Origin: Candidatus Faecalibacterium intestinigallinarum
GTDB taxonomy: Bacteria; Bacillota; Clostridia; Oscillospirales; Ruminococcaceae
NCBI GenBank assembly: GCA_019113345.1
Contig: DXHQ01000059.1
Location: forward strand, 1-42,209
Direction of reading: 5' to 3'
DNA length: 42,209 nt
Part shown: in pieces, positions 1-42,209 of the stretch
How positions within the stretch are numbered: the first letter of the stretch is position 1
Layout: every line of letters begins with the position of its first letter
Program-made: the position numbers and the translations under genes
Notes under the pieces: generated by a model
What the model saw: only the letters and a program-made list of their open reading frames with translations
Databases searched by the model: none
What the model was told of the DNA's origin: nothing

Positions 1-597
1 GTGGACTCGCCCGTCACCGAGCTGAAAGCACCCCTCAAGGCGGACCTATTATATATGAATAACCACGTCGAGGTGCAGCACTTCATCCAGATCATGCACC
101 AGCGCGGCCGGGACCGCATCGGCTTTATCGGCGAGATCGGGCACTGCCAGTCCTTTTTCGAGCGGCACTCCGCCTATGCCAGCGCCATGGTCCAGCTGGG
201 CCTGGCCAGCAGCCTGAAATACTGTGCGCTGGACGGCCTCGCCCCCGACTATTTCGAGGACGCCCTGCGGTCCATGCTCCAAACCCCCGGGCTGCCGGAT
301 GTCTTTATCTGCGCCAACGATTTCGTGGCCATCGACGCCATCCACGCCCTGCGCAAGCTGGGCGTGTCGGTGCCGGAGGACGTCTGGATCTGCGGCTTTG
401 ACGACAGCCAGGAGGCCTCGGTCATGACGCCGCGGCTGACCTCCATCCACATCCACGGGCAGATCATGGGCTTTACCGCCGCCGACCTGCTGATGACCCG
501 CATCAAGGAGCCCTCGCTGAATTACAGGACGGTGTACACCGAGACCAACCTGATCCTGCGGGAGTCCACCGGCGACCACGAGGCAAAAAAACTATGA
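1..597 (+). CDS. LacI-family transcriptional regulator, 3' part (5' truncated by window)
   Basis: The frame is open from the first base, so the GTG at position 1 is probably an internal Val codon; the N-terminal helix-turn-helix and hinge lie outside the window. The visible 198 residues match the second lobe of the periplasmic-binding-protein-like effector domain of LacI/GalR repressors: a GRDRIGFIGE strand, PDVFICANDFVAIDAIHAL, a conserved VPEDVWICGFDD stretch and LTSIHIHG. The stop overlaps the next ATG in an ATGA, so it is co-transcribed with the DUF624 gene and the fructokinase. By context it probably senses a sugar or sugar phosphate and controls this operon. The family is clear; the ligand is inferred. 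Confidence 0.85.
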   Translation: MDSPVTELKAPLKADLLYMNNHVEVQHFIQIMHQRGRDRIGFIGEIGHCQSFFERHSAYASAMVQLGLASSLKYCALDGLAPDYFEDALRSMLQTPGLPDVFICANDFVAIDAIHALRKLGVSVPEDVWICGFDDSQEASVMTPRLTSIHIHGQIMGFTAADLLMTRIKEPSLNYRTVYTETNLILRESTGDHEAKKL

Positions 598-1253
598 GCA
601 ATCTGATCAACCCCGACCGCCCGCTGCTGGCCTTTATCACCAAGATGGCCTACAGCGCCTACCTGAACATTTTGTGGCTGCTGTGCAGCCTGCCCATTGT
701 CACCATCGGCGCGTCCACCACCGCGCTGTTCTACGTCACCTTAAAGATGGCCGAGGACCGCGACGACGGCCTGACGGGGATGTTCTTCCGAGCCTTCCGG
801 CAGAACTTCAAGCCCGCCACCAAGCTCTGGCTGATCCTGCTGGGGGTGGGGGCCTTCCTCGCGGTGGACGGCTACGTCGTCTGGCATCTCTGGAGCACCA
901 GCGTTTTCTGGACCCTCGTCGCCGCCCTGCTCATCGCGGCGGCCCTTGTCTACGCCGTGGCGCTGCTGTACGCCTTCCCGCTGCTGGCGCGGTTTGAGAA
1001 CACCACCTTCGGCATCCTCAAGACCGCCCTGCTGGTGGGGATACGCTACCTGGTCTGCACCCTGGTGATGGCCGGCATCTACCTGTTGATGGGCTGGGTG
1101 GTGGTCAACGTCTTTACCCCGGCCTTCCTGCTGGGCTTTGGCTGCTGCGCGATGCTCTGTTCCTTCCTGCTGGTGAACATCATCCACGCCATCGGCGGCG
1201 ACCCCGACGCCGGTCTGGAACAGGAGGAGAGCGACGATGCCCCCTCTGCCTGA
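594..1253 (+). CDS. DUF624 (YesL-like) integral membrane protein
   Basis: A 219-residue protein with the YesL/DUF624 layout: a short N-terminus, then about five hydrophobic segments (roughly residues 18-45, 80-100, 104-128, 143-168, 172-200) and an acidic cytoplasmic tail. The motif SLPIVTIGASTTALFYV near residue 33 is typical of the family. DUF624 proteins are usually found beside sugar ABC transporters and glycoside-utilisation genes, and their biochemical role is unknown. It starts inside the LacI stop (ATGA) and overlaps the start of the next gene, so translation is probably coupled along the operon. Confidence 0.85.
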   Translation: MSNLINPDRPLLAFITKMAYSAYLNILWLLCSLPIVTIGASTTALFYVTLKMAEDRDDGLTGMFFRAFRQNFKPATKLWLILLGVGAFLAVDGYVVWHLWSTSVFWTLVAALLIAAALVYAVALLYAFPLLARFENTTFGILKTALLVGIRYLVCTLVMAGIYLLMGWVVVNVFTPAFLLGFGCCAMLCSFLLVNIIHAIGGDPDAGLEQEESDDAPSA

Positions 1254-1845
1254 CCGCACCCGGCAGGAGCTGGCCGCCCTGCGCGGCCTGCACGGCCGCA
1301 AGCGCCTTGCGCACATCTGGGCCTATTACAAAGCGCCCATCGTCATCGCGCTGATCCTGCTGTACATCGCGGGCTACGCCGTCTACCGGCAGGCAACGCG
1401 AAAAGAGGACGCGCTGTATCTCGCGCTGGTGAACGTCGAGCCGGGCGCGGCCCTGACCGAACAGCTGACCGAGGGCTTTGCCCAGGCGCAAGACTTTACC
1501 CCAAAGCAGCAGGTCTACCTCTATACCGGCCTGCTGCTCTCGGAGCGCGAGGGCGCGGACCAGGAATACGTCTACGCCTCCGAGATGCGGATCACGGCGG
1601 CGGTGACGGCCCAGCGCCTGGACGTGCTCTTGATGAACGCCGAGGCCCGGGACGCCTTCGCGGCGCAAGGGTATCTCGCCGACCTGTCCCAGATCGCCCC
1701 CGGCCTTGCGGGCCGGTGGCTGGACGTATCCGCCGCCCCCGCCATCGAGGCGGCGGGCTTCCCCGAGGCGGTCTATCTCGGGGTGCTGGCCAACGCCCCG
1801 CACCCCGGCCGGGCGGCCGCCTTCATCGACTATCTGCTGACATAA
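1237..1845 (+). CDS. Membrane-anchored protein of unknown function
   Basis: A 202-residue protein with a basic N-terminal stretch (HGRKRLAHIWAYYK), one transmembrane segment at about residues 30-48, and an extracytoplasmic domain of about 150 residues. I do not recognise a named domain. The C-terminal half, with alternating strands and helices ending in AAFIDYLLT, recalls the ends of solute-binding proteins, so it may be a reduced, tethered binding protein; this is a guess. An AGGAGGA ribosome-binding site (1223-1229) precedes the ATG. The start overlaps the end of the DUF624 gene by 17 bp, so both belong to the sugar operon. Confidence 0.6.
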   Translation: MPPLPDRTRQELAALRGLHGRKRLAHIWAYYKAPIVIALILLYIAGYAVYRQATRKEDALYLALVNVEPGAALTEQLTEGFAQAQDFTPKQQVYLYTGLLLSEREGADQEYVYASEMRITAAVTAQRLDVLLMNAEARDAFAAQGYLADLSQIAPGLAGRWLDVSAAPAIEAAGFPEAVYLGVLANAPHPGRAAAFIDYLLT

Positions 1846-1872
1846 AACTAGCATAAGAAAGGAGCAATCCAC

Positions 1873-2805
1873 ATGGACATTCTGACCATCGGTGAAATTT
1901 TGATCGACCTGACCCAGACCGGCCGGGACGAAAAGGGCATCCCCCAGTTTGCAGCGAACCCCGGCGGTGCCCCCGCCAACCTGGCCGTCGCGGCGGCAAA
2001 GCTGGGCGCACAGACCGCCTTCATCGGCAAGGTGGGCGACGACGCCTTCGGCCGCTACCTGAACGAGGTGCTGCGTGAAAATGGCGTGGATGCCTCGGGG
2101 GTGGCGGTGGACGAAACCTATCCCACCACCATGGCGGTGGTGTCGGTGGACGCGCGCGGCGAGCGGGACTTCAGCTTTTACCGCAGCGCCAACGCCGACG
2201 TGATGCTGTCGGCCGACGACATCCCCGACGCGGCTCTGCGGCAGGCGAAGGTGGTGCATTTCGGCTCGGTCAGCCTGACCGCCGACCCTTCCCGCGCCGC
2301 CACCCTGGACGCGGTGCGCCGCGCCAAAGGGATGGGCAAAACCATCACCTACGACCCCAACTACCGCGCCAACCTCTGGCCCGATGCGGACACCGCCGTC
2401 GCCCAGATGAAGGCCCCGCTGGGCCTGGTGGACATCCTGAAACTCTCGGACGAGGAGCTGCCCCTGCTGACCGGAACCACGGACTGCGCAGCGGGCACCG
2501 CCGCCCTCGCAGCGCAGGGCGTCAAGCTGATCTTCGTCACCCTCGGGCCGGACGGCGTGTTCTACCGGCTGGGCGAAAAGACCGGCCATGTCCCCGGCGT
2601 GCGGTGCACCGTCGGCGACACCAACGGCGCGGGCGACACCTTCTTCGGCGCGGCGCTTTCGAGGCTCTGCAAGGAGGACCTCGCCGCCCTGACGCCCGAA
2701 ACGCTCGAGCCCATCCTGGCCTTTGCCAACAAGGCCGCCAGCATCACCACCAGCCGGCACGGGGCCATCCCCGCCATGCCGACCCTGGCGGAGGTGGAAG
2801 GATAA
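1873..2805 (+). CDS. scrK: Fructokinase (PfkB family carbohydrate kinase)
   Basis: A 310-residue cytoplasmic ribokinase/PfkB-family kinase, close to the usual length. It starts with the GEILIDL strand, has the sugar-binding NPGGAPANLA motif around residue 33 and ends with the PfkB signature DTNGAGDTFFGA (about residues 251-262), whose last Asp is the catalytic base. The GGAPAN form and overall sequence fit fructokinases that phosphorylate fructose to fructose 6-phosphate with ATP, as in sucrose or fructan operons. An AAGGAG site (1859-1864) precedes the ATG. It is the last gene of the operon and is followed by a strong intrinsic terminator. Substrate is inferred from family and context. Confidence 0.88.
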   Translation: MDILTIGEILIDLTQTGRDEKGIPQFAANPGGAPANLAVAAAKLGAQTAFIGKVGDDAFGRYLNEVLRENGVDASGVAVDETYPTTMAVVSVDARGERDFSFYRSANADVMLSADDIPDAALRQAKVVHFGSVSLTADPSRAATLDAVRRAKGMGKTITYDPNYRANLWPDADTAVAQMKAPLGLVDILKLSDEELPLLTGTTDCAAGTAALAAQGVKLIFVTLGPDGVFYRLGEKTGHVPGVRCTVGDTNGAGDTFFGAALSRLCKEDLAALTPETLEPILAFANKAASITTSRHGAIPAMPTLAEVEG

Positions 2806-2852
2806 GGCTGTAAAGACGGCAGCCCCCGCCCGACAAATGAAGCCTCACGCGA

Positions 2853-2887
2853 AAAAGCCGCCGCACGTTTTCCGTGCAGCGGCTTTT
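2853..2887 (+). terminator. Intrinsic terminator of the sugar operon
   Basis: A 15-bp hairpin (arms 2853-2867 and 2873-2887, one mismatch, loop TTTTC). The arms begin with AAAA and end with TTTT, so it can act in both directions. It lies between the convergent fructokinase and Spo0A-like genes. Confidence 0.85.
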
Positions 2888-2930
2888 GGGCCCTTGTGTG
2901 AACGATTTTCTTTTTACGTCTTGCTTTTTG

Positions 2931-3290
2931 TTACGTCATGCTTTTCAGATTCTCTGCGGTCTGCTGCCGGATGATGGCCCGGGCGCAGATGTAGATGAAC
3001 TCTGCGGCCGTCGGGCAGGCATCCAGCGGATGGCCTGCCAGGACCTCCATATAACCGCGGTTGTGCTTCCAGGCCTGCTCCATCGCCCGGCGGATATTGC
3101 TTTCAATGCCCCGCCAGGTGCAGCAGCGCGCCTTTGCGATGACGGCGTAAACTTCTTTGTCGACCGCATCGATGCGGTTTGCATCCTCTGCCACAAGTCT
3201 GACCGCCCAAATCAGGTCCGATGTTGCGCGGTTCTTCCACGTCAAACGGAAAGGAAGCAGCATTTCGGTGATTTTGTATTCCAAAGTCAT
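2931..3290 (-). CDS. Stand-alone Spo0A C-terminal (effector) domain protein
   Basis: The ATG at 3290 follows a GGAGGT site and gives 119 residues. The protein lines up with the C-terminal DNA-binding domain of Spo0A over nearly its whole length: a helix beginning ITEMLLPF, then AVDKEVYAVIAKA, the recognition-helix region IESNIRRAMEQAW (compare the VERAIRHAIEVAW region of Spo0A) and PTAAEFIYICARA at the end. No receiver domain is present, so it cannot be switched by phosphorelay. It could bind 0A-box DNA without phosphorylation, or compete with or modulate Spo0A. A 0A-box match lies about 85 bp upstream of its start. The frame stays open upstream of the ATG but without family similarity. Domain call is strong; function is inference. 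Confidence 0.85.
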   Translation of the reverse strand: MTLEYKITEMLLPFRLTWKNRATSDLIWAVRLVAEDANRIDAVDKEVYAVIAKARCCTWRGIESNIRRAMEQAWKHNRGYMEVLAGHPLDACPTAAEFIYICARAIIRQQTAENLKSMT

Positions 3291-3341
3291 GGAGACCTCC
3301 TTATATTCATTCCGGGATCGCTTCCAGCAAGGGCCGAAATC

Positions 3342-3384
3342 AATATAAGGAATTTTAGGCAAACAAAGCCACTTTTCGGCAAAA
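3342..3384 (-). promoter_or_regulatory. 0A-box (TGNCGAA) and candidate promoter of the Spo0A-like gene
   Basis: Read on the minus strand, 3384-3373 is TTTTGCCGAAAA, containing TGCCGAA (3381-3375), an exact match to the Spo0A-binding consensus TGNCGAA with flanking T and A runs. Downstream, TATATT (3347-3342) can serve as a -10 with only a poor -35 (GCTTTG, 3369-3364, 16-bp spacing). A 0A-box just upstream of a weak -35 is the usual arrangement of Spo0A-activated promoters. A near-match lies further upstream within TTCGGACGAA (around 3400). The promoter assignment is tentative. Confidence 0.55.
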
Positions 3385-3432
3385 CAAGTTGCGATTCGTC
3401 CGAACGCGTCAAAATGCGTCTGCCGGGCGAGA

Positions 3433-3472
3433 CAAAAAAGAGCGCTCTTGCCTGACAGACAAAAGCGCTCTT
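3433..3472 (-). terminator. Intrinsic terminator of amt-PII
   Basis: On the minus strand the arms AAGAGCGCT (3472-3464) and AGCGCTCTT (3446-3438) enclose a 17-nt loop and are followed by a T-rich tract (TTTTTTG). It lies 15 bp past the stop codon of the ammonium transporter. Confidence 0.85.
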
Positions 3473-3486
3473 GGTTCAGCTGACGC

Positions 3487-5217
3487 TTAATCCGCGTCCT
3501 GCAAGGCGTCGTAGCCCTGCTCGCCGGTGCGGACCTTGACGACGTTCTCCACGTCGTAGACAAAGATCTTGCCGTCGCCGACATGGCCGGTGTAGAGGGC
3601 CTTGCGGGCGGCTTCCACCACCGCGTCGACCGGCACCTTGGAGACCACCACCTCCACCTTCAGCTTGGGCAGCAGCCGCGCCTCCACCGGCACGCCGCGG
3701 AAGAAGGCCTCGTGACCCTTCTGCTGGCCGTAGCCAAAGACGTTGGTCACGGTCAGGCCGGTGACGCCGATCTTCTCCAGAGCGTTCTGCAGCGGGATGA
3801 AGCGGTCCTGCCGGGTGACCACCGAAACCTTGGTCAGGGCGGCGCCGGCGCGCGGCTTGTGCTCCACCGGGACGGCGGCGGGGGCAGCCGCGGCGGCCGG
3901 AGCGGGGACGGGCTGCGGCGCGGCTTCCAGCCCGGCGAAGTCGCCGGTGGGGATGGCCGGAGCAAAGTCGGGGTAGGCGATATTGCCGTGCTCGCCGATG
4001 TCAAGGCCAGCCAGCTCTTCCTCCGGGCTGACCCGGATACCCACCGTGTACTTGAGGGCCAGCCAGACCAGACCCGAGGTGACGAAGGTGAATACGCCCA
4101 CCGCCAGGACGCCTATGACCTGGATGCCCAGCAGTTCGGCTCCGCCGCCGAACAGCAGGCCGCTGCGGGTGGCCAGGGTGGTGACCCCCTCCTCGGCAAA
4201 GATGCCGACGCAGAGGGTGCCGAAAACGCCGCAGCAGAGGTGGACCGCCGTCGCGCCGACCGGGTCGTCCACATGGAGCTTGTCGAAGAAGCCCACCGCG
4301 AACACCACCAGCACGCCGGCGATGGCCCCGATGATCAGGCTGCTCTCGATGCTGACGTAGGCGCAGCTGCCGGTGATGCCCACCAGGCCGGCCAAACAGC
4401 CGTTGATGGTCATGCCCAGGTCGGGCTTGCCGACGACCACCCAGGAGGTGATGGTGGCGGTCAGCACAGCCGCGATGGCCGAGGTGTTGGTGGTGACCAG
4501 AATGTGCATCACGTCGGCCGGGTGCTGAAAGCTCATGGTCGAGCCGGGGTTGAAGCCGAACCAGCCCAGCCAGAGCACGAACAGCCCGATGACCGCCAGG
4601 GACATATTGTGGCCGGGGATGGCCTGGGCTTTGCCGTCCTTATCGTACTTGCCGATGCGGGGACCCAGCAGCAGCGCGCCGGCCAGCGCGGCCCAGCCGC
4701 CCACCGAGTGGACCGCCGCGTCGCCGGCAAAGTCCATAAAGCCCATCTGCGCCAGCCAGCCGCCGCCCCAGATCCAGTGGCCCACGATGGGGTAGATGAC
4801 CAGCGTCAGCACAAAGGAAAAGAGGATGAAGGAGACGTACTTGATCCGCTCGGCCACGGCGCCCGAGACGATGGTGGCCGCCGTGCCGCAGAAGACCAGC
4901 TGGAAGAAGAACTTGCCCCAGAAGGGGACGGTGGAGGTCAGGGTGCCGTCGTAGAACGACAGGTCCTGCCCGCCCAGCACAAACAGGTGCTGGGTGCCCA
5001 CAAAGGGGTTGTCCCCGCCGAACATCAGTCCCCAGCCCAGCAGCATGAAGCCCAGGGACGAGACGGCAAAGACGATGAAGTTTTTCGACAGGATGTTGAC
5101 GGTGTTCTTGGCGCGGGCAAAGCCCGCCTCCACCGAGGCAAAGCCCAGGTTCATAAAGAACACCAGGATGGCCGCAAGCAGCACCCACAGGGTGTCGACG
5201 ATCGAGATCATATCCAT
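3487..5217 (-). CDS. Ammonium transporter fused to a C-terminal P-II signalling domain
   Basis: 576 residues from the ATG at 5217, which has an AGAGAGGAA site upstream. Residues about 1-430 are an Amt/Mep/Rh channel with 11 membrane segments and the family signature around DFAGDAAVHSVGGW. An Ala/Pro-rich linker (about 455-485) leads to a complete P-II domain (about 487-576) with a recognisable T-loop region, the B-loop GHVGDGKIFVYD and the C-loop RTGEQGYDAL. P-II proteins normally plug Amt channels in response to 2-oxoglutarate and ATP/ADP; here the plug is covalently attached. At the T-loop position of the uridylylated Tyr51 of enteric GlnB there is Phe (GHEAFFRG), so uridylylation is not expected. 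No separate glnB/glnK lies nearby. It is transcribed from its own promoter through a structured leader. Confidence 0.92.
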   Translation of the reverse strand: MDMISIVDTLWVLLAAILVFFMNLGFASVEAGFARAKNTVNILSKNFIVFAVSSLGFMLLGWGLMFGGDNPFVGTQHLFVLGGQDLSFYDGTLTSTVPFWGKFFFQLVFCGTAATIVSGAVAERIKYVSFILFSFVLTLVIYPIVGHWIWGGGWLAQMGFMDFAGDAAVHSVGGWAALAGALLLGPRIGKYDKDGKAQAIPGHNMSLAVIGLFVLWLGWFGFNPGSTMSFQHPADVMHILVTTNTSAIAAVLTATITSWVVVGKPDLGMTINGCLAGLVGITGSCAYVSIESSLIIGAIAGVLVVFAVGFFDKLHVDDPVGATAVHLCCGVFGTLCVGIFAEEGVTTLATRSGLLFGGGAELLGIQVIGVLAVGVFTFVTSGLVWLALKYTVGIRVSPEEELAGLDIGEHGNIAYPDFAPAIPTGDFAGLEAAPQPVPAPAAAAAPAAVPVEHKPRAGAALTKVSVVTRQDRFIPLQNALEKIGVTGLTVTNVFGYGQQKGHEAFFRGVPVEARLLPKLKVEVVVSKVPVDAVVEAARKALYTGHVGDGKIFVYDVENVVKVRTGEQGYDALQDAD

Positions 5218-5304
5218 AGCGATTCCTCTCTCTTGGGCGGCGGCGCCGGCCCGTCGGCGCGCCGCGGTGTCCGCCTGCCGCCGTCGTCCGGGCCCGGCAG
5301 CAGG

Positions 5305-5354
5305 AAAGGGGCGGACCCCCGCCGGCCACATTGCCGGAGAGAGCCCGCCCCTTT
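5305..5354 (-). promoter_or_regulatory. Large hairpin in the amt-PII 5' leader
   Basis: The arms AAAGGGGCGG (5305-5314) and CCGCCCCTTT (5345-5354) are perfectly complementary and enclose a second small hairpin (CCGGC 5322-5326, GCCGG 5333-5337). There is no T-tract, so it is not a terminator. It lies about 90 bp upstream of the start codon, downstream of the leader terminator. Confidence 0.5.
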
Positions 5355-5370
5355 GCGGAAGGTCGATTCC

Positions 5371-5403
5371 AAAACAAAAGCGCCGGAGGAATTCCCCCGG
5401 CGC
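5371..5403 (-). terminator. Intrinsic terminator inside the amt-PII leader
   Basis: On the minus strand GCGCCGGGGG (5403-5394), loop AATT, CCTCCGGCGC (5389-5380), then TTTTGTTTT (5379-5371). It has all the features of an intrinsic terminator. It sits about 10 nt after the predicted transcription start and about 155 bp before the amt-PII ATG, so full-length mRNA would require readthrough or antitermination. Confidence 0.75.
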
Positions 5404-5418
5404 CGTTGCCTTGTGCGC

Positions 5419-5447
5419 AGTATACGCCCCGAACGGTCAGATGTCAA
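5419..5447 (-). promoter_or_regulatory. Sigma-A promoter upstream of amt-PII
   Basis: On the minus strand TTGACA (5447-5442), a 17-bp spacer and TATACT (5424-5419): a perfect -35 and near-perfect -10. The predicted start is near 5412. It drives transcription toward the leader terminator and amt-PII. Confidence 0.8.
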
Positions 5448-5527
5448 GTCCGCGCGGACAACTTCGGCTTTTTATTCGCCTCGCATCAACATTCCGCGCG
5501 CTTTCTGTGCACAGTGCCCGGATCGTC

Positions 5528-5851
5528 TCAGTCCCAATCGTGACGGTCGTCCCAGTCGTCGTCGCGGTCCCGGCGCTCCCGGTCCACTTCCAGGATGCGG
5601 CCGGAGGAGGCGCCGATCTCAAAGTCGTACTCGTAGCCGTCCACCACGATCTCCAGTTCATACTTGCCGTCGTCCCGCTCACACTCGAGGATGCGCAGCT
5701 CGCTGACCTCCCGGCCGAGGTAGTCGGCGGCGATCTGTTTGGCGGTGGCTGCGTCGATGGCGGCATAAGCGGACATGGAGCCGCAGGCGGTCATGGCGGT
5801 CAGGGCCAGAGCGGCGGCGAGGGTCAGGCTCAGCTTACGGGTCTTTTTCAT
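5528..5851 (-). CDS. PepSY-domain lipoprotein (secreted)
   Basis: 107 residues. An ATG at 5860 directly abuts the AAGGAG site (5866-5861), so the ATG at 5851, spaced nine bases from it, is the better start. The N-terminus is a signal peptide (MKKTRKLSLTLAAALALTA) ending in a probable lipobox MTAC, so the mature protein should be a lipoprotein outside the membrane. Residues about 40-95 match PepSY (ATAKQIAADYLGREVSEL ... YELEIVVDGYEYDFEI ... GRILEVD). The tail is very acidic and Asp/Arg-rich (RDRDDDWDDRHD). PepSY domains are linked to inhibition of secreted proteases, but the substrate here is unknown. Tandem direct repeats lie upstream. Confidence 0.82.
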   Translation of the reverse strand: MKKTRKLSLTLAAALALTAMTACGSMSAYAAIDAATAKQIAADYLGREVSELRILECERDDGKYELEIVVDGYEYDFEIGASSGRILEVDRERRDRDDDWDDRHDWD

Positions 5852-5900
5852 GGTAGTCATCTCCTTATGGTTTGGGGGGTTGGTTTTCGTCCTTTGTATA

Positions 5901-5950
5901 CAGTGTACGGAGCCGCCGCCCCGAAACCGGGGTCGTGCAGAAGTTTTTTG
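5901..5950. repeat. 50-bp direct repeat, copy 1 (upstream of the PepSY gene)
   Basis: Matches 5991-6040 without gaps at an exact 90-bp offset, 38 of 50 positions identical by my count. Both copies contain the ACCGGGG..CG.GCAG core followed by a T-run. Copy 1 includes the short inverted repeat CCCCG-AAAC-CGGGG. Confidence 0.7.
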
Positions 5951-5990
5951 GAAAGTTTTTGTTTTTCCTTCTGCGTTCGGCTTACAAACA

Positions 5991-6040
5991 CAGGATACGG
6001 GCCCGCCCGCCCAAAACCGGGGCCGCGCAGAAAATTTTTT
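5991..6040. repeat. 50-bp direct repeat, copy 2 (upstream of the PepSY gene)
   Basis: Second unit of the 90-bp-period direct repeat, with CCAAAACCGGGG and GCGCAG in the same places as copy 1. It ends about 20 bp before the tRNA-Leu terminator. It could be a duplicated promoter/operator region or a repetitive element. Confidence 0.7.
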
Positions 6041-6055
6041 CAGCCGCGCCGGCAC

Positions 6056-6094
6056 AAAAAAAACGCCCTTCCAGCTTTCGCTGAAAGAGCGTTT
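6056..6094 (-). terminator. Intrinsic terminator of tRNA-Leu
   Basis: On the minus strand a 15-bp stem (AAACGC... to ...GCGTTT, with some G-U pairs) is capped by a GAAA tetraloop (6094-6061) and followed by a run of T (6063-6056). It begins two bases after the encoded CCA of the tRNA. Confidence 0.9.
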
Positions 6095-6095
6095 C

Positions 6096-6178
6096 TGGTG
6101 CGAGGGAAGGGATTTGAACCCTCAAGGTTACCCACACGCACCTCAAACGTGCGCGTCTGCCAGTTCCGCCACCCTCGC
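6096..6178 (-). tRNA. tRNA-Leu (anticodon GAG), CCA encoded
   Basis: The acceptor arms GCGAGGG (6178-6172) and CCCTCGC (6106-6100) pair fully, followed by A73 and genomically encoded CCA (6098-6096). The anticodon stem CACGT/GCGTG closes the loop TTGAGGT with anticodon GAG, reading CUC/CUU Leu codons. The T-arm contains GGTTCAAATCC. A long variable arm (about 6125-6137) marks it as a class II tRNA. It is monocistronic, with its own promoter and terminator. Confidence 0.95.
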
Positions 6179-6228
6179 ATATCATTTTGCGGCCGCCCTG
6201 CCGGCGCCGTGTGCCGAACTGCTTGATT

Positions 6229-6257
6229 ATAATAGCACAACCGGGACGCAAAGTCAA
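6229..6257 (-). promoter_or_regulatory. Sigma-A promoter of tRNA-Leu
   Basis: On the minus strand TTGACT (6257-6252), 17-bp spacer, TATTAT (6234-6229). The -10 ends about 50 bp upstream of the mature tRNA 5' end. Confidence 0.8.
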
Positions 6258-6354
6258 GAGCCGAATTTACTTTTTCGCCCTTTCCCGCCGCACATACAAC
6301 ATCCGCCCCGGCATATCCTGTTACTGTATCCCTTTCCAGACAAGGAGGCGTTCG

Positions 6355-7164
6355 ATGCAGCTTTTATTTTCCAAGCCGCGGGCGGCGGTCTTCGCGGTGC
6401 TGCTCGCCGCGGCGGGGTTTGCCTTCGGGCTTGCGGCGGGCGGACTCTCCCCTGCCCCTTCCCTTTCCGAGCCGGCGGCGCAGCCCGCGTCCGCCCCGCC
6501 TGCCTCTGCGCCGGACGCTGCCCCGGACAGCGCCCCGCCCAAGCTGGTCTGCCTGACCTTTGACGACGGACCCAGCCGGACCACCCCGACCGTCCTCGAA
6601 GCGCTGGCCGCCGAGGGGGTGCCCGCCACCTTTTTTGTGACGGCGAGCGAATCCAACGAAAAGCACCTGCCCCTGATCCGCGCCGCGCAGCAGGCGGGGC
6701 ACGAGATCGCCCTCCACTCGGCCTCCCACAAATACAGCGATATCTACCGCAGCACCGACGCTTTCTGGGCCGACATCGAGCTGCTGCGCCAGCGCATCGC
6801 CCCCTACGCCGACCCGGCCGAGCTGCGCTGTCTCCGCTTTCCCGGGGGCAGCACCAACACGGTCAGCCGCAAATACGGCGGGGATACCATCATGCAGGAG
6901 CTGAAAACCCAGGCCGAAGCCCGGGGCCTGCGCTGGGTGGACTGGAACGTCTCGGCCGAGGACGCCGCCGGCCAAAAGCTCTCGGCCGAAGAAGTTTGCC
7001 GCAACGTCACCGAGGGCAGCGCCGGGCGGGAGCGCTGCATCGTGCTGATGCACGACTCGGCCTCGACCGGCACCACCGCCGAAGCCCTGCCCGCCATCAT
7101 CCGGTGGTACAGGGAAAACGGCTACGCCTTCTGCACCGTTTCGCAATTTTACGACATTCTTTAG
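6355..7164 (+). CDS. Polysaccharide deacetylase (NodB homology), secreted or membrane-anchored
   Basis: 269 residues from the ATG at 6355, which has AAGGAGG at 6342-6348. A signal/anchor segment (residues about 8-32) is followed by a Pro/Ala/Ser-rich spacer and a NodB domain (about 62-265). The carbohydrate esterase 4 motifs are present: TFDDGPS with the catalytic and metal Asp pair, HSASHKYSDIY with the metal-binding H-x3-H, RFPGGS, and HDS near the end. Family members remove acetyl groups from peptidoglycan or other amino-sugar polymers at the cell surface, and some act in spore cortex formation. It stands alone; the structured repeat (copy A) starts 3 bp after the stop. Confidence 0.9.
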   Translation: MQLLFSKPRAAVFAVLLAAAGFAFGLAAGGLSPAPSLSEPAAQPASAPPASAPDAAPDSAPPKLVCLTFDDGPSRTTPTVLEALAAEGVPATFFVTASESNEKHLPLIRAAQQAGHEIALHSASHKYSDIYRSTDAFWADIELLRQRIAPYADPAELRCLRFPGGSTNTVSRKYGGDTIMQELKTQAEARGLRWVDWNVSAEDAAGQKLSAEEVCRNVTEGSAGRERCIVLMHDSASTGTTAEALPAIIRWYRENGYAFCTVSQFYDIL

Positions 7165-7167
7165 ACT

Positions 7168-7355
7168 TTAGGGGGAACCCATTTCTGCCTGCTGCGCAGG
7201 ACAGAAATCCTTTCCCCCTAATATCCCCCTTTTAGACAAAATTTGGCGCAGAACCGCGCACTCGCCCTCACGGGCTCGCACACTCTCTGCGCCAAATTTC
7301 CCTGTATGTGTCCCGACCGTACGCACATGTCGTCCGGTCGGGACGTTTTGTTTTT
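7168..7355 (+). repeat. Structured repeat element, copy A (three hairpins, ends in terminator)
   Basis: Stem I: TTAGGGGG (7168-7175) with CCCCCTAA (7214-7221), enclosing a second palindrome (ATTTCTG...CAGAAAT and CCTGCTGCGCAGG). Stem II: 14-bp arms AAATTTGGCGCAGA (7239-7252) and TCTGCGCCAAATTT (7286-7299), enclosing GCCC-TCAC-GGGC. Stem III: GTCCCGACCG (7310-7319) and CGGTCGGGAC (7335-7344), followed by TTTTGTTTTT. The loop of stem III contains ACATGT in all copies. Copies B and C have the same order with compensating changes in the arms. No protein is encoded. It lies directly downstream of the deacetylase gene, in its orientation. Confidence 0.85.
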
Positions 7356-7356
7356 A
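7310..7356 (+). terminator. Intrinsic terminator forming stem III of repeat copy A
   Basis: A perfect 10-bp stem GTCCCGACCG/CGGTCGGGAC with a 15-nt loop and a T-rich tract (TTTTGTTTTT). It would end transcripts of the deacetylase gene. The convergent permease gene stops inside the T-tract. Confidence 0.85.
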
Positions 7357-8505
7357 TACTAGATACGTCAGGATAGACCAGAGGCCGAGCAATACGGCCA
7401 GAAAGGCCAGGTTCGCGAGGGTGAACAGCTTGAAATACTCCCCCTTGCGCGCCGGTTCCTCCCGGGCGATCTGCCGGTAGGAGATCAGGCTGGCCATCGA
7501 GGCGATCAGGGTGCCGAGGCCGCCGAGGTTGGTGCCGATGATGAGGGCCCGAACGTCCTGGGTGAAGCCGGAGAGCAGCAGCGCCGCCGGGACGTTGCTG
7601 GTCACCTGACTGGCCAGGACCGCCACCAGCACCTCCCGCCCGGCGATGACCTGCCGCAGCCAGTCCGAGAAGGCGGGCACCCGCCCCAGGTTGCCGATGA
7701 AGATAAAGAAGGCCACAAAGGTCAAAAGCAGCGAGTAATCCACCCGGGCAAGGGCGGCACGGTCAGCCAGGAGATGGGCCGCCAGCACCGCCGCAAAGGC
7801 CGCGCCATAGGGCAGCACCCGCACCACCGCCAGCAGGCAGACAATGAAGAGGGCCGCGTCCATCCCGATGATCCGCCGGTCGGGGTGCTCCCCCTCCCGC
7901 GGGGCCAGGAACGGCCCGCCCGCCCCCTTGCGGATGGGGCTGCCGCCCCGGCAGAGCCAGACCGCCCACCCCGCCAGCAGGGCCAGCGCGGCCAGAGTGT
8001 AGGGCAGCATCAGGGCCAGAAAGGCCCCCATCCCCATCCCGCTGCGGCCGTAGAGGTAGAGGTTCTGCGGGTTGCCGATGGGTGTCAGCATACTGCCGAG
8101 GTTGGCCGCGACGGTCTGCATACAGACCACCGGCAGGGCCAGCTTTTCCCGCGTTTCGGCCCCGAGGCTGTCCAGCACCACAAAGGTGAAGGGGACAAAG
8201 GTCAGCAGAGCCACGTCGTTGGTGATGAACATACTGCCGAAAAAGCACAGCCCCACAAGCACCAGCACCAGCTGCAAGGCGCTGCCGGTCAGGGCCAGCA
8301 GGGCCCGGCCCATCCGGTCAAAGACCCCCTGCCGGCGCAGCCCGGCCATCACCGTCATCAGGGAAAAGAGGATGGCCAGGGTGCGCAGGTCAATGTAGCC
8401 GAGATATTTCCCGTCCGGGGGGACGGCAAACGCCGAAACCACCGCCAGGACGGCCGCCGCCGAGAGGACGGCCTCCTGTTTGACAAATTGGACAAGTTGT
8501 TTCAT
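7354..8505 (-). CDS. SLC13/ArsB-type anion permease (citrate transporter-like family)
   Basis: 383 residues, strongly hydrophobic with about 10-11 membrane segments. The pattern of the ion transporter superfamily is visible: MFITNDVALLTFVPF in the first half, then NLGSMLTPIGNPQNLYLY, and in the second half SQVTSNVPAALLLSGF followed by IGTNLGGLGTLIASMASL. These duplicated T-N-D/S-N-V-P plus G-N/T-N-L-G elements are the substrate and ion sites of SLC13/ArsB-like carriers. The substrate (dicarboxylate, arsenite or another anion) cannot be told, and no arsR or arsA is nearby. The start is uncertain: the ATG at 8505 has only a weak GGTGGGA site, and an upstream in-frame start at 8544 is possible. 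Confidence 0.8.
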   Translation of the reverse strand: MKQLVQFVKQEAVLSAAAVLAVVSAFAVPPDGKYLGYIDLRTLAILFSLMTVMAGLRRQGVFDRMGRALLALTGSALQLVLVLVGLCFFGSMFITNDVALLTFVPFTFVVLDSLGAETREKLALPVVCMQTVAANLGSMLTPIGNPQNLYLYGRSGMGMGAFLALMLPYTLAALALLAGWAVWLCRGGSPIRKGAGGPFLAPREGEHPDRRIIGMDAALFIVCLLAVVRVLPYGAAFAAVLAAHLLADRAALARVDYSLLLTFVAFFIFIGNLGRVPAFSDWLRQVIAGREVLVAVLASQVTSNVPAALLLSGFTQDVRALIIGTNLGGLGTLIASMASLISYRQIAREEPARKGEYFKLFTLANLAFLAVLLGLWSILTYLV

Positions 8506-8520
8506 GATTCCCACCCACAA

Positions 8521-8553
8521 AGGGGAGCGGCGCTTGGCGCGCACCGCTCCCCT
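8521..8553 (-). terminator. Hairpin between the aminopeptidase and permease genes (weak terminator)
   Basis: The perfect 10-bp arms AGGGGAGCGG (8521-8530) and CCGCTCCCCT (8544-8553) are followed on the minus strand by only three T. It may attenuate rather than stop transcription into the permease gene. Confidence 0.5.
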
Positions 8554-8565
8554 GTTCCGTTCGGT

Positions 8566-9969
8566 TTACTGTTTTGCCGCGATAAAGGTGCTGAAAGCGC
8601 GATAGGCCATGTACAGGTCGTTCTTGCTGACCACCTCAAAGGGCGAGTGCATGGACAGCACCGGCACCCCGATGTCCACCACGGCGATGCCGCTGTGGGC
8701 CACCTCGGTGGCCACCGTGCCGCCGCCGCCCAGGTCGACGCGGCCCAGCTCGCCGATCTGCCAGGCCACACCGGCCTCGTCCATCATCCGGGTCAGATAG
8801 CCCATCTGCTCGGCCGAAGCGTCGTTGGCGCCGCTCTTGCCGCGGCTGCCGGTGTACTTGAAGAAGGCCACGCCCCGGCCGGCGTAGGTGCCGTTCTGGG
8901 GCTCAAAGGCGCTGGCCCAGGTGGGGTCGTAGGCGGCGGTCACGTCGGCCGACAGGCACAGGCTTGCCCGGAACGCGCGGATCTCGTCCGCGCCCTGCAT
9001 CCGGCAGAGCTGGCGCAGCCAGTCAAAGGTGTAGGTGCTGCCCATGCCGGTGATGCCGTAGCTGCCGATCTCCTCCTTGTCCGCCAGGACGCAGACGGTG
9101 GTGAAGGCGGGGTCCTTGACCTCGATCTCGGCCATGAGGGCGGCGTAGGCGTCCACGCGGTCGTCCTGGCCGTAGCCGCCCACCATCGAGCGGTCAAAGC
9201 CGATGTCCCGGGCGGGGGTGGCGGGGACAATCTCCAGCTCGGCGCGGGTGAAGTCCTTCTCGGTGATGCCGTACTTCTCGTTGAGCAGGATCATGGTCTG
9301 GAGCTTGACCTTCTCCTTGATCTCCTCGTCCTCCACTGCATCGGAGCCGATCAGGATGTTCAGCTCCTCGCCCTTGATGCCGTCGGACAGCTCCCGCTTG
9401 TTCTGCTCGGCGCTCAGGTGGGGCAGCAGGTCGGTGATGCAGAAGGCGGGATCGCCCGCGTCCTCGCCCACCTGGACGGTGACGGTGCTGCCGTCGGCAC
9501 GGGTAAAGACGCCGTGGATAGCCAGGGGCATGGTGGCCCACTGGTACTTGCGGATGCCGCCGTAGTAGTGGGTCTTGAGCAGGCTGAAATGGGCCGCCTC
9601 ATACAGGGGGTTGGGACGGATGTCCAGCCGGGGCGCATCGATGTGGGCGATGACCAGGTGGAAGCCGTCCTCCATCGAGCGGGTGCCGATGGTGCCGCAG
9701 AGCACCGCCTTGCCCTCGTGGATCCAGTAGACCTTCTCGCCGGGGGCGTACTGCTTGCGGTCGTCGTACAGCTGGTAGCCGGCGGCCTTCAGGGCCTCTT
9801 CGGCGTAGGCAGCCACCTCCCGCTCGGTCTTGCAGCGGGTCAAAAAGCTCTTGTAGCCCTCGCCGAACGCAGCGGCGGCCTGCCGGGTGGCGGCGTCCTT
9901 GTCGCTGGCGTAAGCGGGCTCATACAGCAGGGCCTTGGCCTTCTGCTGTGCTTCGGTCATTTCTTTCAT
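8566..9969 (-). CDS. M18-family aminopeptidase
   Basis: 467 residues, the usual length of bacterial M18 (aspartyl aminopeptidase-like) metallopeptidases. Metal-ligand and catalytic regions are visible: AHIDAPRLDI (about residue 109), GGYGQDDRVDAYAAL, LADKEEIGSYG and near the C-terminus SMHSPFEVVSKND. These enzymes are cytosolic dodecamers that remove N-terminal residues, preferring acidic or other residues depending on the subfamily. AAAGGGATAGG lies upstream of the ATG. It sits between a lytic transglycosylase gene and the permease gene on the same strand, with no clear promoter of its own. Confidence 0.92.
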   Translation of the reverse strand: MKEMTEAQQKAKALLYEPAYASDKDAATRQAAAAFGEGYKSFLTRCKTEREVAAYAEEALKAAGYQLYDDRKQYAPGEKVYWIHEGKAVLCGTIGTRSMEDGFHLVIAHIDAPRLDIRPNPLYEAAHFSLLKTHYYGGIRKYQWATMPLAIHGVFTRADGSTVTVQVGEDAGDPAFCITDLLPHLSAEQNKRELSDGIKGEELNILIGSDAVEDEEIKEKVKLQTMILLNEKYGITEKDFTRAELEIVPATPARDIGFDRSMVGGYGQDDRVDAYAALMAEIEVKDPAFTTVCVLADKEEIGSYGITGMGSTYTFDWLRQLCRMQGADEIRAFRASLCLSADVTAAYDPTWASAFEPQNGTYAGRGVAFFKYTGSRGKSGANDASAEQMGYLTRMMDEAGVAWQIGELGRVDLGGGGTVATEVAHSGIAVVDIGVPVLSMHSPFEVVSKNDLYMAYRAFSTFIAAKQ

Positions 9970-9999
9970 GTTTACCTATCCCTTTCTTGACGTTCCGGA

Positions 10000-10036
10000 G
10001 CCCCGCGCCGTTTTTCCCTGCGCGGGGCCCGTTTTT
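10000..10036 (+). terminator. GC-rich hairpin with a T-run on the plus strand
   Basis: The arms GCCCCGCGC (10000-10008) and GCGCGGGGC (10020-10028) are followed on the plus strand by CCGTTTTTATAT. Both neighbouring genes are on the minus strand, where the hairpin has no T-tract, so it may block antisense transcription or be a processing or stability hairpin. The function is unclear. Confidence 0.4.
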
Positions 10037-10601
10037 ATATACTGGGGCCGTACAGCTCCGTATAGCGCTTGTAACAGCGGAGGATCTTCTCCACATAGTG
10101 GTTCATCCGGCTGTAGGGGAAGGACGGCAGGGTCTTGCCGTCGCCGGTGTAGTCCTCGTGGTTCAGCAGGCTGTCCACCGTGCCCCAGCCGCTGTGATAG
10201 GCGGCCGCGGCGGTGGCCACGTCTCCGCCGTACCGGTCCAGGCAGAGCCGCAGGTAATACGCGCCGAACCGCACCGCGCAGGCCGGATCGAACAGGTCGT
10301 CAAAGGTCAGCGGCTCGTCGGGGGCAATCTTCGATTTGATCCACTCGAAGGTCTCCTCGGTCATCTGCATCAGGCCGCGGGCCCCCACGCTGGAGACTGC
10401 CTCGGGGTCAAAGCCGCTCTCGGTCCGCACAAAGGTATAGATCAGCAGCGGATCCATCTCATACTCCGCCGCGTAGCTTTCGATCACGCCGTCGTACCGG
10501 CAGGGGTAGAGCTGCCGCCCGATCCCGCGCAGCGCGGCGGGCATACAGGCGGCCAGCACCGCCGCCAGCAGCAGGGAGCAAAGTTTCGTATACAGTTTCA
10601 A
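10035..10601 (-). CDS. Lytic transglycosylase (SLT domain), secreted
   Basis: 188 residues. The N-terminal hydrophobic segment (residues about 5-24, LCSLLLAAVLAACM) is a signal peptide or anchor, possibly a lipobox (LAAC). The SLT/goose-lysozyme-like domain spans about 45-185: the catalytic Glu in FVRTESGFDP, then VSSVGARGLMQMT, and AYHSGWGTVDSLL (the usual AYNAG..V motif, with S for A/N) and YVEKILRCYKRY. It cleaves peptidoglycan glycan strands to 1,6-anhydro ends. The ATG overlaps the stop of coaE by 4 bp, so translation is coupled in the DUF951-prfA-sua5-coaE operon, as is seen in other Clostridia. Confidence 0.9.
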   Translation of the reverse strand: MKLYTKLCSLLLAAVLAACMPAALRGIGRQLYPCRYDGVIESYAAEYEMDPLLIYTFVRTESGFDPEAVSSVGARGLMQMTEETFEWIKSKIAPDEPLTFDDLFDPACAVRFGAYYLRLCLDRYGGDVATAAAAYHSGWGTVDSLLNHEDYTGDGKTLPSFPYSRMNHYVEKILRCYKRYTELYGPSI

Positions 10602-11221
10602 ACCGTCGCGCCGGGCCCCCTTTCCGCCTCGGCCAGCAGGCTGTCGGCCAGAGCTTCGGCCTTTTGGCGCAGCTGTTCGATGGCGCCGTCGTTTTTCAGC
10701 AGGATGTCGGCCCGGGCGGCCAGAGCCTCCTCGGGCAGCTGGGCGTCCAGCCGGCGGCGGGCCATCTCGGGACGGATGCCGTCCCGCGCCACGATCCGGG
10801 CGACGCTGACCTCATAGGGCGCGGCGACCACCACCAGGGTGTCCCAGATGCCGTCGATGACGCTGCCCACCAGCACCGCCCCGTCGATGACAAAGAGGGG
10901 GCTGCCGGCTCTGCGGGCCGCCTCGCGGGCGGCTTCGATCCGCCGCACGATGGCCGGGTGGGTGATGGCGTCGAGGGTGGCCTTGCCCTCGGGGGTGGCA
11001 AAGGCTCGGTCGGCCAGTCCCCGCCGGTCGAGGGTCCCGTCCTCCCGCAGAATATCCGGCCCGAAGCGCCCGGCCAGCTCGGCCAGCACCGGGGAGCCGG
11101 GCTGCAAGATCTCGCGGGAGATCCGGTCGGCGTCGGCCACCGGCACCCCGCGGGCGGCAAAAACTTCGGTCACCGTCGATTTGCCGCAGCCGCTGCGGCC
11201 GGTGATGCCTATCGTCCTCAT
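10598..11221 (-). CDS. coaE: Dephospho-CoA kinase
   Basis: 207 residues, the standard length. The P-loop GRSGCGKST is at residues about 8-16; the CoaE features VADADRISREIL, a LID-type segment and the FVIDGAVLVGS strand follow. It phosphorylates the 3'-hydroxyl of dephospho-CoA, the last step of CoA synthesis. ATP-binding and DxD-type residues are intact. It overlaps sua5 upstream and the transglycosylase gene downstream by 4 bp each, so it is within one polycistron. Confidence 0.95.
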   Translation of the reverse strand: MRTIGITGRSGCGKSTVTEVFAARGVPVADADRISREILQPGSPVLAELAGRFGPDILREDGTLDRRGLADRAFATPEGKATLDAITHPAIVRRIEAAREAARRAGSPLFVIDGAVLVGSVIDGIWDTLVVVAAPYEVSVARIVARDGIRPEMARRRLDAQLPEEALAARADILLKNDGAIEQLRQKAEALADSLLAEAERGPGATV

Positions 11222-12252
11222 AGCGTCACCACCCGGAAGGCCGCGGCCCGCACCAGGCGGTTGTAGACCGCCATCGAAACGCCGTCCCGCCGGGGGCAGC
11301 GGGCGTAGACCACCCGGTCCCCCTGTTCGTCCAGCGCGCGCAGGCAGCGGAAGATGTGCTGCGCCTGACCGGCGCCGTCCCCCTCCCGGCCGTACTCGAC
11401 GCAGGCAAAGCCCATCGCCTCCAGCTCGGCCGCCTCGCCGGTAAAGCAGAGGCAGGCGGGGTTCTGTCCGGCATGAGCCTTCAGATAGGCTTTGTACTGC
11501 TCAAAGGTCCCGTCCAGAATGGTGATGTCGGCCTTGGGGGCGTAGTGTTTATACTTCATGCCGGGGCTGCGGGCCACCTCGCCCTCGGCCAGCTTTTCCA
11601 GAATGGCCGGGGAGAGCTCGACCTCCTCCCCGAGGGCCCGTTCAAGGTCCTCAAGGGTGATCCGCCCGGGGCGGAAGAGGGTGGGCTTTTCCCCCACCAC
11701 CGACACGACGGTCGACTCCACTCCCACATCGCAGGGCCCGCCGTCCAGGATCAGGGGCAGGCGGCCCTGCATATCGGTCCAGACGTCCTGGGCGGTGGTG
11801 GGGCTGGGCTTGCCCGAAAGGTTGGCCGAAGGGGCCGCAAAGGCGCAGCCGCTGGCCTCGATCACCTGCCGGACCACCGGGTGGCTGGGCATCCGGATGC
11901 CCACCGTGTCCAGACCGGCGCAGCATTCGTCGGCCACCTCGGGGCCTCGGGGCATGATGATGGTCAGCGGCCCGGGCCAGAAGGCCGCGGCCAGCAGCTG
12001 GGCCCGCTCGGGGTACTCACTGACAAGGCCGGGCAGCATCTTCACGTCGTCGATGTGGACGATGAGGGGGTTATCCTGAGGGCGGCCCTTGGCCGCAAAG
12101 ATTTTTTTCACCGCGCTGCCGTTGCGGGCGTCGGCGGCAATGCCGTAGACCGTCTCGGTGGGCAGGGCGATGATCTCTCCCTGCCGCAGCAGGGCGGCGG
12201 CGCGGGCGACGCCCGCCTGGTCCGCCGGGCAGAGAAGGGTTTCGATGCTCAT
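11218..12252 (-). CDS. ywlC: L-threonylcarbamoyladenylate synthase (Sua5 type)
   Basis: 344 residues: an N-terminal YrdC-like domain (about 1-200) plus the C-terminal Sua5 extension that distinguishes it from short TsaC. Typical signatures are GEIIALPTETVYGIAADA, KGRPQDNPLIVHI, the basic patch around WPGPLTIIMPR and CAFAAPSANLSGKPSPT. It makes threonylcarbamoyl-AMP from threonine, bicarbonate and ATP for the universal tRNA t6A37 modification. It follows prfA by 22 bp and overlaps coaE. Confidence 0.95.
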   Translation of the reverse strand: MSIETLLCPADQAGVARAAALLRQGEIIALPTETVYGIAADARNGSAVKKIFAAKGRPQDNPLIVHIDDVKMLPGLVSEYPERAQLLAAAFWPGPLTIIMPRGPEVADECCAGLDTVGIRMPSHPVVRQVIEASGCAFAAPSANLSGKPSPTTAQDVWTDMQGRLPLILDGGPCDVGVESTVVSVVGEKPTLFRPGRITLEDLERALGEEVELSPAILEKLAEGEVARSPGMKYKHYAPKADITILDGTFEQYKAYLKAHAGQNPACLCFTGEAAELEAMGFACVEYGREGDGAGQAQHIFRCLRALDEQGDRVVYARCPRRDGVSMAVYNRLVRAAAFRVVTL

Positions 12253-12274
12253 GATTTGCGTACGCTTTCTATCG

Positions 12275-13363
12275 TTATGATTGCAGTTTGCTCAGCTTTT
12301 CGGCCTGTTCGTGCAGGATCAGAGCGTCCAGCACCTCGTCGAGGTTGCCGTCCATGATCTTGTCGAGATTGTGGACGGTCAGGCCGATGCGGTGGTCGGT
12401 GCAGCGGTCCTGCGGGAAGTTGTAGGTGCGGATCTTTTCGCTGCGGTCCCCGCTGCCTACCTGGGCCTGACGGCCGGCGTTGATGGCGCTCTGCTGCTCG
12501 CTCTGTTTCTGGGCCAGCAGGCGGCTGCGCAGGATCTCGAGGGCTTTGTCCTTGTTCTGGAACTGGCTGCGCTCGTTCTGGCACTCCACCACCATGCCGG
12601 TGGGCAGGTGGGTGATGCGGATGGCGCTGGATGTCTTATTGATATGCTGGCCGCCCGCGCCGGATGAACGGAAGGTGTCGATCCGCAGGTCCTTCATGTC
12701 CAGCTCGACCTCCACCTCCTCGGCCTGGGGCAGCACGGCCACCGTGGCCGTCGAGGTGTGGATGCGGCCCTGGGTCTCGGTGTCGGGCACCCGCTGCACC
12801 CGGTGGACCCCGCTCTCAAACTTGAGGCGGCTGTAGGCCCCCTGGCCGTTGACGGCAAAGACGGCCTCCCGCACCCCGCCCAGCTCGGTCTCGCTCAGGT
12901 TGAGCAGCTCCATCTGCCAGCGATGGGCGGCGGCGTACATGCTGTACATCCGCACCAGACTGTGGGCAAAGAGGGCGGCCTCCTCGCCGCCCACCCCGCT
13001 GCGCACCTCGACGATGACGCTGCGGCCGTCGTATTCGTCCCTGGGCAGCAGCAGCATTTTGAGCGATTGTTCCAGCTGCGCCACCGATTGCGTTTTTTCG
13101 CAGATCTCCTGCTGTATCATTTGTTTGAAGTCCGGCTCGAGGGCCTCGTCCCCGGCGAGCAGGGCTTTTGCCTGTGCCAGGTGGTCCCGCTCGGTCCGCA
13201 GGGCCCGGTAGGCCGTCACGGCCGGCTCGGCCTCGTGGTATTCCTGCATCAGGCGGCGGAAAGCGGCCGGGTCGGCGGCCGTTTCGGGCTGGTTCAGCCG
13301 GTGGGCCAGCTCTTCAAACCGGCGGCTGACCGCCTCCATCTGTTGATCCAAAGACAGCGGCAA
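12275..13363 (-). CDS. prfA: Peptide chain release factor 1
   Basis: 362 residues, full length for RF1. The GAGGQHINKT motif that drives peptidyl-tRNA hydrolysis is present. The stop-codon-reading tripeptide in RVQRVPDTETQGRIHTS is P-D-T, fitting the PxT pattern of RF1 (UAA/UAG) rather than the SPF of RF2. The start is TTG at 13363: an AAAGGAG site sits six bases upstream, while the first ATG, eight codons later, has none. It lies 47 bp after the DUF951 gene. There is no prmC in the neighbourhood. Confidence 0.96.
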   Translation of the reverse strand: MPLSLDQQMEAVSRRFEELAHRLNQPETAADPAAFRRLMQEYHEAEPAVTAYRALRTERDHLAQAKALLAGDEALEPDFKQMIQQEICEKTQSVAQLEQSLKMLLLPRDEYDGRSVIVEVRSGVGGEEAALFAHSLVRMYSMYAAAHRWQMELLNLSETELGGVREAVFAVNGQGAYSRLKFESGVHRVQRVPDTETQGRIHTSTATVAVLPQAEEVEVELDMKDLRIDTFRSSGAGGQHINKTSSAIRITHLPTGMVVECQNERSQFQNKDKALEILRSRLLAQKQSEQQSAINAGRQAQVGSGDRSEKIRTYNFPQDRCTDHRIGLTVHNLDKIMDGNLDEVLDALILHEQAEKLSKLQS

Positions 13364-13410
13364 GGGGCGCTCCTTTCTGCATCGGGTGTCCGGCGTGCCA
13401 GAAAAGGCCG

Positions 13411-13611
13411 CTAGGGCTTGCCGCTCTGGCCGTCCGGCCTGATCACTTTTTTGATGTTCTTTTCGATCTTGACACGGGGCAGCATGACTTCCCGCCCGCA
13501 GCCTGTGCAGCGGATGCGGAAATCCATCCCCACCCGCAGCACTTCAAAGCTCGAAGCGCCGCAGGGGTGCTTTTTCCTGGTCTGAATGATGTCTCCGACA
13601 GCGATATCCAT
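13411..13611 (-). CDS. DUF951 family protein
   Basis: 66 residues with an AAAGGAG site seven bases from the ATG. It matches the DUF951 pattern: VGDIIQTRKKHPCGASSFEVLRVG at the N-terminus, then RIRCTGCGREVMLPRVK and a basic C-terminus ending in Lys/Arg-rich residues. The HPCG and CTGCG pairs suggest a zinc-ribbon-like fold. The family is widespread in Bacillota and of unknown function, often near ychF or translation genes. Here it leads the prfA operon, just behind a good sigma-A promoter. Confidence 0.88.
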   Translation of the reverse strand: MDIAVGDIIQTRKKHPCGASSFEVLRVGMDFRIRCTGCGREVMLPRVKIEKNIKKVIRPDGQSGKP

Positions 13612-13659
13612 CGACAGGCTCCTTTCCCGTTTTCGGCGGCTTTTGTGGCCGCAACCCAT

Positions 13660-13688
13660 AGTATAGTCTAAACCTTGGCAAATTGCAA
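13660..13688 (-). promoter_or_regulatory. Sigma-A promoter of the DUF951-prfA operon
   Basis: On the minus strand TTGCAA (13688-13683), 17-bp spacer, TATACT (13665-13660). It lies in the divergent intergenic region shared with the S1-domain gene, about 50 bp before the DUF951 start. Confidence 0.78.
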
Positions 13689-13791
13689 GGAATAGAACTA
13701 GCACACAAAAATTTTGCATATGCTGGTAGCGGGGCCGGACAAAGGCCCCTGCCGCCATCATGCAATCAAAGCCAAGAAAGAGGAATGAAAG

Positions 13792-14727
13792 ATGATGCAA
13801 ACTTTTCGGACCGAAGGCAACTACCGCGACGCCGCCCACCTGAGCATGGCCGAGCTGCGCGCCGCCATCGTCAGCGGGGAGATCCTGCAGGCCACCGCCC
13901 TGGCCTTTGACGTCCACCGCCAGCTGCGGTTTGACCTGGGCGGGGTGCGCGGGGTGATGCCCTTTGCCGCCTGCGCCGAGGGCGCGGACACCGGCGCGGT
14001 GCGGGACATCGCCGTCCTGACGCGGGTGGGCCGGGCCACCTGCTTTGTCATCGAAAGCCTGGAGGAGGACGCCGAGGGCCGGCCCTTTTTCCGCCTGTCC
14101 CGGGCCAAGGCCCAGCAGATGTGCCGGGAGGAATACCTCGACGCCCTCGGGCCGGGGGATATCCTGCCCTGCGCGGTGACCCACATCGAATCCTTCGGGG
14201 CTTTCTGCGACGTGGGCTGCGGCATCAGCGCCCTGCTGCCCATCGACTGCATGTCGGTCAGCCGCATCTCCTCCCCGGCCGACCGGGTCATCGTGGGCCA
14301 GCAGATCCTCTGCGCCATCCGCAGCCGGGACAGCCAGGGCCGCTTTGTCCTGACCATCCGGGAGCTGCTGGGCACCTGGGCCGAAAACGCCGCCGCCTTC
14401 ACCCCCGGCGAGACGGTGGTGGGCATTGTGCGCAGCATCGAGGAGTACGGCACCTTTGTCGAGATCGCGCCCAATCTGGCCGGCCTGGCCGAGAGCTGTC
14501 CCGATCTGTGCCCCGGGCAGGCTGTCAGCGTCTACATCAAGAGCATCCTGCCCGAAAAGATGAAGATCAAGCTGGTCATCGTCAACCGGGCCCTGGGGCA
14601 GGGCCACCGGTTTGAGCTGCGCTATTTTGTCACCGAGGGGCACATCGACCGGTGGGTCTACTCCACCCCCGAGAGCAAAAAGCAGATCGTGACCGAATTT
14701 GCCGCCCCCGCCTGCAATCATGCTTGA
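13792..14727 (+). CDS. S1 RNA-binding domain protein
   Basis: 311 residues. After an N-terminal region of about 110 residues (SMAELRAAIVSGEILQATA, with S1-like character), two S1/OB-fold repeats are visible: GDILPCAVTHIESFGAFCDVG (about 121-205) and GETVVGIVRSIEEYGTFVEI (about 205-265). The C-terminal about 40 residues are not recognised. It resembles the short ribosomal-protein-S1-like proteins of Clostridia, which probably bind mRNA or ribosomes. It is transcribed divergently from the prfA operon and starts at an ATGATG after AAAGAGGAATGA; I did not find a clear sigma-A promoter for it. Confidence 0.85.
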   Translation: MMQTFRTEGNYRDAAHLSMAELRAAIVSGEILQATALAFDVHRQLRFDLGGVRGVMPFAACAEGADTGAVRDIAVLTRVGRATCFVIESLEEDAEGRPFFRLSRAKAQQMCREEYLDALGPGDILPCAVTHIESFGAFCDVGCGISALLPIDCMSVSRISSPADRVIVGQQILCAIRSRDSQGRFVLTIRELLGTWAENAAAFTPGETVVGIVRSIEEYGTFVEIAPNLAGLAESCPDLCPGQAVSVYIKSILPEKMKIKLVIVNRALGQGHRFELRYFVTEGHIDRWVYSTPESKKQIVTEFAAPACNHA

Positions 14728-14752
14728 AATCCGGGCCAAAACATTTTATACT
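14724..14752 (+). promoter_or_regulatory. Sigma-A promoter of the DUF4364 gene
   Basis: TTGAAA (14724-14729), 17-bp spacer, TATACT (14747-14752). The -35 overlaps the stop codon of the S1-domain gene. Confidence 0.7.
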
Positions 14753-14808
14753 TGTAATAACCAACGCGGCGGGGCGTCCCCCGCCCGAGCGCAAAAGGAT
14801 GTGAAGAT

Positions 14809-15360
14809 ATGGCTGAACGCGACGCCTTCACCGCCGGGGTCCGGCCCGGCGGGCTGACCAGCAGCACCGAGATCCGGCTGCTGCTGTGCTATCTGGTCCA
14901 GCACAGCGGCCCGGTGACCCAGCACCAGCTCGAGACCGCCCTCATGGACGCACAGCTGGTGAATTACTTCGAGATCGGTTCCTGCCTGGACGATATCCGC
15001 CGGCAGGGACTGGTCGAGTGTGCGGGGGGCGAATACACCATCACCGCCAAGGGCCGCCGGGTGGCCCGGGAACTGACCGACGACCTGCCCCTCTCGGTGC
15101 GGGAGCGGGCGGTGGCCGCCGTCGTCAAGGCCCAGCTGTGGACCCGCAAACAGGCCGAGTACAGCGCCGTCGTCTCGGAGCGGCCGGACGGCCACTGCAC
15201 CGTCCGCTGCATGATCAACCGGCTGGACGAGCGGCTGTTCTGCCTCGAGCTGGGGATGCCCGACCGGCTGACCGCCGAACTGGTCAAAAAGCAGTTCATC
15301 CTCAAGGGCAACGAGATCTACCAGCTGCTCATCAACAAACTGACCGAGGATGAGCTGTAA
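14809..15360 (+). CDS. DUF4364 family protein (winged-helix type)
   Basis: 183 residues. The sequence fits the DUF4364 family of Clostridia: an N-terminal winged-helix-like part (STEIRLLLCYLVQHSGPVTQHQLETAL ... CLDDIRRQGLVE with a beta-hairpin EYTITAKGRRVARELTDDLP), then a C-terminal alpha/beta part (about 110-183). The fold suggests a DNA-binding or PadR/ArsR-like regulator, but no target is known. AAAGGATG lies upstream of the ATG. It sits directly before the cstA regulatory region, so it could conceivably act there; that is only proximity. Confidence 0.82.
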   Translation: MAERDAFTAGVRPGGLTSSTEIRLLLCYLVQHSGPVTQHQLETALMDAQLVNYFEIGSCLDDIRRQGLVECAGGEYTITAKGRRVARELTDDLPLSVRERAVAAVVKAQLWTRKQAEYSAVVSERPDGHCTVRCMINRLDERLFCLELGMPDRLTAELVKKQFILKGNEIYQLLINKLTEDEL

Positions 15361-15362
15361 AA

Positions 15363-15406
15363 TGCTCAAAATCTGTTCAAAGTTTGCTCACATTTGTGAA
15401 CCAGTT
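15363..15406 (+). promoter_or_regulatory. 11-bp phased direct repeats and inverted repeat upstream of cstA
   Basis: Three adjacent 11-bp units start with TGYTCA: TGCTCAAAATC (15363-15373), TGTTCAAAGTT (15374-15384), TGCTCACATTT (15385-15395). They are phased at one helical turn. Their end overlaps an inverted repeat TCACA-TT-TGTGA (15388-15399). They lie 32 bp or more upstream of the cstA -35, a place where an activator would bind. LytTR-type response regulators use short direct repeats and control CstA-family pyruvate transporters in enterics, but this link is inference. Confidence 0.45.
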
Positions 15407-15437
15407 TTATCGCACCATACAAACCTTCATCAGACAG

Positions 15438-15466
15438 TTGACAGCATTTCACCATCGTGCTACTGT
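15438..15466 (+). promoter_or_regulatory. Sigma-A promoter of cstA
   Basis: TTGACA (15438-15443), 17-bp spacer, TACTGT (15461-15466). Predicted start near 15473, giving a leader of about 145 nt. Confidence 0.75.
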
Positions 15467-15515
15467 TAGAGCATCCACAAGCCAGATGCAAGCAGAAGCG
15501 CGGCGTGTCCTTTGC

Positions 15516-15565
15516 AAGCCTTCGCCCCTGCGGCAGCATTGCCTGCGCAGCGGCGGGGGCTTTTT
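15516..15565 (+). terminator. Intrinsic terminator in the cstA leader (candidate attenuator)
   Basis: The 11-bp arms AAGCCTTCGCC (15516-15526) and GGCGGGGGCTT (15552-15562) pair with two G-U pairs. Inside, CTGCG/CGCAG and GGCA/TGCC extend the stem, and TTTTT (15561-15565) follows. It lies between the cstA promoter and start codon, so it must be read through for expression. A small hairpin (GCATC...GATGC, about 15471-15489) precedes it. Confidence 0.75.
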
Positions 15566-15618
15566 GCATGGGTGCGGCACCCGGCTATGGGAATCATTTG
15601 AAAGAGAAGGGGAACATC

Positions 15619-17310
15619 ATGAACACACTCGTTATCGTCCTGATCGCGGCGGTGTGTCTTGTTGCGGCCTACGCCCTGTATGGGCGCTGGATCGCCCGGA
15701 CCTGGGGCATCGACCCCACCGCCAAGACCCCTGCCGTCCGCTTCAACGACGGCAAGGACTACGTACCCACCGACGGCTGGACCGTGTTCAGCCATCAGTT
15801 CAGCTCCATTGCGGGCGCGGGCCCCGTCACCGGCGCCATCCAGGCGGCGGCCTTCGGCTGGCTGCCGGTCCTGCTCTGGATCATCCTGGGCGGCATCTTC
15901 TTCGGCGCCGTGACCGACTTCGGCGCGCTGTACGCCAGCGTCAAGAATGAGGGCAAGTCGATGGGCCTGCTGATCGAAAAGTACATCGGCAAGCTGGGCC
16001 GCAAGCTCTTTTTGCTCTTCTGCTGGCTGTTCACCCTGCTGGTCATCGCGGCCTTTGCCGATATGGTGGCCGGCACCTTCAACGCCTTCGGCGCCGACGG
16101 CGCAGTGGTGGAAGCGGCGCAGTCCAACGGCGCGGCCGGCACCATCTCGCTGCTCTTCATCGTCTTTGCGATGATCTTCGGCCTGCTGCAGAAGAAGTTC
16201 CATTTCACCGGCTGGAAGGAAGCCGCCGTCGGCCTGATCTGCACGGTGGCCGCCCTGGCCCTGGGCATGATGGCCCCCATCATCACCGACCAGAGCACCT
16301 GGACCTACATCACCTTCATTTACATCTTCTTTGCGGCGGTGCTGCCCATGTGGCTGCTCAAGCAGCCTCGCGACTACATGACCACCTTCATGTTCATCGG
16401 CATGATCGCGGGCGCTGTGGTCGGCCTGCTGGTGGCCCACCCCGCCATGAACCTGCCGGTCTTTACCGGCTTCCACAACGAGAGCCTGGGCGATCTGTTC
16501 CCCATCCTCTTTGTGACGGTGGCCTGCGGCGCGGTGTCCGGCTTCCACAGTCTGGTGTCCTCCGGCACCTCCTCCAAGACCGTCTCAAATGAGAAGGACA
16601 TGCTGAAAGTCGGCTACGGCGCCATGGTGCTGGAAAGCCTGCTGGCCACCCTGGCCCTGTGCGTCGCGGGCGCTTCGGCTGCCGCCGACGGCACCGCCGC
16701 CGCGGGCACCCCGTTCCAGATCTTCAGCCGGGGCGTCGCGGGCTTCCTCGAAATGTTCGGCGTGCCGGTCTATGTGGCCCAGTGCTTCATGACCATGTGC
16801 GTGTCGGCCCTGGCCCTGACCAGCCTGGACGCCGTGGCCCGCATCGGCCGGATGAGCTTCCAGGAGCTGTTCAGCGTGGACGACATGGCCCACGCCGAGG
16901 GCTGGCGCAAGCTGCTGTGCAACACCTACTTTGCCACCGTCGTCACCCTGGTCTGCGGCTTTATCCTGACCAAGGTGGGCTACTCCAACATCTGGCCGCT
17001 GTTCGGCTCGGCCAACCAGCTGCTGAGCGCCCTGGTCCTGGTCACCCTCTGCGTCTTCCTCAAGGTGACCGGCCGCAACAACAAGATGCTCTTCCCGCCG
17101 CTGGTCATCATGCTCTGCGTCACCTTCACCGCTCTGGTCGAGCGGCTGATCGGCCTGGTGCAGGCCATCCAGGCCGGCAGCGCCACCTTCATGCTGGAGG
17201 GCCTGCAGCTCATCATCGCCGTGCTGCTGATCGCCCTGGGCCTGACCATCGTCATCAACAGCCTGCGCAGCCTCGTCAAAGCGCAGCATAACAGCGAGAC
17301 GAAGGTGTAA
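15619..17310 (+). CDS. cstA: CstA-family carbon starvation protein / pyruvate or peptide transporter
   Basis: 563 residues from the ATG at 15619 with GAAGGGGA upstream. An in-frame start further upstream would run through the leader terminator and is unlikely. About 14-16 membrane segments are visible, with the CstA N-domain motifs FSSIAGAGPVTGAIQAAAFGWLP and DFGALYASVKNEGKSMG, and FHSLVSSGTSSKTVSNEKDM, followed by a C-terminal block with LFGSANQLLSAL. The length fits the short CstA group of Bacillota. Relatives import pyruvate or peptides during carbon limitation. It is a single-gene unit with a complex leader and upstream repeats, so expression is probably tightly controlled. Confidence 0.92.
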   Translation: MNTLVIVLIAAVCLVAAYALYGRWIARTWGIDPTAKTPAVRFNDGKDYVPTDGWTVFSHQFSSIAGAGPVTGAIQAAAFGWLPVLLWIILGGIFFGAVTDFGALYASVKNEGKSMGLLIEKYIGKLGRKLFLLFCWLFTLLVIAAFADMVAGTFNAFGADGAVVEAAQSNGAAGTISLLFIVFAMIFGLLQKKFHFTGWKEAAVGLICTVAALALGMMAPIITDQSTWTYITFIYIFFAAVLPMWLLKQPRDYMTTFMFIGMIAGAVVGLLVAHPAMNLPVFTGFHNESLGDLFPILFVTVACGAVSGFHSLVSSGTSSKTVSNEKDMLKVGYGAMVLESLLATLALCVAGASAAADGTAAAGTPFQIFSRGVAGFLEMFGVPVYVAQCFMTMCVSALALTSLDAVARIGRMSFQELFSVDDMAHAEGWRKLLCNTYFATVVTLVCGFILTKVGYSNIWPLFGSANQLLSALVLVTLCVFLKVTGRNNKMLFPPLVIMLCVTFTALVERLIGLVQAIQAGSATFMLEGLQLIIAVLLIALGLTIVINSLRSLVKAQHNSETKV

Positions 17311-17311
17311 A

Positions 17312-17373
17312 CCCCCTCTCAGTCTCGCCGCCCTCACGGGCGTCTCGCCAGCTCCCCCGCAGGGGGAGCCAAG
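17312..17373 (+). repeat. Palindromic intergenic repeat, copy R1
   Basis: CCCCCTCTC..., a hairpin GCCC-TCAC-GGGC, then CTCCCCCGCAGGGGGAG and CCAAG. It matches the reverse complement of R2 (17504-17560) at both ends (CCCCTCTC and CTCCCCCG.AGGGGGAG.CAAG), with a variable middle hairpin. R1 begins 2 bp after the cstA stop. Confidence 0.7.
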
Positions 17374-17410
17374 TGTACGCACTGCGTCTTTATAAACATA
17401 CAGGTAAGGC

Positions 17411-17453
17411 AAAGCCCCCGCTATTCCTTCATTGGAACAGCAGGGGCTTTTTC
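17411..17453 (+). terminator. Intrinsic terminator of cstA
   Basis: The arms AAAGCCCCCGCT and AGCAGGGGCTTT (one mismatch), extended by TTCC/GGAA around a short loop, are followed by TTTTTC on the plus strand. It lies between R1 and R2 at the convergent junction. Confidence 0.85.
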
Positions 17454-17503
17454 TGTATGGAAAATTTCCTCACCCGGGGTTTCCCTCGATGGATGGACGT
17501 ATT

Positions 17504-17560
17504 CTTGCCTCCCCCTTCGGGGGAGGTGGCACGGCCGCAGGCCGTGCCGGAGAGGGGAGC
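17504..17560 (-). repeat. Palindromic intergenic repeat, copy R2
   Basis: Inverted copy of R1. It contains CTCCCCC-TTCG-GGGGGAG and the perfect hairpin GGCACGGC-CGCA-GGCCGTGCC, then GGAGAGGGG. It ends on the first base of the spoIVA stop triplet. The family resembles a common palindromic repeat I associate with Oscillospiraceae genomes. Confidence 0.7.
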
Positions 17561-19038
17561 TACAGCAAAATACAGATCAGGCCGGTGCAGCCTTCGTTGA
17601 TGACCCGCTCGAGGGTCTCCTGCATTTTGGTGCGGGCCTCCTGGGGCATATGCAGCAGCTTTGCCTGCAAGCCCTCGTTGACCAGCTCGTGCAGGCTCTT
17701 GCCGAAGAGGTTCGACTCCCACAGCTTGACGGGGTCGTCGGCAAAGCTGGCCAGCAGGCTCTCGGCCAGCTCCCGGCTCTGGCGCTCCGAACCGACGATG
17801 GGGTTCAGCTCGGTGCGGATGACCGCCCGCATGATGTGCAGGGAGGGGGCGCTGGCCTGCAGCCGCACGCCGTAGCGGCCCCCCTGCTGGACGATCTCGG
17901 GCTGTTCGAGCTGCAGCTCGCCAATCGTGGGCATGACGATGCCGTAGCCGGTGGCCTCCACCTGTTCCAGCGCGCCGCGCAGCCGCTCGTAGGCCCGTTT
18001 GGCCTGCGCCAGCTCGATGATGCAGGGCATCAGCCCCGCCTCGTCTCCGATCTCGAGGCCGGTCTGCTCGCTCAGCACCTGGTAGAACACCTCGGGCTTG
18101 AGCTCGACCGTCACCTTGGCGCTGCCCTCGGCCAGGTCCATCCCGCTGACGGCCGAGCGGGCCGCCGCCTCGCAGGCGAGGGCGTCCGCCGCCTGCAGCG
18201 CCCGCAGGTCCCGCATCCGGCTGACTTTGGCCGCAAAGTCCAGCGCCGCCTGGTAGACGCTGCTCTGCAGCCAGTGGCCGCTGTCCAGCATGGTCACCCA
18301 GCGGGGGATGGCAAAGTCCAGCTCCCGGACCGGGAACTCGTACAGCACGCTCTCCAGAATGGCTTCCAGGGCGGCAGCGTCCAGTTCGGCGCAGCTGACC
18401 GGCAGCACCGCCCGCCCGTACTGCGCCTCGAGGGCGACGGCCAGCCGCGCCGTCTCGGGGTCGGCGGGGTGGGTGCTGTTGAGCAGGATGACATAGGGTT
18501 TGCCCAGCTCTTCCAGCTCGGCGATGACCCGGGCTTCAGCCTTTTCGTAGCCGGCCCGGGGGATGCCGCTGACCGAGCCGTCGGTGGTCACCACCACCCC
18601 GATGGTGGAGTGCTCCCGGATCACCTTGCGGGTGCCGGTCTCGGCAGCCTTGTCAAAGGGCACCGCCTCGTCGAACCAGGGGCTTTTGACCATCCGGGGC
18701 TGGTCCCCCTCCTCGTGGCCCATGGCCCCCTCCACCATGTAGCCCACGCAGTCGATCAGCCGCACCCGGCACCCGCCTCCCCCCTCCAGCTGCAGCGGGA
18801 AGGCCGCCTCGGGGATGAACTTTGGCTCGGTGGTCATGATGGTGCGCCCCGCGGCCGACTGGGGCAGCTCATCCCGGGCGCGGGCGGCGGCGTCCCCCTC
18901 CAGCGCGGGGAGGACCAGTTCCTCCATGAACTGCTTGATGAAGGTGCTTTTGCCGCTGCGGACCGGGCCTACCACCCCGATGTAGATATCGCCGCCGGTC
19001 CGCCGGCCGATCTCGCGGTACAGTACAGGATTTTCCAC
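17560..19038 (-). CDS. spoIVA: Stage IV sporulation protein A (spore coat ATPase)
   Basis: 492 residues, the length of known SpoIVA proteins. The N-terminal ATPase domain has Walker A GPVRSGKST (about residues 24-32), TTEPKFIPEAAFP, and the Walker B/switch-like LIDCVGYMVEGAMGHEE. The middle and C-terminal domains end in the conserved EGCTGLICILL-type tail that interacts with SpoVM. It polymerises on the forespore surface and forms the base of the coat. The start is GTG at 19038 with AGGAGG nine bases upstream. It follows the SPOCS/LysM gene by 16 bp and lies downstream of spoVM, so the three coat-basement genes are clustered. Confidence 0.97.
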   Translation of the reverse strand: MENPVLYREIGRRTGGDIYIGVVGPVRSGKSTFIKQFMEELVLPALEGDAAARARDELPQSAAGRTIMTTEPKFIPEAAFPLQLEGGGGCRVRLIDCVGYMVEGAMGHEEGDQPRMVKSPWFDEAVPFDKAAETGTRKVIREHSTIGVVVTTDGSVSGIPRAGYEKAEARVIAELEELGKPYVILLNSTHPADPETARLAVALEAQYGRAVLPVSCAELDAAALEAILESVLYEFPVRELDFAIPRWVTMLDSGHWLQSSVYQAALDFAAKVSRMRDLRALQAADALACEAAARSAVSGMDLAEGSAKVTVELKPEVFYQVLSEQTGLEIGDEAGLMPCIIELAQAKRAYERLRGALEQVEATGYGIVMPTIGELQLEQPEIVQQGGRYGVRLQASAPSLHIMRAVIRTELNPIVGSERQSRELAESLLASFADDPVKLWESNLFGKSLHELVNEGLQAKLLHMPQEARTKMQETLERVINEGCTGLICILL

Positions 19039-19054
19039 GGTGTATGTCCTCCTC

Positions 19055-20581
19055 TCAGTTGCCGGGCGCCCCGGGCACCAGCAGGCGGCAGGCCGCCGCG
19101 AGGGTCTCGGTCCCGGCGTCGAGGGCGTTTGCCTCCCGCATCCGCCCCGGCGAAACGTGGAACCGCCGCGCGATGTCGAACAGCGCCTCCCCCGGCTGGG
19201 CGTAGTAGACCCGCAGGGAGATGTCGGGGTCGGCAGGGGCCAGCGGTTCCCCCGTCTCCACGCTGCTCAGGCAGGGCAGGCTCTCCCGGCCCAGCACCGC
19301 CCCCGCCGCCCGGACGGTGACCGTCACCTCCAGGCTGCCGCCGGTGCAGCCGGCCTCCACCCGCTCGGCCGAGAGCCAGCAGACCGGCCACACCTCCCCT
19401 GCCGCCGGGCAGTCCGGCAGCGGGAGGACGAGTTCCGCCGTCTTTTCGTAGCTGTCGATCTCGCCCAGGCTGTTCTCGCCGAAGGCCGTCACCTCCACCC
19501 GGGCCGTCAGGGCGGGGACGCTCCCCGCCCGGTCGATCCCCACCGGCCCGAAGGAGGCAAAACAGGCCAGCAGGCGGGTGTTCTCGTCGGGCAGCGGCCC
19601 CGAACAGGTGACGGCGGCCGTTTCGTCCAGGGTGCAGGCCAGCTGTTCGGTGGTGAGGGGGGCGGTTTCGCACTGCACCTCGCACGCGGTGGAAAAGGCG
19701 TCGGCCACGCAGTTCAGCGCAAAGGGCCGCCAGGCCCGCAGGTGGAGCTGGGCGGTGGCGGTCAGTCTGGCCTCCCCGCCGTTTTCCCCCTCGGCGAGGG
19801 TAAAGCCCACCGGCTCGACCGCGCACAGGCACTGGCAGTCCTCGGTCAGCCCCTCGACGTCCAGGATCTGATTGAAGGGGATGACCGCCTCCTGGCTGCG
19901 GAGGGCGGCGCTCTCCGCTTCCTTCCAGGCGCACTGGGCCCGTATCTCCCCTTTGGCCACCGCCTTGCCGGCCAGCAGCTTGAGCTCGGTGACGGCGGCG
20001 CTGCCGCTGATGTCCAGCACGGCGGCGGGACTGCCCGCAAAGGCGACGGTCCCGTCGGCGGCGAACAGCTTATCCAGCGCCGCGGCCTGCCGCACCCCCC
20101 GCAGGGTGACCGGCCGCTGCTGGATGCCGCAGCCGCTCAGGGCGGTGATGACCTCGGTGCTGCACTGGGTGCAGACCGACGCCGTCAGCCCATAGGCGCC
20201 CCGCACCTCAATGCGGCGCGGGGTGACGGCCCGGCAGTTGATGTACTCGGTCTGGCCCTCCACCACGGCGCTCCATGCGGTGAAGGCAAAATCGGGCAGT
20301 TCCAGCACCTTGTGGAACGGCAGCTTCTGCTCGGCCTGGCAGAGGCCGGCTCCGTCCTCCCCCTGGTAGTAGACGGTGCAGCGGACGTAGCCTTCCAGGG
20401 TCAGGCGGCCGGGCTGCAGCTGCTTTTGCAGCACCACCGGCCGCACAAAGCACTTGACCACCTTGAACACCTGCGGCAGATAGTCCGAGATGAGGATCTC
20501 GGTCTCGACCGGTATCTCCGCCTTGGCGGCGCAGCATCCGCCCCCGGCGCAGAGGATGTCGCGGAATACCTTTAGTTCCAT
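19055..20581 (-). CDS. SPOCS (DUF3794) and LysM domain spore morphogenetic protein, SpoVID-like
   Basis: 508 residues from the ATG at 20581 (AAAGGAG nine bases upstream). The frame stays open further upstream but runs through the spoVM terminator. DUF3794/SPOCS domains cover most of the protein: two or three beta-rich repeats, with motifs such as LEGYVRCTVYYQGEDG and LTATAQLHLRAWRPF. A C-terminal LysM domain (about 450-500) contains YYAQPGEALFDIARRFHVSPGRMREAN. SpoVID in Bacillus has the same SPOCS-plus-LysM plan and drives coat encasement together with SpoIVA. Lying between spoVM and spoIVA supports that role. Preceded by a CATACAGT sigma-E-like -10. Confidence 0.88.
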   Translation of the reverse strand: MELKVFRDILCAGGGCCAAKAEIPVETEILISDYLPQVFKVVKCFVRPVVLQKQLQPGRLTLEGYVRCTVYYQGEDGAGLCQAEQKLPFHKVLELPDFAFTAWSAVVEGQTEYINCRAVTPRRIEVRGAYGLTASVCTQCSTEVITALSGCGIQQRPVTLRGVRQAAALDKLFAADGTVAFAGSPAAVLDISGSAAVTELKLLAGKAVAKGEIRAQCAWKEAESAALRSQEAVIPFNQILDVEGLTEDCQCLCAVEPVGFTLAEGENGGEARLTATAQLHLRAWRPFALNCVADAFSTACEVQCETAPLTTEQLACTLDETAAVTCSGPLPDENTRLLACFASFGPVGIDRAGSVPALTARVEVTAFGENSLGEIDSYEKTAELVLPLPDCPAAGEVWPVCWLSAERVEAGCTGGSLEVTVTVRAAGAVLGRESLPCLSSVETGEPLAPADPDISLRVYYAQPGEALFDIARRFHVSPGRMREANALDAGTETLAAACRLLVPGAPGN

Positions 20582-20624
20582 TGTTTGGCGCTCCTTTCCT
20601 GTCCCTCTCTTGGTCGCATAGTCC

Positions 20625-20653
20625 ACTGTATGCGCCGGACAGGACAAAAAGAA
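20625..20653 (-). promoter_or_regulatory. Candidate sigma-E promoter of the SPOCS/LysM gene
   Basis: On the minus strand CATACAGT (20632-20625) matches the sigma-E -10 consensus CATACAnT exactly. The -35 place, 14 bp further up (TTCTTTT, 20653-20647), is a weak match. It lies between the spoVM terminator and the gene start. Confidence 0.5.
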
Positions 20654-20654
20654 C

Positions 20655-20702
20655 GCAAAAAGACCCGTCCCGCGGCCTTTTTGCAGCCGCAGGGCGGGTC
20701 TT
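20655..20702 (-). terminator. Intrinsic terminator of spoVM
   Basis: On the minus strand the 17-nt arms (20702-20686 and 20676-20660) pair apart from one mismatch and one G-U, and TTTTT follows. It begins 10 bp after the spoVM stop. Confidence 0.88.
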
Positions 20703-20712
20703 GCGGGGCCTT

Positions 20713-20793
20713 TCAGCCCTCTTTTCGGATGCCGAACAAAAGCCGCAGCAGGCCGGCAAGGCATCTCGGACTCTTGATGACGATGAACTGCAT
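20713..20793 (-). CDS. spoVM: Stage V sporulation protein M (26-residue amphipathic peptide)
   Basis: 27 codons including the stop, encoding 26 residues, the same length as Bacillus subtilis SpoVM. It begins MQFIVIKSPRCLAGLL and ends RKEG. Residues shared with B. subtilis SpoVM as I recall it: M1, F3, I6, K7, P9, L12, G14, R17, G21, and a basic C-terminus. Pro9, which is essential for recognising the convex forespore membrane, is present. A GGGAG site lies upstream; a sigma-E-like promoter and a strong terminator frame the gene. It sits directly after thiN, as in Bacillus, and upstream of the SPOCS/LysM gene and spoIVA. It anchors SpoIVA to the forespore membrane. The gene is easily missed because of its size. 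Confidence 0.9.
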   Translation of the reverse strand: MQFIVIKSPRCLAGLLRLLFGIRKEG

Positions 20794-20822
20794 AGCGCTC
20801 CCTGCCTTTCTCCTTTTGCTCC

Positions 20823-20851
20823 AGTATAAGCGGGAAGGCGCCGGAATGTTC
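20823..20851 (-). promoter_or_regulatory. Candidate sigma-E promoter of spoVM
   Basis: On the minus strand GAACATT (20851-20845) against the -35 consensus kmATATT (6 of 7), exactly 14 bp, then CTTATACT (20830-20823) against CATACAnT (5 of 7). It starts just behind the thiN stop. TATACT could also serve sigma-A, but no matching -35 is present. Confidence 0.5.
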
Positions 20852-20856
20852 CTGTT

Positions 20857-21492
20857 TCAGTCCGCTCTGGTCTCCACGACCAAAAGCGCGCCTTTGCGCA
20901 CCGACAGGGTGATGCAGTCCGAACCGGGCGCGTACTCGTTGCTGACCCCGAGGGGATACCCGGCGGTCAGCACGGCGTCGGTCAGCTCGTAGAAGGCGCC
21001 CCGGATGTTCACCCCTTCGGCCCGGCCCTCGAGGGGAAAGACCGAGAGGTAGAAGTATTCCCCCTTCGGGTAGCTGCGCTCTTCGCCGGGCAGCAGGTAG
21101 GTCACCCGGCTGCGCTCGTCCTGCAAAACGGCGCGGGTCCCCCGCTGCTCGAGGCCGAGGCCGGTGGCGAGATTGGCCAGGGTGTGTTCCAGCCGTTTGC
21201 CCCCGAGGCAGCCCAGCAGCAGCACCTCGGCATAGCCCGCCCGGGAGGCGAGCCTGGCCGCGTACTCGGTGTCGGTGTCATCCTTGACGTGGGGCAGGAC
21301 GACCAGGTCCTCCCCTTCCGCCGCCGGGCAGGGGGCCGAGTCAAAGTCCCCCACCACGGCGTCGGGCCGGCGGCCCAGGGCCGCGCAGTTGCGGTAGCCC
21401 GCATCGCAGGCGATCAGGTAGTCGTCCGCCCGCAGCAATCCGGCCAGCGCCGGACTGACCGGGCAGGCCGAAACAATGACGCAGCGCGCCAC
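20857..21492 (-). CDS. thiN: Thiamine pyrophosphokinase
   Basis: 211 residues from a GTG at 21492 with AGGAGG eight bases upstream; there is no suitable ATG in frame. Signatures of the family: IACDAGYRNCAALGRRPDAVVGDFDS (substrate and ATP-binding Asp residues), KDDTDTEYAARLA and GCLGGKRLEHTLANL, followed by a beta-rich C-terminal thiamine-binding part. It transfers pyrophosphate from ATP to thiamine to give thiamine diphosphate. It lies between rsgA and spoVM as in Bacillus, but rpe, which separates rsgA and thiN there, is missing. Confidence 0.95.
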   Translation of the reverse strand: MARCVIVSACPVSPALAGLLRADDYLIACDAGYRNCAALGRRPDAVVGDFDSAPCPAAEGEDLVVLPHVKDDTDTEYAARLASRAGYAEVLLLGCLGGKRLEHTLANLATGLGLEQRGTRAVLQDERSRVTYLLPGEERSYPKGEYFYLSVFPLEGRAEGVNIRGAFYELTDAVLTAGYPLGVSNEYAPGSDCITLSVRKGALLVVETRAD

Positions 21493-21506
21493 AGCGCATC
21501 CCTCCT

Positions 21507-22400
21507 TTACAGTGCCGGCTCCTGCCATTTGGGCTGCTGCCAGTCCTTGACGTCCTTCACCTCGTCGTACATGGCGCAGTAGCTGTCGTACCGGCTGCGG
21601 GACACTTCCCCCGCAGCCAGGGCGGCCCGGACGGCGCAGCCCTTCTCGCTGCGGTGGGAGCAGCCGGTAAACTGGCATTTGCCCAGGTAGGGCGCAAACT
21701 CCGGGAAGGCGTGCTCCAGATTCTCCTTGGGGATGAAGCCGGCCCGCCCCGCCTCCAGACTGGCAAAGCCGGGGGTATCGGCGATCCGTCCGCCAAAGGC
21801 TTCAAAGATGGTCACCTCGCGGGTGGTGTGGCGGCCGCGGCCCAGCTTGTGGCTGATGGCGGCGGTCTCCCGGCCGGCCTCGGGCAGCAGGGCGTTGAGC
21901 AATGTCGACTTGCCCACCCCCGAGTTGCCGCAGAAGGCGCACAGCCGCCCGGCGATCCACCCTTTCACTTCGTCGAGCCCCGCGCCGGTGGCGTAGTCGA
22001 TCCGGATGAAGGGCAGGGTCGACTTTGCATAGGCGGCTTCGAGGGCGTCCGCGCCGGCGAGGTCCGCCTTGGTGCAGACGATGACCGGCTGCACCCCCTT
22101 GTCCACCGCGATGGCCGACAGCTTATCCAGCACCAGGGTGCTGGGGCTGGGCTGGGTGGTGCTGGCCACCAGGAACAGCACGTCCAGGTTCGCCACCGGG
22201 GGCCGGACAAAGACGTTTTTGCGCGGGGCGATCTCGGCGATGACGGCCGCGCCGTTCTCGACGGCGAGGGTGACTTCATCCCCGGCCACCGGGCTGCGCT
22301 TCTGCTTGCGGAAGATGCCGCGGGCCTTGCACTCGACCACCCCGTCCGGTGTCCTGACGTAGTAGAACCCGCCGATCCCTTTCATAATATATCCGTCCAT
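21507..22400 (-). CDS. rsgA: Ribosome small-subunit-dependent GTPase A
   Basis: 297 residues with the circularly permuted GTPase order: an N-terminal OB fold (about 1-70), the G4-like CTKADL, then the P-loop GNSGVGKST and G3 DTPGF, and a C-terminal zinc finger with CQFTGCSH and a further Cys. It matures the 30S subunit by acting on the decoding centre. The start at 22400 has a weak G-rich site; a second Met five codons later is possible. It follows prkC by 12 bp within the prpC-prkC-rsgA-thiN order. Confidence 0.95.
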   Translation of the reverse strand: MDGYIMKGIGGFYYVRTPDGVVECKARGIFRKQKRSPVAGDEVTLAVENGAAVIAEIAPRKNVFVRPPVANLDVLFLVASTTQPSPSTLVLDKLSAIAVDKGVQPVIVCTKADLAGADALEAAYAKSTLPFIRIDYATGAGLDEVKGWIAGRLCAFCGNSGVGKSTLLNALLPEAGRETAAISHKLGRGRHTTREVTIFEAFGGRIADTPGFASLEAGRAGFIPKENLEHAFPEFAPYLGKCQFTGCSHRSEKGCAVRAALAAGEVSRSRYDSYCAMYDEVKDVKDWQQPKWQEPAL

Positions 22401-22412
22401 CGGCTGCCCCCG

Positions 22413-24275
22413 TCAAAACCAGTCCCAGGGCCAGATCAGGCCGGGGTCGCTCGAGCTGGCGCCGCCCTCACTGGACGAGCCGGGCGCATCGGAGGAGGAG
22501 CCGCCGCCCCACAGGTCGCTCCACCAATCGCCGCCCGAGCTGGCGTCGCCGGGCACTTCCGGTTCGGGCGCGGGCTCCGGCCCGGCCGAGACGGTCACGT
22601 TGATCCGGCTGTTGAACTTGACGGTCGAGCCTGCCGCCGTCTCCTGCGCGATGACGGTGCCCACCGGCTGGTCGCTGTAGGCCTGGGTCTGGCTGCCCAG
22701 GGTCAGCCGGTTCTGGACCAGGAGGGTGCGGGCGTCCTCCACCGTCAGGCCCACCACCGAGGGCACGCTGGTGGTGGTGGCCACCTGCTGGCGGCTGACG
22801 TAGACCACCACCGTGCTGCCGGCCGCCACGCTTGTCCCCGCCGCGGGGTCGGTGCGGATGACCGCGCCCACCGCCACCGAGGGCTCGACGTTCTGGACCA
22901 CCAGCACCGACACGCCGGTGTCCCGCAGCAGCTGCTCGGCGTCTGACTGGACGTAGTTGGTCACATCGGGGATGGTGACGTACTGGGTGCCGAGGCTGAC
23001 GGTCAGGGTGACGGTCTGCCCCTCCCGGATGTTGCGGCCCCCGGTCGGGGACTGCTTATAGATATAGCCCTCGCCGTAGGTGCTGCTGTATTCCTCCACC
23101 CAGTCGACCTGGATCTGGCCCGAGCTGATCTGGGCGCTGGCCTCGGCCTCGGCGCGGGTCATCCCGACAAAGTCCTCCAGGACGATGTCGGCCTTCTGGT
23201 CGGTGAAGAGGTTGTTGGCGTTGCGCAGGATCATAAAGCAGAGGGCCGCGCAGGCCAGCGCAAAGGCCACCGTGATGCCCAGCAGCACCGGGATAAAGAC
23301 CGAGCGCTTCTTTTTCCGCTTGGGAGCCGGGCGCCCGGCGGCACTTTCTTTTTTCTGGCTCATTGTCTGTTTGACCACCTTTGCAGGTGCTTCCTCCGTG
23401 ATATACTTGTAGGCAAAGACGACGTCCGGCTCCTGCACATAGCGGCGGAGCGCCTCGAGCATCTCGCCCGCGCCGGCATACCGGTTGGCCGGCAGCTTGG
23501 CCATCGCCTTTTCGGTGATCTCGACCAGGGCGCGGGGGGTCTCGGGCGCGATCTCGCCGAGGGGGCGCGGGGTGTCGGTGATCTGCTTGAGGGCTACCTT
23601 GACCGCGTCCTCGCCGTCAAAGGGCAGCCGCCCCGACAGCATCTCGTACATCATGACCCCCACCGAGTAGATATCGCTCTGGGGGCCGGTCACCTCGCCC
23701 TTTGCCTGTTCGGGGCTGATATAGTGGACGCTGCCCATGGCCTTGCCGGCCAGCAGCTGGTTTTCGGCCCGGGAGATGCGGGCGATGCCGAAATCCATCA
23801 TCCGCAGCTGTCCGCTGGGCAGCAGCATGATGTTCTGGGGCTTGACGTCCCGGTGGACGACCCCGTTGCGGTGGGCGTGGTCCAGCGCCTGCAGGATCTG
23901 GGAGATGAAGTGGACCGTCTCCCGGCTGGTCAGGCGGCCGCCCCGCTCGTTGAGATACTGGCGCAGGGTCATCCCGTCGACGTATTCCATCACGATATAC
24001 TGCAGCCGGTCGGTGACCGACACGTCGTACACCTTGACGATGTTGGGGTGGTGCAGCAGGGAGATGGCCTTCGATTCGTTCTTGAAGCGGTTGACCAGGT
24101 CGGGGTCGTGCATATACTCGGCCCGCAGCACCTTGACCGCCACCACCGTCCCGGCGGGGACGGGGCCGTTCTGGCCCACCATCACCGCCTTGTAGACGTT
24201 GGCCATTCCGCCCGCACCGATCAGCTCCCTGACCTCGTACAGGCCGTCCAGCTTTTTGCCGATCAGATTATCCAT
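22413..24275 (-). CDS. prkC: PASTA-domain Ser/Thr protein kinase (PrkC/Stk1 family)
   Basis: 620 residues. The cytosolic kinase domain (about 10-275) has GAGGMANVYK, VAVKVL with the catalytic Lys, HRDVKPQNIMLL and DFGIAR. A basic juxtamembrane part (KRKKKRS) precedes one transmembrane helix (about 330-352). Outside are three PASTA domains (about 358-560; for example VTIPDVTNYVQSDAEQLL and TSVPSVVGLTVEDARTLL), then a Ser/Pro/Asp-rich tail ending WPWDWF. PASTA kinases sense muropeptides or lipid II and control growth and germination. The start overlaps the prpC stop by 8 bp, a conserved kinase-phosphatase pair. Confidence 0.96.
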   Translation of the reverse strand: MDNLIGKKLDGLYEVRELIGAGGMANVYKAVMVGQNGPVPAGTVVAVKVLRAEYMHDPDLVNRFKNESKAISLLHHPNIVKVYDVSVTDRLQYIVMEYVDGMTLRQYLNERGGRLTSRETVHFISQILQALDHAHRNGVVHRDVKPQNIMLLPSGQLRMMDFGIARISRAENQLLAGKAMGSVHYISPEQAKGEVTGPQSDIYSVGVMMYEMLSGRLPFDGEDAVKVALKQITDTPRPLGEIAPETPRALVEITEKAMAKLPANRYAGAGEMLEALRRYVQEPDVVFAYKYITEEAPAKVVKQTMSQKKESAAGRPAPKRKKKRSVFIPVLLGITVAFALACAALCFMILRNANNLFTDQKADIVLEDFVGMTRAEAEASAQISSGQIQVDWVEEYSSTYGEGYIYKQSPTGGRNIREGQTVTLTVSLGTQYVTIPDVTNYVQSDAEQLLRDTGVSVLVVQNVEPSVAVGAVIRTDPAAGTSVAAGSTVVVYVSRQQVATTTSVPSVVGLTVEDARTLLVQNRLTLGSQTQAYSDQPVGTVIAQETAAGSTVKFNSRINVTVSAGPEPAPEPEVPGDASSGGDWWSDLWGGGSSSDAPGSSSEGGASSSDPGLIWPWDWF

Positions 24276-25017
24276 GCCGCGCCTCCTCCGGTTCGATGCC
24301 CAGCAGGAGGGCGGTGATGTTGTCGGGGCCGCCCGCCGCGTTGGCCGCCTCGACCAGATGGTCGGGCAGGTCGTAGAAGGGGGCCTTCGACAGGATCTTT
24401 TCGATCTTTTCCGGCGGCAGGGCGTTGGTCAGCCCGTCCGAGCAGAGCAGCAGCAGATCCCCCGGCAGCACCACCACCGAGGTGCAGTCGGGCGCAAGGC
24501 GGTAGTCCACCCCCAGCGCCCGGGTGATGATGTTTTTCTGGGGGTGGTGTTCGGCCTCTTCGGGGGTGATGGTGCCGCAGTCCACCAGTTCCTGCACATA
24601 GGAGTGGTCGTGGGTCAGCTGGTGCAGCCTGCCCGCGTGGTAGAGATAGGCGCGGGAGTCCCCCGCGTGGCAGATATGGGCCCGGCCGTCCCGCACCAGG
24701 GCGCAGACCACCGTGGTGCCCATCCCGGCCAGCGCCTCGTCCCGGGCCGACTTCTGAAAGACGGCGTGGTTGGCGTTTTCCAGCGCCTGGGTCAGAAAGG
24801 CTTCTTCCCCGCCGGCGGCGCAGCGGCCGTACTGCTCCTGAAAGCAGCGCTCGATGACGTCGCAGGCCCCATGGGAGGCTTCCCAGCCGCCCCGCGCGCC
24901 GCCCATCCCGTCGCAGACCAGGCCCCAGGCCGCGCCGCCGGGCAGCTCCCCGGCGCGGAAATCGTCCTGGTTCTCCCGCCGGATGCGGCCCACATCGGTT
25001 TTCCCTGCAAGTTTCAT
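24268..25017 (-). CDS. prpC: PP2C-family Ser/Thr protein phosphatase
   Basis: 249 residues from the ATG at 25017, with AAGGAG upstream. PPM/PP2C metal-binding motifs are complete: GRIRRENQDDF, LVCDGMGGARGG, MGTTVVCALV, HAGDSRAYLY, LLLCSDGLTNAL and GGPDNITALL. It removes phosphate from PrkC and its targets in the cytosol. It overlaps prkC and follows rlmN by 13 bp in one operon. Confidence 0.96.
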   Translation of the reverse strand: MKLAGKTDVGRIRRENQDDFRAGELPGGAAWGLVCDGMGGARGGWEASHGACDVIERCFQEQYGRCAAGGEEAFLTQALENANHAVFQKSARDEALAGMGTTVVCALVRDGRAHICHAGDSRAYLYHAGRLHQLTHDHSYVQELVDCGTITPEEAEHHPQKNIITRALGVDYRLAPDCTSVVVLPGDLLLLCSDGLTNALPPEKIEKILSKAPFYDLPDHLVEAANAAGGPDNITALLLGIEPEEARHG

Positions 25018-25030
25018 AGGCTTCTCCTTC

Positions 25031-26077
25031 TTACTTTGCCGTATGGGCGTCCATTTCCTCCCGGCGCAGCTGGCCGCAGGCGGCGCTGATCTCGCTGCCC
25101 AGCCGGCGGCGGACGGTGGCGTTGACCCCAAGGCTTGTCAGCTTGGCCTGAAAGCGCCGGACGTTCTCGGCGTCGGTGGCCGAATAGGGGCTGCCGTCCA
25201 CCGGGTTGATGGGGATCAAATTGACATGGGCCCCCATCCCCCGGATCAAACGGGCCAGCTCTTTGGCGCAGGCGTCCGAATCGTTCACCCCGCGCACCAT
25301 CGAGTATTCAAAGCTGACCCGCCGGCCGGTGGTGTCCTGATAGCGGCGGACCGCGTCCATCAGCTGGGCCACCGGGTAGGCGTTGTTGACCGGCATCATC
25401 TGGCTGCGGATGGCGTCGTTGGGGGCATGGAGGGAGATGGAGAGGGTCAGCTGGAGCTTTCTCTCGGCCAGCCGGTCGATCTGGGGCACGATGCCGCAGG
25501 TGGACAGGCTGATGTTCCGCATCCCGATGTTGACCCCCTCGGGGGAGGAGATCAGGGCAAGGAACTTCATCACCTCGTCGAAGTTATCCAGCGGCTCGCC
25601 GATCCCCATCAGGACGATGTGGGAGATGCGCTCCCCGATGTCCTTCTGGGCGGTGTAGATTTCCGAGCAGATCTCCCCCGCCTCCAGATTGCGGACCCGG
25701 CCCGCCTGGGTCGAGGCACAGAAGCGGCAGCCCATCCGGCAGCCCACCTGGGTGGAGACACAGACGGTGGGGCCGTAGTGATACCGCATGACCACCGTCT
25801 CGATGCAGTTGCCGTCGGCCATCCGCAGCAGGTACTTGACGGTGCCGTCTTTGGCCTCCTGCCGGCGCTCGATGGCGGGCGCGGCGATGTAGAACCTTTC
25901 TTCCAGCTCTGCGATCAGGGCCTTGGGCTGGTCGGTCATGGCGGAAAATTCGGTCACCAGCTTCTGGTGCACCCAGTGGAAGATCTGTTTGGCCCGGAAG
26001 GCCGGCTGGGCCATCCCTTTCAGCTCGGCGGCCAGCTCCTCCACCGTCAGGGAAGAGATGCAGCGTTTTTGTTCCAT
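25031..26077 (-). CDS. rlmN: 23S rRNA/tRNA adenine C2-methyltransferase (radical SAM)
   Basis: 348 residues. The radical SAM cluster motif CRMGCRFC is near residue 113; the N-terminal helical domain and the C-terminal conserved Cys (in AACGQL) needed for the methyl-Cys intermediate are present, as are GEPLDNFDEV and SLHAPNDAIRSQMMPVN. It methylates A2503 of 23S rRNA and A37 of some tRNAs. Position after rsmB and before prpC is conserved in Bacillota. Confidence 0.96.
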   Translation of the reverse strand: MEQKRCISSLTVEELAAELKGMAQPAFRAKQIFHWVHQKLVTEFSAMTDQPKALIAELEERFYIAAPAIERRQEAKDGTVKYLLRMADGNCIETVVMRYHYGPTVCVSTQVGCRMGCRFCASTQAGRVRNLEAGEICSEIYTAQKDIGERISHIVLMGIGEPLDNFDEVMKFLALISSPEGVNIGMRNISLSTCGIVPQIDRLAERKLQLTLSISLHAPNDAIRSQMMPVNNAYPVAQLMDAVRRYQDTTGRRVSFEYSMVRGVNDSDACAKELARLIRGMGAHVNLIPINPVDGSPYSATDAENVRRFQAKLTSLGVNATVRRRLGSEISAACGQLRREEMDAHTAK

Positions 26078-26096
26078 AGCGTTCTCCTCGGCGGCG

Positions 26097-27419
26097 TCAT
26101 CCGTCCCGCCGCATCACACAGATAAAGAATCCGTCCATCCCGGTCCGCCCCGGCACCGAGAGCGCTCCATAGGGCCCGCAGGCCATCCCCGCGGGGAAGG
26201 CGATCCCGGGCTGCACCGCCCGGAAGTCGGGCCGCCGCGCCAGAAAGGCTTTGACCTGTTCCTCGTTTTCTTCGGGGTGGATGGTGCAGGTGGAGTAGAC
26301 CAGCCGTCCGCCCGGCTTGAGGTAGCGGGCGGCGCAGTCCAGAATGGCCCGCTGGGTGTCCAGCAGCGCGGCGCGGCGGGCCGGGTCAAGGGTCTTGTAG
26401 CGGATGTCCGGCTTTTTGCTCAGGATGCCAAGGCCGCTGCAGGGCACGTCGGCCAGCACCCGGTCGGCCGGCGGGAAGGCGGGGTTGTAGACCGCCGCGT
26501 CGTTCACCGCCGTCTCGATGCAGCCAAGGCCCATCCGGCCAGCGGCGGTGCGGATGAGGCCCACCCGCTTTTCGGTCACGTCGCAGCTGACCAGCCGGCC
26601 GCGGTCCTGCATTTCCTGGGCGATGGTCAGGGTCTTGCCCCCCGGCGCGGCGCACAGGTCGAGGACCGTCTCCCCCGGCTCTGCCTCCAGACAGAGGGCG
26701 GCCAGCTGGCTGGCCTGGCCCTCGACGTGGTAGAGCCCCTGCCGGAACCCTTCGGTCCCGGCGGGGCTGCCGGCGAAACGGGCCAGCAGGCTGCCCGGCA
26801 CAAGGCCCGGCTCCGCCTCGGCCCCGTCCGCGGCCAGCCCGGCGGCCAGGGCGGCGGGGGTGGTTTTGAGCGGGTTGACCCGCAGGGCGGTATGCCCGCC
26901 GTCGGCGGGGGCGGTCAGAATGGCAAGGGCCTCATCGGGGTAGTATTGGCGGAGAAAGGCCGCCACATCCCGCCCGGCGCAGCCCAAAACCATCAGCCGC
27001 TCGGTCTCGTCGGCGAAAACGGCGGCGTTCAGGTCGTAGCCGCAGGCTTTGCGTAGCACCGCGTTGACCAGCCCCGCCGCGCTGGCCTTGCCGAAAGCCC
27101 GGGTCAGCTTGACCGCCTCGTTGACGGCGGCCGAGGCCGGCACCTGCATATAGCGGGCCTGGGCCAGGCCGCTGCGCAGGATGGCCCGGACCGGCGGGTC
27201 CAGCCTGGCCACCCCTTTGGGCAGAAAACGGTTCAGGATATAGTCGAGGGCGGCCTGCTTTTCCACCGCGGTGTAGAACACCGCCCCCGCAAAGGCGCGG
27301 TCCCGTCCGGCCAGGCCGCTGCGGTCCAGCTCGGCGTCCAGCACCAGATTGGCGTAGCCCCCCTGCTCCTGATGGACGAGGGCCGCGACGGCGGCCGCCC
27401 GGGGCCCGGCCGGCCTCAA
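26097..27419 (-). CDS. rsmB: 16S rRNA m5C967 methyltransferase
   Basis: 440 residues if started at the TTG at 27419, whose bases overlap the fmt stop; the frame stays open further upstream inside fmt but without similarity. The N-terminal NusB-like RNA-binding domain (about 1-140) includes ALDYILNRFLPKGVARLDPPVRAILRSGLAQ. The SAM-dependent domain has DLCAAPGGKTL, DVPCSGLGILSKKPDIR and the catalytic Cys in YSTCTIHPEENE. It methylates C967 of 16S rRNA. A start overlapping fmt suggests translational coupling. Confidence 0.92.
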   Translation of the reverse strand: MRPAGPRAAAVAALVHQEQGGYANLVLDAELDRSGLAGRDRAFAGAVFYTAVEKQAALDYILNRFLPKGVARLDPPVRAILRSGLAQARYMQVPASAAVNEAVKLTRAFGKASAAGLVNAVLRKACGYDLNAAVFADETERLMVLGCAGRDVAAFLRQYYPDEALAILTAPADGGHTALRVNPLKTTPAALAAGLAADGAEAEPGLVPGSLLARFAGSPAGTEGFRQGLYHVEGQASQLAALCLEAEPGETVLDLCAAPGGKTLTIAQEMQDRGRLVSCDVTEKRVGLIRTAAGRMGLGCIETAVNDAAVYNPAFPPADRVLADVPCSGLGILSKKPDIRYKTLDPARRAALLDTQRAILDCAARYLKPGGRLVYSTCTIHPEENEEQVKAFLARRPDFRAVQPGIAFPAGMACGPYGALSVPGRTGMDGFFICVMRRDG

Positions 27420-28333
27420 AGGGTATCCCCCGCTTTGAGCCGCAGTCCGGCCGCGAAGGCGCTGCCCTCCATCGGCTTGGAGCCCTCGGGCACCACCCGC
27501 AGCAGCTCGACGGCCCCCTCGCCGCAGGCGACGGTGAGGGGTTTCGTGGCCAGCACCCGGCCGGGCGCGCCGGTCTTGTCCGACAGGCGGCATTCCAGCA
27601 CCTTGACCTTCCGCCCGCCGCTCGTGACGAACCAGGCCGCCGGCCAGGGGTTCATCCCGCGCACCCAGTTGTGGATGTGGGCGGCGCTGTCGGCAAAGCG
27701 GAATTCGGCCATCTCCTTGGTCAGCATGGGGGCCATGGTCGCGGCGGCGTGGTCCTGGGGCACGGGGATCAGGCTCCCGGCGGCGATTTTGGGCAGGGTC
27801 TCGCAGAGGACCCGCGCCCCCACCGCGGTGACCCGGTCGAACAGCTCGCCGCTGGTCTCCTCGGGGCCGATGGCGACTTTTTCACAGCCCAGCACGTCCC
27901 CGGTGTCGAGGCCGGCGTCCATCTGCTGGATGGAAACGCCCGTCTCGGCGTCCCCGTTCAGCACCGCCCACTGGACCGGCGCGCTGCCCCGGTACTTGGG
28001 CAGCAGCGAGACATGCAGGTTGATGCAGCCGAATTTCGGGATGTCCAGCACCGACTGCGGCAGGATGCAGCCGTAGGCCACCACCACGATCAGGTCGGGG
28101 GCCAGGGCGCGGAGGTTGGCGTCCTCGCCGCCGTCCCGCAGGGTGCGGGGCTGAAAGACCGGGGTGCCGTGGGCCTCGGCCACCCGCTTGACGGGGGGCG
28201 GGGTCAGCACCTGTTTGCGCCCCACCGGCTTATCCCGCCGGGTGTAGACGGCGCAGATCTCATGCCCGGCGGCGTAGAGCGCCTCGAGGCAGGCCGCCGC
28301 GATGTCGGGCGTGCCCATAAAAACCAGTCGCAT
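27416..28333 (-). CDS. fmt: Methionyl-tRNA formyltransferase
   Basis: 305 residues. The N-terminal catalytic domain begins MRLVFMGTPDIAAACLEAL and carries LHVSLLPKYRGSAPVQWAVLNGD and the substrate-binding stretch GVSIQQMDAGLDTGDVL. The C-terminal OB-fold tRNA-binding domain covers about 210-305. It formylates Met-tRNA for initiation. Its ATG follows the def stop with no gap, the usual def-fmt pair. Confidence 0.96.
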   Translation of the reverse strand: MRLVFMGTPDIAAACLEALYAAGHEICAVYTRRDKPVGRKQVLTPPPVKRVAEAHGTPVFQPRTLRDGGEDANLRALAPDLIVVVAYGCILPQSVLDIPKFGCINLHVSLLPKYRGSAPVQWAVLNGDAETGVSIQQMDAGLDTGDVLGCEKVAIGPEETSGELFDRVTAVGARVLCETLPKIAAGSLIPVPQDHAAATMAPMLTKEMAEFRFADSAAHIHNWVRGMNPWPAAWFVTSGGRKVKVLECRLSDKTGAPGRVLATKPLTVACGEGAVELLRVVPEGSKPMEGSAFAAGLRLKAGDTL

Positions 28334-28870
28334 TTACCGCCGCTCCTTTGCCTTGCGGGCCTCTTCCCTGCCCTCTTCGGTGTCCTCGTAGAAATATTCG
28401 CTGGACTGCATGATGGTGATGCCGTCCAGATGGTCGTTCTCATGCTGGATGCAGCGGGCCAGCAGCCCCTCGGCCTCCAGCTCAAACCACGCGCCGGTGC
28501 GGTCCTGCGCGCGGACCTTGACCGCCGCCGGCCGAGTCACCGCGCCGTTGTGCCCCGGGAAGGACAGGCACCCCTCGTAGTGGGTCTCCTCTTCCTCCGA
28601 CACGGCCAGGATCTCGGGGTTGACAAAGTCGATGAACTTATACTCATACCCCTCGGGGATCTCCTCGGGGGCGTCGGTGGTGTCCCACACCACAAACAGG
28701 CGGCGCAGCATCCCCACCTGCGGGCCGGCCAGACCCACGCCGTCGGCCTGGATCATGGTCTCGCGCATATCGTCCAGCAGGGTAGCCAGACGGTCGTCAA
28801 ATTTGGTCACGGGACGGCAGACCTTGTTCAGAATAGGGTCGCCCTCCTTGACAATGTTGCGGATAGCCAT
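28334..28870 (-). CDS. def: Peptide deformylase
   Basis: 178 residues. Three metal-site motifs are present: GVGLAGPQVG (Ala to Gly variant of GxGLAAxQ), EGCLSFPG with the Cys ligand, and IQHENDHLDG with the two His ligands and catalytic Glu. It removes the formyl group from nascent proteins. AAAGGAG lies seven bases upstream of the ATG. The C-terminal tail is Lys/Arg/Glu-rich. Confidence 0.96.
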   Translation of the reverse strand: MAIRNIVKEGDPILNKVCRPVTKFDDRLATLLDDMRETMIQADGVGLAGPQVGMLRRLFVVWDTTDAPEEIPEGYEYKFIDFVNPEILAVSEEEETHYEGCLSFPGHNGAVTRPAAVKVRAQDRTGAWFELEAEGLLARCIQHENDHLDGITIMQSSEYFYEDTEEGREEARKAKERR

Positions 28871-28894
28871 AGCGTTTCTCCTTTTGTCTCTATG

Positions 28895-31159
28895 CTAGAT
28901 GTCTCCGTCCGAGTGCATGTCTACAGCGACGGACGCTTTGGCGGGCAGCTTTTCCTCCTCGTAGAGGCCCAGCACCTCCCGCAGCAGAGCGCGGAACTGT
29001 TTGTCGTTGCGGCACTTGACGGTGAGCTTGTAGCGGTATACTTCGTTGATCATCAGGATGCTGCCCGGCGTCGGGCCCAGCACCCGCAGGGGGATGTCGG
29101 GGCGTTTGGCGGCCTGCTGACCCAGCAGGGCGGCAAAGCGGGCCGCCGCCGCGGCCACCTCCCCTTCCTTTTTGCCCGCAAAGCTGACGATGCACAGACT
29201 GCAGAAGGGCGGATAGAGCCCCAGCTTGCGGTATTCGATCTCCTGCGCGAAAAAGGCGTCGTAGTCCTGGGCGGCGGCCAGGCTGAGGACGGGGTTGTCG
29301 GGGTCGGTGGTCTGGATGATGGCCTGCCCCGGGCACGACGCCCGGCCGCTGCGGCCCACCACCTGGGTCACCAGGCTGAACACCGTCTCATAGGCGCGGA
29401 AGCCCTGGGCAAACAGCAGCGAGTCGATGCCCAGCACCCCGACGAGGGTGACATCCTCAAAGTCGAGGCCCTTGGCCACCATCTGGGTGCCCACCATGAT
29501 GTCGTACTCATGGCGGGCAAAGCCGGCCAGCAGCTTTTCGTGGGCGTCCTTGGCGGCGGTGGTGTCCTGGTCCATCCGCAGAATGCGGGCCTCGGGAAAG
29601 AGGGCGGCCAGTTCTTCCTCCGCCTTCTGGGTGCCGAAGCCCCGGTAGTGCAGCTTGCCGCCGCAGGCCGGGCAGACGGCGGGCCGGGGCGCGATCTGAG
29701 TGCCGCAGTAGTGGCAGAGCAGCCGCCCGCCCCCGGCCTTGTGGTAGACCATCGGGACGCTGCACTTGGGGCACTTGAGCACCTCGCGGCAGTCCTCGCA
29801 CTGGGCCATGGTCTGGTAGCCGCGCCGGTTGAGCAGCAGGATGGCCTGCCGGCCGGCGGCGAGATGCTCTCGCAGCGCGTCCTCCAATGCAAGGCTGATC
29901 TCCCGCGGGTTGCCGGCAGCCAGCTCGGCCCGCATATCCACCATCTGCACCGCCGGCAGCGGCTGCCCGGCGTACCGCTGGGTCAGCCGGACCAGCTGAT
30001 ACCGCCCGGCCTGCGCCTCGTAAAAACTCTCGGTGCTGGGGGTGGCGCTGGCCAGCAGCAGCAGCGCGCCGTTTTTGGCCGCCCGCCACCGGGCCACCTC
30101 CTGCGCGGCATAGCGGGGCGCCGATTCGGAGCGGTAAGTGTGCTCCTGCTCCTCGTCGATGACGATGAGGCCGAGCCCTTCCAGCGGGGCAAAGACGGCG
30201 CTGCGGGTCCCCACCACAATGTCGGCCCCGCCGTCCTGGATCATCTGCCACTGCAGCAGCCGTTCGGTGTGGTTGAGGGCCGAGTGCTGGACCGCCACCC
30301 GCCGGCCGAACCGCTCCTTCAGCCGGCGAATCATCTGCGGCGTCAGGCTGATCTCGGGCACCAGGACCAGCGCCTTTCTGCCCAGGGCCAGGCACCGCTC
30401 GATCAGCTTGAGAAAGACCAGGGTCTTGCCGCTGCCGGTGACGCCGTAGAGCAGCGCCGTATGGGCCTGCCCCGTCTCGAGGTGGGGGGCCAGGGCGTCG
30501 AAGGCGGCCTGCTGCTCGGCGGTCAGGGTCAGCTCCTCGTTTTTCTGGGGGATGTGGGCGTAGAGGTCGATGGATTTGTTCACCCGCTCGGCCGCCAGCA
30601 CCCCCTTGGCGCAGAGGTTTTCGGCCACCGCCCGGCTGATGCCGTGGGCCTCGAGGTCGCCCTGGGTGCGGGGCCCGCCCGAGAGCAGGGCCACCGCCGC
30701 CAGCTGCTTGGCGGTGGGCTTGGGTTTTGCGGGCAGCGGAGCGGCCAGCCGGTAGAGGGTCTCGGTGTGGCGGGTCAGCTGCTTTTGCAGCACCGGGGTC
30801 ACACCGTCGGCGGCCAAAGCCGGCTTGTACTGCGCCCCATAGGGAATGACCGCCTTGACCGCCTCGTACCAGGTGCAGAAGGTGCGGGCCTTCAAAAAGC
30901 GGACCAGTTCCAGCAGCTCGCCGGTCAGGCAGGCCGAGGCCGGCGCCACGTCAAAGATGGCCTTGAGTTTGGCGCTCTCGGGCTCGGCGTCGCAGGCCAG
31001 CACCACCCCCATCCGGGGGCGGCTGCCCCGCCCAAAGGGGACCAGCACCATACTGCCCAGCCGCACCTGATCCTGCTGATCCGGCATGACCGCGTAGGTG
31101 TACAGCTTGTCGAAATGGAAGGCCGCATGGCTGACCGCCACCCCCACCGTCCTGGGCAT
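28895..31159 (-). CDS. priA: Primosomal replication restart helicase PriA
   Basis: 754 residues. N-terminal 3'-DNA-binding domain, then a superfamily 2 helicase core: Walker A GVTGSGKT (about residue 240), the Walker B box IDEEQEHTY (DEEQ), and motifs V-VI around VGTQMVAKGLDFEDVTLVG and QVVGRSGRA. A zinc module with four CxxC pairs interrupts the core (CEDCREVLKCPKCS ... CHYCGTQ ... CPACGG). It reloads the replisome at stalled forks. It begins one base after the gmk stop; no rpoZ or coaBC lies between, unlike Bacillus. Confidence 0.97.
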   Translation of the reverse strand: MPRTVGVAVSHAAFHFDKLYTYAVMPDQQDQVRLGSMVLVPFGRGSRPRMGVVLACDAEPESAKLKAIFDVAPASACLTGELLELVRFLKARTFCTWYEAVKAVIPYGAQYKPALAADGVTPVLQKQLTRHTETLYRLAAPLPAKPKPTAKQLAAVALLSGGPRTQGDLEAHGISRAVAENLCAKGVLAAERVNKSIDLYAHIPQKNEELTLTAEQQAAFDALAPHLETGQAHTALLYGVTGSGKTLVFLKLIERCLALGRKALVLVPEISLTPQMIRRLKERFGRRVAVQHSALNHTERLLQWQMIQDGGADIVVGTRSAVFAPLEGLGLIVIDEEQEHTYRSESAPRYAAQEVARWRAAKNGALLLLASATPSTESFYEAQAGRYQLVRLTQRYAGQPLPAVQMVDMRAELAAGNPREISLALEDALREHLAAGRQAILLLNRRGYQTMAQCEDCREVLKCPKCSVPMVYHKAGGGRLLCHYCGTQIAPRPAVCPACGGKLHYRGFGTQKAEEELAALFPEARILRMDQDTTAAKDAHEKLLAGFARHEYDIMVGTQMVAKGLDFEDVTLVGVLGIDSLLFAQGFRAYETVFSLVTQVVGRSGRASCPGQAIIQTTDPDNPVLSLAAAQDYDAFFAQEIEYRKLGLYPPFCSLCIVSFAGKKEGEVAAAAARFAALLGQQAAKRPDIPLRVLGPTPGSILMINEVYRYKLTVKCRNDKQFRALLREVLGLYEEEKLPAKASVAVDMHSDGDI

Positions 31160-31160
31160 C

Positions 31161-31733
31161 TTACTGCTCCAGGCCGGCCCGCCGCACCATCAGGGCGTAC
31201 AGGTCGCCGGCGGCCTGCTCGATGCTGTTGTTGACGATCCGCACGTCGAACGCGTCGGCCTGGGCCAGCTCTTCCCGGGCGATGGCCAGCCGGCGCTCGA
31301 TGCTCGCCTCGTCGTCGGTGCCGCGGCCCCGCAGCCGGGCTTCCAGCTCCTGGGCCGAGGGCGGCAGCAGGAACACGATGGTCGACCCCGGATAGAGCCG
31401 CTTGATGTTGGCCGCCCCGTGGACGTCGATGTTGAGCAGCACCAGCTTGCCGGCCGCCATCCGGCGCTCCACCTCGGCGCGGAGGGTGCCGTAGTAGTTC
31501 CCGTTATAATAGTTGTATTCCAGCACCTCGCCCGCCTCGATCAGCTGTTTGAAGGCTGCCTCGCTGCGGTAGTAGTAGTTGACCCCTTCGGCCTCCCCTT
31601 CCCGGGGGGCGCGGGTGGTGGCCGAGACCGTCTTTTCGATCTCGGGGTGGTCGGCCCGCAGACGGGCCATCACGGTATCCTTGCCGACGCCCGAAGGACC
31701 CGACACCACAAACAGGTATTTTTCGCCTTCCAT
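31161..31733 (-). CDS. gmk: Guanylate kinase
   Basis: 190 residues. P-loop GPSGVGKDT (about 11-19), the GMP-binding stretch STTRAPREGEAEGVNYYYRS and LNIDVHGAANIKRLYPGS. It converts GMP and ATP to GDP and ADP. It follows the remA-like gene with no gap and precedes priA by one base, indicating tight co-expression. Confidence 0.97.
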   Translation of the reverse strand: MEGEKYLFVVSGPSGVGKDTVMARLRADHPEIEKTVSATTRAPREGEAEGVNYYYRSEAAFKQLIEAGEVLEYNYYNGNYYGTLRAEVERRMAAGKLVLLNIDVHGAANIKRLYPGSTIVFLLPPSAQELEARLRGRGTDDEASIERRLAIAREELAQADAFDVRIVNNSIEQAAGDLYALMVRRAGLEQ

Positions 31734-32000
31734 TCAAACTTCCTCCTCTGCCGCTTTGGGGTCCGGCCCGCCGCCTGCGCGGCCCGCCACCGTCTCGGGC
31801 TGCAGGGCCGACAGGATCACATGGTCCGAATCCATGATGAGGACCGCCCGGGTGCTGCGCCCGTAGGACGCGTCGATCAGCCGGCCCTGCTCCCGGGCCT
31901 CCTTGATGATCCGCTTGATGGGGGCCGAGTCGGGGCTGACCACCGCGACCAGCCGCCCGGCGCTGACCATATTGCCGAAACCAATGTTGATAAGCTTCAT
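31734..32000 (-). CDS. remA: DUF370/RemA-family regulatory protein
   Basis: 88 residues. [32 protein letters not shown] and [20 protein letters not shown] match the RemA/DUF370 family, whose Bacillus member is a ring-forming DNA-binding regulator of matrix genes. The C-terminus adds about 15 variable acidic residues. The place between yicC and gmk is conserved in Bacillota. The matrix role is not assured in this organism. Confidence 0.92.
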
Positions 32001-32004
32001 GCCC

Positions 32005-32883
32005 TTACTCCAGGTTCTGGATCTGCTCGCGGATCTTTTCGATCTCCGCCTTCATGTCCACGACGATCCGGGTGATGTCGAGGTCCTGGCACTTGGAACC
32101 GATGGTGTTGGCCTCGCGGTTGAGCTCCTGGGTCAAAAAGTCCAGCTTGCGGCCCACCGGCTGGCCGCTGCCCAAAATTTCGCGGTACTGCGCGATGTGG
32201 CTGCGCAGCCGGACCGTCTCCTCATCCACCGCGGTCTTGTCGCCGAAGATGGCGGCCTCGGTCAGCACCCGGGCGTCGTCGATGGCGCGGTCCTCCAGGA
32301 TCACCTTGAGCCGCTCGTAGAGGCGCTGGGTGTATTTTTCCACCCGCCCGGCGGTCAGCTCCTCGATCCGGCCGACGCAGCTTTCCACCGTGTCCAGCCG
32401 GCCGGTGATATCCTCCAGCATCTTTTCGCCCTCGATGCCCCGCATCTCGACAAAGTTCTGCACGGCCTGTGCCGCCACGTCCGAGACGTCGGCCCAGAGC
32501 TGTTCCTCGTCCACTTCGGCCTGCCGGGTGGTCAGCACGTCGGGGAAGCGGGCCAGCAAGCCCGCCGTCACGTCGTTTTTGACCCCCAGCGCCTCGGACA
32601 TATCCCGCAGCGCCTGCTGATAGCCGCGGGCCAGGTCCATATCCACCGCCACCTCGGTCCCGGCAGCTTCGAGGTCCTGCACCGTCAAACTGACTTCCAC
32701 CTTGCCGCGGGCGATGCGGCTGTTCAGCAGGGCCTTGAGCCTGCTGTCCAGAAAGGCGCAGCTGCGGGGGATGCGGGAGGTATACTCGAAATACCGCGCG
32801 TTGACGCTGCGCAGCTCGACCGTGATCTCCCGGCCGCCGCGCACCGCGCTGGCGCGGCCGTACCCAGTCATGCTATAGATCAT
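32005..32883 (-). CDS. yicC: YicC-family endoribonuclease
   Basis: 292 residues from the ATG at 32883, starting [12 protein letters not shown] as is typical for YicC; an in-frame ATG eight codons upstream is less likely. The N-terminal YicC domain (about 1-155) and C-terminal DUF1732 domain (about 205-292, ending in [37 protein letters not shown]) are both complete. Relatives are RNases with a role in small-RNA decay and stationary phase. It is the first gene of the long housekeeping operon, behind a sigma-A promoter with a palindrome at the start site. Confidence 0.93.
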
Positions 32884-32973
32884 ATGCTTTCTCTCTTCCC
32901 TTTTCATTCTTGGCCGATCTTTTTTCGCGCATATATATCCTTTCGGGGTCTAGTGCCCCATCTTACGATACAT

Positions 32974-32983
32974 ATGGTACCAT
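32974..32983. promoter_or_regulatory. 10-bp palindrome at the predicted start of the yicC operon
   Basis: ATGGTACCAT is a perfect palindrome covering the last -10 bases and the predicted transcription start near 32975. A repressor bound there would block the promoter. No regulator is identified. Confidence 0.35.
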
Positions 32984-33010
32984 TTTACTATTCCAGGGCC
33001 TTTTTTGCAA
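32982..33010 (-). promoter_or_regulatory. Sigma-A promoter of the yicC-remA-gmk-priA operon
   Basis: On the minus strand TTGCAA (33010-33005), 17-bp spacer, TAAAAT (32987-32982). It lies just downstream of the terminator that ends repeat copy B. The 380-bp stretch between yicC and the upstream small gene holds this promoter, copy B and one further hairpin, and no protein gene that I can support. Confidence 0.65.
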
Positions 33011-33020
33011 GCATAGCCGT

Positions 33021-33224
33021 CAAAAAAGTCCCGTCCGGCCGACATGTACGGACGGACGGGACACATCCAGGGAAATTTGGCGCAGAGAGTGTGCGAAGCC
33101 CGCCAGGGCGAGTGCGCGGTTCTGCGCCAAATTTTGTCCAAAGGGAGAATCCAGGGGGGAAGGTTTTCTGACCTGCGCAGCAGGCAGAAAAGGGTCCCCC
33201 CTGGAGCGTGTCGCCAGACACGCT
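33021..33224 (-). repeat. Structured repeat element, copy B (four hairpins, ends in terminator)
   Basis: In minus-strand order: a 5' hairpin AGCGTGTC/GACACGCT (33224-33217, 33212-33205); stem I CCAGGGGGG/CCCCCCTGG (33204-33196, 33159-33151) enclosing TTTTCTGCCTG...CAGAAAA; stem II AAATTTGGCGCAGA/TCTGCGCCAAATTT (33134-33121, 33086-33073); stem III GTCCCGTCCG/CGGACGGGAC (33062-33053, 33037-33028) followed by TTTTTT. Between stems II and III it has CCCTGGATGTGT, conserved in all copies. Copy A has A/T pairs where copy B has C/G in stem I. Confidence 0.87.
33028..33062 (-). terminator. Intrinsic terminator forming stem III of repeat copy B
   Basis: A perfect 10-bp stem GTCCCGTCCG/CGGACGGGAC with an ACATGT-containing loop, followed on the minus strand by six T. 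It ends the oadA operon and separates it from the yicC promoter. Confidence 0.85.
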
Positions 33225-33259
33225 AAACCGCCGGGCAGGTTTCGCAGCCTGCCCGGCGG
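33225..33259 (-). terminator. Hairpin after the 72-residue protein gene
   Basis: A perfect 12-bp stem CCGCCGGGCAGG/CCTGCCCGGCGG (33259-33248, 33239-33228) is followed on the minus strand by only TTTA. It is probably a first, weak terminator or an RNA stability hairpin ahead of repeat copy B. Confidence 0.6.
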
Positions 33260-33262
33260 GGT

Positions 33263-33481
33263 TCAGTATTCCTTTGTGACGTTCTCGACGCCGTATTCCT
33301 CCTGGAAGCGCGCCAGGTCCCGGTCGCTGCGGATCAGCATGACCTCTTCAAAGCGGCCGGTGGCCGTCTCCTTAAAGCCGGCGGCCATCTCGCCGGTGCA
33401 GATGCTGCACCGGATGACCGGTTTCCAGCGGGCGGGGTCGTAGCGTTTTTTCTCCCGCTCCTTCTTTTTGGCAAACAGCAT
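33263..33481 (-). CDS. Small conserved protein of unknown function, companion of oadA
   Basis: 72 residues from the ATG at 33481 (GGGAGG upstream). A very basic N-terminus (FAKKKEREKKRYDP) is followed by a compact part with RCSICTGEMAAGFK, ATGRFEEVMLIRSDRDLARFQEEYG. One CxxC pair is present. I associate similar small proteins with Clostridia genomes but know of no tested function. It follows oadA by 22 bp on the same strand and is closed by a hairpin, so it is part of the transcarboxylase operon. Confidence 0.75.
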   Translation of the reverse strand: MLFAKKKEREKKRYDPARWKPVIRCSICTGEMAAGFKETATGRFEEVMLIRSDRDLARFQEEYGVENVTKEY

Positions 33482-33503
33482 GGCGGCTCCCTCCCTTTCA
33501 GGC

Positions 33504-34907
33504 TCAGACAGGGTGAGACTTGTTCTGATAGTCGGCGTGGTCGGCATCGACGCCCTGCATCTTGGCGTTGCGCTTTTCAAAGAATTTGGGCGCGACCTGC
33601 GGGAACATGGCGTAGGTCAGAGCGTCCTCCTCCTGGATGGACCACTTGGCGGCTTCGGCCTTGAGCTTGTCCATCTCGGGCTCGAGGGTGTCGGCAAAGC
33701 GGCAGGTGATGGGCTGCTCGTCGCCCAGGATCTTTTTGGTGAACTCGGGCTTGATGGGCGCGGGGGTCTTGCCGTAATCGCCGTGGACCAGGCCCTTGAA
33801 CTCCTTGGTGACCATCTTGTACCGCTCGCCCAGAATGACGTTGAAGACAGCCTGGGTGCCCACGATCTGGCTGGTGGGGGTGACCAGCGGCGGATAGCCG
33901 GCGTCCTCGCGGACACGGGGGATCTCGGCCAGCACCTCGTCCAGCTTGTCCTCCTTGCCGGCGTCCTTCAGCTGCTTGAGCATATTGGAGAACATGCCGC
34001 CCGGCACCTGGTAGAGCAGGGTGTTGGCGTCGACGCCCAGGCTCTTGGGGCTGATCTGGCCGTTGGCGATATACTTTTCACGCAGCTTGGCGAAATAGGC
34101 GCGGACCACGTTCAGCTGGCCGAGGTCGAGGCCGGTGTCGTAGTCGGTGCCGCGCAGCGCCGCCACCAGGCTCTCGGTGGGCATATGGCTGGTGCCGAGA
34201 GCCAGGGGGCTCATGGCGGTGTCGACGATGTCGGCGCCCGCCTCGATGCCCTTGAGGATGGACATGGAAGCCAGGCCGGCGGTGTAGTGGCTGTGGATAT
34301 CCACCGGGATCTTGACGGCGGCCTTCAGCTCCTTGACCAGCTCATAGCAGGTGTAGGGGGTCAGCAGGCCGGCCATATCCTTGATACAGATGGAGTCGGC
34401 GCCCATCTCTTCGAGGGTTTTGGCGTAGGCGGCGAAAGCCTCGTTGGTGTGCACCGGGCTGAGGGTGTAGCTGATGCAGCCCTGGACGTGGGCCCCCTCC
34501 TTGTTGGCCGCCTTGATGGCGGTCTGGAGGTTGCGGGGGTCGTTCAGCGCGTCAAAGATGCGGATGACGTCGATGCCGTTGGCCACCGACTTCTGGACGA
34601 AATACTCGACCGCGTCGTCGGCATAGGGGCGGTAGCCCAGCATATTCTGGCCGCGGAACAGCATCTGCAGCTTCTGGTGGGGCAGTTCTTTGCGCAGGAT
34701 GCGCAGCCGCTCCCACGGGTCCTCGTCCAGGAAGCGGATGCAGCTGTCGAAGGTCGCGCCGCCCCAGCATTCCACCGAGAAATAGTTGATCTTATCCATT
34801 TCGGGCAGGATGGGACGCATCTCATCCATGGTCATCCGGGTGGCCAGCAGGGACTGATGGGCGTCGCGCAGGACCACTTCGGTGACCTTGATCGGCTTTT
34901 TGGCCAT
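33504..34907 (-). CDS. Pyruvate/oxaloacetate carboxyltransferase subunit (OadA/5S-like)
   Basis: 467 residues from the ATG at 34907; an in-frame GTG three codons upstream abuts the AGGGAGGG site and is unlikely. The HMGL-like TIM barrel starts RDAHQSLLATRM; CIKDMAGLL carries the Lys that is carbamylated in the family and DIHSHYTAG supplies metal-binding His residues. A conserved carboxylase domain follows (about 300-450). It lacks a C-terminal biotin domain, so it needs the separate carrier encoded just upstream. It would move carboxyl between biotin and pyruvate/oxaloacetate. The 5S subunit of propionibacterial transcarboxylase has the same plan, as do short OadA proteins. Confidence 0.9.
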   Translation of the reverse strand: MAKKPIKVTEVVLRDAHQSLLATRMTMDEMRPILPEMDKINYFSVECWGGATFDSCIRFLDEDPWERLRILRKELPHQKLQMLFRGQNMLGYRPYADDAVEYFVQKSVANGIDVIRIFDALNDPRNLQTAIKAANKEGAHVQGCISYTLSPVHTNEAFAAYAKTLEEMGADSICIKDMAGLLTPYTCYELVKELKAAVKIPVDIHSHYTAGLASMSILKGIEAGADIVDTAMSPLALGTSHMPTESLVAALRGTDYDTGLDLGQLNVVRAYFAKLREKYIANGQISPKSLGVDANTLLYQVPGGMFSNMLKQLKDAGKEDKLDEVLAEIPRVREDAGYPPLVTPTSQIVGTQAVFNVILGERYKMVTKEFKGLVHGDYGKTPAPIKPEFTKKILGDEQPITCRFADTLEPEMDKLKAEAAKWSIQEEDALTYAMFPQVAPKFFEKRNAKMQGVDADHADYQNKSHPV

Positions 34908-34923
34908 AGTGTTCACCCTCCCT

Positions 34924-35325
34924 TTAGTTCAGCGTGACCAGGGTGTCGCCCGAGTTGACGACATCGCCCTTGTTCACCTCGATGGTGGCGACGGTGCCGT
35001 CCTGCGGGGCGACGATCTCGTTCTCCATCTTCATGGCTTCCAGGACGATCAGCGCGTCGCCGGCCTTGACCGTATCGCCGGGCTTGACCTTGACGTCCAG
35101 GATATTGCCGGGCATGGGAGCCTTGACCGAGACGGCGCCGGCTGCGCCCTTGGGGGCTGCGGGAGCGGCCGGGGCGGGGGCAGGCGCAGCGGCAGCCGGC
35201 GCGGGAGCGGCCGGTTTCGGTGCGGGTGCGGCGGGGGCGGCAGCCACAGGGGCGGCGCCGGCCGCGGTTTCCTCGACGCTGACGCTGTAAGCGACGCCGT
35301 TGACGGTAATGGTATAGTACTTCAT
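34924..35325 (-). CDS. Biotin carboxyl carrier protein (1.3S-like)
   Basis: 133 residues from the ATG at 35325 with an AGGAGGG site. It starts MKYYTITVNGVAYSVSVEE, resembling the 1.3S carrier of propionibacterial transcarboxylase and Na+-pump gamma/delta carriers. A long Ala/Pro linker (about 20-62) precedes the biotinyl domain (about 65-133) with the biotin-accepting Lys in EAMKMEN. It shuttles carboxyl-biotin between the two carboxyltransferase subunits. It lies directly between repeat copy C and oadA. Confidence 0.95.
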   Translation of the reverse strand: MKYYTITVNGVAYSVSVEETAAGAAPVAAAPAAPAPKPAAPAPAAAAPAPAPAAPAAPKGAAGAVSVKAPMPGNILDVKVKPGDTVKAGDALIVLEAMKMENEIVAPQDGTVATIEVNKGDVVNSGDTLVTLN

Positions 35326-35369
35326 GGATAAACCCTCCTGAAAAATCAGCTTATGCGGAGCCATTTCAA

Positions 35370-35569
35370 TTCCGTCCAATCGGAGGACATGTGCGTCCGA
35401 TTGGACACATCCAGGGAAATTGACCGGCGAGAGTGTGCGGGCCGCCCTTGGCGGCGCGTGCGCGGTCCGCCGGGAAATTTTGTCGGAAAGGGGGATACCA
35501 GGGGGAAAACATTTCTGTTCTGCGTATGCAGGCAGAAATGGGTCCCCCCTGGAGCGCGCCCCGCGCGCT
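35370..35569 (-). repeat. Structured repeat element, copy C (four hairpins, no T-tract)
   Basis: In minus-strand order: a 5' hairpin AGCGCGC/GCGCGCT (35569-35563, 35559-35553); stem I CCAGGGGG/CCCCCTGG (35552-35545, 35505-35498); stem II AAATTTCCCGGCGGA with TCGCCGGTCAATTT (35480-35466, 35430-35417; CCGGCG/CGCCGG replaces the GGCGCAGA/TCTGCGCC of A and B); stem III GTCCAATCGG/CCGATTGGAC (35406-35397, 35383-35374). Every changed arm has a matching change in its partner. No T-run follows stem III, so transcripts from the upstream carboxyltransferase gene can continue into the carrier gene. Confidence 0.85.
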
Positions 35570-35571
35570 TT

Positions 35572-36891
35572 TTACAGCGCCATGTTGCCGTGCTTCTTGG
35601 GCAGGCGGGCGGCGCGCTTGGTGCGCAGCATATCAAGGGCGGCCACAACGGCGGCGCGGACGCCGGCTGCATCGCAGGCCATGTCGGCCGCGCCGGCTGC
35701 CACGGCGGCGTCGGCACTGCACACGTCCTTGGCGTAGGCGGCGGCCTTGGCATTGGTGGCCGAAACGATGTTGTCGGCGGCGTCGATCTCCTCCTTATAG
35801 AGGACCGAGACGGCGGCGGCGGGCTCCAGCGGGCTGACCACGCAGCCGCGGACGGCGATCTTGAGGTCGGCGGCAGCCAGGGCGGTGTAGACCGGGCCGA
35901 CGGCCTTGCCGGCCAGCAGGCAGACCCGGGCGGTGGTGGCGTCGGCGTAGGTGCCGGCCAGACGGGCGGCCTCCCGGATGCCGCCGGCGATGTCGTCGGA
36001 GGCGCTGGGGACAAAGCCCTCGGTGGCGGCGATGGTCACCACCGGCAGGCCGAAGGCGTCGCAGAGGCGGACAAAGCGGGACGCCTTGACGACGCAATTG
36101 TGGCAGAGCTTTTCGCCGGTGGCCACGACGCCCACCGCCTCGCCGGCGATGGTGGCCAGGGCGGTGTAGACGTTTTTGCCAAAGCCGGCGTACAGCTCGA
36201 CGGCGCTGCCGGCGTCGACGACCGCGGCGGCCGCCTTTTCGGGGGCCTGCCCGGCCTTGAAGGGGGCGGCGGGGGCCTCGAACTCGAAACAGGCCGGCCC
36301 GGCCAGATTGTTGGAGGGCAGCAGCCCCACCAGGTGGGCGGCAGCTTCGGCTGCCTCGGCGGCGGTGGCGGCCACGATGGAGGCCACGCCCGCCCTGGCG
36401 GCGGCTGCGGCGCTGCCCGCGCCCTCGACCTTGTCGCCGCGGGCGGCCGAGGTGAAGGGCGGGGTGAAGAACAGCTCGGCCCCCTCGGCCATGATGCAGA
36501 CGTCGGCGTTGGCCGCGGCCAGCGCGCTGGTGCCGCCGCAGACGCCCAGGACCACGGCCACCTGCGGGATCACGCCCGACACCTTGGCGACGGCTGCGTT
36601 CAGCTTGGCGCTGGCGGTCAGCGCGTCCAGACCCTCGGCCAGCTTTGCGCCCACCGAGTTGTAGAAGGTGACCACCGGGCAGCCGGTCTCAGCGGCCAGG
36701 TTCAGCAGGCGGACCACCTTGTCCACGTCCTTTGCGCCCAGCGCCTCGCCGTTCTGCCAGACGGTGTACGCCTGCTGGCCGCCCGCGCAGCCAAAGGCGG
36801 CGCTCACAGCGCCCTGCTCAAACAGAGCCGTGCAAACGCCGTCGTCGTAGAACCGGGCAAGAATCTCTTTTTGGTTGATCTTTGAAGCCAT
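35572..36891 (-). CDS. Divergent acyl-CoA carboxyltransferase subunit (MmdA/12S-like)
   Basis: 439 residues from the ATG at 36891 (GGGAGGT upstream). Both crotonase-like halves of a biotin-dependent acyl-CoA carboxyltransferase are recognisable: NSVGAKLAEGLDAL and GVIPQVAVVLGVCGGTSALAAANADVCIM in the first, VVKASRFVRLCDAFGLPVVTIAATEGFVP in the second. Typical MmdA/PccB/12S proteins have about 510-525 residues; here the N-terminal KQHxxGKLTARERI region is missing and the sequence is unusually Ala-rich. It would transfer carboxyl between biotin and an acyl-CoA (methylmalonyl-/propionyl-CoA or a related one). It is the first gene of the operon and its promoter carries a Rex box. Confidence 0.85.
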   Translation of the reverse strand: MASKINQKEILARFYDDGVCTALFEQGAVSAAFGCAGGQQAYTVWQNGEALGAKDVDKVVRLLNLAAETGCPVVTFYNSVGAKLAEGLDALTASAKLNAAVAKVSGVIPQVAVVLGVCGGTSALAAANADVCIMAEGAELFFTPPFTSAARGDKVEGAGSAAAAARAGVASIVAATAAEAAEAAAHLVGLLPSNNLAGPACFEFEAPAAPFKAGQAPEKAAAAVVDAGSAVELYAGFGKNVYTALATIAGEAVGVVATGEKLCHNCVVKASRFVRLCDAFGLPVVTIAATEGFVPSASDDIAGGIREAARLAGTYADATTARVCLLAGKAVGPVYTALAAADLKIAVRGCVVSPLEPAAAVSVLYKEEIDAADNIVSATNAKAAAYAKDVCSADAAVAAGAADMACDAAGVRAAVVAALDMLRTKRAARLPKKHGNMAL

Positions 36892-36955
36892 GATCGGACC
36901 TCCCTGTGCTTCCCTCATGGCGGCAGGCGCCGCCACTGCTTTCATAATCGTTCTT

Positions 36956-36984
36956 ATTATACTATTTTGTGAGGTGCTTCACAA
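36956..36984 (-). promoter_or_regulatory. Sigma-A promoter of the transcarboxylase operon
   Basis: On the minus strand TTGTGA (36984-36979), 17-bp spacer, TATAAT (36961-36956). The -10 is perfect. The Rex-type operator covers the -35 and most of the spacer. Confidence 0.8.
36967..36984. promoter_or_regulatory. Rex (NADH-sensing repressor) operator candidate
   Basis: On the minus strand 36984-36967 reads TTGTGAAGCACCTCACAA, against the Rex consensus TTGTGAA-N4-TTCACAA: 13 of 14 defined positions match. It overlaps the -35 and spacer, the place for repression by promoter occlusion. Rex releases DNA at a high NADH/NAD+ ratio, so the operon would be induced when reductant accumulates. Motif match is direct; regulation is inferred. 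Confidence 0.7.
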
Positions 36985-37022
36985 GTATTTTTATGCTGTT
37001 TTTTGCCGAAAGCCGCCGCGCC

Positions 37023-37883
37023 TTATCCCTGACGTTTGGCGGTCCTGATCCGGGGGCCGGCGGGCGCCTTGCCCTTTGTTTTGACCGGCCCGGCCGCCAC
37101 CCGGGAATGGCCGGTTTTGCCGGCGGCTGCGGCGCTGCGGGTCTGGGCGCGGCCCTTGGCGGCCGCGGCCCGCAGGCCGGACAGTTCCTGCTTGGTCAGC
37201 TCGCGGTATTTGCCGGGCTGCAGCATCCCCAGCTTGACCACCCCCTCGGCGTTCCGCTTGAGGCGGACCACTTCGAGGCCCACCGCCTCGCACATCCGGC
37301 GGATCTCGCGGTTTTTGCCCTCTTTCAGGGTGATCTCCATGACGGTGCGGTTCGGCTCGTCCACCACCACGTTGACGGTGCAGGGCAGGGTTTTGGTGCC
37401 GTCGTCCAGCACCACCCCGCTGCTCAGTTTGAGCACCTGCTCCTCGGTGGCGTGGGGCTGCACGGTGACCCGGTACAGCTTGCTGATCCCCCCTGAGGGG
37501 TGCATCATGGCGTTGGCGAAAGCCCCGTCGTTGGTCATCAGCAGCAGGCCCTCGCTGTCCTTGTCCAGCCGGCCCACCGGGTAGAGGCGGGCCGGGATGT
37601 CGGCCACCAGGTCCATCACCGTCTTGCGGCCCAGCTCATCGCTGACGGTGGTGACATACCCCCGCGGCTTATACAGGGCCAGATAATAGAGCTTCTGCTC
37701 CTTGTCGATATAGATCCGCTCGCCGTCCACGTGCAGCACGTCCCGGTCGGGGTCCATCTTGTCGCCGACGGCGGCCACATGGCCGTTCACCTTGACGCGG
37801 CCCTCGGCGATGATCTGCTCGGCGGCGCGGCGGGAGCACAGCCCCTGCTCGCTCATGATCTTCTGAATGCGTTCCAATGCCAT
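37023..37883 (-). CDS. rluB: 23S rRNA pseudouridine synthase (RsuA/RluB family)
   Basis: 286 residues. The N-terminal S4 RNA-binding domain (about 3-60: RIQKIMSEQGLCSRRAAEQIIAEGRVKVNG) is followed by the pseudouridine synthase domain with the catalytic Asp in GRLDKDSEGLLL and KNREIRRMCEAVGLEVVRLKR. The last about 50 residues are basic, Ala/Lys-rich and low complexity, a common extension. It acts on a hairpin of the 23S rRNA. It lies in the scpA-scpB-ytfJ neighbourhood as in many Clostridia. Confidence 0.93.
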   Translation of the reverse strand: MALERIQKIMSEQGLCSRRAAEQIIAEGRVKVNGHVAAVGDKMDPDRDVLHVDGERIYIDKEQKLYYLALYKPRGYVTTVSDELGRKTVMDLVADIPARLYPVGRLDKDSEGLLLMTNDGAFANAMMHPSGGISKLYRVTVQPHATEEQVLKLSSGVVLDDGTKTLPCTVNVVVDEPNRTVMEITLKEGKNREIRRMCEAVGLEVVRLKRNAEGVVKLGMLQPGKYRELTKQELSGLRAAAAKGRAQTRSAAAAGKTGHSRVAAGPVKTKGKAPAGPRIRTAKRQG

Positions 37884-37920
37884 TTTACATTCTCCTTTGC
37901 GCGCGTCTCACGACGCTCTG

Positions 37921-37990
37921 GCGCGCTTTTTCGGCACGCTCCAGGGGGACAGACCCTCCGCCCGCCTGCGGCGGGCAGAAGCGTGTTCCG
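37921..37990 (+). repeat. Degenerate 5' fragment of the structured repeat (copy D)
   Basis: CACGCTCCAGGGGG (37935-37948), then GACCCTCCGCCCGCCTGCGGCGGGCAGAA, match the 5' hairpin end and stem-I start of copies B and C (CACGCTCCAGGGGGGACCC...GCCTG..GCAGG.CAGAA). Stems II and III are absent. It is oriented opposite to the neighbouring genes, unlike A-C. Confidence 0.55.
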
Positions 37991-38014
37991 TGGGTGTGTG
38001 CGCCTCCCGGCGCT

Positions 38015-38043
38015 CAAAATGGCGCGCCTTTTGCAGCGCGCCA
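38015..38043 (-). terminator. Intrinsic terminator of the GerW/YtfJ gene
   Basis: On the minus strand TGGCGCGC (38043-38036) and GCGCGCCA (38027-38020) are followed by TTTTG. It begins six bases after the stop triplet. Confidence 0.75.
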
Positions 38044-38048
38044 GCGGG

Positions 38049-38462
38049 TCATTCCTGTGGTTCGGTTTTGGGTTCTTCGGCTTTTTCGGCCTTCTTGTCG
38101 GGGATGAGGGTCATCAGCTTATCCACCAGTTCGGGCAGCATGGTCAGGGCCCGGTCGATGCTGTTGGAAGGGTCGGACAGCTGGATGGTGCGGACCATCC
38201 CGTCCTTGATGACCAGGAAGGCCACCGGCCGGATGCTGACGCCGGCCCCCGAGCCGCCGCCGAACAGGTCCTTCTGGGCGCTGTTCTTGCTGTCAAAGTC
38301 GGAGCCGCCGGTGCCGATTCCCACCGAAATGCGGGACACCGGGATGATGGTGGTGCCGTCCTCGGTCTTGATGGCCTTGCCGATGATGGTGTTGGCGTCG
38401 GCCATCTGGCGCACCTTGTCCATCGTCACGTTCATCAGCCCCTGCAGTGTATGTTCAGCCAT
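38049..38462 (-). CDS. ytfJ: Spore protein YtfJ / GerW family
   Basis: 137 residues. The GerW/YtfJ signature is complete: LMNVTMDKVRQMADANTIIGKAIKTEDGTTIIPVSRISVGIGTGGSDF, a Gly-rich GGGSGAGVSIRPVAFLVI stretch and a charged Lys/Glu tail. In Bacillus GerW takes part in germination, and Clostridia carry it next to DUF2953 as here. AAGGAGG precedes the ATG. A TATACT -10 lies upstream. Confidence 0.93.
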   Translation of the reverse strand: MAEHTLQGLMNVTMDKVRQMADANTIIGKAIKTEDGTTIIPVSRISVGIGTGGSDFDSKNSAQKDLFGGGSGAGVSIRPVAFLVIKDGMVRTIQLSDPSNSIDRALTMLPELVDKLMTLIPDKKAEKAEEPKTEPQE

Positions 38463-38515
38463 AATTTCGGCCTCCTTGCCAATCTTGTGCGCTCACGCGC
38501 TGCGTTGATACAAAC

Positions 38516-38545
38516 AGTATACCATATTTTACAGAAAAACGTCCA
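38516..38545 (-). promoter_or_regulatory. Candidate promoter of ytfJ
   Basis: On the minus strand TGGACG (38545-38540), 18-bp spacer, TATACT (38521-38516). The -10 is good, the -35 only fair. It overlaps the 3' end of the DUF2953 gene. A sporulation sigma factor could be used instead. Confidence 0.4.
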
Positions 38546-39305
38546 GTACCTTTTCGCGGTAGAACTGGATCAGCACCCGCACCGCCGCGATGACAATGAA
38601 GAGCGCCCGCGCCGACACCCGGAAGGAGACCCGCGCCGCCGGGACCGGGGCGTCGGGGTCGATGCAGGGCACCAGCCGCAGCTCCTCAAAGTCGAGATAG
38701 ACAACGTGGCTCAGGGCCCCGAGAGTCGGGTAGAGCCAGGCGTTGGCCCTGCCGTAAGCCCGGGCAGCCTCTGCCGGCTCGGGCCCCGTCACCGGCCAGA
38801 AGAGGCGGATGCGGGTCACCCGCAGCGCGCCGAAAACGGCCCGGGTCAGCCGCCCGGCCCCCCGCAGGATGCTGCGCAGGGTGTCGAGGGTGAACTTTGC
38901 CTTCTCCCGGGGTTTGGCGGGGGCGGCTTTCGGGCGGCGGGCGGCGGCTTTGGCGGCCCGCTTCTGCCGGCGCTTGTCCCGCCAGGCGGCCCATTTTGCC
39001 TTCAGCCAGGCCCGCAGCCGCCCGCACAGGCCCGGCTTTGCCGGCGGCTGTCCGGCGGGGGGCGGGGCGGGCTTGGGGTAGGCAAAGACCGGCAGGGTCA
39101 GCCCCAGCGCGCCGGCCCGGACGGTCAGGCGGCCGGGGGCGTCGGGGTCGCCCGCCTCCCCTTCCCAGCTCACCTCGACGCAGAAGGGGATCAAAAGGGC
39201 GGCGAGGGCCAGCGCCAGCGCCACGGCCAGCAGGATCAGCGCCGCCAGCCCCAGCCGGGACAGCAGCCATCCCGCCCCGCTCAGGGCAGCCAACACGAAA
39301 TTCAC
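38529..39305 (-). CDS. DUF2953 (YtfI-like) membrane-anchored protein
   Basis: 258 residues from a GTG at 39305 that overlaps the scpB stop by 4 bp and has an AAGGAGGG site. The N-terminal transmembrane part (about 5-40) is followed by a beta-strand EVSWEGEAG, a Lys/Arg/Ala-rich low-complexity linker (about 75-125) and a C-terminal part with TRIRLFWPVTGPEPAEAARAYGRANAWLYPTLGAL. This matches DUF2953, the neighbour of ytfJ in sporeformers. Function unknown; a role in spores is implied by the pairing. The frame stays open upstream inside scpB without similarity. Confidence 0.8.
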   Translation of the reverse strand: MNFVLAALSGAGWLLSRLGLAALILLAVALALALAALLIPFCVEVSWEGEAGDPDAPGRLTVRAGALGLTLPVFAYPKPAPPPAGQPPAKPGLCGRLRAWLKAKWAAWRDKRRQKRAAKAAARRPKAAPAKPREKAKFTLDTLRSILRGAGRLTRAVFGALRVTRIRLFWPVTGPEPAEAARAYGRANAWLYPTLGALSHVVYLDFEELRLVPCIDPDAPVPAARVSFRVSARALFIVIAAVRVLIQFYREKVLDVFL

Positions 39306-39838
39306 AGCGTCCCCTCCTTTTCCTCTTCCGGGGTGTGGATGGGCGGCAGGCCGTCCAGACTGGACAGCCCGAACACCCGCAGAAAGTGGTCGGTGGTCCG
39401 AAAGCTGACCGGCCGGCCGGGCAGGTCGAGCCGGCCCGCCTCCTCGATCAGCCCCTTTTCCAGCAGGCTGGCCACGCTGGACGAGGAGTCCACCCCGCGC
39501 ACCTGCTCGATGAAAGCGCGGGAGACCGGCTGGTTGTAGGCGATGACGGTCAGCGTCTCGAGCGCCGCCTGGGACAGAGGCGCGGCCCGCTTTGTCTCCA
39601 GAGTGCGGCGGACATAGTCCCCGTATTCGTTTTTGGTGGCCAGCTGCCAGTGGTCCCCCAGCCGCAGCAGGGTCAGCCCGCTGCCCGGCTGCCTGTACCG
39701 GGCCTGCAGGGCGGCCAGTCCTTCCCGCACCAGGCTCTCGGGCCATTCGAGGGCGGCGGCCAGTTTGTCCGCGCCGACCGGGTCGGCGTGGGCGAAGAGG
39801 ACGGCTTCCAACACCGCCGTCACTTCAGTTTGTTCCAT
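39302..39838 (-). CDS. scpB: Segregation and condensation protein B
   Basis: 178 residues with two winged-helix domains typical of ScpB (AVLEAVLFAHADPVGADKLAAALE ... LSQAALETLTVIAYNQPVSRAFIEQVRGVDSSSSVASLLEKGLIEEAGR, and FRTTDHFLRVFGLSSLDGLPP). It forms the SMC-ScpAB complex with ScpA and organises the chromosome. It overlaps scpA by 14 bp and the DUF2953 gene by 4 bp. Confidence 0.95.
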   Translation of the reverse strand: MEQTEVTAVLEAVLFAHADPVGADKLAAALEWPESLVREGLAALQARYRQPGSGLTLLRLGDHWQLATKNEYGDYVRRTLETKRAAPLSQAALETLTVIAYNQPVSRAFIEQVRGVDSSSSVASLLEKGLIEEAGRLDLPGRPVSFRTTDHFLRVFGLSSLDGLPPIHTPEEEKEGTL

Positions 39839-40568
39839 CTTGTTCCTCCGTTTGGGGCTGGGGCAGCCGGGGCAGCCGCCCCCGCCGGACCTTCAGCCCG
39901 CCGTCCGGCGCGATCTCGACCCGGCCGGCCCGGACCAGTTCCAGCACCGCCAGAAAGGTAGCCACCGTGGCCGAGATCGGCTCTTTTCTGCTGAACAGCT
40001 GGTCCAGATGGTCCGCCCTCCCGGCGGTCAGGGTGCGCAGAACGTGCACCACCCGGCTCTCGACCGAGACAAAGGGGGCGGCCACGATGGGCTCAAAGAC
40101 CTCCTGGCGCAGGGGCTGGGGCTTTGCCCGGCCGGCCATGGCCCGCCAGCAGTCGGCCAGGGTCTGGGCCGCGTGCCGCAGCGGATAGCGGGTGTCGCGC
40201 TCCGGGACGGCGGGCGGCCGGGTGTAGACCATCACCCCGCGGGCCCGGCTGCGCAGCTGCCCGGCCAGCCGGCGGCAGCGGTCGTATTCGATCAGGCGGC
40301 CGGCCAGCTCCTGGCCCAGCTGCTGCGCCTCCCGGCTGCGAGGTAAAAGCAGCCGGCTCTTCATCTCGACCAGCTGGGCCGCCATGGCCAGAAAGCTGCT
40401 GGCGATCTCCGGCTCGGCCTGCTGCGCCTCGGCCACAACGGCGGTGTACTGGTCGATCAGTTCCAGGATGGGGATGTCGTGCAGGTCCATCTTGTGGGCC
40501 TGCACCAGGGCCAGCAGCAGCTCGAGGGGGCCGTCGAAATCCCGGATGTGAAAGGTCAGCGCCGCCAT
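39825..40568 (-). CDS. scpA: Segregation and condensation protein A
   Basis: 247 residues. The N-terminus IRDFDGPLELLLALVQAHKMDLHDIPILELIDQY is the kleisin motif that binds SMC; ASSFLAMAAQLVEMKSRLLLPR follows, and the C-terminal winged helix (FSRKEPISATVATFLAVLELVRAGRVEI) is present. It bridges the SMC heads. It follows the site-2 protease gene with a 1-bp gap. Confidence 0.96.
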   Translation of the reverse strand: MAALTFHIRDFDGPLELLLALVQAHKMDLHDIPILELIDQYTAVVAEAQQAEPEIASSFLAMAAQLVEMKSRLLLPRSREAQQLGQELAGRLIEYDRCRRLAGQLRSRARGVMVYTRPPAVPERDTRYPLRHAAQTLADCWRAMAGRAKPQPLRQEVFEPIVAAPFVSVESRVVHVLRTLTAGRADHLDQLFSRKEPISATVATFLAVLELVRAGRVEIAPDGGLKVRRGRLPRLPQPQTEEQDGTN

Positions 40569-40569
40569 C

Positions 40570-41253
40570 TCACACCACGGTCCCGGTGCGGATCAGGCCC
40601 CAGAGACTGACCTTGCTGGCCAGTGCGTCCACCCAGCCGGTGCCGTCGTAGAGCAGTCCCCAGACAAGGTCGGTGGCCGCGTTGATCGGCCCGTTCAGCG
40701 CGCCGTACCAGACCACCGCCAGCAGCACGACCAGAATGGCCTTTTCGTACCGCATGATGCCGAAGTAGAGCCGCGGCGGCAGAAAGACCAGCAGCACCCG
40801 GCTGCCGTCCAGCGGGGGCACCGGGATCAGGTTAAAGACGGCCAGGCCGACGTTCATCAGCACCATATACTGCAAAAAGTAGGTGACAAACCAGGTAAGT
40901 TCGTTTGCCGGGGCCCAGTAGGTCACCGCCTTCCAGACCGCCATCGAGAGGTAGGCCAGCAGGAGGTTGGCCGCCGGGCCGGCCAGCGCGGTGACGGCCA
41001 TGCCCACCTTGGGGTTTTTGAAGCGGCGGACGTCGGTGGGGACGGGCTTGGCCCAGCCCACCCCGGCCACCACCATGCAGAGGGTGCCCAGCAGGTCAAA
41101 GTGGCGCAGGGGGTTCAGGGACAGCCGGCCGTGGTTGCGGGCGGTGGGGTCCCCCATCAAATAGCTGGCCAGCGCGTGGCCCGCCTCGTGGCAGGGGATG
41201 GCCAGCAGCGTCACCAGCAGCCTTGTCAGATAATAGATGCCCATTGCGGTCAT
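40570..41253 (-). CDS. Site-2-protease (M50) family membrane metalloprotease
   Basis: 227 residues from the ATG at 41253, chosen because GGAGAAG lies six bases upstream; further upstream ATGs (41268) lack a site. About five or six membrane helices. Zinc motif HEAGH (in IPCHEAGHALASYL) and the third ligand motif NLIPVPPLDGSRVL are complete. Members of this short YwhC-like group cleave substrates inside the membrane; targets are unknown. The gene precedes scpA as in many Bacillota. Confidence 0.9.
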   Translation of the reverse strand: MTAMGIYYLTRLLVTLLAIPCHEAGHALASYLMGDPTARNHGRLSLNPLRHFDLLGTLCMVVAGVGWAKPVPTDVRRFKNPKVGMAVTALAGPAANLLLAYLSMAVWKAVTYWAPANELTWFVTYFLQYMVLMNVGLAVFNLIPVPPLDGSRVLLVFLPPRLYFGIMRYEKAILVVLLAVVWYGALNGPINAATDLVWGLLYDGTGWVDALASKVSLWGLIRTGTVV

Positions 41254-41311
41254 AGAAAACTTCTCCATTGTATCATAGACTTCCCTGCCGCAGACGATGC
41301 AGGATGCCTCT

Positions 41312-41340
41312 ATCATACTATGTTTTGCCCCGTGAAACAA
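41312..41340 (-). promoter_or_regulatory. Sigma-A promoter of the site-2 protease/scpAB operon
   Basis: On the minus strand TTGTTT (41340-41335), 17-bp spacer, TATGAT (41317-41312). The predicted start near 41305 gives a 50-nt leader. It is divergent from the rpmB promoter. Confidence 0.6.
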
Positions 41341-41390
41341 GGCCCCCGGCCCCATCTTGCAAAAAACAGCGGCATTTTTTCAAAATGGAC

Positions 41391-41419
41391 TTGCATTTTT
41401 CGCCCGTGTCTGGTAGAAT
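41391..41419 (+). promoter_or_regulatory. Sigma-A promoter of rpmB
   Basis: TTGCAT (41391-41396), 17-bp spacer, TAGAAT (41414-41419). It lies about 70 bp before the rpmB ATG. Confidence 0.75.
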
Positions 41420-41490
41420 AATAGGGCTGATTACACTGTATTGTTTTGGATTCCCTTTTTGATTTCCTTTCTTAGGAGGTGCAAATACCC

Positions 41491-41679
41491 ATGGCTAAGT
41501 GTGAATGCTGCGGCAAGGGCGTGACCTTCGGTATCAAGGTCTCCCACTCTCATCGCCGCTCCAACCGTACCTGGAAGCCCAATGTCCGCCGTGTCAAGGC
41601 GATCGTCGATGGCTCTCCCAAGTATGTCTATGCATGCTCCCGTTGCCTGCGCGCTGGCAAGGTTACCCGCGCTGTCTAA
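41491..41679 (+). CDS. rpmB: 50S ribosomal protein L28
   Basis: 62 residues from the ATG at 41491, ten bases after AGGAGGT (41474-41480). It reads MAKCECCGKGVTFGIKVSHSH, SNRTWKPNVRRVKA, and CSRCLRAGKVTRAV. The two Cys pairs (CECC and CSRC) mark the zinc-binding form of L28. It is monocistronic, with its own promoter and terminator. In Bacillus rpmB is the divergent neighbour of spoVM; here they are about 20 kb apart. Confidence 0.97.
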   Translation: MAKCECCGKGVTFGIKVSHSHRRSNRTWKPNVRRVKAIVDGSPKYVYACSRCLRAGKVTRAV

Positions 41680-41695
41680 GTCTGTGGTGTATGTT

Positions 41696-41727
41696 GCCGG
41701 TCACGTTTGGCGTGGCCGGCTTTTTTG
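41696..41727 (+). terminator. Intrinsic terminator of rpmB
   Basis: GCCGGTCACG (41696-41705), loop TTTGG, CGTGGCCGGC (41711-41720; one G-T pair), then TTTTTT. Confidence 0.9.
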
Positions 41728-41751
41728 TTTTGGCCGAAAGAGGTGTTGTTT

Positions 41752-41928
41752 ATGGCGCTGCCCGGCGATCCCGTCATGCTGCTGAGCGTTGTCAACCTGA
41801 AGCTGCGGGACCAATATCCCACCCTCGACGCTTTGTGCGACGATCTCGACGCCGACAAGGCCGCCCTGTGCGCAAAACTGGCGGCCGCCGGCTACGAATA
41901 TGACCCCCAGCAAAATCAGTTCAAATAA
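41752..41928 (+). CDS. DUF4250 family protein
   Basis: 58 residues from the ATG at 41752 (AAAGAGGTG upstream). MALPGDPVMLLSVVNLKLRDQYPTLDALCDDLD and AKLAAAGYEYDPQQNQFK match DUF4250, a small family of Bacillota and other gut bacteria with unknown function. It starts 25 bp after the rpmB terminator, so it is expressed by readthrough or from a promoter I cannot define. The next gene follows by 18 bp. Confidence 0.85.
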   Translation: MALPGDPVMLLSVVNLKLRDQYPTLDALCDDLDADKAALCAKLAAAGYEYDPQQNQFK

Positions 41929-41946
41929 ACGCAAGGAGGCATCATG

Positions 41947-42209
41947 ATGGAAGGCAACTATTATAAGGAGTGGAGCATGGCCCTGGGCCGGGAGATGGAG
42001 TTCAAGGTCTACGGCACGGGGGGCGTGCCGGTGCTGGCGTTCCCCTGCGAGGGAGGCCGCTTTTACGACTGGGAGAACAACGGGATGCCCGACGCGGCGG
42101 CCTGGCTGATCCAGAACGGCCGGGTGCAGCTGTTCTGCGCCGACAGCATCGACCGCGACAGCCTGCTGAACGAGGGCGTTTCGCCCCGCCGCCGGGCTGA
42201 AATGCAGGA
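41947..42209 (+). CDS. Esterase-family protein (PF00756-like), 5' part
   Basis: An AAGGAGG site (41933-41939) precedes an ATGATG; the second ATG has the better spacing. The visible 87 codons (MEGNYYKEWSMALGREMEF, VPVLAFPCEGGRFYDWENNGM, VQLFCADSIDRDSLLNEG) match the start of a putative esterase group common in gut Bacillota and Bacteroidota. The catalytic Ser, Asp and His lie beyond the window end, so activity cannot be judged. The gene is cut by the window boundary. Confidence 0.75.
   Translation, partial: MEGNYYKEWSMALGREMEFKVYGTGGVPVLAFPCEGGRFYDWENNGMPDAAAWLIQNGRVQLFCADSIDRDSLLNEGVSPRRRAEMQ

Follow-up and report, generated by a model that had tools for sequence, protein, structure and literature searches.

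The 42,209-nucleotide stretch of Candidatus Faecalibacterium intestinigallinarum DNA analysed here (the window; contig DXHQ01000059.1) contains three copies of a structured repeat, and the question is what these copies are. An earlier note on the sequence had offered a 3′-UTR element, a small RNA or a mobile non-coding element. Of these, the mobile option has the best support, from flanking duplications and from empty orthologous sites. The three repeats are very probably copies of a high-copy, non-autonomous, MITE-like DNA element of certain Faecalibacterium species, which occurs in dozens of copies in some genomes and for which a hairpin-duplicating model of insertion is proposed.

The window copies and the element unit

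The three copies lie where the earlier note had placed them, A on the plus strand (7168–7355) and B and C on the minus strand (33021–33224 and 35370–35569). Their cores are positioned by cmsearch at 7168–7350, 33022–33204 and 35368–35552, respectively. Each has a gene on its own strand at its 5′ side, as had been observed, with 3, 58 and 19 nt separating the stop codon from the core of A, B and C. Copy A follows a polysaccharide deacetylase gene (6187–7164, plus strand; Pfam Polysacc_deac_1) and consists of stems I–III and a U-rich tract, with no left hairpin. Folding places stem I and an inner hairpin at 7168–7221 (TTAGGGGG..CCCCCTAA; helices 1 and 2 of the alignment), stem II at 7239–7299 (AAATTTGGCGCAGA..TCTGCGCCAAATTT; helices 3–5) and stem III, a terminator-like hairpin with ACATGT in its loop region, at 7310–7344 (helix 6). 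The U-rich tract GTTTTGTTTTT is read directly 3′ of stem III (7345–7355).

Copy B is found downstream of a small gene (33263–33481, minus strand; the longer ORF, 33263–33580, has no Pfam match) and is preceded by a terminator-like host stem-loop (33228–33260, minus strand). It begins with a left hairpin, AGCGTGTCTGGCGACACGCT (33205–33224), a fourth hairpin 5′ of stem I, and continues with stems I–III and a U-run. Comparison with the right ends of other copies suggests that it finishes in GACGGCTATG (33012–33021), a degenerate form of GACAGTCTG. Copy C stands between same-strand carboxyltransferase (35572–36945, minus strand) and biotin-carrier genes. Its left hairpin is a variant, AGCGCGCGGGGCGCGCT (35553–35569), and the 3′ end of its core, GGACGGAATTGAAA, has no U-run. 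In dinucleotide-shuffle tests the folds of copies A and B give z-scores of −10.95 and −8.85, and none of the 200 shuffles made for either copy folded as well. Conserved parts of the repeat had been described as single-stranded, which does not hold for the AAATT of GACAAAATTT: this forms the base of stem II, with pairs 1–4 formed in 112 of 112 copies and pair 5 in 111.

The complete unit measures about 217 bp (216–220 in nine of the 14 copies with a flank duplication) and comprises the left hairpin (AGCGTG..CACGCT), stems I–III and often a U-run and GACAGTCTG, giving ends of the type AGCGTGTC..GACAGTCTG. In 68 of 138 copies a palindrome of 6 bp or more ends 0–2 nt 5′ of stem I. In the draft genome the left hairpin is found at 24 places, 21 of which adjoin a listed copy; one of the other three leads into a copy cut by a contig end and another into a copy with an inserted IS, which makes 23 of 24 leading into the repeat. 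All seven exact matches to the right end adjoin copies, and five one-mismatch matches stand elsewhere. The terminal inverted repeats are short and imperfect (cAGcgTGTC versus CAGacTGTC, 7 of 9) and are degenerate in many of the 14 copies. The element has no gene of its own, in that no gene of at least 40 aa called by a home-made codon-usage finder overlaps any of the 64 copies of this genome by more than 40 nt. A further module is carried by 28 of 148 copies.

The three copies first noticed are real, but their count is not: the draft genome contains at least 64 matches above 70 bits, some of them shortened by contig ends, and this is not a ceiling since 150 of 1191 first-look candidates were scored. 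Searching 61 genomes with stricter filters found the repeat in 11 of 31 of the genus Faecalibacterium and in 0 of 30 outside it. The earlier note had called for a comparison with Rfam, and no family matched the repeat, either in the window at gathering scores, where tRNA was the only match and none fell on the copies, or, at E≤1, in the part that contains copies B and C. With an extended copy the only match was sX11, far below gathering. A scan of six loci at E≤1 detected two tRNAs and a T-box close to threshold, none of them on copies, the T-box of locus L009 being on the strand opposite to the L009 copy; in these loci the best match overlapping a copy, BTnc231, reached 31.4 bits (E 0.005), where gathering requires 80.4. 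One exact pattern found no match in viral contigs, and blastn with copy B found none in plasmids and phages. The full-text literature searched, screened by titles and the starts of abstracts, yielded no description of the repeat, which within those searches is apparently not in print.

Base pairing and terminator character

The matched changes in the stems of A, B and C are genuine, and the structure is retained, with covariation, once many more copies are aligned. Fitting 112 copies from 100 sources to the model gives a covariation score of 0.322, against 0.102 for shuffles and at most 0.049 for slid structures; here, and in the U-run, gene-orientation and flank-duplication counts, orthologous copies in different genomes enter as separate rows, which are therefore not all independent. 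A MAFFT alignment of 29 copies agrees except in the number of further pair types, where it does not exceed shuffles (222 of 500). The possibility that ATGTG and CACAT pair in a pseudoknot was rejected by eye, since the variants did not appear to covary.

The step from covarying stems to a selected RNA is not supported as it was argued. G-U pairs are nearly absent (38 of 5833 paired cells), so the covariation would be explained at least as well by hairpin formation in the DNA, by inverted-repeat correction or by exchange among copies. Its strength also counts in favour of a rival explanation, namely a selected 3′-UTR RNA (a terminator, stability or processing element) that recombination or gene conversion, and not transposition, would have spread. 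Orthologous copies with both flanks matched bear on this reading in both directions. In three of eight such pairs (L007/L143, L108/L152 and window copy C/L151) conservation of the element clearly exceeds that of the flanks, but in the remaining five the element has diverged about as much as the flanks or more, in some with broken pairs.

Position and polarity at gene 3′ ends would also suit a selected RNA. The upstream gene is on the same strand as the copy in 100 cases and on the opposite strand in 25, and 18 of these 25 copies are antisense to both neighbours. By the crude criterion of TTTT at the 3′ end, 120 of 148 copies have a U-run after the G+C-rich hairpin, the layout of a predicted intrinsic terminator. 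That most copies point along transcription and end in a terminator-like hairpin and U-run is evident from the sequence, and the placing of copies at 3′ ends together with the U-run suggests, as had been proposed, a role in transcripts. The U-run is linked to the downstream gene, a further point in favour of the selected RNA: 13 of 34 copies lack it when a gene on the same strand follows within 120 nt, as against 5 of 80 when the following gene is on the opposite strand (Fisher p 6e-5).

Flanking hairpins and empty sites

In 14 of 134 copies the element is flanked on each side by the host stem-loop (18–43 bp; score ≥18), and among 1590 mismatched flank pairs used as controls the top score is 17. 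The 134 are those with enough flank on both sides among 148 copies, a set that excludes edge-cut rows and repeated matches of one locus. A first flank test, on the copies of this genome alone, gave scores of at least 18 for 4 of 54, with a control maximum of 12. No duplication above controls is seen in the other 120 of the 134 copies, which include A, B and C of the window; the score of 13 for copy C in the own-copies test comes from coding sequence away from the junction. Where the further module is present the upstream window consists of module rather than host DNA, so that any duplications there would be missed.

In our own reading of the 14 duplications, eight end on both sides no more than 3 nt from the outermost base pair of a stem-loop that folds well, four consist of a hairpin with 6–10 nt at one end, and two (C24 and C60) contain the 3′ part of the hairpin only. 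Exact duplications are seen at L095 (26 bp, twice), L154 (25 bp) and L131 (18 bp). As the best-preserved copies have the host stem-loop on both sides, the length of what is duplicated varies with the hairpin rather than being constant. The adjoining stem-loops mostly look, from their sequence, like transcription terminators, but the L131 target is flanked by no U-run at either end, so a target does not have to be a terminator.

Two sites can be compared with and without the element. The site of copy B reads hairpin–element–hairpin in genome G004 and has a single hairpin with no element in G008. A second site (L137) reads hairpin–element–hairpin in G004 and has a single hairpin with no element in G000, G016 and G021; 13 of 20 loci were viewed for this site, these four, one at a contig end and eight with other downstream DNA. 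For a third (L095) no usable empty site was obtained. Among copies with an intact left hairpin, 35 of 55 have a strong stem-loop whose 3′ foot is 0–6 nt away, against a control rate of 13 of 54, which is itself high. Copies located directly 3′ of stop codons showed no convincing target duplication by eye. At one site, compared by eye between C40 and L133, the native terminator seems to have been replaced.

Against the selected 3′-UTR RNA, which is an unlikely explanation, stand the duplicated stem-loops with their matching unit ends, the empty orthologous sites, the patchy presence within the genus and the scarcity of G-U pairs.

Insertion model, candidate enzyme and known systems

For the mobile element, insertion is envisaged as follows. 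A transposase, perhaps of IS1182 type, would read the extruded target hairpin and join the element ends at the hairpin 5′ feet, after which repair would double the whole stem-loop. Elsewhere the element may have replaced the native terminator, or one of the two hairpins may have been lost afterwards. Insertion would be tolerated because the element supplies a terminator, with selection favouring the right direction, and copies in operons would often have no U-run so that downstream genes stay read. Mobility through the DNA hairpin and termination through the RNA would both require the stems, which would keep them close to perfect inverted repeats. The wider proposition, to which we give an even chance, is that the fold of the DNA, and not a ruler, sets the extent of the target duplication, with joining at the 5′ feet doubling the terminator hairpin, and that the element acts as a spare terminator, its U-run present according to whether transcription should stop or go, which would allow dozens of copies to occupy gene ends cheaply.

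The genome itself gave, in a search with NF033551, an IS1182 match that is only a 24.8-bit fragment. No IS1182 element with matching ends was found in the carrier genomes using NF033551, end motifs and the L253 transposase. L253, an IS1182 element of the genus, ends in GACAGTCTG and has by eye a 9-bp end match to the repeat; it sits in a genome without the repeat (G020), and its relatives in carriers are at most 29% identical. By eye the ends of L248–L252 are unlike those of the repeat and those of L266 are partly alike. In our reading, two other IS1182 elements, L249 and L250, duplicate a hairpin loop. At C73 a left hairpin followed by a transposase gene briefly looked like an autonomous partner and was rejected, as this IS is found at unrelated TTA/TAA sites in other loci and so had landed in a copy.

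Two other kinds of mobile DNA share features with the repeat. REP, BIME and REPIN sequences are likewise high-copy extragenic palindromes, and their partner is a Y1 tyrosine transposase (RAYT). High copy number, hairpins and extragenic position would agree with an element moved in this way, but the draft genome has no Y1_Tnp match in a search that was positive in 5 of 14 control genomes, and hairpin-sized duplications are not known as part of the RAYT mechanism; we consider this origin most improbable. An ORF-less relative of group IIC introns deserves equally little credence. These introns insert 3′ of terminator stem-loops and along transcription, so target and orientation are alike, but no model of a group II intron matched the window at gathering scores or, at E≤1, the stretch around copies B and C, and long target duplications would not be expected from these introns.

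That some enzyme outside the IS1182-type transposases moves the same mobile element, which is compatible with the insertion model and denies one step of it, is only a little less probable than its contrary. It would fit the failure to find an IS1182 element with matching ends in carriers, and CRISPR spacer insertion, in which a whole repeat is duplicated, has a similar outcome. Against it stand the end match of L253, the loop duplications at L249 and L250, and the targeting of hairpins, many of them terminators, described for the IS1182 family in the available parts of published work (PMC4923244, PMC3098183, PMC5678879).

Small extragenic repeats are common in bacteria and their choice of site is often unexplained. 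Here the sequence record gives the site (a stem-loop, mostly terminator-like), the outcome (a stem-loop on both sides) and matched empty sites, and it offers a model of an element replacing or adding transcription stop signals throughout a genome. For IS1272, the studied IS1182 member, duplication of the whole stem-loop was drawn in 2017 as a possible pathway beside stem-loop replacement (PMC5678879, in the portion available); the literature covered, some of it in part, gave no documentation of this pathway of structure-dependent transposition, which now becomes testable.

Among known systems, the pneumococcal SPRITE, BOX and RUP are also small interspersed repeats, and SPRITE is terminator-like and near gene 3′ ends. 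They are other repeats, however, and in the accessible text a SPRITE duplication could not be established and no stem-loop-sized duplication is described (PMC3049150). All sites but one of ISCbo5, an IS1182-family element of Clostridium botulinum group III, are hairpins at gene ends, probably terminators, but ISCbo5 is a full IS with a transposase and the sections available do not mention hairpin duplication (PMC3098183). IS1272/TnSha1, of the same family in staphylococci, similarly target hairpins with no common sequence, several of them terminators (PMC4923244, PMC5678879). According to the parts of these articles at hand, IS1272 removes the stem-loop and leaves no duplication, so the pathway of the repeat would differ: IS1272/TnSha1 remove or replace the stem-loop, whereas the repeat, which has no transposase gene, duplicates it in 14 copies.

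Fold, covariation and distribution of the repeat

The repeat is represented in the window by copies A (7168–7355, plus strand), B (33021–33224, minus strand) and C (35370–35569, minus strand). Inspection of the sequence places all three where the earlier note had put them and confirms the stem changes between copies, and on folding copies B and A are far more stable than shuffled sequence, in keeping with the structured fold that had been claimed. The order of stems I–III also stands, with the amendment that an extra hairpin (hairpin 0, the left hairpin) precedes stem I, AGCGTGTCTGGCGACACGCT in B and AGCGCGCGGGGCGCGCT in C. The AAATT of GACAAAATTT, previously taken to be single-stranded, forms the base of stem II when 112 copies are aligned to the covariance model.

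The covariation proposed from three copies is strong. Aligned with MAFFT, 29 copies have 97.6% of 1562 cells paired, and both partners have changed in 23 of 54 pairs. The covariation score is 0.265, compared with 0.102 (sd 0.006) for shuffles and no more than 0.049 for slid partners; of five measures one, the number of further pair types, stays at the shuffle level (38 vs 37.3). With the 112 copies aligned to the model, 97.7% of 5970 cells are paired, both partners have changed in 38 of 54 pairs and the score is 0.322 (shuffles 0.102, sd 0.003; slid partners at most 0.049), and all five measures exceed all 500 shuffles. G-U pairs, which in structured RNAs usually make up several per cent of pairs, occupy 38 of 5833 paired cells. 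Stems kept this close to perfect inverted repeats are compatible with hairpins in DNA, with inverted-repeat correction and with exchange between copies, and less well explained by RNA selection by itself.

Longer forms are also found. The motif of an extra structured module of about 135 nt, running from GGTTGCGG to CGCAGTCCC between stems I and II, occurs in 28 of 148 copies (9/64 in the window's genome, 19/84 in other genomes; for example loci L158, L160, L161, L074, L125 and L129), and by eye one copy of genome G001 (L195) contains nested modules. The left hairpin at window positions 35553–35569 and that just before position 1501 of locus L058 are altered in sequence with pairing kept, and the variant GCCTGTAAACAGGC of one copy takes in the stop codon of the host gene.

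With copy B as a blastn query, 47 matched pieces were obtained in the window's genome. A covariance model, suggested as a check in the earlier note and here built from 29 copies, gave 117 matches there, of which the 64 above 70 bits, some truncated at contig ends, were counted as copies; the weaker matches excluded were mainly mirror images of stem I on the opposite strand and short fragments. When 61 genomes were searched with the model under stricter filters, the repeat was found in 11 of 31 genomes of the genus, inferred to be Faecalibacterium, and in none of 30 outside it. An exact pattern hit at least 91 stretches of a species-genome collection; among the matches listed, all are labelled Faecalibacterium bar one short contig, and names such as gallistercoris, faecigallinarum and Chicken_9 suggest a link with chickens. 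The exception, a 3.3-kb contig with a copy (L079) labelled Pullilachnospira stercoravium, is probably mis-binned, since over 236 nt it shares 82% identity with a Faecalibacterium locus. Searches of viral contigs (with one exact pattern) and of plasmids and phages (blastn of copy B) did not find the repeat. Comparison with Rfam, also named as a check, gave no family matching it, either at gathering scores in the window or at E≤1 in the stretch with copies B and C.

Probable insertion at stem-loops

From comparison of sequences, we read the repeat as a gene-less mobile element with its own predicted terminator, whose insertion targets are stem-loops (for the most part terminators) and which can apparently duplicate the target stem-loop whole. 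The 5′ and 3′ flanks align to each other with a local score of at least 18 in 14 of 134 copies, the top score among 1590 mismatched flank pairs being 17. The sequence duplicated is the stem-loop immediately 5′ of the element. As read from the folds, in eight of the 14 the duplication starts and stops no more than 3 nt from the outermost pair of a well-folded hairpin, and four consist of the hairpin plus 6–10 nt at one end; in two (copies C24 and C60) the fold is weak and the duplication is confined to the 3′ part of the host hairpin. The duplications are identical in L095 (26 bp), L154 (25 bp) and L131 (18 bp), and the longest, in L137, spans 42–43 bp. The unit between them runs from about AGCGTGTCG to GACAGTCTG and measures 216–220 bp in nine cases and 201–225 bp in all 14. 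A strong stem-loop has its 3′ foot 0–6 nt away in 35 of 55 copies with an intact left hairpin, against 13 of 54 control windows.

Copies B and C lie on either side of a carboxylase gene, and 28 of the loci retrieved around this gene were read. At the B site, genome G008 lacks the element and has a single terminator hairpin; in G004 the element stands between that hairpin and a repeat of it; in the window's genome the element follows the hairpin and the second hairpin is absent. At 16 of 74 unpaired positions the B-site copies in G000 and G004 differ, so they may stem from separate insertions or have been overwritten. The C-site spacer is covered by 25 of the 28 loci: 22 have 39–83 nt and lack the element, those of G004 (152 nt) and G016 (126 nt) look like element remnants, and G000 has a full copy. 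An122 carries a near-identical copy at this site although its coding flanks are only 81–86% identical. Eight orthologous pairs have matching flanks on both sides; in three of them the element is clearly more conserved than the flanks, and in the other five it is not. At a second before/after site a 43-bp hairpin flanks the element on both sides in G004, and G000, G016 and G021 have one hairpin, the flanking gene being 86–91% identical. By eye, copy C40 of the window's genome occupies the place of the native terminator in L133, which suggests replacement by the element.

The pattern of the left hairpin was matched 24 times in the window's genome, and 21 of these matches adjoin a listed copy. 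The other three are near contig ends: one runs into stem I of a truncated copy, and another into an insertion sequence that measures about 860 bp, has the ends GAGCACC..GGTGTTC and a transposase starting MPRKLVSDELWSQIEPLLPK (first residues MPRKLVSDELW), and which we take to be IS5-like. It lies at a TTA directly behind the left hairpin near position 1500 of both L308 (G000:C73:3706 on) and L311 (G014). Since elsewhere it occupies unrelated TTA/TAA sites, it has here inserted into a copy of the repeat.

Orientation and the two kinds of 3′ end

Genes were called with a home-made gene finder. Of the 58 copies of the window's genome with a visible 5′ neighbour, 51 have that gene on their own strand; the 3′ neighbour is evenly split (30 same strand, 31 opposite). 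Over 148 copies from this and other genomes the 5′-side gene is on the same strand in 100, opposite in 25 and not visible in 23; where it lies within 130 nt the figures are 80 and 8. One of the seven exceptions in the window's genome, L015, has two tRNA-Ser genes immediately 5′ on the strand of the copy. The polarity is strong but not strict, as 18 copies are antisense to both neighbours. Other features were also seen: a tRNA-Leu (gag) gene lies at 6096–6178 of the window (minus strand), a T-box leader at L009:1187–1441 (minus strand; 85 bits, gathering score 93) adjoins a copy on the opposite strand, and a different repeat, of about CCTACTTTTCTGAAGAAAAGTAGGCAAAAGACTTTTCACTGGGTACC, lies behind genes in genomes G013, G014, G001 and G024 (L288, L289, L290, L291 and L270, immediately behind the upstream gene).

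In most copies a U-run closes stem III. Its exact continuation TTTTTGACNGTCTG occurs seven times in the window's genome, each time beside a listed copy; other copies terminate like GGACGGATTTGAAA. Scored crudely as TTTT at the 3′ end, the U-run is absent from 13 of 34 copies that are followed within 120 nt by a same-strand gene vs 5 of 80 with an opposite-strand downstream gene (Fisher p 6e-5). It is also absent from 7 of 29 whose same-strand downstream gene is more than 120 nt away and from three of five for which no downstream gene was visible; contig ends truncate two of these three. The pattern fits predicted termination at the ends of transcription units and read-through within operons.

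Comparison with the IS1182 family

Transposases of the IS1182 family score above the family cut-off in 6 of 31 genus genomes, five of which carry the repeat. By eye, two IS1182-family elements (L249, L250) seem to lie in hairpin loops with 5-bp loop duplications (GCTTC, GTTTT), and a third (L253), from the non-carrier G020, terminates in GACAGTCTG. Transposase and end-motif searches of the carrier genomes found no IS1182 element with ends like those of the repeat. Overall, a role for this family as its mobiliser is rated about as likely to be wrong as right. A protein of about 185 aa matches no more than the N-terminal part of IS1182-type transposases (L256:1363–1914, L261:1366–1917, L257:1438–2001; in L260 its 3′ part is called at 1600–1947, reverse-complement coordinates), and in L256, L260 and L261 its gene has one and the same downstream neighbour; the protein is possibly a domesticated transposase DNA-binding domain.

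Two papers describe IS1182-family elements as targeting hairpins at gene ends (PMC4923244, PMC3098183). A third reports that IS1272 takes the place of the stem-loop and leaves no duplication; its authors draw three pathways, in one of which the element joins at the 5′ feet and the entire stem-loop would be doubled (PMC5678879). The present element differs from IS1272 as so described in that the host stem-loop is duplicated in 14 of 134 copies. Small non-autonomous mobile repeats are already known as a kind; what is new in this element is the structure-sized duplication together with the paired terminator design.
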